Assembly: GCA_021738385.1 (NCBI GenBank)
Contig: JAIPCF010000016.1
Location: 1 to 41,965, forward strand
Direction of reading: 5' to 3'
Length of the DNA stretch: 41,965 nt
DNA from: Sulfuritalea sp.
GTDB taxonomy: Bacteria; Pseudomonadota; Gammaproteobacteria; Burkholderiales; Rhodocyclaceae
The notes under the pieces are model-generated. The model did no database searches. It was not told the DNA's origin and saw only the letters and a list, made by a program, of their open reading frames with translations. A program made the position numbers and the translations under genes. Positions 1 through 41,965 of the stretch are shown here, piece by piece. The first letter of the stretch is position 1; every line of letters starts with the position of its first letter.

Positions 1-6
1 CGAGTT

Positions 7-34
7 CTGGATTCCGGCTTTCGCCGGAATGACG
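7..34. repeat. Hairpin repeat, partial copy of the 12836-12925 element
   Basis: A 28-nt stretch carrying the palindrome ATTCCGGC-TTTC-GCCGGAAT. It matches 12898-12925 at 27 of 28 positions, so it is probably the right end of the same 90-bp composite element, whose left part would lie outside the window. It sits just before the first gene of the window. Confidence 0.75.
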
Positions 35-71
35 GCTTGAATTGCAGAGTCACTATGGAAGGCTTTTAAAA

Positions 72-2030
72 GTGCAACTAAAACACTGGAAACTGGAACG
101 CGATGCCGACGGCCTGGCCTGGGCGATTCTCGACACTGCCGACTCTTCGACCAACACGCTCGGTGCAGCGGTGATGACCGAACTCGGACTGATTCTCGAC
201 GAATGCGAGAAGAATCCACCAAAGGGACTGATCTTCAAATCGGCCAAGGAGGCAGGCTTCATTGCCGGCGCCAACATCGAGGAATTCACCTCGGCCGATA
301 CTCCGGAAAAAGCCCGGGCATTGATCAAGCGTGGTTGGGAAACGTACAACCGGCTCGCCGCAGTCAGGTACCCAACGTTGGCGCTGGTGCGAGGCCACTG
401 CATGGGCGGCGGCACGGAGCTGGCATTGGCCTGCCGCTATCGCATTGCCGTCGATGAACCGGGCACCAAGTTTGCGTTGCCCGAAGTGATGCTCGGCATC
501 GTGCCGGGCTGGGGCGGCATGTTGCGCCTGCCGCAGATTGTCGGACCGGCAGCGGCGCTGGACATGATGCTGACGGGCAAGAACATCGACGCCAAACGGG
601 CGAAGAAAATGGGTCTTGTGGACGCCTGTGTGCCGCCGCGAGTGATGGAAAACGCGGCGCGCATGCTGGTGCGCTCAGGCAAGCCAACGCGTCAGCAGCA
701 ACTGCCTTTCCTGCAGAAGCTGATGAATGGACCGCTAAAAGGATTCGTCGCCAGCGGCGCGCGCAAACAAGTCGCCAAGCGCGCGCGCCAGGAGCATTAC
801 CCGGCGCCCTACGCGATCATCGACCAGTGGCAGAACTACGGCGGCAACACACTGGCGGTGCCGGCCGGCGAGCCGACTTCGCTCGATGCGCTGATCAACT
901 CGCCGACCACGCGCAACCTGATTCGCATCTTCTTTTTGCAGGATCGGCTGAAGGCCTTCGGCAAGGACGCCAAAGATTTTTCGCCACGCCATGTGCATGT
1001 GGTCGGTGCCGGGGTGATGGGCGGCGACATCGCGGCCTGGTGCGTGCTGCGCGGCATGACGGTGACACTGCAAGACCAGACGGTCGAGCGCATCGCGCCG
1101 GCCGTGGGCCGCGCCGCGAAATTCTTCGAGAAAAAACTGCGCGACAAAAAACTCGCCCGCTTCGCCCTCGACCGATTGATTGCCGACCCCAAAGGGGATG
1201 GCGTACGTCAGGCCGACGTGATCATTGAAGCGATTTTCGAGAATCTGGAAGCCAAGCAGGCCTTGTTTGCCGACATCGAGGCGCGCGCCAAACCGGATGC
1301 ACTGATTGCCTCAAATACCTCATCGTTGAAGCTGGCCGATATCGCGGCGAAGTTCAAGGACCCGTCGCGGTTGGTCGGCATTCATTTCTTCAACCCGGTG
1401 GCGATGATGCCGCTGGTGGAAGTGGTCGCCGGCGATGTGACATCACCGGAGGTGGCGCAGCGCGCAGCCGCCTTCGTGCGCAAGATCGACAAGCTGCCGC
1501 TGCCGGTGAAGGACGCTCCGGGCTTTCTGGTCAATGCGGTGCTCGGCCCCTACATGAACGAAGCCATGAAATGCGTTGACGAAGGCATGGCACCGACAAC
1601 CATCGACGCCGCGATGGTCGCCTTCGGCATGCCGATGGGGCCGATTGAACTGGCCGACACCGTGGGGCTCGATGTGGCGGTGCACGCCGGCAAGCAGCTC
1701 GTCGCCGATGCCGTGCCGCCGAAGAAACTGGTCGAATTGTTCGAGGCCGGCAAGCTCGGCAAGAAATCCGGCCAGGGCTTTTACACCTGGGTCGAGGGCA
1801 AGGCCCAGAAAATTCCCGAAGGGACCCACCGCGCTGGCGCTGGTGACACGGGTGGCTCGGCCGAGCTCGCGCAACGCCTGCTCAAGCCTTTGCTCGACGC
1901 CACACAGCGCCTGGTCAACAACAACGTGGTGGCCGATGCCGATCTGGCCGACGCCGGTGTAATTTTCGGCACCGGATTTGCGCCCTATACTGGCGGCCCG
2001 ATGAACTATATGACTGGTGCGAAAACCTGA
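72..2030 (+). CDS. Bifunctional enoyl-CoA hydratase / 3-hydroxyacyl-CoA dehydrogenase (FadB/FadJ-like)
   Basis: Two-step beta-oxidation enzyme: hydrates 2-enoyl-CoA and oxidises the 3-hydroxyacyl-CoA with NAD. The N-terminal ~190 residues are a crotonase fold with the oxyanion-hole stretch GHCMGGGTELALA and the LPEVMLGIVPGWGG segment that carries an active-site Glu. The second half is a 3-hydroxyacyl-CoA dehydrogenase: Rossmann motif VVGAGVMGGDIA near residue 325, SNTSSL, the catalytic-His segment GIHFFNPVAMMPLVE and DAPGFLVN, followed by the C-terminal helical domain. I chose the GTG start at 72 (652 aa) because GGAAGG lies at 57-62; a TTG at 42 is the alternative. The stop codon overlaps the thioesterase start (TGATG), so the two are co-translated. 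It is shorter than E. coli FadB/FadJ (over 700 residues), so the exact orthologue is left open. Confidence 0.9.
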   Translation: MQLKHWKLERDADGLAWAILDTADSSTNTLGAAVMTELGLILDECEKNPPKGLIFKSAKEAGFIAGANIEEFTSADTPEKARALIKRGWETYNRLAAVRYPTLALVRGHCMGGGTELALACRYRIAVDEPGTKFALPEVMLGIVPGWGGMLRLPQIVGPAAALDMMLTGKNIDAKRAKKMGLVDACVPPRVMENAARMLVRSGKPTRQQQLPFLQKLMNGPLKGFVASGARKQVAKRARQEHYPAPYAIIDQWQNYGGNTLAVPAGEPTSLDALINSPTTRNLIRIFFLQDRLKAFGKDAKDFSPRHVHVVGAGVMGGDIAAWCVLRGMTVTLQDQTVERIAPAVGRAAKFFEKKLRDKKLARFALDRLIADPKGDGVRQADVIIEAIFENLEAKQALFADIEARAKPDALIASNTSSLKLADIAAKFKDPSRLVGIHFFNPVAMMPLVEVVAGDVTSPEVAQRAAAFVRKIDKLPLPVKDAPGFLVNAVLGPYMNEAMKCVDEGMAPTTIDAAMVAFGMPMGPIELADTVGLDVAVHAGKQLVADAVPPKKLVELFEAGKLGKKSGQGFYTWVEGKAQKIPEGTHRAGAGDTGGSAELAQRLLKPLLDATQRLVNNNVVADADLADAGVIFGTGFAPYTGGPMNYMTGAKT

Positions 2031-2425
2031 TGGGTCACGACGGTGTAAAGATTCCCGGGAAGGAACCCGTGTTGCGGGTCATGCCCCTGCCGGCAGACAT
2101 GAACGGCAATGGCGACATTTTCGGCGGCTGGGTCATGGCGCAATGCGATATCGCCGCCGCCATCCCCGCCATGCGCCGCGCACGCGGGCGCATCGCAACG
2201 GTGGCGGTGAATTCCTTCCTGTTCAAGCAGCCGATCTCGGTCGGCGACATCGTCAGCTTCTACGCCGAGATCGTCAATGTCGGGCGCACCTCGATCACGG
2301 TCGACATCCAGGTCTTTGCCGAACGCCATCCGGCCAACCCGGTGGTAGTCAAGGTCACCGAAGCGCAATTTACTTATGTGGCGATCAACGATGACGGCAG
2401 CAAGCGCGAAGTTCCCGCAGCCTGA
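2030..2425 (+). CDS. Acyl-CoA thioesterase, YciA-type hotdog fold
   Basis: A 131-residue single-hotdog acyl-CoA hydrolase. The start region MPLPADMNGNGDIFGGWVM is the hallmark of the YciA/BACH group: the Asp after NGNG is the predicted catalytic residue and FGGW begins the long hotdog helix. Its ATG shares one base with the TGA of the upstream hydratase/dehydrogenase gene, so it is translationally coupled and probably releases free acids from beta-oxidation intermediates, adjusting the CoA pool. A cytoplasmic location is inferred from the absence of a signal peptide. Confidence 0.85.
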   Translation: MGHDGVKIPGKEPVLRVMPLPADMNGNGDIFGGWVMAQCDIAAAIPAMRRARGRIATVAVNSFLFKQPISVGDIVSFYAEIVNVGRTSITVDIQVFAERHPANPVVVKVTEAQFTYVAINDDGSKREVPAA

Positions 2426-2486
2426 ACCCGCATCTGGTTAAAATCCGGCGTCCATTTTTTTGAACTTACCTCTACCAAGGCCTGCC

Positions 2487-2897
2487 ATGAAGACTCTGTC
2501 CGTTACCGCCGCCGCGTTCCTGTTTGCTTTTTCTGCGCTCGCTGTCGCCGCCACACCCAAGGAAGTGAAAACTGCATCCGGGCTGGTCATCACCATGCTT
2601 GCCGAAGGCGCGGGCACCAAACCTCAAAGCACGGACAGGGTGAAAGTTCACTATCGGGGCACGCTCACCAGCGGCAAGGAGTTCGACAGTTCCTACGGAC
2701 GCGGACAACCCGCCACGTTCCCCTTGAACCGGGTGATCAAATGCTGGACCGAAGGCGTGCAGATGATGAAGGTAGGCGCCAAGGCCAGGCTGTTGTGCCC
2801 GTCTGAAATTGCCTACGGCAATCGCGGCATACCGGGCACGATTCCACCCAACGCTACGCTGGTATTCGAGGTCGAACTGCTCGAGATTCTCAAGTAG
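2487..2897 (+). CDS. FKBP-type peptidyl-prolyl cis-trans isomerase, exported
   Basis: A 136-residue single-domain FKBP. The N-terminus MKTLSVTAAAFLFAFSALA with a cleavage region ending in AVAA is a signal peptide, so the protein should act in the periplasm. The FKBP core is clear: VHYRGTLTSGKEFDSSYGRG, the IKCWTEGVQMMKVG helix region with Trp in the binding pocket, SEIAYGNRGIPGTIPPNATLVFEVELLEI. The family isomerises Xaa-Pro bonds during folding. The ATG at 2487 is preferred over an upstream TTG at 2460 because it gives a clean signal peptide. It is convergent with metK and separated from it by only 16 nt. Confidence 0.9.
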   Translation: MKTLSVTAAAFLFAFSALAVAATPKEVKTASGLVITMLAEGAGTKPQSTDRVKVHYRGTLTSGKEFDSSYGRGQPATFPLNRVIKCWTEGVQMMKVGAKARLLCPSEIAYGNRGIPGTIPPNATLVFEVELLEILK

Positions 2898-2913
2898 CGA
2901 ATCGTTTCCCGGT

Positions 2914-4110
2914 TCAGGTAGCCGCCGACAGTTCCTCGACAATCTGTTTCAGCGCCGCGACCTGGTCGCTCCGCTCCCAGCTCAGCTCGATATCACTTCT
3001 GCCGAAATGCCCGTAGGCGGCGGTCTGGCGGTAGATCGGCCGCGCCAGGTCAAGCGTGGCGATGATGCCGCTCGGCGTCAGGTCGAAGACGCTTCTCACC
3101 GCCGCCTCCAGTACCTCATACGCCACGCTTCCCGTGCCTTGTGTGTCGATCATCACCGACACCGGCTCGGCCACGCCGATGGCATAGGCGATCTGCACCA
3201 GGCAGCGCCGCGCAAATCCGGCGGCGACAATGTTCCTGGCAATGTAGCGCGCCATGTAGGTGGCTGAACGATCGACCTTGCTCGGGTCCTTGCCGGAGAA
3301 AGCACCGCCGCCATGCGGGCAGGCGCCGCCATAAGTGTCGACAATGATCTTGCGCCCGGTGAGCCCCGTGTCACCATTCGGGCCGCCGATCTCAAAAGGG
3401 CCGGCGGGATTGACCCAGACGCGGAAATCCGCCGTGCGCTGCTTGACCGGCAGCAACGGGTCGATGATCTCGCGCGTAACTTCGCTGGCCACCCAGGCCG
3501 GGTCAAGGTCGCGAGCGATCTGGGTTGAAATCACCACATCATTGACGCCCATCACTCGATGCCCTTCGTAGCGCACCGTCACCTGACTCTTGGCGTCAGG
3601 ACGCAGCCAGGGCAGTGCGCCGCTGCGCCTGAGTTCGGCCTGGCGCTGGACCAGTCGATGCGCAAGCCAGATCGGGTAGGGCATCAAATCCGGCGTTTCG
3701 TCGCATGCGTAACCGAACATCAGTCCCTGGTCGCCGGCGCCGAGCTGGCCGTCGGCGTGCACCACGCCCTTGTTGATTTGAATCGACTGATGATTGAAAC
3801 GCACCTGGACTTCGCAGCGCTCCGGATCGATGCCGGTTGTGGCGTCGGTGTATCCCGCATCGCGCAACACTTGCCGGGCGATCTGCTCGGCACGATCATG
3901 GACCGCATTGAACAAGGCTTCATCGCGGGTGCGGAACTCGCCGGCAATGACGACCAGATTGTCGGCAACCAGTGTTTCGCAGGCGACCTTTGCCGTTGCC
4001 TCGCCAGCCAGAAAGGCATCGAGAATCGCGTCCGAAATCTGATCGGCAAGCTTGTCCGGATGGCCTTCCGAAACCGACTCGGAAGTGAATAGGTAGTGCC
4101 TTGCATTCAT
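2914..4110 (-). CDS. metK: S-adenosylmethionine synthetase MetK
   Basis: Makes S-adenosylmethionine from methionine and ATP. All family signatures are present in 398 residues: [21 protein letters not shown] at the N-terminus, [12 protein letters not shown], the ATP-binding [16 protein letters not shown], and C-terminal TAAYGHFGR. The start is set at ATG 4110 ([13 protein letters not shown]); a four-codon extension to 4122 lacks support. No SAM riboswitch is visible upstream. Instead the 5' flank is filled by a long inverted repeat (4126-4208), within which or upstream of which the promoter must lie. The length is slightly above the ~384 residues of E. coli MetK. Confidence 0.96.
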
Positions 4111-4125
4111 GTTGAAAACCATTTA

Positions 4126-4208
4126 ACCACGGCGAACACGGCGACACGGCGAAAGCATCACAATGCTTTTGGTTTTGCTTTGCGCCGTGTCGCCGTGCAC
4201 GCCGTGGT
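4126..4208. repeat. Long inverted repeat, copy 1 (CACGGCGACACGGCG family)
   Basis: The left arm 4126-4151 and right arm 4183-4208 are reverse complements at 24 of 26 positions, both built on CACGGCGACACGGCG, with a 31-nt loop. A related structure occurs at 19119-19188. It starts 15 nt upstream of the metK start codon, so the hairpin may lie within the metK promoter or leader. No protein is encoded; it looks like a REP/MITE-like intergenic element. Confidence 0.85.
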
Positions 4209-4223
4209 GAATCGCTTTACGGC

Positions 4224-5354
4224 CTAGTCAAACAAGATCACCTGCCGCACCGCTTCACCCGCTGCCAGTCTGTCGAAGCCTTCGTTGATCTGGTCCAGCG
4301 TCAGGCGATGGGTGATCAGCTTGTCGACGGGCAGACGGCCGGCCTTGTACAAGTCAATGTAGTGCGGAATGTCGCGTGCCGGCACGGCGGAGCCGAGATA
4401 GCTGCCTTTCAGCGTGCGCTCCTCGGCAACCAGATTGACGGCCGGCACATTGAAGGTGTGTGAGGGCGGCGGCAGACTACAGGTGACGGTGATGCCACCA
4501 CGCCGGGTAATCCGATAGGCGGCGTCGAGCGCCTTCACCGAACTGGCTGCCTCGATGGCGACATCGACGCCGCCATTGGTGACGGCCTTGACCTGCGCCA
4601 CCAGATCCGGATCGTCTGCCCGGAACGCCCGCGTGGCGCCCAGAGCCAGCGCCATGTCGAGCTTCGACTGCAAGGTATCAACCACCACGACTTCGCGTGC
4701 GCCGACCGACAGGGCACCGAGTACCGCCGACAGCCCGACCCCGCCCAGGCCGACCACGGCAACGGTTTGCCCGAGACGGACCTGCGCCGAATTGATCACC
4801 GCGCCGACGCCTGTCAGCACCGCACAACCGAATATTGCGGCCACATCCGGCGGTAAATCCGGCGCAACCTTGACCACGCTGCCGCGATTGACCACGGCAT
4901 GGTCTGCGAAACAGGACACTCCCACCTGATGATTCAAGGGCGTGCCATCGCTGCGTGACAAATGCCGATGGCCACCCACCATGGTGCCGGCGGTATTCGC
5001 CACCGCGCCGGGTTCGCACAGCGCCGGCCGGCCTTCGAGGCAGGGCAGGCAATGTCCGCAACTGGGAACGAACACCAGCGCCACGGTATCGCCGCGCACC
5101 AAATCGTCCACGCCGGGCCCGACTTCCTCGACCACTCCGGCGGCTTCATGGCCGAGCGCCATGGGCATCGGACGCGGGCGGTCGCCATTGACAATCGACA
5201 GATCGGAATGGCACAGGCCGGCAGCCGTGATTCTGACCAAAACTTCGTCGGGTCCCGGTCCTGCAAGATTCACCGTCTCGATGGTGATCGGCCGGGACTG
5301 CCCATAGGGGCTCGGTTGTTCCATCTGGCTTAACACTGCGGCACGGATTTGCAT
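4224..5354 (-). CDS. Zinc-dependent alcohol dehydrogenase (MDR superfamily)
   Basis: A 376-residue medium-chain dehydrogenase/reductase. The GroES-like half carries the catalytic-zinc ligands Cys48 (GLCHSD) and His69-Glu70 (GHEAAGVVEEVGPGV) and the structural-zinc quartet Cys99/102/105/113 (CGHCLPCLEGRPALC). The Rossmann half has VVGLGGVGLSAV and an acidic residue after the second strand (VVVDT), suggesting NAD preference. The family oxidises alcohols or reduces aldehydes; the substrate cannot be read from the sequence. The layout resembles class III-type enzymes, but it need not be the glutathione-dependent one. Its start is 59 nt from the divergent NlpC/P60 gene, so they share a promoter region. 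Confidence 0.88.
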   Translation of the reverse strand: MQIRAAVLSQMEQPSPYGQSRPITIETVNLAGPGPDEVLVRITAAGLCHSDLSIVNGDRPRPMPMALGHEAAGVVEEVGPGVDDLVRGDTVALVFVPSCGHCLPCLEGRPALCEPGAVANTAGTMVGGHRHLSRSDGTPLNHQVGVSCFADHAVVNRGSVVKVAPDLPPDVAAIFGCAVLTGVGAVINSAQVRLGQTVAVVGLGGVGLSAVLGALSVGAREVVVVDTLQSKLDMALALGATRAFRADDPDLVAQVKAVTNGGVDVAIEAASSVKALDAAYRITRRGGITVTCSLPPPSHTFNVPAVNLVAEERTLKGSYLGSAVPARDIPHYIDLYKAGRLPVDKLITHRLTLDQINEGFDRLAAGEAVRQVILFD

Positions 5355-5413
5355 GAGGTTTTCTGCCTTGCTTGGGATAATCCGAAGCAGTCTACAGGAA
5401 TAGATTTGAGCTT

Positions 5414-5968
5414 ATGAAAGCTTCGCGCCGACCACCCGGCTCATTGGTGGCCCTGCTCGCCAGTTCAACCCTGGTGCTCAACGCCTGCGGTGTGCTGCCC
5501 TTTGAGACACGCGCACACAGGCCGGCGCCAGTCAGGGCGAAAGTCGGCGATGGCGATACGGCGGCCGCCGCCGCCGTGCGCGCTGCCAACGGCAAGGCCA
5601 ACGACGTGGTGCTGTTTGCGCTTGGCTTGATCGAAACCGGCTACCAGTTCGGCGGCAAAAATCCGGAAGCGGGCCTTGATTGCAGCGGTCTGGTGACTTA
5701 CGTCTTCAATAGGGCCGCCAATATCCCGCTCCACGGATCGGCCGCAGACCTGGCCCGGCAAGGAACCGCCGTACCGACCGAGCAACTGCGTCCCGGCGAC
5801 CTGGTGTTCTTCAACACCCGCAACCGGCCGCGCTCGCACGTCGGCATCTACATCGGCGACGATCGCTTCGTCCATGCACCCAAGACAAACGGCAAGGTGC
5901 GCACCGAAAGCCTCAAAAACCGCTGGTTCGCCGCGCGCTTTGAGGGAGGCCGGACCTATTTCGACTAG
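5414..5968 (+). CDS. NlpC/P60 family lipoprotein, probable peptidoglycan endopeptidase
   Basis: A 184-residue outer-envelope lipoprotein. It has a signal peptide with lipobox LNAC (lipidated Cys25), a low-complexity Ala-rich linker (residues 26-62), and an NlpC/P60 cysteine-peptidase domain with Cys90 in LDCSGLV, His143 in SHVGIYIG and His155 in FVHAPKTNG as the catalytic residues. Proteins like this (Spr/MepS type) cut D-Glu-diaminopimelate or cross-links in peptidoglycan. The linker-coding DNA at 5539-5563 contains a degenerate copy of the 26-bp interspersed repeat. Confidence 0.9.
   Translation: MKASRRPPGSLVALLASSTLVLNACGVLPFETRAHRPAPVRAKVGDGDTAAAAAVRAANGKANDVVLFALGLIETGYQFGGKNPEAGLDCSGLVTYVFNRAANIPLHGSAADLARQGTAVPTEQLRPGDLVFFNTRNRPRSHVGIYIGDDRFVHAPKTNGKVRTESLKNRWFAARFEGGRTYFD
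5539..5563 (-). repeat. 26-bp interspersed repeat, copy 1 (degenerate)
   Basis: On the minus strand this reads CGCCGT, four bases, then CCATCGCCGACTTTC: one mismatch in the central core relative to CCAGCGCCGACTTTT, and a changed last base. It lies in the sequence encoding the disordered Ala-rich linker of the NlpC/P60 lipoprotein. Confidence 0.7.
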
Positions 5969-6498
5969 GCGAACTTCTTACGATCAGTGACAGCCAGAAT
6001 CTGCAGGCTCGGAACTCAATGCGAGCTCAGATCGCAATTCAAGCCCAGGCTACCGGTTTACCGGTAGCCAAAATACGAACATCCGGGTATTCCATTGTCA
6101 CGTTCAAACCCGTAGCCTGATGCCAGTGTGATTGGCAAGTCAGATTTGAGGTATTCACCTTGGTCCGATCACCCGCTCCTACTCCAACCTCGCGCAATGC
6201 GGGGATTTCAATTCCGGCCTGAGCAATCTCGCCGGATTTTTTTGGCTTGTGGCTCCCGCTGACAGATACTGGATTGTTGGTCACGGCGAAAACCCGGATA
6301 CGAAAATACTTAGATCTCAAGTATCACGTATGATGCCGCGCTGAATCGCCCCAGGGCGAGGCTACCAGTCTCGCTCGCTTCGCTCGACTATCACCAGTCG
6401 CTCCGAACCTGCTATTTCACGTTAAAAGAGATGGGGCAATTAGGGGCTTGATCGCCTTTATGTATCCGTCCGCATTCACAACTGATACCATTTCAATC
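5969..6498. other. 530-nt intergenic region without a convincing gene
   Basis: No open frame here looks coding. A 93-codon minus-strand frame (6039-6320) has no start context and no recognisable family. The region holds a perfect 10-bp stem palindrome at 6048-6069, and around 6365-6390 a TCGCT-rich stretch able to fold (GCGAG-CTCGC). It could contain a small RNA or the remnant of a lost element. Its right end must contain the hemerythrin promoter. Confidence 0.5.
6048..6069. repeat. Perfect 10-bp inverted repeat
   Basis: GGCTACCGGT, a two-base TT spacer, and ACCGGTAGCC form an uninterrupted dyad. There is no T-run on either side, so it is not a standard intrinsic terminator. It could be a protein-binding dyad or a recombination site. 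Confidence 0.7.
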
Positions 6499-6900
6499 AT
6501 GATCAAATGGACCCCCGCCCTCAGCACCGGAGTTGCGTCGCTCGACGAACAGCATCAGCAGATTTTCCAATGGCTCACCGAGCTGGAGAATGCCGCGCTC
6601 GAAGAGCGCACGCTGTTCGGTGTTTATGCGATTACCCGGCTGAACCGCTACATGCGTGAGCACTTCTCCGAGGAGGAAGCCATGATGAAGTCGGTCGGCT
6701 ATCCCGATCTCGCCAGACACATACTTGAGCATGCCGAGTTTCGCGCAAAACTCGGCGAATTGCAGATCAAGTCCATCTCCGAGGATATTTCGATGGATAC
6801 CGTCAAATTTCTGCAAGTCTGGCTGACCAAACACATCACCAAGACCGATATGGCGTATGTGCCGTATTTGAATCTTGAAAAAGCGCCAGAAATCAGCTGA
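6499..6900 (+). CDS. Bacteriohemerythrin
   Basis: A 133-residue stand-alone hemerythrin, an oxygen-binding four-helix protein with a non-haem diiron centre. From ATG 6499 all seven iron ligands are present: His19 (DEQHQQIF), His55 and Glu59 (HFSEEEAMM), His74 and His78 (HILEH), His112 and Asp117 (HITKTD). An upstream in-frame TTG would add 17 residues that do not fit the family. Bacterial single-domain hemerythrins deliver or sense oxygen and sometimes nitric oxide. It is monocistronic here, upstream of two small proteins and the CRP/FNR-NarX fusion. Confidence 0.93.
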   Translation: MIKWTPALSTGVASLDEQHQQIFQWLTELENAALEERTLFGVYAITRLNRYMREHFSEEEAMMKSVGYPDLARHILEHAEFRAKLGELQIKSISEDISMDTVKFLQVWLTKHITKTDMAYVPYLNLEKAPEIS

Positions 6901-7126
6901 GTAGCCCTGAATCCGCCGACTCCGTCAGCCGCAAAAAGCTGGTCGGACCTGGGTCGAGCCGCAATGCAAATCGATGGTGAGCTTCGGGTTGCCAGCGGCG
7001 ACAAATAAAAAAAATGAATGAAAGGTAACCATGAGTCCGCCGACTCAATGATTCCGACGGGGCGTACCTTGTTGCTTCGGACGGAACGACATGATTCAAT
7101 TGACCGTCGGACCAAGGAGACCAATC

Positions 7127-7336
7127 ATGGAACTTACCGGAGCCACCTCACAGCAGGCTAGCAGTCTCGCCGCCCTTGCCGCTGCCAGCCAAAACTCACA
7201 GGCAGAAAAGAATGAAGCGGCCAAGCCCGCCCGCAATACGGCAGAAACACAACAGGTTAAATTGAATCAGGCCAATACAGAGAACCGGCCCACTCCTGGC
7301 GCCGCGACTGGAAGCATCATCAATACAAGCGCTTAG
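7127..7336 (+). CDS. Small protein with C-terminal GSIINTSA tail
   Basis: A 69-residue protein with a strong AAGGAGA ribosome binding site (7114-7120). It is Ala/Gln/Asn-rich, lacks a signal peptide or membrane segment, and ends in GAATGSIINTSA. The next gene ends in the closely similar GTVGSFINTRA. Size, composition and tail recall the YjfB putative-motility family of small proteins, but I cannot confirm that. The two genes are 28 nt apart and probably one operon. Function unknown. Confidence 0.72.
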   Translation: MELTGATSQQASSLAALAAASQNSQAEKNEAAKPARNTAETQQVKLNQANTENRPTPGAATGSIINTSA

Positions 7337-7364
7337 TTACCAGAGCGATGTTTGGAGCTGGATG

Positions 7365-7691
7365 ATGATCGCGATCGGAGCATCCGCGGTAACCTTATCC
7401 GTTGGTGCCGGTGCCGCGCCGGTCACCTCGGATGCCCAGCTCCTGCGCCTGGAAAAGGAGTTGTCCGATTGCGTCAATTGTGCGACTGCCAAGACCGCGC
7501 TGGGCAAGGCCAAGATTCTGGCCGTAGAAGCCAGGATCAATGCCCTCAAAGCACGTATGGAGGCGGCCGCGGCACGATCGCCGCGTGACGATGAGGCTGT
7601 GCAAACGCCTCAACTGAACCCTGTCCAGTCAAATCCCGACCAGCCCCTGACGAACGGTACTGTCGGCAGCTTCATCAATACCCGCGCTTAA
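7365..7691 (+). CDS. Small coiled-coil protein, FlxA-like, with GSFINTRA tail
   Basis: A 108-residue protein. Start chosen at ATG 7365 because GGAG (7354-7357) is spaced 7 nt from it; ATG 7362 is possible. After a Ser/Gly/Ala-rich N-terminus (MIAIGASAVTLSVGAGAA), residues ~25-67 form an amphipathic helical stretch (LLRLEKELSDCVNC...KAKILAVEARINALKARME) resembling FlxA-like proteins, which in enterics are under flagellar sigma-factor control. A Cys-x-x-Cys (CVNC) lies inside the helix break. The C-terminus GSFINTRA matches its upstream neighbour. The motility link is inference. Confidence 0.72.
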   Translation: MIAIGASAVTLSVGAGAAPVTSDAQLLRLEKELSDCVNCATAKTALGKAKILAVEARINALKARMEAAAARSPRDDEAVQTPQLNPVQSNPDQPLTNGTVGSFINTRA

Positions 7692-8106
7692 AAAATCCAA
7701 GCAGCAGCGTCAACTCGTGGGGTCCGAAGACCCTTGGTTTCTCAACTGGCGCAAATATCGGGCAATCGCTCTCCGCTGAAAACTCCAAACGCAAACGCTG
7801 CAACGCCGCAGCCGACTTTTCTCCTATCCGTGTCCAACCCTGAGAAATGGGGGCCGCACCAGCGCATACTCACCCGCGACCTTGATCAAAATCAAGGTGT
7901 ATCGGTTGCACGCACTATAGTTTGGCAGGTCACGCCGAAATGCCCGCTCACTTGCCTGAATCGTCGAACCTGCTGATACCGGCAAGCGCCAACTGCTCGC
8001 ACTTTGGGATGGTTGAACTGGAGTGACTGCTGCACCACGCTGACGCCGCCAGAGCGTCACGAAAATCAATGGCCCGCCTAGAGGCCGTAGAAGATTTGGA
8101 GGATAC
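7692..8106. other. 415-nt leader/control region of the CRP/FNR-NarX-like fusion
   Basis: No credible gene. It contains the FNR box and -10 element described at 7882-7921, then a leader of about 175 nt before the start at 8107 with GGAGGA at 8098-8103. The leader is long enough for post-transcriptional control, but no clear riboswitch fold was recognised. Confidence 0.6.
7882..7921 (+). promoter_or_regulatory. FNR/Dnr-type box and class II promoter
   Basis: TTGATCAAAATCAA (7882-7895) is a perfect match to the FNR consensus TTGAT-N4-ATCAA. A -10 hexamer TATAGT lies at 7916-7921, 30 bp centre-to-centre downstream, which places the box near -41.5 as in class II FNR-activated promoters. Transcription would start around 7930 toward the fusion regulator at 8107. 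The activator could be FNR/Anr or the downstream protein itself, since it carries FNR-like recognition residues. Confidence 0.82.
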
Positions 8107-9627
8107 ATGCCATTCGAAAGCGATATTGACCGAAAGCGAGTGCTGAAAGAGCTTCCGCTGTTTGCCAAGCTCCCATCCGACATTATCAACGAACTGACCC
8201 TTGGCTCCCGCAGCGAGACATTTGATCGCGGCGAGGCGATATTTCGGTCGGGTGACCCTGCCAGGCAGATGTTTGTTCTGCTGTCGGGGCAGGTCAAGCT
8301 GTCCTTGTCGTCCAATCGAGGCAGCGAGAAGATTCTCGACGTGATTGGTGCCGGGCGCTCATTTGGTGAGGCAGAACTGTTCGGGCCTCGCGTCTATCTC
8401 GCTGGCGCGGAAGCGGTAAAACCCTCCCAACTGCTGTGCATCGCCGGGGAATCTGTTCGCCGCGTCATGACCATGGATTCACGCGTCGCAGAGCGCATTG
8501 TCTCAATACTGGCGCATCGCCAGATTCAGATGGAAGCCGAGCTTGCCGCGAGCCATTTTTGTTTTGGCAGCCATCGCCTGCTGGAGTTCTTCTTGCAGCT
8601 TGCGGGTCCAAATCTGGCCAAGACCGGTGAAACCCGGGTGACGCTGAGCATCAGCAAACGGCTGCTGGCCTCTCGATTCGACATGCAACCCGAAACCCTG
8701 TCGCGCGCGTTGCGTGATCTCACCGCCGCCGGATTGATTTCAGTAGACAAAACCCACATCAGTCTGAAAAACGCCAATATCCAGCGATATCTTGAGGATG
8801 AATCCTCGGAACAGTCGATCATCCTGCCCGAGCGCTTGCGCATGCCGCACACGGGAGAAAACGGCTACGCGGTCGTTAGCTCGGTTTCCAACACGATTGA
8901 GCAAATTGCCGTCGCCCCGCCGATCCGCGATTCGATCAACAAGGCCGGCCGTCAGCGCATGCTTTCGCAACGCATGGCCAAGTCATGGTTGATGCTGGAG
9001 CGAGGCATCATGTCTCGTCGTGCGCGACTGATCATCAAGCAATCGATAGAAATGTTCGACCGACAAATGATAGAACTTGCCGCCGAGGTGAGCGAACCCG
9101 TGTGTCGTGCCGCCTGTGATGAACTCCGGCACCTATGGCCGAGTTACCGACTGCTGCTTGATTCGGATCCGACCCCAAAAGGCGCGCAGGAACTGTTCAG
9201 CATCAATGAAGATGTTCTTGCCGCGGCCCAACACCTGGTGTTGAGCCTGGAGAGGGCGGATGGCACGCCGCTGGGCAGAATGGTCAATATGGCCGGCCGC
9301 GAGCGCATGCTGTCGCAACGCGCAGCCAAGCTCTTCATGTTCCAGAACATGGGCATTCAGGTATCCAGATGCCAGGATGAACTGCAGCATACCCTGGAAG
9401 AATTTTCGACCACGTTGGCACAACTTTGCTCGACGGCGCACGACCAGCCCAGGATCAAAATCGAACTGGACAAAGTGGCGCAACACTGGGATGCGCTGCA
9501 ATCGGCAATACGCAGTGACCGGGAGTTGAACTTCTCTCCCGTTGCCCGCAAGGTGTTCACCACCAGCGAGAACCTGTTGCAGCGCATGGACACTGCAGTC
9601 AATTTGTACGCCGGCTTGCCCAATTGA
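8107..9627 (+). CDS. CRP/FNR-family regulator fused to two NarX/PilJ-type sensor repeats
   Basis: A 506-residue protein of unusual architecture. Residues ~15-135 are a cyclic-nucleotide-binding-type beta roll (GEAIFRSGDPARQMFVLLSGQVKLSL, RSFGEAELFG). Residues ~150-225 are a winged helix-turn-helix whose recognition helix PETLSRALRDL keeps the E-xx-SR pattern that in FNR reads TTGAT. Residues ~268-380 and ~384-500 each start with a P-box-like motif, NKAGRQRMLSQRMAK (278-292) and NMAGRERMLSQRAAK (394-408), of the A-G-x-x-R-M-x-S-x-R type found in the nitrate/nitrite-sensing NarX/NarQ periplasmic domain and in PilJ (PF13675). There are no membrane segments, so sensing would be cytoplasmic. The Fe-S cysteines of FNR are absent; the N-terminal half has only Cys111 and Cys152. 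Inferred role: nitrate/nitrite-responsive activator, probably autoregulated through the upstream FNR box. Confidence 0.85.
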   Translation: MPFESDIDRKRVLKELPLFAKLPSDIINELTLGSRSETFDRGEAIFRSGDPARQMFVLLSGQVKLSLSSNRGSEKILDVIGAGRSFGEAELFGPRVYLAGAEAVKPSQLLCIAGESVRRVMTMDSRVAERIVSILAHRQIQMEAELAASHFCFGSHRLLEFFLQLAGPNLAKTGETRVTLSISKRLLASRFDMQPETLSRALRDLTAAGLISVDKTHISLKNANIQRYLEDESSEQSIILPERLRMPHTGENGYAVVSSVSNTIEQIAVAPPIRDSINKAGRQRMLSQRMAKSWLMLERGIMSRRARLIIKQSIEMFDRQMIELAAEVSEPVCRAACDELRHLWPSYRLLLDSDPTPKGAQELFSINEDVLAAAQHLVLSLERADGTPLGRMVNMAGRERMLSQRAAKLFMFQNMGIQVSRCQDELQHTLEEFSTTLAQLCSTAHDQPRIKIELDKVAQHWDALQSAIRSDRELNFSPVARKVFTTSENLLQRMDTAVNLYAGLPN

Positions 9628-9664
9628 GCGCTGTTTGACGGCGGGTTTCAGCGACAAACAGCGC
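9628..9664 (+). terminator. Hairpin after the fusion regulator, possible terminator
   Basis: GCGCTGTTTG (9628-9637) and CAAACAGCGC (9655-9664) form a perfect 10-bp stem with a 17-nt loop, starting one base after the stop codon. There is no T-run, so it may act as an RNA 3'-end stabiliser rather than a true intrinsic terminator. Confidence 0.55.
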
Positions 9665-9689
9665 CCTTGGACAGAGCTGTATCTGCAGC

Positions 9690-9727
9690 CCTGATTTGCG
9701 GCCAAAAACACTCCCGATCAAATCAGG
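9690..9727. repeat. Second perfect inverted repeat downstream of the fusion regulator
   Basis: CCTGATTTG (9690-9698) and CAAATCAGG (9719-9727) are exact reverse complements around a 20-nt loop. No T-run follows. It could be a binding dyad or a second transcript-end hairpin. Confidence 0.5.
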
Positions 9728-9970
9728 AACAATGAAGTCTGGCGGGGCCGGTGACCGACTGATTGACTATCCACTCTCAGATAATTGGTGAAAGTCGAGC
9801 AAAGTCTGTCGGGATGCATCCGTCGAATCTTGCTCAACATTTCCAAGGTTTTCGCCCGCTTTTTCCTGACAAATAATTAAGCAGGAATAGTGGAGCATCT
9901 GAAGTCAATTTTCGGTCAGCTTCTACTCTTTGGGCTCATGAACGGCGTCCAATCCAGTTGGCTTGGCTGA

Positions 9971-10003
9971 ATGGGTGTAAATGGGTGTAGTATTGGCACC
10001 CAT
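9971..10003 (+). promoter_or_regulatory. Fic promoter with three ATGGGTG half-sites
   Basis: ATGGGTG occurs at 9971-9977 and 9981-9987, ten bp apart on the same DNA face, and inverted as CACCCAT at 9997-10003, overlapping the preferred start codon. TAGTAT at 9988-9993 could be a -10 element. The spacing suggests an operator, possibly for the Fic protein's own C-terminal winged helix. Confidence 0.6.
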
Positions 10004-11045
10004 GATCCGATCCCATTCCCTACAGATAACTCCCGAGATCCTTAGCCTCATCGCCGGCATCGATGAATTCAAGGGCGCTTGGCGCGCGCTCGGCAACCTG
10101 GCGCCGGACCGGCTCTCTGCATTGCTCCGCGTTGCCACCATCGAGAGCATCGGCTCGTCCACCCGCATCGAGGGCAGCCGACTGTCGGACCGAGAAGTCG
10201 AGCGCCTGCTGTCCAATCTGCAGATCAAGTCCTTCGCCACCCGCGACGAACAGGAAGTGGCGGGCTACGCCGAGGTCATGGAACTGATCTTCTCGTCCTG
10301 GCAGGACATCGCGCTGACCGAGAACCACATCAAGCAACTGCACCGTGATCTGCTGACCTGGAGTGAGAAGGACGCCAGGCATCGGGGCGACTACAAGACC
10401 TCCACCAACAGCGTGGTCGCCTTCGACGAGAATGGCAAACAGTTGGGCGTGGTCTTCGAAACCGCCACGCCCTTCGACACGCCGCGCCTGATGACCGAGC
10501 TGGTCACCTGGTTCAACGACGAGCGTGCCGCCGCGCGGCTCCATCCGCTGTTGCTGATATGCATCTGGGTCGTGGTGTTTCTGGAGATCCACCCCTTTCA
10601 GGACGGCAATGGCCGTCTGAGCCGGGCGCTGACCACCTTGTTGCTGCTGCAGGCTGGCTATGCCTATGTGCCCTACAGTTCGTTCGAAAGCGTGATCGAG
10701 CAGAGCAAGGAAGCCTATTACCTCGCGCTGCGGCAGACGCAAGGGACGATCCGGACCGATTCTCCGGACTGGCAGCCCTGGCTGGTCTTCTTCCTGCGCG
10801 CGCTGGCCGAGCAGGTACGACGCCTGAATCGCAAGGTGGAGCGCGAAAAGATCGTGCTAGCCGTTTTGCCAGAGCTCTCGCTGCAGATCGTCGAGTTCGC
10901 GCGGGAGCATGGACGCGTGACGATGGGGGACGCGATGCGGCTGACTGGCGGCAATCGCAACACGCTCAAGCAGCATTTCCGGGCCTTGGTCAATCGCGGC
11001 CAGCTCACGCAGCACGGGGCTGGCCGGGGTGTCTGGTATGACTGA
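10002..11045 (+). CDS. fic: Fic family protein (probable AMP-transferase, class II) with C-terminal winged helix
   Basis: A 347-residue Fic enzyme, a family that transfers AMP or related groups to target hydroxyls. The active-site motif HPFQDGNGRLSR (HPFxDGNGRxxR) is intact near residue 196. The N-terminal inhibitory helix motif S-x-x-x-E-G is at residues 53-58 (STRIEG), making it a class II, self-inhibited Fic. The last ~70 residues form a winged helix-turn-helix (VTMGDAMRLTGGNRNTLKQHFRALVNRG), so it may bind DNA. ATG 9981 would give seven more residues but would place the operator-like repeats within the coding region. The upstream half-sites suggest autoregulation. The target is not predictable. 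It precedes a DUF3883 gene by 56 nt. Confidence 0.9.
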   Translation: MIRSHSLQITPEILSLIAGIDEFKGAWRALGNLAPDRLSALLRVATIESIGSSTRIEGSRLSDREVERLLSNLQIKSFATRDEQEVAGYAEVMELIFSSWQDIALTENHIKQLHRDLLTWSEKDARHRGDYKTSTNSVVAFDENGKQLGVVFETATPFDTPRLMTELVTWFNDERAAARLHPLLLICIWVVVFLEIHPFQDGNGRLSRALTTLLLLQAGYAYVPYSSFESVIEQSKEAYYLALRQTQGTIRTDSPDWQPWLVFFLRALAEQVRRLNRKVEREKIVLAVLPELSLQIVEFAREHGRVTMGDAMRLTGGNRNTLKQHFRALVNRGQLTQHGAGRGVWYD

Positions 11046-11101
11046 ATTTTTTCGAGACTGCGCTGCGGGTTCGGCGATCAGTGACAGAGGGAGGGACACC
11101 A

Positions 11102-11941
11102 ATGGCGTGGAATAGGCAAGAGGTAGAGGCCACCGTTGCTGACTATTTCCACATGCTGATGTTGGAGTTGTCAGGTCAGTCGTATAACAAGTCGGCCCAT
11201 CGCAAGCTGCTGCTGCAAAAACTGAATGGCCGAACTGATTCAGCAATCGAGAGAAAGCACCAAAACATCAGCGCCATACTCATCGAGTATGGAGTTCCTT
11301 ACATATCTGGCTACAAACCGCTCGGTAACTATCAGGCACTTCTGAGTGATGTGGTTGAGGAAAGATTAAGGGCCGATTCTCTTTTTGAGCGGGCGGTTGA
11401 CGCTGCCTGCTCAGTACCGGCTGTATCGCCGTTGTTGTCCGAGTATTCCAACTTGCTGGTTGATCCACCAAAGCTCCATCATGTAGCGCGCGAACCTGAA
11501 GTTACTGGAACTTATAGCGCAGTTCCGCAGAAAAGAGACTATTTGGCCAGAGAAGCTCGCAATGCCTCACTTGGATTGGCTGGAGAAGAGTTTGCTCTCA
11601 ACTATGAGCATTATCGACTTCATGCATTGGGGAAAAAGGACTTGGCAGATCGTGTCGAGCACATTTCCAGGACGAGAGGGGATGGGTCGGGGTATGACAT
11701 CCTATCGTTCGATGTCACTGGCCGTGAACGCTTCATAGAAGTAAAGACAACGGCATTTGGGAAGGAGACTCCCTTTTTCATCAGCAGGGGGGAACTCAGA
11801 TTTGCCAAGGAATATGAGGGCGGGTTTCACATCTATCGGCTATTCGATTTCAGACGCGAACCGAAACTCTTTGATCTTCCTGGTTCGCCAGAAAAACATT
11901 GCAACTTGAATCCCGTCACTTACATCTGCCAATTTGCGTAG
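11102..11941 (+). CDS. DUF3883 domain protein (PD-(D/E)xK-like)
   Basis: A 279-residue protein; start ATG 11102 preceded by GGGAGGGA. The N-terminal ~90 residues (VADYFHMLMLELSGQSYNKSAHR...GYKPLGNYQ) are the conserved front part common in DUF3883 proteins. The C-terminal part carries GSGYDILSFDVTGRERFIEVKTT: Asp of GYD and the E-V-K triad of a restriction-endonuclease-like fold, so nuclease activity is plausible but not shown. DUF3883 proteins are frequent in accessory and defence-like regions. Codon use here is visibly less GC-rich than in surrounding genes, a sign of recent transfer. It probably belongs with the Fic gene. Confidence 0.8.
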   Translation: MAWNRQEVEATVADYFHMLMLELSGQSYNKSAHRKLLLQKLNGRTDSAIERKHQNISAILIEYGVPYISGYKPLGNYQALLSDVVEERLRADSLFERAVDAACSVPAVSPLLSEYSNLLVDPPKLHHVAREPEVTGTYSAVPQKRDYLAREARNASLGLAGEEFALNYEHYRLHALGKKDLADRVEHISRTRGDGSGYDILSFDVTGRERFIEVKTTAFGKETPFFISRGELRFAKEYEGGFHIYRLFDFRREPKLFDLPGSPEKHCNLNPVTYICQFA

Positions 11942-11971
11942 GCCGGTCTCCATCGCTGCGACTTGATCTGC

Positions 11972-11997
11972 TCGCCGTCCCGCCAGCGCCGACTTTT
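11972..11997 (+). repeat. 26-bp interspersed repeat, copy 2
   Basis: CGCCGT, four bases, then a perfect CCAGCGCCGACTTTT core (11983-11997). It lies in the 103-nt gap after the DUF3883 gene. Confidence 0.9.
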
Positions 11998-12044
11998 CAC
12001 TCGTTTGCTGCGCCCACCGGAACAAGTCCCGCGCCCGAATCGCC

Positions 12045-12781
12045 TCAGGCGACCGCGCGCCCCTGCCCGTTCATGATGGGTTTCGCAAACCCGACCTGAT
12101 CACCCGCCAGGCTACCCTTGTGCGCTGCCATCTGATCGCGCACGGTGATGCGCGAGTGCTTGTATTTCGGGGAGCCGAATTCCGCATCGCGCTTTGCCAG
12201 TTTGTCGGTGACCAGCACCAGCGCCATGCCGGTACCTTGGCTATTGATTGCGGCGGCGAATTCGGCGTCGCGCTCGCGGCGCAGGTCGCGCATCCGGGAG
12301 ACAGGCGCGCCGCCATGGCCTTGCGGAAGTCCTCCATGTCGCTGCGGTTCCATTCGGGATGCTGCCGGTGCGCGGCATTCAGGGCTTCCCAGACACTGGC
12401 TTTGAGGTATCCCACCAGCCACTGCGCAAACAGCGTGTCGGCCCGCTCGCCATAGAAGCCGACGCCGAAGCCCTGCGCCGGGTCGTAGTGCAGGCGCACG
12501 ATGGTGTCGGTGAAGTTGGCGACGCCGGTGCTGATGAACTGAAACCACCGCGGGCAACTCCTGGCGGGATTCTTCGGCGGGCCGTAGGCGTGAAAGGCCT
12601 CGGCCCAATCGAAATCGGTCGCCGCTTTGGTGCTGGCGATCTCGGCCTGCTCGATGCCGAATTTGCGCATTAGCGCTTCGGCCTGGGCCAGCGCGCGCTC
12701 GGCTTCGTGGCCGTTGCCGCGGCCGTCCATGGCGACGGCCATCAGCTTTTGCGCCTTGCGTATCGCCTGCTCTTTATCCAT
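12045..12781 (-). pseudogene. DUF2786 domain protein, frameshifted
   Basis: Reading from 12781 downward, the first ~160 codons encode a DUF2786 protein (MDKEQAIRKAQKLMAVA...GHEAERALAQAEALMRKFGI) and the following domain (GFGVGFYGERADTLFAQWLVGYLKASVWEAL). The frame then runs into low-quality sequence, while another minus-strand frame continues sensibly as MRDLRRERDAEFAAAINSQG...ALVLVTDKLAKRD and closes at 12045. The switch occurs near 12294-12304, where a CT dinucleotide appears duplicated (CTGTCTCCCGG); removing two bases or adding one restores a single ~245-residue frame. Either an inactivating mutation or an assembly error. DUF2786 function is unknown; the family is typical of phages and accessory regions. 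Confidence 0.78.
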
Positions 12782-12835
12782 GGTGCTTTGGGGCGATGCT
12801 TAGTTGTCAGTCACGGGTAAATTGATGGACAAATT

Positions 12836-12925
12836 CGTCATCCCGGCGAAAGAACGTCACCCCGGACCCCGATCCGGGGCCGGTGTCCAGGAACGTGCTG
12901 GATTCCGGCGTTCGCCGGAATGACG
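12836..12925. repeat. 90-bp composite inverted-repeat element
   Basis: The outer arms 12836-12850 and 12911-12925 (CGTCATYCCGGCGAA type) are reverse complements at 14 of 15 positions. Inside are a second hairpin, CCCCGGA-CCCCGA-TCCGGGG, and at the right end the palindrome ATTCCGGCG-TT-CGCCGGAAT. The right end recurs at 7-34. It encodes nothing and resembles the dispersed ATTCC-type repeats of beta-proteobacteria. Confidence 0.82.
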
Positions 12926-12978
12926 ATTTGGTGCTTAATCAGTGTTTCCTTGGCTTGCCCGACATTGCCGCAGGCGCT

Positions 12979-13482
12979 TCAATCAGGCCGTCGAAAACCG
13001 GCATCGATCCATGCGCTGGCGCTGGCCTTGTTGAGCTTGAATCCGCTGGCCACGCGCACCTGAGCGAGTTCTTCACCGGCGGCATCGTGGGCGGCAAGCA
13101 GGGCGTGCGGATCATCTTCGTCGGGCACGATGTCGAGCGTGACGCCGATGCGCCCGGCCGCCGCGTTGATCGTGATGTTCTGGTGCAGCATGGCGTGAAG
13201 CTGCTGCACCTGGCGCTGGCGGAATTCGCCGGCTGTTTTGACGAGGGTGCTGAAGGCCGGCGCATCGAGCGGCTTCGGATTCTTCTTGTCGCGCCCCATC
13301 GTCCAGGGGCCGATCAGGGCCGGCTCGGACTCGCCGTCCAGAATCATCTCGACGGCCCAGCCCTCGTCGTCTTCGTTCTTGACGATGCGCGCGGTCCAGC
13401 CGTTGTTGCGCCAGAGCCGCGCTTCCTGGACCAGGTCGGGTGCATCCGCCGCGATGGTTTCGTTGGTTTTGTTCGTTGTCAT
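12979..13482 (-). CDS. Hypothetical protein, neighbour of the DUF2786 gene
   Basis: A 167-residue soluble protein without signal peptide or membrane segment. Residues ~12-75 (APDLVQEARLWRNNGWTARIVKNEDDEGWAVEMILDGESEPALIGPWTMGRDKKNPKPLD) read as a compact alpha/beta domain; the middle third is helical (STLVKTAGEFRQRQVQQLHAMLHQN). Codon use matches a real gene, and the reading frame is closed well away from random-length expectation. I do not recognise the family. Same strand as, and 197 nt upstream of, the broken DUF2786 gene, with the 90-bp repeat between them. Confidence 0.72.
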   Translation of the reverse strand: MTTNKTNETIAADAPDLVQEARLWRNNGWTARIVKNEDDEGWAVEMILDGESEPALIGPWTMGRDKKNPKPLDAPAFSTLVKTAGEFRQRQVQQLHAMLHQNITINAAAGRIGVTLDIVPDEDDPHALLAAHDAAGEELAQVRVASGFKLNKASASAWIDAGFRRPD

Positions 13483-13603
13483 GGCCGCATTTTAAGTCCG
13501 GCCATCTTCAGGAACCAATCAACCGTCTGGTCTCACGCCAATGCAGTCGGCCCCTGAATATGGGGTCCTTTCAATCGAAGGGATATTGACGGGCAAGGTG
13601 CGA

Positions 13604-13891
13604 TCAGCTCATCCGGCTAGGCCATTGCCTTGCCGTATGGAAGACACGCAGAATTTCCACAGTACCGCCGCGCACTCGATAGGGCAGGATATAGGAGAAC
13701 CGCGTTACGACAAGTTCGCGAGTCCCGGAGATTCGACCAGGTCGCCCCATCTCGGGGTGATCCGCGAGCATTGCGGCGCTATCGCGTATATGCACCACAA
13801 ATTCCGCCGCTATGCGTGGGCTATCCTTGGCAATGTAGGCAGCTTCATCGTCCAGGTTCTCAAGGGCGCGACGTAGCCATTTAACCGGCAT
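13604..13891 (-). CDS. parE: ParE/RelE-family toxin
   Basis: A 95-residue RelE/ParE-fold protein. The pattern VKWLRRALENLDDEAAYIAKDSPRIAAEFVVHIRDSAAMLADHPEMGRPGR...RELVVTRFSYILPYRVRGGTVEILRVFHTARQWP is typical of ParE: two N-terminal helices, then the beta-sheet ending in RVFH. ParE toxins poison DNA gyrase; RelE relatives cut mRNA, and the sequence favours ParE. Its start overlaps the antitoxin gene by 11 nt. Confidence 0.9.
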   Translation of the reverse strand: MPVKWLRRALENLDDEAAYIAKDSPRIAAEFVVHIRDSAAMLADHPEMGRPGRISGTRELVVTRFSYILPYRVRGGTVEILRVFHTARQWPSRMS

Positions 13892-14117
13892 ACTTCTTCA
13901 CCACGGCATCGACTTCCTCATCCGATGCGAAGTCGTTGGCGTCCGCTTCCTGAAGCGCCTGCTGAATTTCCCCGATCTGCCAAGCCTCAAGGTCGACATA
14001 TTGTCGAAGGGCTTCACCAGCGAGGTAGGACTTGGATCGATGAGTGGCTTCAGCCAACTTGTCGAGTCGCTCCTTCATTTCTGTTGGAACGCGCAAAGTC
14101 AGTGTCGTGGTCTCCAT
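13881..14117 (-). CDS. parD: ParD/CopG-family antitoxin
   Basis: A 78-residue ribbon-helix-helix protein: TTLTLRVPTEMKERLDKLAEATHRSKSYLAGEALRQYVDLE is the DNA-binding dimer domain, and the acidic C-terminus (ALQEADANDFASDEEVDAVVKKYA) would wrap the toxin. It precedes and overlaps parE, the usual order. The upstream 14118-14160 region, with TGTAC/GTACA and GTTAAC palindromic elements, is the probable autoregulatory operator. Confidence 0.9.
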   Translation of the reverse strand: METTTLTLRVPTEMKERLDKLAEATHRSKSYLAGEALRQYVDLEAWQIGEIQQALQEADANDFASDEEVDAVVKKYAG

Positions 14118-14203
14118 TTACAAGCCTTTGTGTTAACGTGTGTACAAATGCATACTATCACGAGATCGCAGGGTGAAATCATCAGACGTCACCCACTGAC
14201 AAG

Positions 14204-15406
14204 CTACCAGAGCGTCTCCCGCTCCGCACTCGCCGAGATCTTGTGGATGGTGAGATCGGTGCCGTTGAATTCGTCTTCCGCATCGAGGCGGATGCCGACG
14301 AAGGCTTTCAGCGCGCCATAGACGATCAGGCCGCCGCCGAAGGCGATGGCGATGCCCAGCGCGGTGCCGGCCAGCTGGCTCATGAAACTGATTCCGCCCA
14401 GCCCGCCCAGCGCCTTCGCGCCGAAGATGCCGGCGGCGATGCCGCCCCAGGCGCCACACAGGCCGTGCAGCGGCCAGACGCCAAGCACGTCGTCGATCTT
14501 CCAGCGGTTCTGGGTCAGGGTGAACATCACGACGAAGAGGCCGCCGGCAACGCCGCCAGTGATCAGGGCGCCGATCGGGTGCATCAGGTCCGAGCCGGCG
14601 CAGACAGCGACCAGGCCGGCCAGCGGGCCGTTATGCACGAAGCCGGGGTCGTTCTTGCCGGCGACCAGTGCGGCCAGCGTGCCGCCGACCATGGCCATCA
14701 GCGAGTTCATGGCGACGAGGCCGGAGATCTTGTCGATGGTTTGCGCGCTCATGACGTTGAAGCCGAACCAGCCGACGATCAGGATCCAGGCGCCGAGCGC
14801 AAGGAAGGGAATGCTTGAAGGCGGATGCGCCGAGATGCCGCCGTCCTTGTTGTAGCGTCCGCGCCGCGCACCGAGCATGAGCACGGCGGCGAGCCCGATC
14901 CAGCCGCCGACGGCGTGCACCACCACCGAGCCGGCGAAGTCGTGAAACTCCTCGCCGAAGCTGGACTTGAACCAGGCCTGGATGCCGAAGGCCTGGTTCC
15001 AGGCGATGCCTTCGAAGAAGGGATAGACGAAACCGACCAGCAGGACGGTGGCGGCCAGTTGCGGGCCGAAGCGCGCTCGCTCGGCGATGCCGCCAGAGAC
15101 GATGGCCGGGATCGCGGCGGCGAAGGTCAGCAGGAAGAAGAACTTGACCATGTCGTAGCCGCTCTTTTGCACCAGGGTTTCGGCGCCGGCGAGGAAATTC
15201 ACGCCGTAGGCGATGCTGTAACCAATGAAGAAGTAGGCCAGGGTCGATGCCGAGAAGTCGCAGAGAATCTTGACCAGCGCATTGATCTGGTTTTTCCGGC
15301 GCACAGTACCCAGTTCCAGAAAGGCAAAACCGGCATGCATGGCCAGAATCATGATGGCACCGAGCAGAATGAACAGTACGTCGGCGGATGTTTTGAAATT
15401 CTCCAT
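14204..15406 (-). CDS. amtB: Ammonium transporter Amt
   Basis: A 400-residue inner-membrane Amt channel for NH4+/NH3 with about eleven membrane helices. The start ATG 15406 is set by AGGAG at 15413-15417; a longer frame to 15493 is only read-through of the promoter. Key residues match AmtB: Asp156 and His164 (HDFAGSVVVHAVGG), His314 (GVWPLHGLCGAWGG) forming the twin-His pore with His164, and the GWFGFN segment. There is no glnK beside it, unlike the classical glnK-amtB pair. The region upstream carries a sigma-54 promoter and two NtrC boxes, so it should be induced under nitrogen limitation. Confidence 0.95.
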   Translation of the reverse strand: MENFKTSADVLFILLGAIMILAMHAGFAFLELGTVRRKNQINALVKILCDFSASTLAYFFIGYSIAYGVNFLAGAETLVQKSGYDMVKFFFLLTFAAAIPAIVSGGIAERARFGPQLAATVLLVGFVYPFFEGIAWNQAFGIQAWFKSSFGEEFHDFAGSVVVHAVGGWIGLAAVLMLGARRGRYNKDGGISAHPPSSIPFLALGAWILIVGWFGFNVMSAQTIDKISGLVAMNSLMAMVGGTLAALVAGKNDPGFVHNGPLAGLVAVCAGSDLMHPIGALITGGVAGGLFVVMFTLTQNRWKIDDVLGVWPLHGLCGAWGGIAAGIFGAKALGGLGGISFMSQLAGTALGIAIAFGGGLIVYGALKAFVGIRLDAEDEFNGTDLTIHKISASAERETLW

Positions 15407-15450
15407 TGTGGGGCTCCTGAAAGGCTTTAGGCACGAATGAGATGCATGAA

Positions 15451-15466
15451 AGCAATGACCATTCCT
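15451..15466 (-). promoter_or_regulatory. Sigma-54 promoter of amt
   Basis: On the minus strand AGGAATGGTCATTGCT aligns with TGGCAYG-N4-TTGCW: the -24 GG and -12 GC are present with the required 10-bp spacing, and TTGCT is exact. Transcription would begin near 15440, leaving a leader of about 34 nt before the amt start codon. Confidence 0.75.
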
Positions 15467-15518
15467 GCCTTTGTATAGCTGATAAAACAACAAGTTAGAA
15501 TGTCAGCCTGAAAAGGAG

Positions 15519-15535
15519 CGCACCTAAACGGTGCG
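15519..15535. promoter_or_regulatory. NtrC binding site 1 upstream of amt
   Basis: CGCACC-TAAAC-GGTGCG is a perfect dyad matching the NtrC consensus GCACC-N5-GGTGC. Its centre is about 87 bp upstream of the predicted sigma-54 transcription start, a usual enhancer distance. Confidence 0.78.
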
Positions 15536-15549
15536 TCGCACGCACGTGT

Positions 15550-15566
15550 TGCACTGTAATGGTGTG
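15550..15566. promoter_or_regulatory. NtrC binding site 2 upstream of amt
   Basis: TGCACT-GTAAT-GGTGTG matches GCACC-N5-GGTGC with one change per arm. Its centre lies 31 bp (three helical turns) from site 1, so two NtrC dimers could bind cooperatively on one face. Confidence 0.65.
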
Positions 15567-15583
15567 CGATAGCCGCGAGACTG

Positions 15584-15609
15584 GAAACTCGGCGGTGGCG
15601 ATACGGCGA
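15584..15609 (-). repeat. 26-bp interspersed repeat, copy 3 (degenerate)
   Basis: On the minus strand CGCCGT, ATCG, then CCACCGCCGAGTTTC: three differences from the consensus. It lies between the mltA stop codon and the amt enhancer region. Confidence 0.65.
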
Positions 15610-15635
15610 GTTGACGGGCGGGTGCGGGACCCGCG

Positions 15636-16880
15636 TCAGTTCGCTGGCTTGCTCGTGGCTTCGGGTGGCTGATAGGCGCGCGGCAGCAACACCCACATGC
15701 GGCCTTGCTGTCGCATTTTGCCGGCCTGACTACCCGCCTCGGTACCGCTGCCCCAATAGAAATCGGCACGCACCACACCGCGAATTGCGCCACCGGTATC
15801 CTGCGCCAACATCAGCCGATTGAGCGTCTGGTCACTGTACGGCCGGGTGGTCGCCAGCCAGATCGGTGCTCCCAGCGGCACATGGCGCGGGTCGACGGCT
15901 ATTGATCGCTCCGGGGTCAGTGCCAGACCCATGGCGCCTTGCGGCCCGCTACCCGTCGCGGGCAACTCTCGGAAGAACACCAGGCTGGGGTTGGTGTTGA
16001 GCATTTCCGCCAGGCGCGCCGGGTTGGCTTTGGCCCAGGCTTTGATGCCTTGCATCGACGCCTGCTCGATCTTGAGTTCGCCCTGATCGATCAGCCAGCG
16101 GCCGATCGAACGATAGGGGTGCCCGTTTTGGTCGGCGTAGTTCAAGCGCACGCGGCTGCCATCGGTGAGTTGCACCTGGCCCGAGCCCTGAATCTGCATG
16201 AAGAACAGATCAATGGCGTCGTCTATCCAGAGCAACGCTTGCGGTGAGCGCTTGCTTTCCTCGGGAGCCCATTCCGCGCGCGAATAGTAGGGAATCAGCT
16301 TGCGCCCTTCGATCCGTCCGCGCAGACGCAGGTGTTTGAGTTCGGGATAGAGTTCGGCCAGATCCACCACGATCATGTCCTCGGGTGGACCAAAGACCGG
16401 GTTCTGGAAACCTCGGGTTTGGCTGCGGCTGCCTTTGAGAATGGGCTCGTAGTATCCGGTGACCAGCCCGCTGCGCGAACCATCGGGATTGACCAGCGCC
16501 CAGGGGCGGAACTGGGATTCGAACCAGGCGCGCAACGCTGACGCGGACTTGTCTTCGACGGCGCGCGCCGAACTACACACCGCTTTCCACAAGTCCTTTC
16601 TTTCGAGGCCGGAACAGCTGGTCAGGAAAGCGCCGAATACCGTCGCTGGGTCATCGTCGTTCCAGCTGGGCAAGTCAGCCCAAGCGGCTTCCTGCATCGG
16701 CTTTTCTGCCGGCTTGGGTGGCTCAACCGTTGGAGGCACGGGACAGACTGGACACACCGGGCAGACCGATGCAGCGCCCGGTGCGGGACAGGCTTGTTCT
16801 CGCGTGCGTGTTTGAGAAGGAGTTTGCGCACAGCCGGCAAGAACCAGCAGGACGAGAATGACGGGAAGAAATCGAAACAT
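15636..16880 (-). CDS. mltA: Membrane-bound lytic transglycosylase A
   Basis: A 414-residue outer-membrane lipoprotein that cleaves peptidoglycan glycan strands, forming 1,6-anhydro-muropeptides. Signal peptide and lipobox LAGC follow MFRFLPVILVLLVLAGC. The MltA domain has LVTGYYEPILKG, a double-psi barrel region, and the C-terminal 3D domain with AVDPRHVPLGAPIW and LAQDTGGAIRGVVRADFYWGSG, whose Asp is the catalytic residue. The linker after the lipobox has an odd cysteine-rich run (CPAPGAASVCPVCPVCPVPP). A TTG at 16907 could add nine residues. It is divergent from the DUF815 ATPase gene. Confidence 0.93.
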   Translation of the reverse strand: MFRFLPVILVLLVLAGCAQTPSQTRTREQACPAPGAASVCPVCPVCPVPPTVEPPKPAEKPMQEAAWADLPSWNDDDPATVFGAFLTSCSGLERKDLWKAVCSSARAVEDKSASALRAWFESQFRPWALVNPDGSRSGLVTGYYEPILKGSRSQTRGFQNPVFGPPEDMIVVDLAELYPELKHLRLRGRIEGRKLIPYYSRAEWAPEESKRSPQALLWIDDAIDLFFMQIQGSGQVQLTDGSRVRLNYADQNGHPYRSIGRWLIDQGELKIEQASMQGIKAWAKANPARLAEMLNTNPSLVFFRELPATGSGPQGAMGLALTPERSIAVDPRHVPLGAPIWLATTRPYSDQTLNRLMLAQDTGGAIRGVVRADFYWGSGTEAGSQAGKMRQQGRMWVLLPRAYQPPEATSKPAN

Positions 16881-17019
16881 GGTTCTGCTAAAGTTCGGTG
16901 CTTTCAAGAGCCTGCAAGCTTAACCGATGTGGAGTGCATCCTTGGGCAGCCGCCACAGAACAACAGGCCTTGGGCGGCACCCAGACCCCCAATCCAAACC
17001 ACCTGTTTACGAGATCGCG

Positions 17020-17919
17020 ATGACCGACCCCTCCCATCCATTTGCGCCTTTGATAGACCGCCTCGACGCGCTGTTCGACCGCATCGAGGCAGCGCTACCG
17101 CCACCGTTGCCTCCCACCGACTGGTCGGCTACGGCGTTTCGCTGGCGCACCCGTGCCGGTCGCGGCTGGCTGGAGGCCGTCAAGCAGCCACACCGAATCC
17201 GCTTTGAAGACTTGCAGGGTGTCGACGATCAGAAGCAGCGCATCGCCCAGAACACCAAGCAGTTCGTCGCCGGGCGCAGTGCCAACAACGTATTGCTGAC
17301 CGGCGCGCGCGGCACCGGCAAGAGCTCGCTGGTCAAGGCCGTACTCACCCAGTTTGCCGCCAAGAAACTACGCCTGATTGAAGTGGACAAGGACGATCTG
17401 GTGCATTTGCCGGAGATTGTCGACCTGATTGCCGATCGGCGCGAGCGCTTCATCATTTTCTGCGACGACCTGTCCTTCGAATCGGGCGAGCCCGGTTACA
17501 AGGCGATGAAGAGCATTCTCGACGGCTCGATCAGCGGCATGCCGGACAACCTTCTGGTTTATGCGACCTCCAATCGCCGCCATTTGATGCCGGAAAAAAT
17601 GTCCGAAAACCTCGAGACAAAATACAACGCGGACGGCGATATCCATCCCGGCGAAACCACGGAAGAAAAGGTCTCGCTCTCGGAGCGTTTCGGCCTCTGG
17701 CTGTCCTTCTATCCTTTCGGCCAGGACCACTACCTGGAAATCTGCGCTCACTGGATGGCCGAGTTCGGCATGTCGCAGCAACAGATTGCCGCTGCGCGCA
17801 GCGAAGCCTTGCAGTGGACTTTGATGCGCGGCTCACGCAGCGGCCGCGTGGCCTGGCAGTTTGCCCGCGACTATGCGGGGCGCCATGTCAGGAAAGCGCG
17901 CACCGGTAAATCAGTTTGA
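17020..17919 (+). CDS. DUF815 family AAA+ ATP-binding protein
   Basis: A 299-residue P-loop ATPase of the DUF815 group. Walker A GARGTGKSS lies near residue 90, Walker B FIIFCDDLSF around 147, and an ATSNRRHL sensor segment follows. The function is not known; the gene is a regular neighbour of mutT in beta-proteobacteria. ATG 17020 is chosen over upstream frames because the family starts with a short helical segment (HPFAPLIDRLDALFDRIEAALPP). The stop codon overlaps the TTG start of the MutT-ThiE gene, so the two are translationally coupled. Confidence 0.88.
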   Translation: MTDPSHPFAPLIDRLDALFDRIEAALPPPLPPTDWSATAFRWRTRAGRGWLEAVKQPHRIRFEDLQGVDDQKQRIAQNTKQFVAGRSANNVLLTGARGTGKSSLVKAVLTQFAAKKLRLIEVDKDDLVHLPEIVDLIADRRERFIIFCDDLSFESGEPGYKAMKSILDGSISGMPDNLLVYATSNRRHLMPEKMSENLETKYNADGDIHPGETTEEKVSLSERFGLWLSFYPFGQDHYLEICAHWMAEFGMSQQQIAAARSEALQWTLMRGSRSGRVAWQFARDYAGRHVRKARTGKSV

Positions 17920-18875
17920 AACTCACCGAAGTCGCCGCTGCGGTCATCGAGCGCCCGGGCGAAGATGGCGCTATCGAGTTCCTGCTCGGTCAGCGCGCGC
18001 CCGGGAGCGTTTACCAGGGCTACTGGGAATTTCCCGGTGGCAAGGTGGAAGCAGGCGAAACGCCGCATGCCGCGTTAGTGAGGGAACTGCGCGAAGAGTT
18101 GGGCATCGAAGTGCTGCGCGCCGATCCCTGGTTGCGACGCGAACATGTTTATGAGCATGCCCACGTCCGGCTGAATTTTTTTCGCGTGCGCCAATGGCAT
18201 GGCGAGTTGCAAGACCATGTGCATAGCGCTCTCTCCTGGCAGCGCGCCGAATTTCCGACAGTTCCGCCAACGGTTGCGCCGATGCTGCCGGCCAACGCCC
18301 CGGTGCTCGCCGCGCTGGCTCTGCCGGATTTTTATGCCATCACCCATGCCGCAGAAATCGGCATCGACGCCCAGCTACTGGCGTTGGCGCACGCGCTGGA
18401 AGGCGGCCTGAAGCTGGTGCAGTTACGCGAACCAACACTGGACGCGGCGCGGCGCTCGGCCTTTGTCCATGCTGCCGTCGATCTGTGTCATCAGTTCGGT
18501 GCGCGCGCGCTGGTCAATGGCGATGCGGCGCTGGCCGAAGCGTCTGGTGCCGACGGGCTGCACTTGCCGGCGCGGCAACTTGCTTCCTGCAAAGTGCGGC
18601 CCGATTTCCCGCTGGTGGCGGCGTCATGCCATACACGTGCAGAGCTGGAGCGCGCGGCTGAATTGGGCTGCGACTTCACGGTGTTCGGCCCGGTACAGGC
18701 CACGGCCAGCCACCCGTGGATCGAGGGCATCGGCTGGGAGGCTTTTGCGTCCCTGCTTGCCGTGTCACCAGCGCCGACTTTTGCGCTGGGCGGGTTGTCT
18801 GCCGCCGATCTGGATACCGCGCAGCGCGCCGGCGCTCACGGTATCGCCGCGGTACGCGCGGCCTGGGCGGATTAG
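17916..18875 (+). CDS. mutT: MutT-type Nudix hydrolase fused to a ThiE-like domain
   Basis: A 319-residue two-domain protein. Residues 1-~130 are a Nudix 8-oxo-dGTP hydrolase with a complete Nudix box, GKVEAGETPHAALVRELREELGI, which sanitises oxidised nucleotides. Residues ~135-319 are a thiamine-phosphate-synthase-like barrel (LPDFYAITHA, LKLVQLREP, DGLHLPARQL, FTVFGPVQATASHP, FALGGLS). The fusion is common in beta- and gamma-proteobacteria; whether the second half makes thiamine phosphate is doubtful because other ThiE genes usually exist. It starts at TTG 17916 inside the DUF815 stop codon. The segment 18757-18782 holds a copy of the 26-bp repeat. Confidence 0.9.
   Translation: MKLTEVAAAVIERPGEDGAIEFLLGQRAPGSVYQGYWEFPGGKVEAGETPHAALVRELREELGIEVLRADPWLRREHVYEHAHVRLNFFRVRQWHGELQDHVHSALSWQRAEFPTVPPTVAPMLPANAPVLAALALPDFYAITHAAEIGIDAQLLALAHALEGGLKLVQLREPTLDAARRSAFVHAAVDLCHQFGARALVNGDAALAEASGADGLHLPARQLASCKVRPDFPLVAASCHTRAELERAAELGCDFTVFGPVQATASHPWIEGIGWEAFASLLAVSPAPTFALGGLSAADLDTAQRAGAHGIAAVRAAWAD
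18757..18782 (+). repeat. 26-bp interspersed repeat, copy 4, inside MutT-ThiE
   Basis: A perfect CCAGCGCCGACTTTT core at 18768-18782, preceded by TGCCGT-GTCA. The 24 nt 18759-18782 are identical to 33285-33308 in fmt, though the two are read in different frames. The core is followed by GCGCTGG, making a local hairpin with CCAGCGC. Confidence 0.9.
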
Positions 18876-18879
18876 GCGC

Positions 18880-19077
18880 TTACTCGGACGGGTCGTCCGG
18901 CCCCGGTTCGTCGGTTGCTTCGACGCGATACTGCTCCGAGGCCCAGGCGCCGAAGTCGACGCCCTTGCAGCGCGCCGAACAAAACGGCCGGTAGCGGTTT
19001 TCCGGCACCCATTCCACAAGTGCACCGCAGCTCGGACAGGCAACGGTGCGGACTTTGGCCGGCTTCAGCGTTGCCAT
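18880..19077 (-). CDS. yacG: DNA gyrase inhibitor YacG
   Basis: A 65-residue zinc protein. The treble-clef ligands are Cys14, Cys17, Cys33 and Cys37 (CPSCGALVEW...RPFCSARCKGVDFGAWASEQYRV), an exact YacG pattern. In E. coli YacG binds GyrB and inhibits gyrase. It converges with MutT-ThiE (4 nt between stops). Its usual partner zapD is not next to it here but 9.2 kb away at 28322. Confidence 0.92.
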   Translation of the reverse strand: MATLKPAKVRTVACPSCGALVEWVPENRYRPFCSARCKGVDFGAWASEQYRVEATDEPGPDDPSE

Positions 19078-19118
19078 TGCGATTGAAGTCTCGGGTCATC
19101 CATGAAAGGCTTTTTACC

Positions 19119-19188
19119 AAGGCGAACACGGCGACACGGCGAGAAGCAATGATTTGGCCTTTCGCCGTGTCGCCGTGTCGCCGTGTTT
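19119..19188. repeat. Long inverted repeat, copy 2 (CACGGCGACACGGCG family)
   Basis: The left arm 19125-19142 pairs with 19162-19179 at 17 of 18 positions, both based on CACGGCGACACGGCG; the right side carries one extra repeat unit. Related to 4126-4208. It lies between yacG and the KamA-like gene, at the left junction of the segment that separates yacG from zapD. Confidence 0.82.
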
Positions 19189-19206
19189 AGCTGCATTTCG
19201 TTCCGC

Positions 19207-20337
19207 TCATTCAGGACCCGAAAGAACTTCCTGCAGGGATTCATGCTCAAATTTCGGCGCATCACCGACCGGCTTCAGGTCGTCTAGCCAGCAGGCTTCG
19301 TCGTCACGCTCATAGATCAGGAAGCGGCCGCGCAGACTGGGGTCCTTGGCTCGGTGGTAGCGCAGATAGATGTGCTTCTCATCGACGGCGAGAATCTCGA
19401 TCTTGCCGGTCTCGTGCGACATCGCAAAACGCGCACGGCGCGCCAGTCCCGCACCCCGGCGCAAGGCCTCGCGGAAGATTTCCCAGCCGCGCACGATTGG
19501 CACTTTGTAGGGGTCGTTACCAGCGGTGGGCCGCCCCTGGAACAGGTAGTAGGGCGGACAACCAATCCAGGACAGCTTGCGGAACAACTCCGAGAGCACC
19601 TCCGGATCGTCGTTGATGCCGGCGATCATCGGGCACTGATTGGTCATGATGACACCGGCGCGAATCAGCTTGTCGAGCCCCTCGATCGCGGGATCGGTCA
19701 GCTCGCGCGGATGGTCGAAGTGGTTCATGAAATAGATGCGCTTGTGCGGCGTCGAGTACTTGCCCAGCATTTCAAGCAATGGCGCATCGTCAAGCACGCG
19801 CCAGGGATTGAAGGCGGTCATCTTGGTGCCGATGCGAATGATCTGGACATGGTCAATCTCGCGCAATGTCTCGATGGTTTCAGTCAACCGACGCGTGCTG
19901 AGCAGCATCGGGTCGCCACCGGTGAGCAGTACGTTGGTGATTTCCGGATGATTGCGAATGTATTCGAAGCCGGCGCTGAGATCCTTTACCGCCTCGTCGT
20001 TGTCGTTCATGAACAGGCGCTTGCGGAAGCAGTAGCGGCAGTAGGCGCCGCAGACTTCGTTACACAACAGCAGCGCAGTGTCCGGGTACTTGTGCTGCAC
20101 GCCGGGCACGACGGTATTGGCCAACTCGTTGCTGGCGTCGAGCTTGCCCCAGTCGTTGAGCTCTGATTTGTTTGGAATCACCAGTTGCCGAATCGGGTCG
20201 GCGGGATCGTTCCAGTCGATCAGACCAAGGTAGTACTCGCTGACACGAAACGCGTAAGCTTCTGCGACAGGCTGCAGCGCAGTGCGCTCTACCTCGGTAA
20301 TTTGCGGGATTTGGTCCATCCGCTTGATGTACTTCAT
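19207..20337 (-). CDS. KamA family radical SAM protein (lysine 2,3-aminomutase-like)
   Basis: A 376-residue radical SAM enzyme. The [4Fe-4S] cluster motif is Cys96-x3-Cys100-x2-Cys103 (CGAYCRYCFRKRL), followed by LLTGGDPMLLSTRRL, as in lysine 2,3-aminomutases and EpmB. The PLP lysine of true LAM lies in PGGGGK; here the aligned stretch reads MSHETGKIEI, so the Lys is probably kept but the loop differs. Substrate unknown; beta-lysine formation or an unrelated amino-acid rearrangement is possible. The ribosome site AGGAGA precedes ATG 20337. No epmA or elongation factor P gene is nearby. Confidence 0.85.
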   Translation of the reverse strand: MKYIKRMDQIPQITEVERTALQPVAEAYAFRVSEYYLGLIDWNDPADPIRQLVIPNKSELNDWGKLDASNELANTVVPGVQHKYPDTALLLCNEVCGAYCRYCFRKRLFMNDNDEAVKDLSAGFEYIRNHPEITNVLLTGGDPMLLSTRRLTETIETLREIDHVQIIRIGTKMTAFNPWRVLDDAPLLEMLGKYSTPHKRIYFMNHFDHPRELTDPAIEGLDKLIRAGVIMTNQCPMIAGINDDPEVLSELFRKLSWIGCPPYYLFQGRPTAGNDPYKVPIVRGWEIFREALRRGAGLARRARFAMSHETGKIEILAVDEKHIYLRYHRAKDPSLRGRFLIYERDDEACWLDDLKPVGDAPKFEHESLQEVLSGPE

Positions 20338-20413
20338 TGGGGTCTCCTGTTCTTAAGGTGCGGCAGCGATCCCGGCCGAATCGAATCGGCTCTGCCGTCA
20401 CGGTATACCAAGA

Positions 20414-21202
20414 CTACTTCCGCAGCATCCTTTGCACGGCTTCCAGATGTTCCGGCTCGTTGTGACACATGCCCTGAAATGATGCGCAAATGTCGAGAAA
20501 ATCCTTCAACTCCATGCGCTGTGCCATTTTCATCAGGCGCTTGGTCAGACGCAACGCCTTGGGCGGCTGTTTCGCGATTCGTGCAGCAAGTTCGAGCGCT
20601 GTTGGCATCAGGCTCTCCGGCTCCGTTACATCAAGCACGATACCCAGCGTCTTTGCTTCTTCGGCGCCGACAATACGCCCCGTGAGTGTCAATTCAAATG
20701 CCTGCTGGTAGCCAATCAGTCGTTGCATGAACCACGCGCCACCATCGCCCGGAATAATACCCAGATTGAGGAAGGTTTCACCGAACTTGGCCCGGTTCGA
20801 CGCAATGCGGATATCGGCCATGTTCGCAAGATCGAAGCCGGCGCCAATGGCCGGGCCATTGACCGCCGCGATCACCGGAATCTCGACGGCGTTCAGCGCC
20901 AGCGGGATACGCTGGATGCCGCGCCGATAGCGCTGGACCACTTCCGCCACATCGCCCGCAAAATCGCCGCCGCGTTCGGCCATGTCCTTGACGTTGCCGC
21001 CAGCCGAAAAGGCCGAGCCCGCACCGGTGACGACCAGCACCGACACGTCGTCACAGTGATTCACCCATTCGGCCACGCTGACGATGTCGTCGATCAGGCG
21101 GGTGCCCGTGAGCGCATTGCGTACGTCGTCACGATTTAGCGTCAGCGTCGCCACGCGCTGGTCCAGGTTCAGCAGCGCATCGCCGAGTGTGGGCAGGGTC
21201 AT
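20414..21202 (-). CDS. Enoyl-CoA hydratase/isomerase (second of operon)
   Basis: A 262-residue crotonase: VLVVTGAGSAFSAGGNVKDM and NGPAIGAGFDLANMADIRIAS form the oxyanion hole, followed by LGIIPGDGGAWFMQRLIG. The position normally held by the second catalytic Glu reads as Asp in GDGG, so it may be an isomerase or have altered chemistry. The start overlaps the acyl-CoA synthetase stop by 4 nt (ATGA), so they are one transcript. It probably acts on the CoA ester produced by that synthetase. Substrate not predictable. Confidence 0.87.
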   Translation of the reverse strand: MTLPTLGDALLNLDQRVATLTLNRDDVRNALTGTRLIDDIVSVAEWVNHCDDVSVLVVTGAGSAFSAGGNVKDMAERGGDFAGDVAEVVQRYRRGIQRIPLALNAVEIPVIAAVNGPAIGAGFDLANMADIRIASNRAKFGETFLNLGIIPGDGGAWFMQRLIGYQQAFELTLTGRIVGAEEAKTLGIVLDVTEPESLMPTALELAARIAKQPPKALRLTKRLMKMAQRMELKDFLDICASFQGMCHNEPEHLEAVQRMLRK

Positions 21203-23388
21203 AACAAAGCGTCCTTCGACTTGGCCGCCAAACGATCAACAATGATCCGGGCATCGACCACCGCGTAACCATCGTCATAGGCGATTACCGGGTTGAGATC
21301 CAGCTCCATCAACTGTGGATAGGCGTCGACGACGCTGGAAACTTTCAGCAGCAGATCGATCAACGCCTCCTTGTCCACTGCGGCGTCGCCACGCACCCCC
21401 TTGAGAATCTTGCGCGCCTTGATTTGTTCGACCATCGAGCGGGCATCGTGACGCGACAGCGGAATGGCGCGAAATGCGACATCCTCAAGGATCTCGACAA
21501 ATATACCGCCCAGGCCAAACATTAGTACCGGGCCAAAAATCGGGTCTCGCATGACGCCGATGATTACCTCGGTCCCCTTGCGCGCCATTGGCGTAACCAG
21601 TACGCCATGGATATCGGCATCCGGATTGTAGGCCTTGCATGATTTCATGATTTTGGCATAGACCTTGCGCATCGCCTCTTCGCCGTGCACGTTCAGTTTG
21701 ACGCCACCGGCATCGGACTTGTGCAGGATGTCTTTCGAAACAACTTTCATCACCAATGGCTGATCGCCAAAACTCGCGGCGACTTCTTTCAGCTCGTCCT
21801 CCGAGCGCACCACCTGTTCCGCCGGCATGGATACGCCATGGGTGCGCAACAAGGCTTTTGCCTCGAACTCAAGCAGATCGCGCCCCTCCGCCTGAGCTTG
21901 GGCAAAAAGGGCCTGCACCTGACTGTCCGGCGTCACCGCCGGCGCGTTCGAATGCTCTCGGCTGGCAGCGAGATAAATGCCGCGTTCGCCCAGCGCCGAC
22001 AAGACACGCACCGCATGCTCGAGAGAAGAATAAACAGGCAGGCCGGCCTCGTGCAAGCGACGCAATGCCGGCGGCCGAATCGGCGCATAGAGGCTGTAGA
22101 TCACCAGAGGCTTGCTGGTCTTCTGAGCGAGCTCGATCATAGACTCGGCACCGCGCATCTCGTCGCCGAGCAAGGTTTCCGCGAAGCGGATGTTGTAGCC
22201 GCCGAACATCCCAACCAGAAATATGCTGTCGACGTTGTCATCCTCGGCGACGATCTCCATGCAATTCGCCAGCAGGGATGGTCGCGCATCGCTGCTGCCG
22301 GCCACGTCCACCGGATTGACCAGGGACGCCTGCGGCAAAAGAATCGCGCCGAGACGCTGACGAGTAGTTTCGCTGAGTTCGGCGAGCTCCAGACCCGCCT
22401 CGGCCAGCCGGTCGGAGGCAATCGTGGCCTGGCCACCGCCATCGGCAATCACGGCGACGCGCTTGCCGCGTGCCATCTGCAGCAAGCCCAGGCCCTCGGC
22501 CACCGGCAGGATCTCGTCAGAATTCTGCACCACGCTGACTCCGACCTGACGCAATACGTCGACGGTCATCGCGTAGCTGCCGGCGAGCGCCCCGGTGTGT
22601 GAACTGGCAGCCTTCTGGCCCTGCTCGGTGGACCCTGATTTGTACACCACCACCGGCTTGGTGGCGGTAACTTCGCGCGCCACATTCAGAAAGCGACGCC
22701 CGTCGCGAAAACCCTCGACATAGAGCGTCGCAACACGGGTATGTGGATCTTCGCCGAGATAACGCAGGTAATCATTGAAGCCGATATCTGTTTGATTGCC
22801 CGGCCCGACATAGGTGCTGAAGCCGACGTGCCCGTTATGCTCGGCTTCGAGCACGAGCGAAAGCAGCATGTTCCCCGATTGCGAAATGAAGCCGATGTCT
22901 CCCGCCTTGACATTGGCCAACGCCAGCAAATTGACCTTTTTGTGCAGATTGAACATGCCCGAGGTGTTCGGGCCGATGATGCGTACACCACCCTGGCGCG
23001 CGGCATCCAGTACCTGTTGCTCGAGTACTGCTCCCTCGGGCCCTGTCTCGCGAAATCCACTGGCCAGTATCACCGCCCCCTTGACGCCCTTCTTGCCACA
23101 TTCGAGTAGTAACCCGGGCACCGAGGCGGCCGGAGTACAGATGAGCGCCAGATCGGCCGGGCCAGGCAGATCGGCCAATGCCGAATAGGCCTTGATGCCG
23201 AGAATCATGTCGGCCTTGGGATTGATCGGATAGATTGTGCCCTTGTAACCGTCCTTGACCAGACCGACCATGGCCTTGTAGCCGCGCTTGGTGGGGTCGG
23301 CTGAAGCACCGACGATGGCTATCGAATCCGGAGCCAGAAAGTCATGCAGCGGGCTGCGCTGTGGCGACGTTGTTTGGGTCGCGTCCAT
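21199..23388 (-). CDS. NDP-forming acyl-CoA synthetase
   Basis: A 729-residue fused acyl-CoA synthetase of the acetyl-CoA synthetase (ADP-forming) family. It contains a CoA-binding Rossmann domain (SIAIVGASADPTKRG), a succinyl-CoA-ligase-like domain with the probable phosphohistidine in SSHTGALAGS, a third domain, and a C-terminal ATP-grasp half from ~residue 500 (PLVMKVVSKDILHKSDAGGVKLNV, MELDLNPVIAYDDG). It makes or uses a thioester with ATP and free phosphate via phosphohistidine. Start at ATG 23388; the longer frame into the upstream gene is not real. It lies between two crotonases in one operon. Confidence 0.9.
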   Translation of the reverse strand: MDATQTTSPQRSPLHDFLAPDSIAIVGASADPTKRGYKAMVGLVKDGYKGTIYPINPKADMILGIKAYSALADLPGPADLALICTPAASVPGLLLECGKKGVKGAVILASGFRETGPEGAVLEQQVLDAARQGGVRIIGPNTSGMFNLHKKVNLLALANVKAGDIGFISQSGNMLLSLVLEAEHNGHVGFSTYVGPGNQTDIGFNDYLRYLGEDPHTRVATLYVEGFRDGRRFLNVAREVTATKPVVVYKSGSTEQGQKAASSHTGALAGSYAMTVDVLRQVGVSVVQNSDEILPVAEGLGLLQMARGKRVAVIADGGGQATIASDRLAEAGLELAELSETTRQRLGAILLPQASLVNPVDVAGSSDARPSLLANCMEIVAEDDNVDSIFLVGMFGGYNIRFAETLLGDEMRGAESMIELAQKTSKPLVIYSLYAPIRPPALRRLHEAGLPVYSSLEHAVRVLSALGERGIYLAASREHSNAPAVTPDSQVQALFAQAQAEGRDLLEFEAKALLRTHGVSMPAEQVVRSEDELKEVAASFGDQPLVMKVVSKDILHKSDAGGVKLNVHGEEAMRKVYAKIMKSCKAYNPDADIHGVLVTPMARKGTEVIIGVMRDPIFGPVLMFGLGGIFVEILEDVAFRAIPLSRHDARSMVEQIKARKILKGVRGDAAVDKEALIDLLLKVSSVVDAYPQLMELDLNPVIAYDDGYAVVDARIIVDRLAAKSKDALL

Positions 23389-23390
23389 GT

Positions 23391-24173
23391 CTAAACCCCC
23401 TTGAATATTGGTGTGCGCTTTTCGGCAAAGGCGTCGATGCCCTCCTGCCAATCCTGTGTGGTTCCGGCGAACATCATGCCCTCCAGTTCCGCCACCAACG
23501 CCGTATCAAGCGTGCCCTCGGCCGCCATGTTCAGTTGTTCCTTGGCCAATTGCATCGAAAGCGGCGCCTTGCTGGCGATCTTTCGTGCAAACTCGCGCGC
23601 CGCATCGAGAAAGCCTTCATCCGGTAGTACACGATTGGCCAAGCCGATGCGAACCGCTTCATCCCCCTTGATGCGCTCGCCAAGAAACACCAGTTCACGC
23701 GCCTTGGCGAGACCCACCAGGCGCGGCAGCATATAGGTCACTCCGCCACCCAGAAATGTCCCGATACTGATTTCGGGTAAACCGATTTGCGCGCTCGCCG
23801 CCATCAAGATGAAATCCGAGGCGATCGCCATTTCGGCACCAGCCCCCAGAGCATATCCATTGACTGCCGCAATCACCGGCTTGGAAAGACGCATCAGCCG
23901 TTTGCAGACGATCTGCTCTCCCTGCGTATATTGGCGGCGCTCGAATGCCGTGCGTCCCACTTTGTGTTCCTTGAGGTCGGCTCCAACGCAAAACGCCCTT
24001 CCTTCACCGGTCAGAATCACCACCCGCACGTTCTGGTCGGCCTCAGCCACGCCCAGCGCGGTATTGAGTTCGTCATAGAGCTGCTGAGTCACCGCATTGA
24101 GTCGATGCGGACGATTGAGTCGAATCTCCGAGATTCCGTCGCTCGATTCGTAAAGAATGGATTCAAATTGCAT
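23391..24173 (-). CDS. Enoyl-CoA hydratase/isomerase (first of operon)
   Basis: A 260-residue crotonase with GEGRAFCVGADLKEHK and NGYALGAGAEMAIASDFILM forming the oxyanion hole and LPEISIGTFLGGGVTYMLPRLVG carrying the catalytic-Glu position. First gene of a three-gene acyl-CoA operon; GAGGAAGG precedes the ATG. It ends 2 nt before the start of the acyl-CoA synthetase gene. Only 35% or less of its residues would be expected to match the other crotonase in the operon, so the two are unlikely to be recent duplicates; that figure is my impression, not a calculation. Confidence 0.88.
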   Translation of the reverse strand: MQFESILYESSDGISEIRLNRPHRLNAVTQQLYDELNTALGVAEADQNVRVVILTGEGRAFCVGADLKEHKVGRTAFERRQYTQGEQIVCKRLMRLSKPVIAAVNGYALGAGAEMAIASDFILMAASAQIGLPEISIGTFLGGGVTYMLPRLVGLAKARELVFLGERIKGDEAVRIGLANRVLPDEGFLDAAREFARKIASKAPLSMQLAKEQLNMAAEGTLDTALVAELEGMMFAGTTQDWQEGIDAFAEKRTPIFKGV

Positions 24174-24435
24174 GTTCGGCTCGCCTTCCTCGTTTCAGTA
24201 AATGGGTACTCATTGAAATACTAGTTTTGCATCGATGGCTTGCCCGAGTGGCATGCACTCATGAGAGCACCGGTTCAGCTATCGGATACGCCTGCGCTAC
24301 GAAGCCGGACTGGCTGCGCGCCGATCATTCCGGCTTTCTATCCTGGCAGGAACTATCTGTAGAGCCGCATTTGCGTCCAGCTTCCGACCGCCCGGAGCCG
24401 GCCGCCAAGCGCCTGTTCGAGCTACCCGCCTGAGC

Positions 24436-27018
24436 TCAAGTCGCCACTTTCCGGGCGCGCCGCCGCTGGATAAAGACCACGAAACCCAGCAAGACAAACG
24501 CGGGAATGTACAACCACTCCTTGGCAGGTCGGTCGGCCGCCACTTCGAGCGCAGTGATCTTGAAGCCCTGCTCGATCCCGAGTTTTTCGGCCCGACTGCC
24601 AAACTTGACCATGATGATGTCTACGCTGTCGCCCGAGGGTAGCAGACGCAAGCCGATCGCATCAAGGCGCTTGCTCACCGGCGCTTTATCGCCGAGCGGC
24701 AGCAGAACACCCTTGGACACTTTGCGGGCATTGATGTCCTCACCCTCAATCCAGACTCGCAGACGTTCATCAGCCGGTGCCTGGCCGATCACTTCCATGA
24801 TCTTGGTCGGCGAGATCCTGTCGTAAGGCGGATGCACCATGTCCATCCAGAAACCCGGTCGAAACAGAGTGAAAGTAACCAGCAGCAGCAATGCCGACTC
24901 CCAGATCTTGTTGCGCGTCATGAACCAGCCCTGGGTTGCCGCAGCGAAGATGAGATTGGCCACAATCGCCGTAAATATGGTCAGGAATAAATGCCAGCCA
25001 CTGTCGATGCCGATCAGCAACAACTGCGTGTTGAAGATGAACATGAAGGGCAGGATCGCCGTGCGGATGCTGTAGCCAAAGGCAGTGATGCCGGTCTTGA
25101 TAGGATCGCAGCGGGCGATACCCGCGGCGGCATAGGACGCCAAGCCCACCGGTGGTGTCACATCGGCCATCAGACCGAAGTAGAAAACGAACATATGCAC
25201 GGCGATCAGCGGCACCAGCAAGCCGCTTTGCGCACCCAGTTCGACTACCACCGGCGCCATCAGTGTGGACACCACGATATAGTTCGCCGTGGTTGGCAAA
25301 CCCATGCCCAGAATCAGGCAGATCACCGCCACCATGCCCAGCATGATCATCAGGTTGCCGCCCGAGATCAGTTCGACCAGTTCGGTCATGACCAGACCAA
25401 CCCCGGTCAGGGTCACGGTACCTACGATGATTCCTGCAGTGGCGGTAGCGATGCCGATGCCGATCATGTTGCGGGCGCCGGTTCCCAGTCCGTCAAGGAG
25501 ATCCTGAAAGCCGTGGCGAATGTCCGCGCTCAAATTACCGCGCTGGCGAAAGTAGGCAATGATTGGCCGTTGCGTAACCAGGATGAACATCAGAAACAGG
25601 GTCGCCCAGAAGGCCGACAGGGCTGGCGAGAGTTCCTCGACCATCAGGTTCCAGATCAGCGCCACGACGGGTAGCAGAAAATGCAGCCCTGACCTGAGTG
25701 TCGGCTTGACGTCGGGCAGAACCTCCATCGGCAGGTTCGGGTCGTCCATGTGCAGTTCGGGATAACCCGTACCGAATTTCAACAAAGCCACATAGGTGCC
25801 CAGCATCAGCACGCTAACGATATACATCGAGGCGGCACCCGTAAGATCCTTGATCCAGCCCAATCCATAGTAGACCACCCCGGCGAGGAGGATGACGCCG
25901 GAAACGGTCATCATGGTGGATATCACCCGGTCTTTGAAGGGCGCGGGATTGCGGCGCGGAATGCCGCGAATATCTGCCTTCATCGCTTCCAGATGTACGA
26001 TGTAGAACAGCGCGATGTAGGAAATAAGCGCCGGCAGAATGGCGTGTTTGAGTACCTGCGTATAGGGAATGCCGACGTATTCGACCATCAGGAACGCAGC
26101 GGCGCCCATCACCGGCGGCATGATCTGGCCATCGACCGATGCCGCAACTTCCACCGCGGCGGCTTTGTCGGGCCGGTAGCCGACCCGCTTCATCAGCGGG
26201 ATGGTGAAGGTGCCGGTGGTAACGACGTTTGCAATTGATGAGCCGGAAATTACACCGGTGGCAGCCGAAGCAAGCACCGCTGCCTTTGCCGGGCCGCCAC
26301 GCAAATGGCCCAGCAAGGAAATTGCGGACTTGATGAAATAATTGCCGGCGCCGGCAGTTTCGAGCAGCGCGCCAAACAGCACGAAGAGGAAAATGAAACC
26401 GGACGAAACGCCGAGCGCGACGCCGAAGATGCCTTCAGTGGTCAACCACAAGTGAGACATGCCCTTGCCGAGCGAGGCCCCTTTGTGCGCGATCATGTCC
26501 GGCATGTGCGGGCCCAGGAAGATATAGCCGATGAACGTAATGGCGAGAATGACCATCGGCAGGCCGAGGGCGCGCCGCGCCGCTTCAAGCAAGAGCGCAA
26601 TGCCGGCAACCGATACCGTCAAATCAAGCATGCTTGGCTGGCCGGGGCGCGTGGACAGCTCGGTGTAGAACAAAAACAGGTAGGAGGCGCAGAACGCAGC
26701 GGCCAGCGCAAGTACCCAATCGAGCACCGGTATATAGCCGCGCGGCGAGCGCTTGAAGGCTGGATAGGCAAGAAACGCCAGGAACACCGCGAAGGCCAGG
26801 TGTATCGCGCGCGATTGGGTGTCATTGAGCACAAAGAAACCAAAAACAAACGGCAGGGGGGATGCGATCCACAATTGAAACAAGGACCAGGCCAAGGCCG
26901 TAAGCATCAGAATCTTCGCCACCACGCCCGTGGGTTTGCGACCTCCGGTGTCGGCCTCGGCAACCAATTGTTTCAGCTGCTCGTCAGACAGAACCGCTTC
27001 GGTTTCTTTTTCGCTCAT
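24436..27018 (-). CDS. TRAP transporter fused permease (DctQM, TAXI type)
   Basis: An 860-residue inner-membrane protein combining the small four-helix DctQ part (residues ~35-160) and the large twelve-helix DctM part (~180-650; LFGALLETAGAGNYFIKSAISLLG, SGSSIANVVTTGTFTIPLMKR, LGMGLPTTANYIV). The C-terminal ~180 residues form the DUF3394-type extension ending in more membrane helices. Fused permeases pair with TAXI solute receptors, and one is encoded just upstream. AGGAGAC precedes ATG 27018. TRAP systems import organic acids with sodium; the substrate is not readable, but the adjacent acyl-CoA synthetase suggests a carboxylic acid. Confidence 0.92.
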   Translation of the reverse strand: MSEKETEAVLSDEQLKQLVAEADTGGRKPTGVVAKILMLTALAWSLFQLWIASPLPFVFGFFVLNDTQSRAIHLAFAVFLAFLAYPAFKRSPRGYIPVLDWVLALAAAFCASYLFLFYTELSTRPGQPSMLDLTVSVAGIALLLEAARRALGLPMVILAITFIGYIFLGPHMPDMIAHKGASLGKGMSHLWLTTEGIFGVALGVSSGFIFLFVLFGALLETAGAGNYFIKSAISLLGHLRGGPAKAAVLASAATGVISGSSIANVVTTGTFTIPLMKRVGYRPDKAAAVEVAASVDGQIMPPVMGAAAFLMVEYVGIPYTQVLKHAILPALISYIALFYIVHLEAMKADIRGIPRRNPAPFKDRVISTMMTVSGVILLAGVVYYGLGWIKDLTGAASMYIVSVLMLGTYVALLKFGTGYPELHMDDPNLPMEVLPDVKPTLRSGLHFLLPVVALIWNLMVEELSPALSAFWATLFLMFILVTQRPIIAYFRQRGNLSADIRHGFQDLLDGLGTGARNMIGIGIATATAGIIVGTVTLTGVGLVMTELVELISGGNLMIMLGMVAVICLILGMGLPTTANYIVVSTLMAPVVVELGAQSGLLVPLIAVHMFVFYFGLMADVTPPVGLASYAAAGIARCDPIKTGITAFGYSIRTAILPFMFIFNTQLLLIGIDSGWHLFLTIFTAIVANLIFAAATQGWFMTRNKIWESALLLLVTFTLFRPGFWMDMVHPPYDRISPTKIMEVIGQAPADERLRVWIEGEDINARKVSKGVLLPLGDKAPVSKRLDAIGLRLLPSGDSVDIIMVKFGSRAEKLGIEQGFKITALEVAADRPAKEWLYIPAFVLLGFVVFIQRRRARKVAT

Positions 27019-27044
27019 TCAAGTGTCTCCTGAAGCGCCAATGC

Positions 27045-27066
27045 AAAACGGCCCCGATCGGAGCCG
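27045..27066 (-). terminator. Attenuating terminator between TAXI receptor and TRAP permease
   Basis: On the minus strand CGGCTCC-GATC-GGGGCCG forms a stable stem (one G-T pair) followed directly by TTTT. It lies 27 nt upstream of the permease start, so it would reduce permease relative to receptor expression. Confidence 0.6.
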
Positions 27067-27125
27067 CCAGAATACCCGCCGAGGAAATCGGGTCGCCCCA
27101 TTTTCCCCGGACACTTTCAAACTGA

Positions 27126-28091
27126 TTACATCCAGCCTTTTTCCTTATAGTACTTCACAGCACCATCATGCAACGGGGCCGACAAACCGTTCTTGATCAT
27201 GTCTTTCGGATCAAGATGAGCAAAAGCCGGGTGGAGCTTCTTGAAGTCGTCAAAGTTTTCAAAAACCGCCTTCACCATCAGATAGACCGTTTCTGCAGAA
27301 ACCTTGGATGACGAAACGAACGTTGCGACTACACCATAGGTCGTCGTAGCGTCCGGGTTTCCTGCGTACATGCCACCCGGAATCGTAGCCGTGGCGTAGT
27401 ACGGATACATCTTGACCAGCTTGTCTACCGCCGGGCCAGTGATATTCACCAGCTTGGCGCCGCAGGTCGTGGTCGGATCCTGAATGTTGGCCGAGGGATT
27501 GCCAACAACATAGGCGAAGCCGTCGATCTTGTTGTCGCACAGCGCTGGACCGTGTTCATCAGCCTTCAGTTCGGAAGCCAGACTGAAATCGCTCAACTTC
27601 ATGCCACTGGCTTCAAGCAGCGTTTCCATCGTCGCGCGGGTACCTGAACCGGGATTGCTGACGTTGAAACGCTTGCCCTTGAAGCCAGCCAAAGATTTGA
27701 CACCGGCTTCCTTGCGCGCCAAGACGACCAGCGGCTCGGGGTGAACTGAAAATACGGCGCGCAAATCGCTGACAGCACCATCCTTGAACTGGTTGGCGCC
27801 CTTGACGGCGTTGTACTGCACGTCGGATTGAGCGACGCCAAAGTCGAGTTCACCCGCCTTGATGGTGTTGATGTTGTAGACCGAGCCACCGGTGCTTTCG
27901 ACGGAGCAACGAATGCCGGTTTTGGCGCGGTCCTTGTTCATCAGGCGGCAGATCGCACCGCCTGCGGCATAGTACACGCCGGTAACACCACCGGTACCGA
28001 TCGTTACAAACTTCTGTTGCGCTAGAGCTGTAGGGCTGGCAAAGCCAGCGGAAATGGCAAGGGCAGCGGCGAGAGCCGTAATTTTCTTCAT
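27126..28091 (-). CDS. TAXI family TRAP transporter solute-binding protein
   Basis: A 321-residue periplasmic receptor. The signal peptide is [25 protein letters not shown]. The mature part opens with [28 protein letters not shown], the TAXI-family hallmark, and continues with [27 protein letters not shown] and the [20 protein letters not shown] region. Three or more Cys residues (ICRL, IRCS, LCDN, TTCGA) could form disulfides. Start at ATG 28091 with GGAG nearby; the longer frame to 28139 is leader. First gene of the TRAP operon. Confidence 0.93.
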
Positions 28092-28150
28092 GAGTTTGTC
28101 TCCTTCGGTGAAATTGAAGGAACTGGGAGCAAGCCCCAATTCATTGATTG

Positions 28151-28177
28151 GTCCGGTTGATCCGGACTGTTTTTATT
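28151..28177 (+). terminator. Hairpin with T-run upstream of the TRAP operon
   Basis: GTCCGG-TTGAT-CCGGAC followed by TG and TTTTTATT is a canonical intrinsic terminator on the plus strand. No plus-strand gene ends here, so it would stop antisense or read-through transcripts; on the minus strand it lies in the TRAP operon's leader or promoter area. Confidence 0.5.
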
Positions 28178-28321
28178 GCAGTGAAACACCATGGTATTCC
28201 ATCAGAGTCCCAGAGGCAACCCGGCGGGAAATCTGGAACCCATTCTCTTCAGGCACTTCTCACGTAACGGAATCACGGCAATTTTGAAGCCTGTCCAGAC
28301 AGGACAACACTCTGTTACTCG

Positions 28322-29077
28322 TTACAAATTACAAAGCGTGAGTTCAAAAGTCACTATCGAATCGACTTGCCTTGGTCTCTGGTCCATGTCCGGGCGAAGA
28401 AAACGGATGTTTATCGCAAATTTCCCAGCGGATATCTCGGGCAGGCAAGGCTCTCCCTGTCCCGTTCTCAGTCGAATCAACTGTGCGCTACGGCCACTTA
28501 ACATGAGCTGGAACGCGCCACGCTCGGCAGTTTTCTGCTCTGATCGGCCCGAAGCACGCAACAATCGCAAAACGATGGCCAGTCCGGCTCTAATCGGCAT
28601 CATTGGCGCTATCCAACCATTGATGTCCTGCTGGCGCAATGCCGGATCGCGGTGGCGCCAGTAATGGTAGCCCGGCAAGTCAAATTCGCACACACCGCCA
28701 GGAATCGCCGAGCGGTTCTTGATCGACATCAGCCATTCGTTTTCGCGCAGGTAATGACCGATCTTGCCGTGCATGGCCAGCAACATTGAACTGGCCTGCT
28801 CGATCTCGTAGAGCGCCCCGGAAAGCGCATCTTCCGATATTTCGGGATTGTTGCGAAATGACAGAAGAATTTGTCGCTGGCGTTCTAGTTCCTGCACCAG
28901 ATCAAATTTCAGTTCCGCGCGCCCCGCCACCTCGAGTATCTCGAATAGTGTGAGCAGCGCCACATGGTGCTCCATGGCACCCTCGGCGGCACTGAAATGC
29001 GTGATCTTGTCAAACAGATCTTCAAGCCGCAGCAACGTGCGAACGCGCTCGCTGAGAGGATATTCGTAAGTGATCAC
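28322..29077 (-). CDS. zapD: Cell division protein ZapD
   Basis: A 251-residue ZapD, which cross-links FtsZ filaments at the septum. Conserved features: YEYPLSERVRTLLRLEDLF at the start, FDLVQELERQRQ, the helical half, and the beta part GVCEFDLPGYHYWRHR...DINGWIAPMMPIRAGLAIVLRLLR. It normally lies beside coaE and yacG; here yacG is 9.2 kb away. The following 28092-28321 gap holds the TRAP promoter region and a terminator-like hairpin. Confidence 0.93.
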   Translation of the reverse strand: MITYEYPLSERVRTLLRLEDLFDKITHFSAAEGAMEHHVALLTLFEILEVAGRAELKFDLVQELERQRQILLSFRNNPEISEDALSGALYEIEQASSMLLAMHGKIGHYLRENEWLMSIKNRSAIPGGVCEFDLPGYHYWRHRDPALRQQDINGWIAPMMPIRAGLAIVLRLLRASGRSEQKTAERGAFQLMLSGRSAQLIRLRTGQGEPCLPEISAGKFAINIRFLRPDMDQRPRQVDSIVTFELTLCNL

Positions 29078-29170
29078 TTGCGAGCCGAATCAAGGAAATA
29101 GCTGCGATTGTGACCCAAAACAGTGCAAATCTCAACCGAGCGACGCAGATACCCGGCGATGCACCGCCAT

Positions 29171-29659
29171 CTAGTTGAACAGAACGCGTGTGAATTCCTC
29201 GTCTACACCGAGCTCTTCGTCGTCGCTGTCCTCAACGAGGAGTTCCTCGAGTATCAGCGCATCGACTTCATGACGATAGCGCCAGATTACTGCCAGTACG
29301 ATCACCTTCAGGCGGTCGAGACTGACCTCGGCATCGGGAAGGGCCAAAGCGCGCTCGATGATGGTTTCGCGCAATGGAGCGTCGACAGCGTCGTGTTGCT
29401 CAAGAAAAGTAATGAAGCCACGACACGCGGCAGGCAGCCTCTCCAGTTCTTCATCGTTGTAGATCCGCACGGCGCCCTCTACAAGCGGACTGCTGCAACG
29501 CCCGCTATCTTCTCCTGCCAGGCCATCGAGCCAGGACAATGCGGCCGTGATGTCGTCATTGCCAAAACCTGCCGCAGAAAGTTTCTTGGCCAGCACGGCC
29601 GGTTCCGGGCAGGCATCGGGAAGGTAGTTTTCGAACAGATAAACCAGAATATCAATCAT
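29171..29659 (-). CDS. smg: Smg protein (DUF494)
   Basis: A 162-residue Smg family protein (MIDILVYLFENYLPDACPE...FITFLEQHDAVDAPLRETIIERALAL...LKVIVLAVIWRYRHEVDALILEELL). The function is unknown; it accompanies dprA in most beta- and gamma-proteobacteria. Its ATG overlaps the dprA stop by 4 nt. Confidence 0.92.
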   Translation of the reverse strand: MIDILVYLFENYLPDACPEPAVLAKKLSAAGFGNDDITAALSWLDGLAGEDSGRCSSPLVEGAVRIYNDEELERLPAACRGFITFLEQHDAVDAPLRETIIERALALPDAEVSLDRLKVIVLAVIWRYRHEVDALILEELLVEDSDDEELGVDEEFTRVLFN

Positions 29660-30765
29660 GAGGGTGTATGAAGTCTTTGGTAGAGGCCACCGGGCAATTG
29701 TGCAACGCGGCCGACGAGTTCCATGGGCAACAGCATGGCAAGAAGGTCGGCGGGCGTCAAGCCGCAGCGTGCAGAAAGCATGTCTATGTTGCAGGGAGTT
29801 TCACCCAGCATTGCAAGCACTTGCTCTTCCCTGTCAGTGCTACTCACCAGGGTAGCAGCAGTTTCTGCAGTCACGGCCGGTTTCGGCGGCGATTTCCAGC
29901 GCAATTCTTCTAGAATATCCTGGGCCGACTCGACCAGCTTTGCTCCCTGGCGAATCAATTGATGGCAGCCACGCGACAGCGGTGAATGTATCGACCCGGG
30001 AATGGAAAATACTTCACGCCCCGCTTCAGCCGCCAGCCGCGCCGTAATCAGAGAGCCGCTGCGGGTGGCCGCCTCGACTACCAGACAGCCCATCCCGAGT
30101 CCCGCGATGATGCGATTGCGGCGCGGAAAATTGCCCGCCAGCGCTGGCGTACCAAGCGGGAATTCACTGATGACAACACCGTTTTCCGCGATCTTGCGCG
30201 CCAGTTCCTCGTTGCGGGCCGGATAAAGACGGTCGGCTCCGGTACCGATGACGGCTACGGTGCTGGCCGCTGTCGCCAGCCCTCCGCGATGTGCAGCGGC
30301 GTCAATGCCCAGCGCCAAACCGCTGACAATCGTCAAACCGGCCTCGCCCAGCACCTTCGAGAATGCCTCGGCATCGCGCAAGCCTTGCGCCGTCGCGTTG
30401 CGACTGCCAACCACGGCCAGCATCGGACGATTAAGTGCGGCGACCTTGCCTTTTGCGTAGAGCAGCACAGGTGGGTCGTCCGAGCTCAACAGGCTCTGCG
30501 GGTAATCAGAGTCCGCCAGAGTCAGCAACTGGTTTACCGGATGATCCGCCCAATCAAGTGCGGCTTCCAATTCCGAGTTGCACTCGTGCCCCAGCAAACG
30601 CTCGGCCAACACCGAACCGATAACTGCAGAGAGCGCCCCGTGTCCGGCTTCAAAAATGGCTTGTGGCAGGCCAAAGGCCTTGAGCAAATTGCGCTGGGAT
30701 TCGCCACCGACTCCAGGAACCAGCGTTAAGCGGAGCCAGGAAGCAAGTTCTTGGCGGTCCGCCAT
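29656..30765 (-). CDS. dprA: DNA-processing protein DprA
   Basis: A 369-residue DprA, which loads RecA on incoming single-stranded DNA during natural transformation. An N-terminal helical domain is followed by the Rossmann-like core (LAVVGSRNATAQGLRDAEAF, TIVSGLALGIDAAAHRGGL, SEFPLGTPALAGNFPRRNRIIAGL, VVEAATRSGSLITARLAAEAGREVFSIPGS) and a C-terminal winged helix (NIDMLSARCGLTPADLLAMLLPMELVGRVAQLPGGLY). ATG 30765 (MADRQELASWLRL) fits the family better than a 20-residue extension. Coupled to smg. Confidence 0.95.
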   Translation of the reverse strand: MADRQELASWLRLTLVPGVGGESQRNLLKAFGLPQAIFEAGHGALSAVIGSVLAERLLGHECNSELEAALDWADHPVNQLLTLADSDYPQSLLSSDDPPVLLYAKGKVAALNRPMLAVVGSRNATAQGLRDAEAFSKVLGEAGLTIVSGLALGIDAAAHRGGLATAASTVAVIGTGADRLYPARNEELARKIAENGVVISEFPLGTPALAGNFPRRNRIIAGLGMGCLVVEAATRSGSLITARLAAEAGREVFSIPGSIHSPLSRGCHQLIRQGAKLVESAQDILEELRWKSPPKPAVTAETAATLVSSTDREEQVLAMLGETPCNIDMLSARCGLTPADLLAMLLPMELVGRVAQLPGGLYQRLHTPS

Positions 30766-30793
30766 GATGTGCTCTTTGTACGTTCCGCCGGCG

Positions 30794-31810
30794 TCAGGGC
30801 GTGCGGACGGTGTCGCCAATGACAACCGGGTGGATCGAGTTCATAACCAGCGCATACGATACCCGGTCAAAAACCCGAAACACAAACAACAGACCATTGC
30901 GCGAATCCGGCAGCTGGTAGTCGGTCTTTTCGCCTTCGAAGCGGTTTCTTACATTGGCTCCCGCCAGATCGACAGCAAGCACATGGCCGGGTTCCATTCC
31001 GTCTGCTTTGCCGCGATTCAGCGTAATCACCGACTGCGGGCCGCCGAAATTCACGCCACTGTAAATGGACAATACCCTGGCATTGATCTTTTTCTTCGGG
31101 GCGCGCGGAATATAGCTGGGCACATCCTGCGGCGGAGCCGCCAGCAGCCGGTCGTCACGGACGATTTCCTGTTTGGATGTGATTACCGTGAAACTTGACG
31201 GGTTGCCATCCCTGGTCATGCGCGCAGTACCAAGGAACACTGCTTCGTGCCCCAGCGTTTCCTGGGTGTCGGGATCGAGCAAGGCCTTGCCGGGACGGAA
31301 AATCTGCCAAACCTTGTGCCGGTCTTTGACCTCCGTCGTATAGATGTTGTCGCCGGCCCCAGCGATCACGCGGTTGTCCTGCAGGGCGACAACACGGGGA
31401 GCACTGTCGAGCGCGGCTTTATCAAGCACACGCGGCTCGCTGAGAAATGGCTCAATGTCCTGCGGCGGGATGGTGGGAATGCCTTTTCTGAGCGGCTCGA
31501 CGTACTCGTGCCGCTGCTGTTTGATTGTCACCAGTTTCAGGTGCGGCTCATTGCCACTCTTGTCGAGCACGATCACCTGGCCGGGATAGATGCGCTGCGG
31601 ATTTTTGATATCTTCGGCATTCAGCTTCCACAATTCGCCCCAACGGTAGGGGTTCTTGAGGAACTTGGCAGCAATGCCCCACAAGGTGTCGCCACGAACC
31701 ACGACATGACGGTCAGGCGCGCCGTCGGCCATATCCTTGGGTTGAATTCCTTGAGCGAGCACCAGAGTGCTTGAAATGCAGATGAGCAGCGCAGATATAA
31801 TGCGACGCAT
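30794..31810 (-). CDS. LysM-domain secreted protein
   Basis: A 338-residue exported protein: signal peptide MRRIISALLICISSTLVLAQG, then one LysM domain at residues ~34-82 (HVVVRGDTLWGIAAKFLKNPYRWGELWKLN...NPQRIYPGQVIVL) that binds peptidoglycan. The rest (AKKKINARVLSIYSGVNFGGPQSVITLNRG, GMEPGHVLAVDL) is a C-terminal domain conserved in the protein that precedes dprA in beta-proteobacteria. AGGAGA precedes ATG 31810. Transcribed with dprA and smg; divergent from def, sharing a 106-nt promoter region. Confidence 0.9.
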   Translation of the reverse strand: MRRIISALLICISSTLVLAQGIQPKDMADGAPDRHVVVRGDTLWGIAAKFLKNPYRWGELWKLNAEDIKNPQRIYPGQVIVLDKSGNEPHLKLVTIKQQRHEYVEPLRKGIPTIPPQDIEPFLSEPRVLDKAALDSAPRVVALQDNRVIAGAGDNIYTTEVKDRHKVWQIFRPGKALLDPDTQETLGHEAVFLGTARMTRDGNPSSFTVITSKQEIVRDDRLLAAPPQDVPSYIPRAPKKKINARVLSIYSGVNFGGPQSVITLNRGKADGMEPGHVLAVDLAGANVRNRFEGEKTDYQLPDSRNGLLFVFRVFDRVSYALVMNSIHPVVIGDTVRTP

Positions 31811-31916
31811 GGCTTGATCTCCTGGCCGAGTGTCTGTGTGGATGGCGAACCACCCGAGTATCTGCCGGATTCTGCCCGACAATTCCCCCAGCATCAATTC
31901 TTTCAAGAGCGCTTTC

Positions 31917-32420
31917 ATGGCCTTATTGCAGATTTTGCGTTATCCCGACCCCCGGTTGCACCAGAAAGCAGCCCCGGTCAAAGCGGTGGATGAGAGCATC
32001 CGCCAACTCGCGTCCGACATGGCCGAAACCATGTATGCCGCACCAGGCATAGGTCTTGCCGCGTCTCAGGTTGATCGGCATGTGCGTCTTATTGTGATCG
32101 ACATCTCCGATGACAGATCGCAGTTGCAAACTTTCATCAATCCGGAACTTCTGGAGACTTCGGGCGAAATCGAGGGTGAAGAAGGTTGCCTGTCCGTGCC
32201 TGGCATCTACGACACCGTCAAACGGGCCAGCCACGTCAAGGTCCGCGCGCTTGGACTCGATGGCAAATCTTTTGAAATGGAGGCTGACGAATTGTTGGCT
32301 GTCTGTATTCAGCACGAGATTGATCATCTGGAGGGCAAGGTCTTTGTCGACTACCTGTCGCGCCTGAAGCGGGAGCGCATCAAGAATAAACTGCTCAAGC
32401 AGGCGCGCGAGACTTTTTAA
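31917..32420 (+). CDS. def: Peptide deformylase
   Basis: A 167-residue metalloenzyme that removes the formyl group from new proteins. Motif 1 GIGLAASQ (44-51), motif 2 EGCLS with metal ligand Cys91, motif 3 QHEIDH with His133, catalytic Glu134 and His137. The stop overlaps the fmt start (TAATG), so deformylase and formyltransferase are coupled as in most bacteria. Confidence 0.96.
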
Positions 32421-33337
32421 TGAAACTGGTCTTCGCCGGTACGCCGGATTTTGCCGCAAGCGCGCTTGAAGCAATTCTCGCTGCCGGCCATGAAGTCGTG
32501 CTGGTGCTGACCCAGCCCGACCGGCCCGCCGGGCGCGGCATGAGCTTGCAGGCCTCCGCCGTCAAGAAACTGGCGCTGAGCCACGGTATTCCAGTGTATC
32601 AACCAGAGCGCCTCAAGGACCCGGCGACGCACGAACCGATACGCGCGGCCTGCCTAGAACACGCTGCCGAGCTGATGGTGGTCGCCGCCTACGGCCTGAT
32701 TCTGCCGCAGGCCGTGCTCGACTTGCCAAGCAAGGGCTGCATCAACATCCATGCTTCGCTACTGCCTCGCTGGCGTGGTGCGGCCCCGATTCATCGCGCC
32801 ATTGAAGCAGGCGACACACAGACCGGCATCACCATCATGCAAATGGACGCGGGACTGGATACCGGGCCGATGTTGCTCGCCGAGGCCACTGAGATCGCGG
32901 CGGATGACACCACCGGCAGCCTGCACGATCGTCTGGCAACTCTGGGCGGCAAACTGGTGGTCGATGCGCTGGCGCGCTTCGACCAACTGATCCCGACCAC
33001 CCAACCCGAAACCGGTGTCACCTACGCCAACAAGATAGACAAGACTGAGGCCAAACTCGGCTGGGAGCAGCCCGCCGCGGTCCTGGCCCGCAAGATACGC
33101 GCCTTCAATCCCTTTCCCGGCGCGGTGATACCGCTTGCCGGTGAGCAAATCAAGGCTTGGCGCGCTGAAGTCGTGAGCGGTAACGGGCGCCCAGGGCAGG
33201 TGCTGGCGGCCGACGCGAAAGGTATCGTCGTCGCCTGCGGTGAGGGCGTGCTGTGCATCACCGAACTGCAAAAACCCGGCGCTCGCCGTGTCACCAGCGC
33301 CGACTTTTTGCACGGCTCCTCGCTGAAGCCGGACTGA
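32420..33337 (+). CDS. fmt: Methionyl-tRNA formyltransferase
   Basis: A 305-residue enzyme that formylates initiator Met-tRNA with 10-formyl-tetrahydrofolate. [14 protein letters not shown], the catalytic region [24 protein letters not shown], and [18 protein letters not shown] are intact; the C-terminal tRNA-binding domain begins at ~residue 205. The end of that domain ([12 protein letters not shown]) is encoded by a copy of the 26-bp repeat (33283-33308), in frame and tolerated by the fold. Confidence 0.95.
33283..33308 (+). repeat. 26-bp interspersed repeat, copy 5, inside fmt
   Basis: CGCCGT, GTCA, then a perfect CCAGCGCCGACTTTT core (33294-33308). It encodes RRVTSADF in Fmt; rsmB copy 7 encodes RRTTSADF in the same frame. 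Confidence 0.92.
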
Positions 33338-33451
33338 AACCGGGCTGCACACCAGGGCCGCTATCCGGTGAGCACCGTGCCGCCCTTGCAATCCGCCTCC
33401 AGATTGCAGGAGTCGACAAACAATTCCAGCATTGATCCGGCTTCCAAACAC

Positions 33452-34165
33452 TCAACCGGTGCGCAGCTTCGCAACGTTCCGATTCATCCAGTGCCGCACG
33501 ACATGCTGATACAGCCAGCGTTTGAAGCCGGACAGGTTGGCACCGTGTCTTGCGTAGAAGGCATCCGGACTGTCGAATAGGCCGAAGTCGTGATTGATGC
33601 CGTCTTTCTGGATGTAGGTATCGGTGCCGATCCATTCGACTGGCGGATTGCCCAGATTCGGCGTCGCCGCACCGTAGCCGCAAAAGCGCGTGGCAGCAGG
33701 ATGGCGCTGCTGCAGGCTGGCCAGATAGCGCGCGTCGAGGATGAAGCCTTCGAGATTGATCCAGCGCCCCTCGAAATAGATTTCAACCCAGCTATGGATG
33801 ATGCTGCGCGGCGCGAGCAAAAAGGCCAGGCCGGTAATGGCCCCGCGTTGCAGCGTTTTGTCGATGGTGAAGCCGTGAAAGCGGCAGAGTATGCCGACGG
33901 CGCGCAGCAAGGCCATCAGCAGGGTGCCTTTGGTGTTGCACTGGCCGATACCGTCGGCCAACACGCGCGAGGCGGACAGATCGTCCGACGCGTTGTAACC
34001 AAAGGCGATTTCATTGCGGACGAAATCATAGGCCGCGCCGATTCGCTCGAACTCGGGCAGAACATGCCAGCCACGTTCGTCGATCAACTTTTGCAAGGCA
34101 GGATGTCGGAAATCCAGCAAAGGGGTGACAGCCAGGAGTTTTTGCGGTGATGTATCGGGTTTCAT
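33452..34165 (-). CDS. Transglutaminase-like protein
   Basis: A 237-residue cytoplasmic protein of the transglutaminase/protease-like superfamily. The catalytic Cys76 (DGIGQCNTKGTLLMALLRAVGI) and His124 (IIHSWVEIYFEGRWINLEG) are clear; the third residue, usually Asp 15 positions after His, is Glu139 here. No signal peptide. Substrate unknown. It is divergent from the MerR gene and the MerR-type promoter (34193-34223) reads toward it, so it may be metal-induced. It sits between fmt and rsmB, where these genes are usually adjacent or separated by htpX. Confidence 0.82.
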   Translation of the reverse strand: MKPDTSPQKLLAVTPLLDFRHPALQKLIDERGWHVLPEFERIGAAYDFVRNEIAFGYNASDDLSASRVLADGIGQCNTKGTLLMALLRAVGILCRFHGFTIDKTLQRGAITGLAFLLAPRSIIHSWVEIYFEGRWINLEGFILDARYLASLQQRHPAATRFCGYGAATPNLGNPPVEWIGTDTYIQKDGINHDFGLFDSPDAFYARHGANLSGFKRWLYQHVVRHWMNRNVAKLRTG

Positions 34166-34192
34166 TGTCGTGCTCCGAATGATGGAGCCACC

Positions 34193-34223
34193 ATTTCAAA
34201 CCCTGAAGCAACTACAGAGTCAA
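34193..34223 (-). promoter_or_regulatory. MerR-type promoter of the transglutaminase-like gene
   Basis: On the minus strand TTGACT (-35, 34218-34223) and TGAAAT (-10, 34193-34198) are 19 bp apart, the long spacing distinctive of MerR-controlled promoters. The spacer holds the dyad ACCCTGAAGCAACTACAGAG (34200-34219, extending one base), close to CadR/PbrR/ZntR operators. The predicted start is ~20 nt upstream of the transglutaminase ATG. Confidence 0.75.
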
Positions 34224-34262
34224 GCGCTTAAAATCAAATTCCCGTCCACCCGGTCAGTCCCC

Positions 34263-34703
34263 ATGAAAATTGGTGAAATCGCGCAAGCTGCGGCTTGCCC
34301 CGTCGAAACCATTCGGTACTACGAACGCGAAGGCCTGCTACCGCCTACAGTGCGCAGTAGCGGCAACTATCGAATCTACTCGGCGATTCACTTCGAGCGT
34401 TTGAATTTCATTCGACGCTGTCGTTCGCTAGACATGAGCCTGGGTGAAATTCGCAGCCTGTTCCAGTTGCGCGATTCAGAAACGCCGGATTGCCGTGCGA
34501 TTGATGATCTGGTCAATACGCATCTGTTGCACGTTGAAAACCGGATGCGCGAATTGCGCGCCCTGAAAAAACAACTGCGCGAACTGCTCGATGCCTGCGC
34601 CTCACCGGGTCAAATGGCGGCTTGCGGCGTGCTCAAGGGGCTATCGACAGGCACTGCGAAACCGGGCAGCAAGCTCTCCCATCTGCCCGGGACCCACCGT
34701 TAG
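34263..34703 (+). CDS. MerR-family Cd(II)/Pb(II)-responsive regulator (CadR/PbrR-like)
   Basis: A 146-residue MerR regulator: helix-turn-helix MKIGEIAQAAACPVETIRYYEREGLLPP, then the dimerisation helix and a metal site with Cys77 (DCRAID), Cys112 (DACASPG) and Cys121 (AACGVLKGL), the three-Cys set of PbrR/CadR. It should twist the divergent promoter at 34193-34223 on binding metal. No efflux ATPase or metal chaperone gene is adjacent; the only divergent target is the transglutaminase-like gene. Confidence 0.87.
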   Translation: MKIGEIAQAAACPVETIRYYEREGLLPPTVRSSGNYRIYSAIHFERLNFIRRCRSLDMSLGEIRSLFQLRDSETPDCRAIDDLVNTHLLHVENRMRELRALKKQLRELLDACASPGQMAACGVLKGLSTGTAKPGSKLSHLPGTHR

Positions 34704-34723
34704 CTGCGATCCCGCGCCGGGCC

Positions 34724-34973
34724 GGCGGTTTAGCCAGCACAAAAAGTCGGCGCTGGCGATACGGCGATTCACTGCCGCAGGTAGCGCCTCACCGACCAGA
34801 AACCCACCCATGACAGCCACAATCAGAGGATTGATGTCCTGCACGGCAATCAGACCGGGTAACCGCATCACCGCAAACGCGACGAACAAATGAGCGACCA
34901 GCACGGCCTGGATATCTTCCGCCAGACTGTGTGGGATATCTGTTGTGCCGGCAGTGCGAATCACGAGAACCAA
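34724..34973 (-). pseudogene. Possible YitT-like membrane-protein remnant
   Basis: A minus-strand frame encodes TDIPHSLAEDIQAVLVAHLF followed by VAFAVM, resembling the N-terminal HSLAEDxQAL segment and first membrane helix of YitT-family proteins, then unrelated hydrophobic sequence (NPLIVAVMGGFLVGEALPAAVNRRIASADF). It has no ribosome site and runs through the repeat. Probably a decayed or chimeric fragment; uncertain. Confidence 0.35.
34742..34767 (-). repeat. 26-bp interspersed repeat, copy 6 (consensus copy)
   Basis: On the minus strand this is CGCCGT, ATCG, then a perfect CCAGCGCCGACTTTT core, with an extra T at each end. I use it as the reference copy. It lies between merR and rsmB. Confidence 0.92.
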
Positions 34974-35060
34974 AGCGGGACACTAAGGAATGAAGTCTAG
35001 TCGATGGGGTTGTTTGCCGCCGAATCAATCCCCATGCGAACAGGCTGGTATTCTTGGCCA

Positions 35061-36401
35061 ATGCTGATGCTTCCTCCCCTTGCTGAAAGCCTCTATGAGG
35101 CCGCTGGTTTGATTGCCGCTGTACTCAGCGGGCGTAATTTCGATGCCGCGCTGTCACGCACAGGTCTATCCGGACAACTGCGTGCTGCCGCCATGGATTT
35201 GGTCTACCCGACCTTACGCGCCTTCGGCCGCGGCGATTTCCTGCTCGGCCAGTTGCTCGAGCGGCCCTTGAAAGACAAATCTGCACGCGGCCTTTTGCTT
35301 GCAGCGCTAGCGCGTCTTGAGGCACGTCCGGATGACGCACCCACGATCGTCAATCAAGCGGTGAAGGCTGCGACACGACTGGCCCATGGCCAGTTCAAAG
35401 GTCTGGTCAATGGCGTGTTGCGTAGTTTTCTGCGACGACGCGAAGAATTGCTGGCGGCAGCCGACGCCGATCCGGTTGCGCAATGGCGGCATCCGGCTTG
35501 GTGGATTGAGCGCTTGCGGAAAGATCATCCGGCGCACTGGCAGAGCATCCTCGCCGCGGGTAACACGCATCCACCCATGTGTCTGCGTATCAATCGCCGC
35601 CGTACCACCAGCGCCGACTTTTTGAGCGAGCTGGCCGCCGATGGCATTGCCGCGCGCGCGCTAGATGACGACGCGATTCTTCTTGCCAGACCGGTTCCGG
35701 TGGATCGAATTCCGGGATTTGCCGAAGGCTTGTGTTCGGTACAGGACTGGGGTGCACAAGCAGCTGCCCATTTGCTCGATCTGGGCAGCGGCATGCGCGT
35801 ATTGGATGCCTGCGCCGCACCCGGTGGCAAGACGGCACACTTGCTCGAAATCGCGGACATCGAACTGACGGCGCTGGATGTCGATGATCAACGGACAACC
35901 CGCATCACAAGCAATCTGAGGCGTCTTGGACTCACGGCCAATGTTCAGGTAGCTGATGCATGTGCGGTTGATGCGTGGTGGGATGGCCACGTCTTTGACC
36001 GTGTTCTGGTCGATGCGCCCTGTTCGGCCTCGGGCGTGGTGCGCCGACACCCGGACGCAAAATGGCTGCGGCGCAAAACCGACCTTGCCGGATTCGCCAC
36101 AACCCAGAAGACTATCGTCGATGCGCTGTGGCGAACTCTCGCCCCAGGTGGCAAAATGCTTTATGCAAGCTGTTCGGTGTTTGAAGAGGAGAATGCCCAC
36201 CAGGTAGAAGCCTTCATTGGCCGCCATGCCGATGCCCGGCAACTGCCGACGCAATTGCAAAGCTATGGTCCAAAGATCGGTCCTGAATGCGTTACAACAA
36301 CCGATACCACTATCCGTAGCACAACACGCGACAACCAACTGCAACTATTACCCGATGCCGAACATGACGGCTTTTATTACGCGCTGCTGCAAAAAACTTG
36401 A
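35061..36401 (+). CDS. rsmB: 16S rRNA (cytosine-967-C5)-methyltransferase RsmB
   Basis: A 446-residue RNA m5C methyltransferase. The N-terminal ~150 residues are a NusB-like RNA-binding domain (AIVNQAVKAATRLAHGQFKGLVNGVLRSFLR type). The methyltransferase half has SAM motif I VLDACAAPGGKTAHLLE, the acidic LTALDVD, motif IV VDAPCSASGVVRRHPD with one active-site Cys, and the second Cys in LYASCSVFEEEN. ATG 35061 removes a 19-residue doubtful extension. A repeat copy at 35597-35622 encodes RRTTSADF. Confidence 0.94.
   Translation: MLMLPPLAESLYEAAGLIAAVLSGRNFDAALSRTGLSGQLRAAAMDLVYPTLRAFGRGDFLLGQLLERPLKDKSARGLLLAALARLEARPDDAPTIVNQAVKAATRLAHGQFKGLVNGVLRSFLRRREELLAAADADPVAQWRHPAWWIERLRKDHPAHWQSILAAGNTHPPMCLRINRRRTTSADFLSELAADGIAARALDDDAILLARPVPVDRIPGFAEGLCSVQDWGAQAAAHLLDLGSGMRVLDACAAPGGKTAHLLEIADIELTALDVDDQRTTRITSNLRRLGLTANVQVADACAVDAWWDGHVFDRVLVDAPCSASGVVRRHPDAKWLRRKTDLAGFATTQKTIVDALWRTLAPGGKMLYASCSVFEEENAHQVEAFIGRHADARQLPTQLQSYGPKIGPECVTTTDTTIRSTTRDNQLQLLPDAEHDGFYYALLQKT
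35597..35622 (+). repeat. 26-bp interspersed repeat, copy 7, inside rsmB
   Basis: CGCCGT, ACCA, then a perfect CCAGCGCCGACTTTT core (35608-35622). It encodes RRTTSADF in RsmB, in the same reading frame as the fmt copy. Confidence 0.9.
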
Positions 36402-36969
36402 AGCCGGAATGGCGACGCTGCTGTTGGCGCTGCTGTTGCTGCCGGGCGCGATCGCCCACGCCGGCAGTATCGAGCCGACGCGTGCTGCACTTACGCCTGG
36501 CGAAGACAGCTACACACTCTCTGCCGAGTTTGCCATCGATCTCGGCTACCGACTGGAAGACGCCGTGGCACGTGGCGTTCCGCTTTACTTCAATCTCGAG
36601 TTCATCCTTGAACGCCAGCGCAAATATTGGGTTGATGAACACATCGCCTCGCGCAACTTGACCTACAAGCTGGCCTACAGCAGCCTGATGCGCCAGTACC
36701 GCTTGAGTACCGGCCACCTGCACCAGAACTTTGGCAGCCTGGCGGAAGCGATGCGTGTGGTTGGCCGCATAGCGGCACTACCCGTGGTCGACAAGAGTCT
36801 GGTGCACCCCGGGGAGACCTATGAGGCGGCAGTGCGACTCTCGCTCGACCGTAGCCAGTTACCCAAGCCTTTTCAGGTTGACGCCATCACGGATAGCGCC
36901 CTGCATGTCCAAGCCACGGTATTGCGCTGGCGATTCGTGGCGCCCGTGACACCCGCGGAGACACAATGA
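36364..36969 (+). CDS. DUF4390 domain exported protein
   Basis: A 201-residue DUF4390 protein. N-terminus MTAFITRCCKKLEAGMATLLLALLLLPGAIAHAGS is a signal peptide with a basic n-region; ATG 36409 (186 aa) would leave only the hydrophobic part. The mature region (YTLSAEFAIDLGYRLEDAVARGVPLYFNLEFILERQRKYWVDE, LTYKLAYSSLMRQYRLSTG) is typical. Function unknown; it lies between rsmB and ntrY in beta-proteobacteria. From 36364 it overlaps rsmB by 38 nt and it overlaps ntrY by 4 nt, so the block is tightly coupled. Confidence 0.85.
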   Translation: MTAFITRCCKKLEAGMATLLLALLLLPGAIAHAGSIEPTRAALTPGEDSYTLSAEFAIDLGYRLEDAVARGVPLYFNLEFILERQRKYWVDEHIASRNLTYKLAYSSLMRQYRLSTGHLHQNFGSLAEAMRVVGRIAALPVVDKSLVHPGETYEAAVRLSLDRSQLPKPFQVDAITDSALHVQATVLRWRFVAPVTPAETQ

Positions 36970-39128
36970 GGGTTGCTTTAGCGGTCATTGCGGCGCTTGG
37001 CGCAATCCTGTTGTTCCTGCTGGCCTCTGCATCAGCCAATACCGCCTTGTTTGCCGAGAATTACTCGTGGCTGCTGGCGATCAACGGCGCCGCCGCGGTT
37101 GCGCTGCTGGTTTTGGTTGGCCTTCAGTTGAGACGCCTGCGCAGCGACTTGCGCAGCGGCATGTTCGGTTCGCGCCTGAAGTTCCGCTTGTTGTTGATGC
37201 TGTCCCTGATGGCGGTGCTGCCGGGTGCACTCGTGTATGGAGTCTCGATGCAGTTTGCCGTGAAGAGCATCGATTCCTGGTTCGATGTCCGAGTCGATGC
37301 CGCACTGGAAGGTGGTCTCGATCTTGGCCGCAGCGTGCTCGATTCGCTTCAGGCGGATTTGCTGGAAAAAGCCAGAAGCGCGGCACTTGATCTGAGCGAC
37401 GGCTCGTTTGTGGGTCCCAGTCGCTTGAATAGCCTGCGAGAGCAAACCGGTGCACATTCAGCAACCTTGATGACGCTTTCCGGCCAGGTGCTTAGCAACA
37501 GTTCGGGCGAGTTGGGTAGTCTGATGCCTTCAATCCCGGCGCACAGCCAGTTGCGCGCCGCGCGCAACACCCGCGGCCTGGCCTTGCTGGGTGAAGACGA
37601 CAAAGGTGGCTTGATGGTGCGCGCACTCGCACCGGTCAGTGGCGGCGGGCTCAATTCCGATCCGAAAATCCTGCAATTGACACAGGCGGTACCTGACTCG
37701 ATCACGAGTAGTGCCGGCAGTGTTGAAGCGGCACACCGTGATTACCAGGAACTGCAACTTGGCCGTACAGGACTTAAGCGAATCTACACATTGACACTCA
37801 CCCTGGCCCTGTTGCTGGCGCTGTTTTCCGCAATTGCGCTCGCCTTTTTTCTGGCGGAACGTCTGGCTCAACCGTTGCTGATCCTGGCTGAAGGTACGCA
37901 GGCGGTTGCAGCGGGCGATTTCACGCCGCGCGCCACGGTGGAAGCTTCTGACGAGTTGGGCGTCCTGACGCATTCCTTCAACAGCATGACTCAGCAATTG
38001 GGTGAGGCGCGGACGCAGGCTGAGCATCATCGCCAGGAATTGGAAGCCGCTCAGGCCTATCTCGAATCGGTACTCGCAAACCTTTCGGCAGGCGTACTGG
38101 CCTTTGATATGCGCTTCCGCCTGCGTGCCGCGAACCGCGGAGCCCTGGCGATTCTCGACGACGATCTTTCCGGATTCGAGCAGACCCGGCTGCAAGACTG
38201 GCCACGTCACGAGACGTTGGCCGGCGCAATTCTGGGCGGCTTCGCGCGGCGTGGTGACGAATGGCAGGAACAGCTCGAAATCGCACGTCCTGACGGCATG
38301 CCGCAAGCTCTATTGGTGCGCGGCACTGCGTTGCCGGCAACGGGCGGGGGCGGTTACGTGGTGGTTTTTGACGACATCACCAAACTGATTGCCGCGCAAC
38401 GCTCTGCAGCCTGGGGCGAAGTGGCTCAGCGTCTGGCCCACGAAATCAAGAACCCGCTGACGCCGATCCAGCTTTCCGCCGAGCGCTTGCAACTCAAACT
38501 GGCCGACCAGCTGACCGGTGCCTCAAGGGATTTGCTGGATCGTGCCACCCAAACCATTGTTAGCCAGGTTGAGGCCATGAAGAACATGGTCAATGATTTC
38601 CGCGACTATGCACGCACACCCTTGCCGCAACTTGCCAGCGTTGATCTTGATGCACTGATCAGCGAAATTCTGGGCCTTTATGAAAATTCGGATGTTCCGG
38701 TCACCATTGTCGGCCCGCGAAGTGGAATTCCCGATACGCTGCACGCGCCAGTGCCGACCTTTGAGCCCTTGCCGCCGGTTCTTGCCGATGCCAACCAGTT
38801 GCGCCAGGTACTGCACAACGTTCTGACCAACGCGCAGGATGCACTCGCTGACATTGCGGATGCAAAAATCACGGTCGCCACCGAACGGGACGGCTCAAGA
38901 GCAAAGCTGATCATCAAGGACACCGGACCGGGGTTCCCGCCACAAATTCTGTCGCGTGCCTTCGAGCCCTATGTCACAACAAAGTCCAAAGGTACCGGGC
39001 TTGGCCTGGCCATTGTCAAGAAGATCATGGATGACCACGGTGGCGAGATACGGCTGACGAACAATCATGGTGGTGAAGTCTGCATCTGGCTGCCGTTGGT
39101 AGCACAGGATGCAGCAATAGGAGTCTAG
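36966..39128 (+). CDS. ntrY: Sensor histidine kinase NtrY
   Basis: A 720-residue membrane kinase. Two N-terminal membrane helices (LAVIAALGAILLFLLASA; WLLAINGAAAVALLVLVGL), a third at ~75-95, a periplasmic loop to ~270, and a helix at ~275-300. Then HAMP (LAQPLLILAEGTQAVAAGDF), a PAS-like domain (SVLANLSAGVLAFDMRFRLRAANRGALAIL), the phosphoacceptor His492 in LAHEIKNPLTPIQLSAERL and an ATPase domain (NVLTNAQDAL, IKDTGPGFP, GTGLGLAIVKKI). Partner of NtrX, three nt downstream. The signal is unknown; NtrY senses redox or nitrogen state in other genera. Confidence 0.94.
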   Translation: MRVALAVIAALGAILLFLLASASANTALFAENYSWLLAINGAAAVALLVLVGLQLRRLRSDLRSGMFGSRLKFRLLLMLSLMAVLPGALVYGVSMQFAVKSIDSWFDVRVDAALEGGLDLGRSVLDSLQADLLEKARSAALDLSDGSFVGPSRLNSLREQTGAHSATLMTLSGQVLSNSSGELGSLMPSIPAHSQLRAARNTRGLALLGEDDKGGLMVRALAPVSGGGLNSDPKILQLTQAVPDSITSSAGSVEAAHRDYQELQLGRTGLKRIYTLTLTLALLLALFSAIALAFFLAERLAQPLLILAEGTQAVAAGDFTPRATVEASDELGVLTHSFNSMTQQLGEARTQAEHHRQELEAAQAYLESVLANLSAGVLAFDMRFRLRAANRGALAILDDDLSGFEQTRLQDWPRHETLAGAILGGFARRGDEWQEQLEIARPDGMPQALLVRGTALPATGGGGYVVVFDDITKLIAAQRSAAWGEVAQRLAHEIKNPLTPIQLSAERLQLKLADQLTGASRDLLDRATQTIVSQVEAMKNMVNDFRDYARTPLPQLASVDLDALISEILGLYENSDVPVTIVGPRSGIPDTLHAPVPTFEPLPPVLADANQLRQVLHNVLTNAQDALADIADAKITVATERDGSRAKLIIKDTGPGFPPQILSRAFEPYVTTKSKGTGLGLAIVKKIMDDHGGEIRLTNNHGGEVCIWLPLVAQDAAIGV

Positions 39129-39131
39129 AAA

Positions 39132-40367
39132 ATGCCCAAGATACTAGTGGTCGATGATGAGATCGGCATACGTGAGTTGCTTTTTGAAATACTGCGCGAC
39201 GAAGGATACGACGTCCAACTGGCCGAGAATGCAGCAACGGCACGCGCCGCGCGCGAGACGGGACGACCCGACCTTGTCTTGCTCGACATCTGGATGCCGG
39301 ATACCGATGGCATCACTTTGTTGAAGGAATGGGCGGGGAGCGGCCAGCTCAACATGCCGGTGGTGATGATGTCGGGGCACGCCACCATCGACACGGCGGT
39401 TGAAGCCACGCGAATCGGCGCCCTGGATTTTCTGGAAAAACCGATCGGCATGCAGAAGTTGCTGGCGGCGGTAAAAAAAGCGCTGGAACGCGGCGCGCAA
39501 CACGCCGACGGAGGGCTGTCGCTGGCTGCCTTTGCCCGTCCCGGCCCCCTGCGCGATCTCAAACGCCGCCTCGATCAAGTGCTGAGCAAAAGCTCCTTGC
39601 TATTGCTGCGCTCCGCGCCCGGTGGGATTGTTGAGCTGGTCGCACGATCGGCACAAATCCCGGGTAAATCCTGGGTTGATCTGGCGCACGAATCCAATCC
39701 GCTCAGTATCGAGATGTTGCAACGCGCCACCGGGGGCGTGTTTTGGTGCGAGGAGCTGGCACGACTGACCCGGCTGCAACAGAAAAACCTGTTGTTCGCC
39801 GCTGATCGTCTGGATCGCTACAGCCTGCGCCTGGTCGCCGCCACCACGCACAGCAACGCGGAACTGCAGGAAATGGGCTGGGAAGAAGCCGGCCTGCTGC
39901 GCCTGTTCGAAACCGGACTGGGCGTGCCGGGCCTGGCTGAACTGAAAGACGAAGTACCCGACATCGCCGGCCACTTGCTGACACAGTTGATGGAGAACGA
40001 CGAAATCTCGCTAAGGCGCTTTTCCAGCGCTGCTCTCAACATCCTGCGCCAGCATACCTGGAGTGGAGGTTACGCCGAGCTCAAAGCCGCCGTAAAATCG
40101 CTGGCGCTGGCTAGTTTGAGCGAGGAAATCAGCGATGAAGAAACCCTTGCACTTCTGGCACCCGCCGGTGAACCTTCCATCGTGCCGGCCAATTTGGCGC
40201 CGGAAGTGATCGAGCTGCCGCTGCGGGAGGCACGTGAAGCTTTTGAACGGATGTACTTTGAGTACCACTTGGCCAAGGACGGTGGCAACATGACGCGCCT
40301 GGCCGAAAAAACCGGCCTCGAACGCACCCATTTGTATCGCAAACTGAAAGACCTCGGACTCCGTTAA
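39132..40367 (+). CDS. ntrX: NtrX-type response regulator with a degenerate AAA+ domain
   Basis: A 411-residue response regulator. Receiver domain: Asp8/Asp9, phospho-acceptor Asp52 (LLDIWMPD), Ser81, Lys103 (LEKPIG). The central domain is a collapsed sigma-54 activator ATPase: no Walker A, no GAFTGA loop, a Walker B reading VFWCEE with Cys instead of Asp, though LRLVAATTH (sensor I) remains. The C-terminal ~40 residues are a Fis-type helix-turn-helix (GGNMTRLAEKTGLERTHLYRKLKDLG). It should bind DNA under NtrY control but cannot activate sigma-54 in the usual way. Confidence 0.92.
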   Translation: MPKILVVDDEIGIRELLFEILRDEGYDVQLAENAATARAARETGRPDLVLLDIWMPDTDGITLLKEWAGSGQLNMPVVMMSGHATIDTAVEATRIGALDFLEKPIGMQKLLAAVKKALERGAQHADGGLSLAAFARPGPLRDLKRRLDQVLSKSSLLLLRSAPGGIVELVARSAQIPGKSWVDLAHESNPLSIEMLQRATGGVFWCEELARLTRLQQKNLLFAADRLDRYSLRLVAATTHSNAELQEMGWEEAGLLRLFETGLGVPGLAELKDEVPDIAGHLLTQLMENDEISLRRFSSAALNILRQHTWSGGYAELKAAVKSLALASLSEEISDEETLALLAPAGEPSIVPANLAPEVIELPLREAREAFERMYFEYHLAKDGGNMTRLAEKTGLERTHLYRKLKDLGLR

Positions 40368-40372
40368 AAATC

Positions 40373-41800
40373 ATGAGAATCGTAATACTCGGCGCCGGCC
40401 AGGTCGGCGCTTCCGTAGCCGAGGCGCTTGCCTCCGAAGCCAACGATATTACGGTCGTTGACCTGAACAGTCAGGCGTTGGTGCAGTTGGCCGACCGCCT
40501 CGACGTACGCACCGTGTCGGGCAATGGAGCGTTGCCATCGGTGCTCAAGAGCGCGGGTATCGAGGATGCCGAAATGCTGGTGGCGGTGACCCAGTCGGAC
40601 CAGACCAATCTGGTGGCCTGCAAAATCGCTCGGCAGATGTTCAGCGTCCCCACTCGGATCGCCCGCCTGCGTGGGTCGGATTTTCTCTCCGATGAATCGC
40701 TGCTGTCTGATGACATGTTTTCAGTCAGCCATGCCATCTGTCCGGAACAGGACGTTACCGATTACATTGCGCGACTGATCGACTTTCCCGAGGCCTTGCA
40801 GGTACTCGAATTCGCCGATGGCAAGGCGACTCTGGTCTGCGTAAGAGCCTATGAAGGAGGGCTGCTGGTCGGTAAACAGATCCAGTCAATGCGAGAGCAC
40901 CTGCCCAAGGGCGTTGATGCTCGCATCGTGGCAATTTTTCGCGAGCACCAGCCGGTCGACCCCACCGCCAAAACCGTGATCGAGGCAGGCGACGAGGTTT
41001 TCCTGCTTGCCGACACGCGACATATCCGCCCCGTATTGCGCGAGTTGCAGCGCATGCAAAAACCGGTGGAGCGGATCATGATTGCCGGTGGCGGCAACAT
41101 TGGCGCTCGCGTCGCAGCGGCGCTGGAAAAAGACCACCAGGTCAAAGTAATCGAATGCGATGCACGACGTGCCGAGGCGATTGCTACGCGCTTTCATGAC
41201 ACTTTGGTACTTTGCGGCGAGGCAACCGACGAGAACATGCTGGCTCAGGAAAACATCGACGAGATGGACATGTTTCTCGCCCTGACCAATGACGACGAAG
41301 ACAACATCATGGCCGCTTCGCTGGCCAAACGCCTTGGCTGCAAACGCGTGCTGGCGCTGATCAATCGCCGTGCCTATGCCGACATGGTGCAAGGCGGCCC
41401 GATCGATATCGGTCTCTCACCAGCACAGGTATCGATTGGCGCTCTGCTGACTTTTGTTCGCCACGGCGATGTGGCGCGGGTGCATAGCCTGCGGCGAGGC
41501 GCGGCCGAAGCGCTGGAACTGATCGTGCACGGCGATCGCAGCACCTCGAAGGTGGTCGGCCGCCGCATCGAGGAGCTGCCCGTAATCAAGGGCGCGCATA
41601 TTGGTGCGATATTGCGCAATGGACCTTCAAAAACCGGCTTGAAGGACGGTATGCCAACATCGGTTTCAGGTCATCAGATCATAATTCCCCACCACGACAC
41701 CGTGATCGAGACGGAGGACCATGTGGTGGTGTTCTGCACCGGCAGGCGTCAGGTGCCGAAAGTCGAAAAGCTGTTCCAGGTCGGATTCCACTTCCTCTAA
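40373..41800 (+). CDS. trkA: Trk system potassium uptake regulator TrkA
   Basis: A 475-residue peripheral membrane protein that gates TrkH. Two RCK halves, each with an NAD-binding Rossmann motif (IVILGAGQVGASVAEAL near residue 3; IMIAGGGNIGARVAAAL near 235) and a TrkA-C domain. It is somewhat longer than the E. coli protein (458 residues). Five nt after ntrX, and followed by trkH after 12 nt. Linked order ntrYX-trkAH suggests co-transcription. Confidence 0.95.
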   Translation: MRIVILGAGQVGASVAEALASEANDITVVDLNSQALVQLADRLDVRTVSGNGALPSVLKSAGIEDAEMLVAVTQSDQTNLVACKIARQMFSVPTRIARLRGSDFLSDESLLSDDMFSVSHAICPEQDVTDYIARLIDFPEALQVLEFADGKATLVCVRAYEGGLLVGKQIQSMREHLPKGVDARIVAIFREHQPVDPTAKTVIEAGDEVFLLADTRHIRPVLRELQRMQKPVERIMIAGGGNIGARVAAALEKDHQVKVIECDARRAEAIATRFHDTLVLCGEATDENMLAQENIDEMDMFLALTNDDEDNIMAASLAKRLGCKRVLALINRRAYADMVQGGPIDIGLSPAQVSIGALLTFVRHGDVARVHSLRRGAAEALELIVHGDRSTSKVVGRRIEELPVIKGAHIGAILRNGPSKTGLKDGMPTSVSGHQIIIPHHDTVIETEDHVVVFCTGRRQVPKVEKLFQVGFHFL

Positions 41801-41812
41801 CCGGCAGTCGTC

Positions 41813-41965
41813 ATGTCCCGTTTCGGTCCCCTGATTCGCGTCTTTGGCGCACTGCTGATCGGCTTTTCGCTATGCCTGGCAGTGCCCATGGCACTTTCCT
41901 GGTATCTGCAGGACGGCGCACATGAGGCATTCGACGAGGCCTTTGCGCTGGCCTTGGTGACCGGT
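41813..41965 (+). CDS. trkH: Trk potassium transporter TrkH, N-terminal part
   Basis: The first 51 codons, running off the window. SRFGPLIRVFGALLIGFSLC and LAVPMALSWYLQDGAHEAF form the first membrane helix and loop typical of TrkH. It follows trkA after 12 nt. The rest cannot be assessed. Confidence 0.82.
   Translation, partial: MSRFGPLIRVFGALLIGFSLCLAVPMALSWYLQDGAHEAFDEAFALALVTG

Follow-up and report, generated by a model that had tools for sequence, protein, structure and literature searches.

A 25-bp word repeated hundreds of times in betaproteobacterial genomes as a putative DNA-uptake sequence

The stretch of 41,965 nucleotides analysed here (the window) contains a short repeat scattered over both strands, within and between genes, which raises the question of what this word is and how it came to lie in coding sequence. 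The preliminary description had claimed seven copies of a 26-bp repeat, and all seven were found (7/7), compared with a mean of 0.00 in 100 dinucleotide shuffles of the sequence that served as the chance expectation. The exact 15-bp core CCAGCGCCGACTTTT was confirmed in five of the seven, as claimed, and every site stood, although several coordinates were off by one. The length, however, was corrected: the conserved word is CGCCGT-VYCR-CCAGCGCCGACTTTT, 25 bp rather than 26, because the preceding base shows a mere weak preference for T. The four-base spacer, taken to be free, proved to be constrained to V (rarely T), mostly Y, mostly C and R, and the constrained core of the word is CCAGCGCCGACT. 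The word is non-palindromic, and a site holds approximately 37–38 bits of information at the chosen threshold.

Copies 2 (11973..11997, +), 5 (33284..33308, +), 6 (34742..34766, -) and 7 (35598..35622, +) match the word exactly, and copies 4 (18758..18782, +), 1 (5539..5563, -) and 3 (15584..15608, -) have one, two and three mismatches, respectively. Four of the seven lie in genes, as previously noted. Copy 1 is antisense within an NlpC/P60 gene (5414..5968, +), upstream of the domain, and copy 4 lies in the thiE half of a gene encoding a NUDIX and thiamine monophosphate synthase fusion (17916..18875, +), where it is read as AVSPAPTF. Copy 5, near the C-terminus of fmt, encoding methionyl-tRNA formyltransferase (32420..33337, +), and copy 7, in rsmB (35004..36401, +), are read in one frame as RRVTSADF and RRTTSADF, different from that in thiE, again as reported. 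The remaining copies are intergenic: copy 2 is located about 30 bp past the stop of a NOV_C-domain gene, copy 3 is flanked by ammonium transporter and MltA genes, and copy 6 by a MerR-type regulator gene and rsmB. The transformation gene dprA (29656..30825, -) is indeed nearby and is no part of the repeat; the significance attached to its nearness was not upheld, since copies are spread genome-wide.

Hundreds of copies had been predicted for the genome as a whole. Indeed, rather than a count near seven, 595 copies with up to three mismatches were counted in the genome of the window (G000), against none for the reversed pattern, and relatives carry the word as well. All 31 genomes of the genus contain it (46–715 copies each), with 0–3 matches to the reversed pattern across all 61 genomes scanned, and in 400-kb samples of G000 and G002 the reversed pattern and five shuffled versions matched 0–1 times. 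The mismatch spectrum of non-array copies in 400 kb of G000 is sharp (16, 24, 15, 4, 2 and 15 copies at 0–5 mismatches, respectively). The word is over-represented genome-wide on both strands, as in the DUS of Neisseriaceae and the USS of Pasteurellaceae. Restriction of the word to the genus was ruled out by a scan of the family, in which at least 90 copies were found in 7 of 68 genera, one of them with a base-changed dialect. This dialect, with T for C, was seen in g69, a genus with one sampled genome, and it counts 139 copies in G098, 8–18 in three other genomes and 0–2 in the rest. Within the genus, copy number falls from 715 in G004 to 223 in G025, 164 in G021 and 46 in G016. No replacement motif was recognised in the eroded G016 by over-representation of 10–13-mers in 505,580 bases. 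A de novo search for over-represented 11-mers in six outgroup genera (60–200 kb each) gave no word resembling the 25-bp word; an unrelated GC-rich repeat was observed in G034 in this search.

The preliminary description held that the repeat had entered coding genes and named a templated mini-repeat among its possible roles, whereas orthologue alignments indicate substitution in place. For ten queries, the motif segment is gapped in 2 of 88 outside-genus alignments, a set that includes one row (L111) belonging to the genus, and in 3 of 16 alignments within the genus. Because they align near-ungapped to relatives without the word, the coding copies were made by substitution in place, as expected of a word of the DUS/USS kind, and the gapped empty sites that insertion of a mobile repeat would leave in orthologues were not found for them. 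The same test of substitution versus insertion was earlier applied to USS (PMC1626085). Conservation at the DNA level, as had been proposed, is supported. Among 290 windows of fmt, the motif codons have the highest codon identity (0.885 vs 0.645 elsewhere), with the word at identical codons in 29/29 orthologues of the genus (0–4 mismatches). For thiE, 18 of 27 genus orthologues are within three mismatches, compared with 9–13 mismatches in outgroups, and 26 of 27 encode T where three outgroups have V/I. In rsmB, 5 of the 12 other genus orthologues that were covered are within three mismatches.

Copies favour the space between genes. Based on our own ORF caller, 28 of 61 copies in G002 are intergenic against 22% non-coding sequence (p 3e-5), as are 28 of 66 non-array copies in G000 against 17% (p 8e-7), giving 42–46% intergenic and 54–58% coding. 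A weak bias toward the G-rich strand (39 vs 22, p 0.04) is not predicted by an uptake role. Replichore strand polarity, suggested by an all-plus listing of G002, was discarded when both strands were found across 20 G002 stretches. Of the 23 genus genomes searched, 8 contain exact inverted pairs, nine pairs in all, and 14 other genomes contain none. Seven of the eight distinct pairs examined sit between convergent ORF ends, no more than 22 bp away, and hairpins are predicted for seven of the eight; in position and predicted hairpin these resemble the terminator-like pairs of DUS and USS, but they are few. Their scarcity, 0–2 exact pairs per genome, counts against an uptake role; high numbers are described for DUS genomes (PMC3630211). 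Two close inverted pairs with up to three mismatches occur in 400 kb of G002.

Components of the natural-transformation machinery are present in the hosts, as for DUS and USS: ComEC and DprA were found over the cut-off in 29 and 28 of the 31 genus genomes, respectively, and pilin-type genes in both genomes searched for them. G021 has DprA and a ComEC fragment. DprA was not found in the copy-rich G004, likely owing to an assembly gap, since fmt sits at a contig start in this genome. The copy-poor G016 and G025 retain both ComEC and DprA, which speaks against uptake as the role of the word. A receptor was sought through presence or absence of pilins in G002 and G016, but for every one of the 11 pilin-type proteins in G002 a look-alike was recognised by eye in G016. 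A PDB search with one G002 minor pilin returned 19 matches (E ≤0.01); these were PilA/PilE-type pilins, and the name ComP was not among them. Two pilins, PilE-like and FimU-like by our own label, had generic pilin matches only in an NCBIfam scan.

Several other explanations of the word were weighed. That it is ordinary conserved protein sequence or chance can practically be dismissed: coding copies do sit on alignable protein segments, but they are read in three main frames and lie on either strand of genes, the intergenic share is large, shuffled patterns give next to no matches and the fmt codons are frozen. Insertion of a mobile or templated mini-repeat at hundreds of sites is very improbable and is refuted for the coding copies tested; moreover, the rsmB orthologues that are longer (4/12, by 6–7 residues) are all without the word. 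The observation in favour of such a repeat is that 20 of 86 copies in a 442-kb sample of G000 lie in tandem arrays of a 28-bp unit; these arrays are nearly peculiar to G000, and close pairs on the same strand were found in just 2 of the 31 genomes of the genus, mostly with a GAGTTTT variant.

The word could instead be the site of a chromosomal protein acting in nucleoid organisation, segregation, replication or repair, which would bind asymmetrically about every 6 kb. We regard this as unlikely, though well short of negligible, given that it would suit many copies on near-even strands, within and between genes, the weak leading-strand bias (39:22) and the retention of ComEC and DprA in copy-poor G016 and G025. 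Most dimeric binding sites are palindromic, unlike this word, and strong replichore polarity is missing from the 20 G002 stretches. The patchy presence (7 of 68 genera) and the near-total loss in G016 are more in keeping with a dispensable than with an essential trait, and neither a base-level dialect nor terminator-like inverted pairs are predicted. A self mark for some other discrimination system (defence, restriction-like or phage packaging), which phages would carry to pass as self, is a long shot prompted by virus-labelled contigs. Exact copies are present in 94 stretches of these, which drive on chromosomes alone does not predict and which also counts against an uptake role. The 135 distinct viral sites have free-position preferences much like the chromosomal ones, and genes for an integrase, a DNA methyltransferase and a ParB-like protein are present in at least one stretch (L447, with six sites). 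However, these stretches were picked because a copy was present, and shared DNA links them into 38 groups, one of them of 47 stretches; the 72 further sites beyond the selecting copy, in 882 kb, are thinner than on chromosomes, and prophages and host flanks could account for the viral copies.

Combining abundance, in-place formation, placement and likeness to DUS and USS, all of which support the DNA-uptake signal suggested in the preliminary description, we propose, with a probability of about 0.6, that the word serves a betaproteobacterial clade as a DNA-uptake (self-recognition) sequence, separately evolved and distinct from DUS and USS. The natural-transformation machinery would include a receptor, on the surface or at the pilus tip, with a preference for fragments with the 25-bp word, better-matching fragments would be taken up and recombined more often, and matches may, through such recombination drive, accumulate and persist wherever the local sequence tolerates them. 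The site looks longer and stricter than described uptake words, which counts against this proposal. More tentatively, and with the odds somewhat against it, the word may represent a third self-DNA code, separately evolved in betaproteobacteria outside Neisseriaceae, which transformation drive keeps, whose dialects partition gene exchange, which leaves traceable islands in genomes without it and which phages of the hosts adopted. To our knowledge, own-kind DNA tags are so far known from two other families of bacteria. Literature listings contained no paper with any of three motif words, and none that combined either established name for uptake words with 'Rhodocycl'. If true, a third case would provide an independent test of the origin and loss of uptake codes, because full, eroded and base-changed sets occur within one family. 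It would also supply a marker by which gene flow could be followed and phages assigned to their hosts. Should a chromosomal protein turn out to read the word, an asymmetric 25-bp site present in hundreds of copies would itself be unusual.

Among known systems, Chi, KOPS and matS are likewise over-represented genome-wide, but these words are shorter and strand-polar or macrodomain-restricted, in contrast to 25 bp and near-even strands here. REP and REPIN elements are also interspersed in hundreds of copies; REPs are palindromic and transposase-copied, whereas this word is non-palindromic and its tested coding copies arose by substitution. USS is unrelated in sequence, occurs in a different bacterial class and has an inner core, GCGG, of which neither strand form (GCGG/CCGC) is in the consensus here, where constraint is strong over most of the 25 bp. 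Both, however, have an asymmetric core followed by a T-run and a discontinuous layout reaching approximately 30 bp, and both arise by substitution, not insertion; the coding share of 54–58% here compares with 65% for USS in H. influenzae (PMC1626085). DUS are continuous words of up to approximately 13 bp, such as GCCGTCTGAA, and reach thousands of copies in Neisseria, unlike the bipartite 25-bp word with its fewer copies and few exact inverted pairs. Some copies here also contain the 7-mer GCCGTCT of GCCGTCTGAA, perhaps by chance, and the DUS inner core 5'-CTG-3', found here on the opposite strand only (CGCTGG), is too short to be telling. Nevertheless, the word shares with DUS, whose receptor is ComP, a betaproteobacterial host, hundreds of copies or more on both strands, within and between genes, dialects, and inverted pairs at gene ends.

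Pattern searches with CGCCGTN4CCAGCGCCGACTTTT at no more than three mismatches recovered all seven copies listed for the window in the preliminary description, four of the seven being exact, and none in the dinucleotide-shuffled window. The whole source genome G000 (3.34 Mb in 162 contigs, 82% complete) gave, at the same threshold, 320 copies in the forward and 275 in the reverse orientation, and zero of the pattern read backwards; control patterns (the reversed and five shuffled forms) gave 0-1 matches in 400-kb samples of G000 and of G002, a copy-rich genus member. The word is 25 bp long, with V, Y, C and R preferred at its four unspecified positions and T immediately 5' of it. Its information content is about 38 bits in G000 (59 sites) and 37 bits in G002 (61 sites), figures somewhat raised by the three-mismatch threshold used to pick the sites. 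The count proposed earlier for genome and relatives was positive in all 31 genus genomes, with 46 copies in G016, 164 in G021, 223 in G025 and 324-715 in all others. Most measurements on the chromosomal copies fit the suggestion of a DNA-uptake signal, and we therefore retain the word as a putative DNA-uptake sequence, with a probability of roughly 0.6.

The repeat had been described as having entered coding genes. In fmt, the word stands at identical codons in all 29 genus orthologues found (25 at no more than three mismatches, four at 4), a set that leaves out G001 and G013, in which no fmt orthologue was recovered. The fmt genes of six other genera were all ungapped at the motif place but lacked the word (8-15 mismatches), and none of 53 aligned named loci, including L111 (a genus member, filed as Sulfuritalea sp. 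SJ561), was gapped there. Because the fmt motif codons are the most uniform of 290 eight-codon windows, the constraint acts on DNA, as had been proposed. For the thiE half of the NUDIX-ThiE fusion, all 30 sequences aligned ungapped at the motif place, with 18 of 27 genus orthologues within three mismatches, the other nine at 4-7 and three outgroups at 9-13; 26 of the 27 carry T at a site where the outgroups have V or I. In rsmB, five of the 12 other genus orthologues that were covered lay within three mismatches and four outgroups stood at 9-11, while the motif segment was longer by 6-7 residues in four of the 12, all without the word, which is the opposite of what word insertion would predict.

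Peptides of 71 coding copies (G000 and G002) were then aligned to 20-kb stretches, the window and named loci. Outside the genus, the motif segment was gapped in two of 88 alignments, which represent 10 queries and include 70 rows for named loci at the fmt and rsmB positions; within the genus it was gapped in three of 16 pairs. An insertion origin fails for the coding copies to which this test and the orthologue alignments apply, as do chance and a protein motif for the copies tested. Of the 13 ungapped pairs within the genus, twelve had at least 4 mismatches, the copy-poor G016 or G025 being the partner in 11 of these twelve, and positions of the word turn over at sites other than fmt. The same gapless-orthologue test served in PMC1626085 to rule out an insertion origin of USS.

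Thirty sampled genomes outside the genus held 0-5 copies each (reversed control, 0-3 over all 61 genomes), suggesting a narrow spread, a picture altered by a family scan of 199 genomes in 68 genera at no more than two mismatches. At least one match was found in 79 of the 199, and at least 90 copies per genome in seven genera, comprising every genome sampled of g1 (6), g32 (1), g43 (5), g62 (1), g69 (1), g70 (4) and g88 (4); the g47 genomes had 22 and 1, and remaining genera 0-17. The g69 genome uses a dialect in which T replaces a C, CCAGCGTCGACTTT being exact 139 times there, 18, 11 and 8 times in three other genomes and 0-2 times in the remainder. Copies are clustered in some low-copy genomes (G135 C1:1461265-1502243, with five inside 41 kb; G109 C104; G108 C50), suggestive of what DNA from a carrier species would leave. 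Three near-matches at 2445, 4777 and 18733 (one at 1 mismatch, two at 3) lie in 21 kb around fmt in L123 (Rhodocyclaceae MAG SKW65), possibly another dialect. In G034 (L211-L220), from a related genus that lacks the word, a GC-rich repeat of its own, around TGTGGGAGCGGCGGCC, is abundant, frequently in two or more copies at a single locus.

Since G016, G021 and G025 fall within the genus on an Fmt tree, whose inner branches are mostly unresolved, loss of copies is a likelier explanation than late gain. In G016, 506 kb of sequence yielded no recognisable substitute for the word. ComEC exceeded the curated cut-off in 29 of the 31 genus genomes, the exceptions being G021, whose ComEC is a fragment lying at the edge of a contig, and G030, with a weak match only; DprA was present in 28 and not found in G001, G004 and G013. 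G004 has 715 copies yet no DprA, likely an assembly gap, given that its fmt, which dprA adjoins in other genomes, sits at a contig start. Pilin-type proteins were present in both genomes examined, G016 having look-alikes, judged by eye, of all 11 from G002. As G016 and G025 also retain ComEC and DprA, loss of these parts does not explain the erosion of copies, behind which an altered receptor specificity is possible.

Exact copies are present, too, in 94 stretches (L368-L461) of public contigs labelled as viral; these form 38 DNA-sharing groups, and one contig supplied two or more of the stretches. Free positions at 135 distinct sites have preferences much as in chromosomes, and so this is the same word. 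The stretches were chosen for carrying one copy; beyond it, their 882 kb contain 72 further sites, a density roughly half that of chromosomes. The stretches may be free phages, prophages or host flanks. L447 encodes an integrase, a methyltransferase and a ParB-like protein. Site spacings recur between several of the viral contigs, such as 293 and 704 bp in both L440 and L442, so that some phage lineages may conserve the word.

G000 additionally carries tandem arrays of a 28-bp unit with a GAGTTTT variant of the word (L064 5838-6077, L076 1-133, L073 1-60 and contigs C25, C29, C60 and C109), several standing at contig ends. Three sampled arrays are followed by hairpins of one kind, GCCCGACGC-GCGTCGGGC-like and GCGAC-AGTCGC. 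Among the other 30 genus genomes, close same-strand pairs were found in G014 only, at three places, and the arrays are regarded as a lineage-specific expansion. Window 6384-6401 and L074 9111-9128, the latter on another contig of the same genome, have a separate repeat in common, TCGACTATCACCAGTCGCTCCGAACCTG, preceded by similar sequence at both places.

With ORFs predicted by a custom caller, intergenic copies number 28 of 61 in G002 and, arrays left aside, 28 of 66 in G000, genomes in which intergenic DNA makes up 22% and 17% of the sequence, respectively; coding copies occupy both gene strands and three main frames. The strand bias raised in the preliminary description was borne out only as a weak excess on the G-rich strand (39/61, p 0.04), with no strong replichore polarity. 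It is rather unlikely that the word is the site of a chromosomal protein, and some other self mark is less probable still. Our literature search, which took in only a minority of subscription papers and no bioRxiv preprints, found no report of the word, or of any uptake word in this group, and PMC12616744 (2025) states that uptake words are so far known from two families only.

A putative uptake sequence can further be compared with known ones in its inverted pairs. A search of 23 genus genomes found nine exact pairs, spread over eight of them, and a search of 14 other genomes found none; at no more than three mismatches, 400 kb of G002 held two close pairs. Hairpins of -43 to -57 kcal/mol are predicted for all eight distinct pairs examined. 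Seven of these pairs are flanked by convergent ORFs that end within 22 bp on either side, ORFs here being stop-to-stop, of at least 100 codons, with other-frame ORFs also spanning the pairs. Paired inverted uptake words serving as terminators are described for DUS and USS in PMC12616744 and PMC3630211; such pairs are frequent there, whereas the word studied here shows the same arrangement in few pairs.
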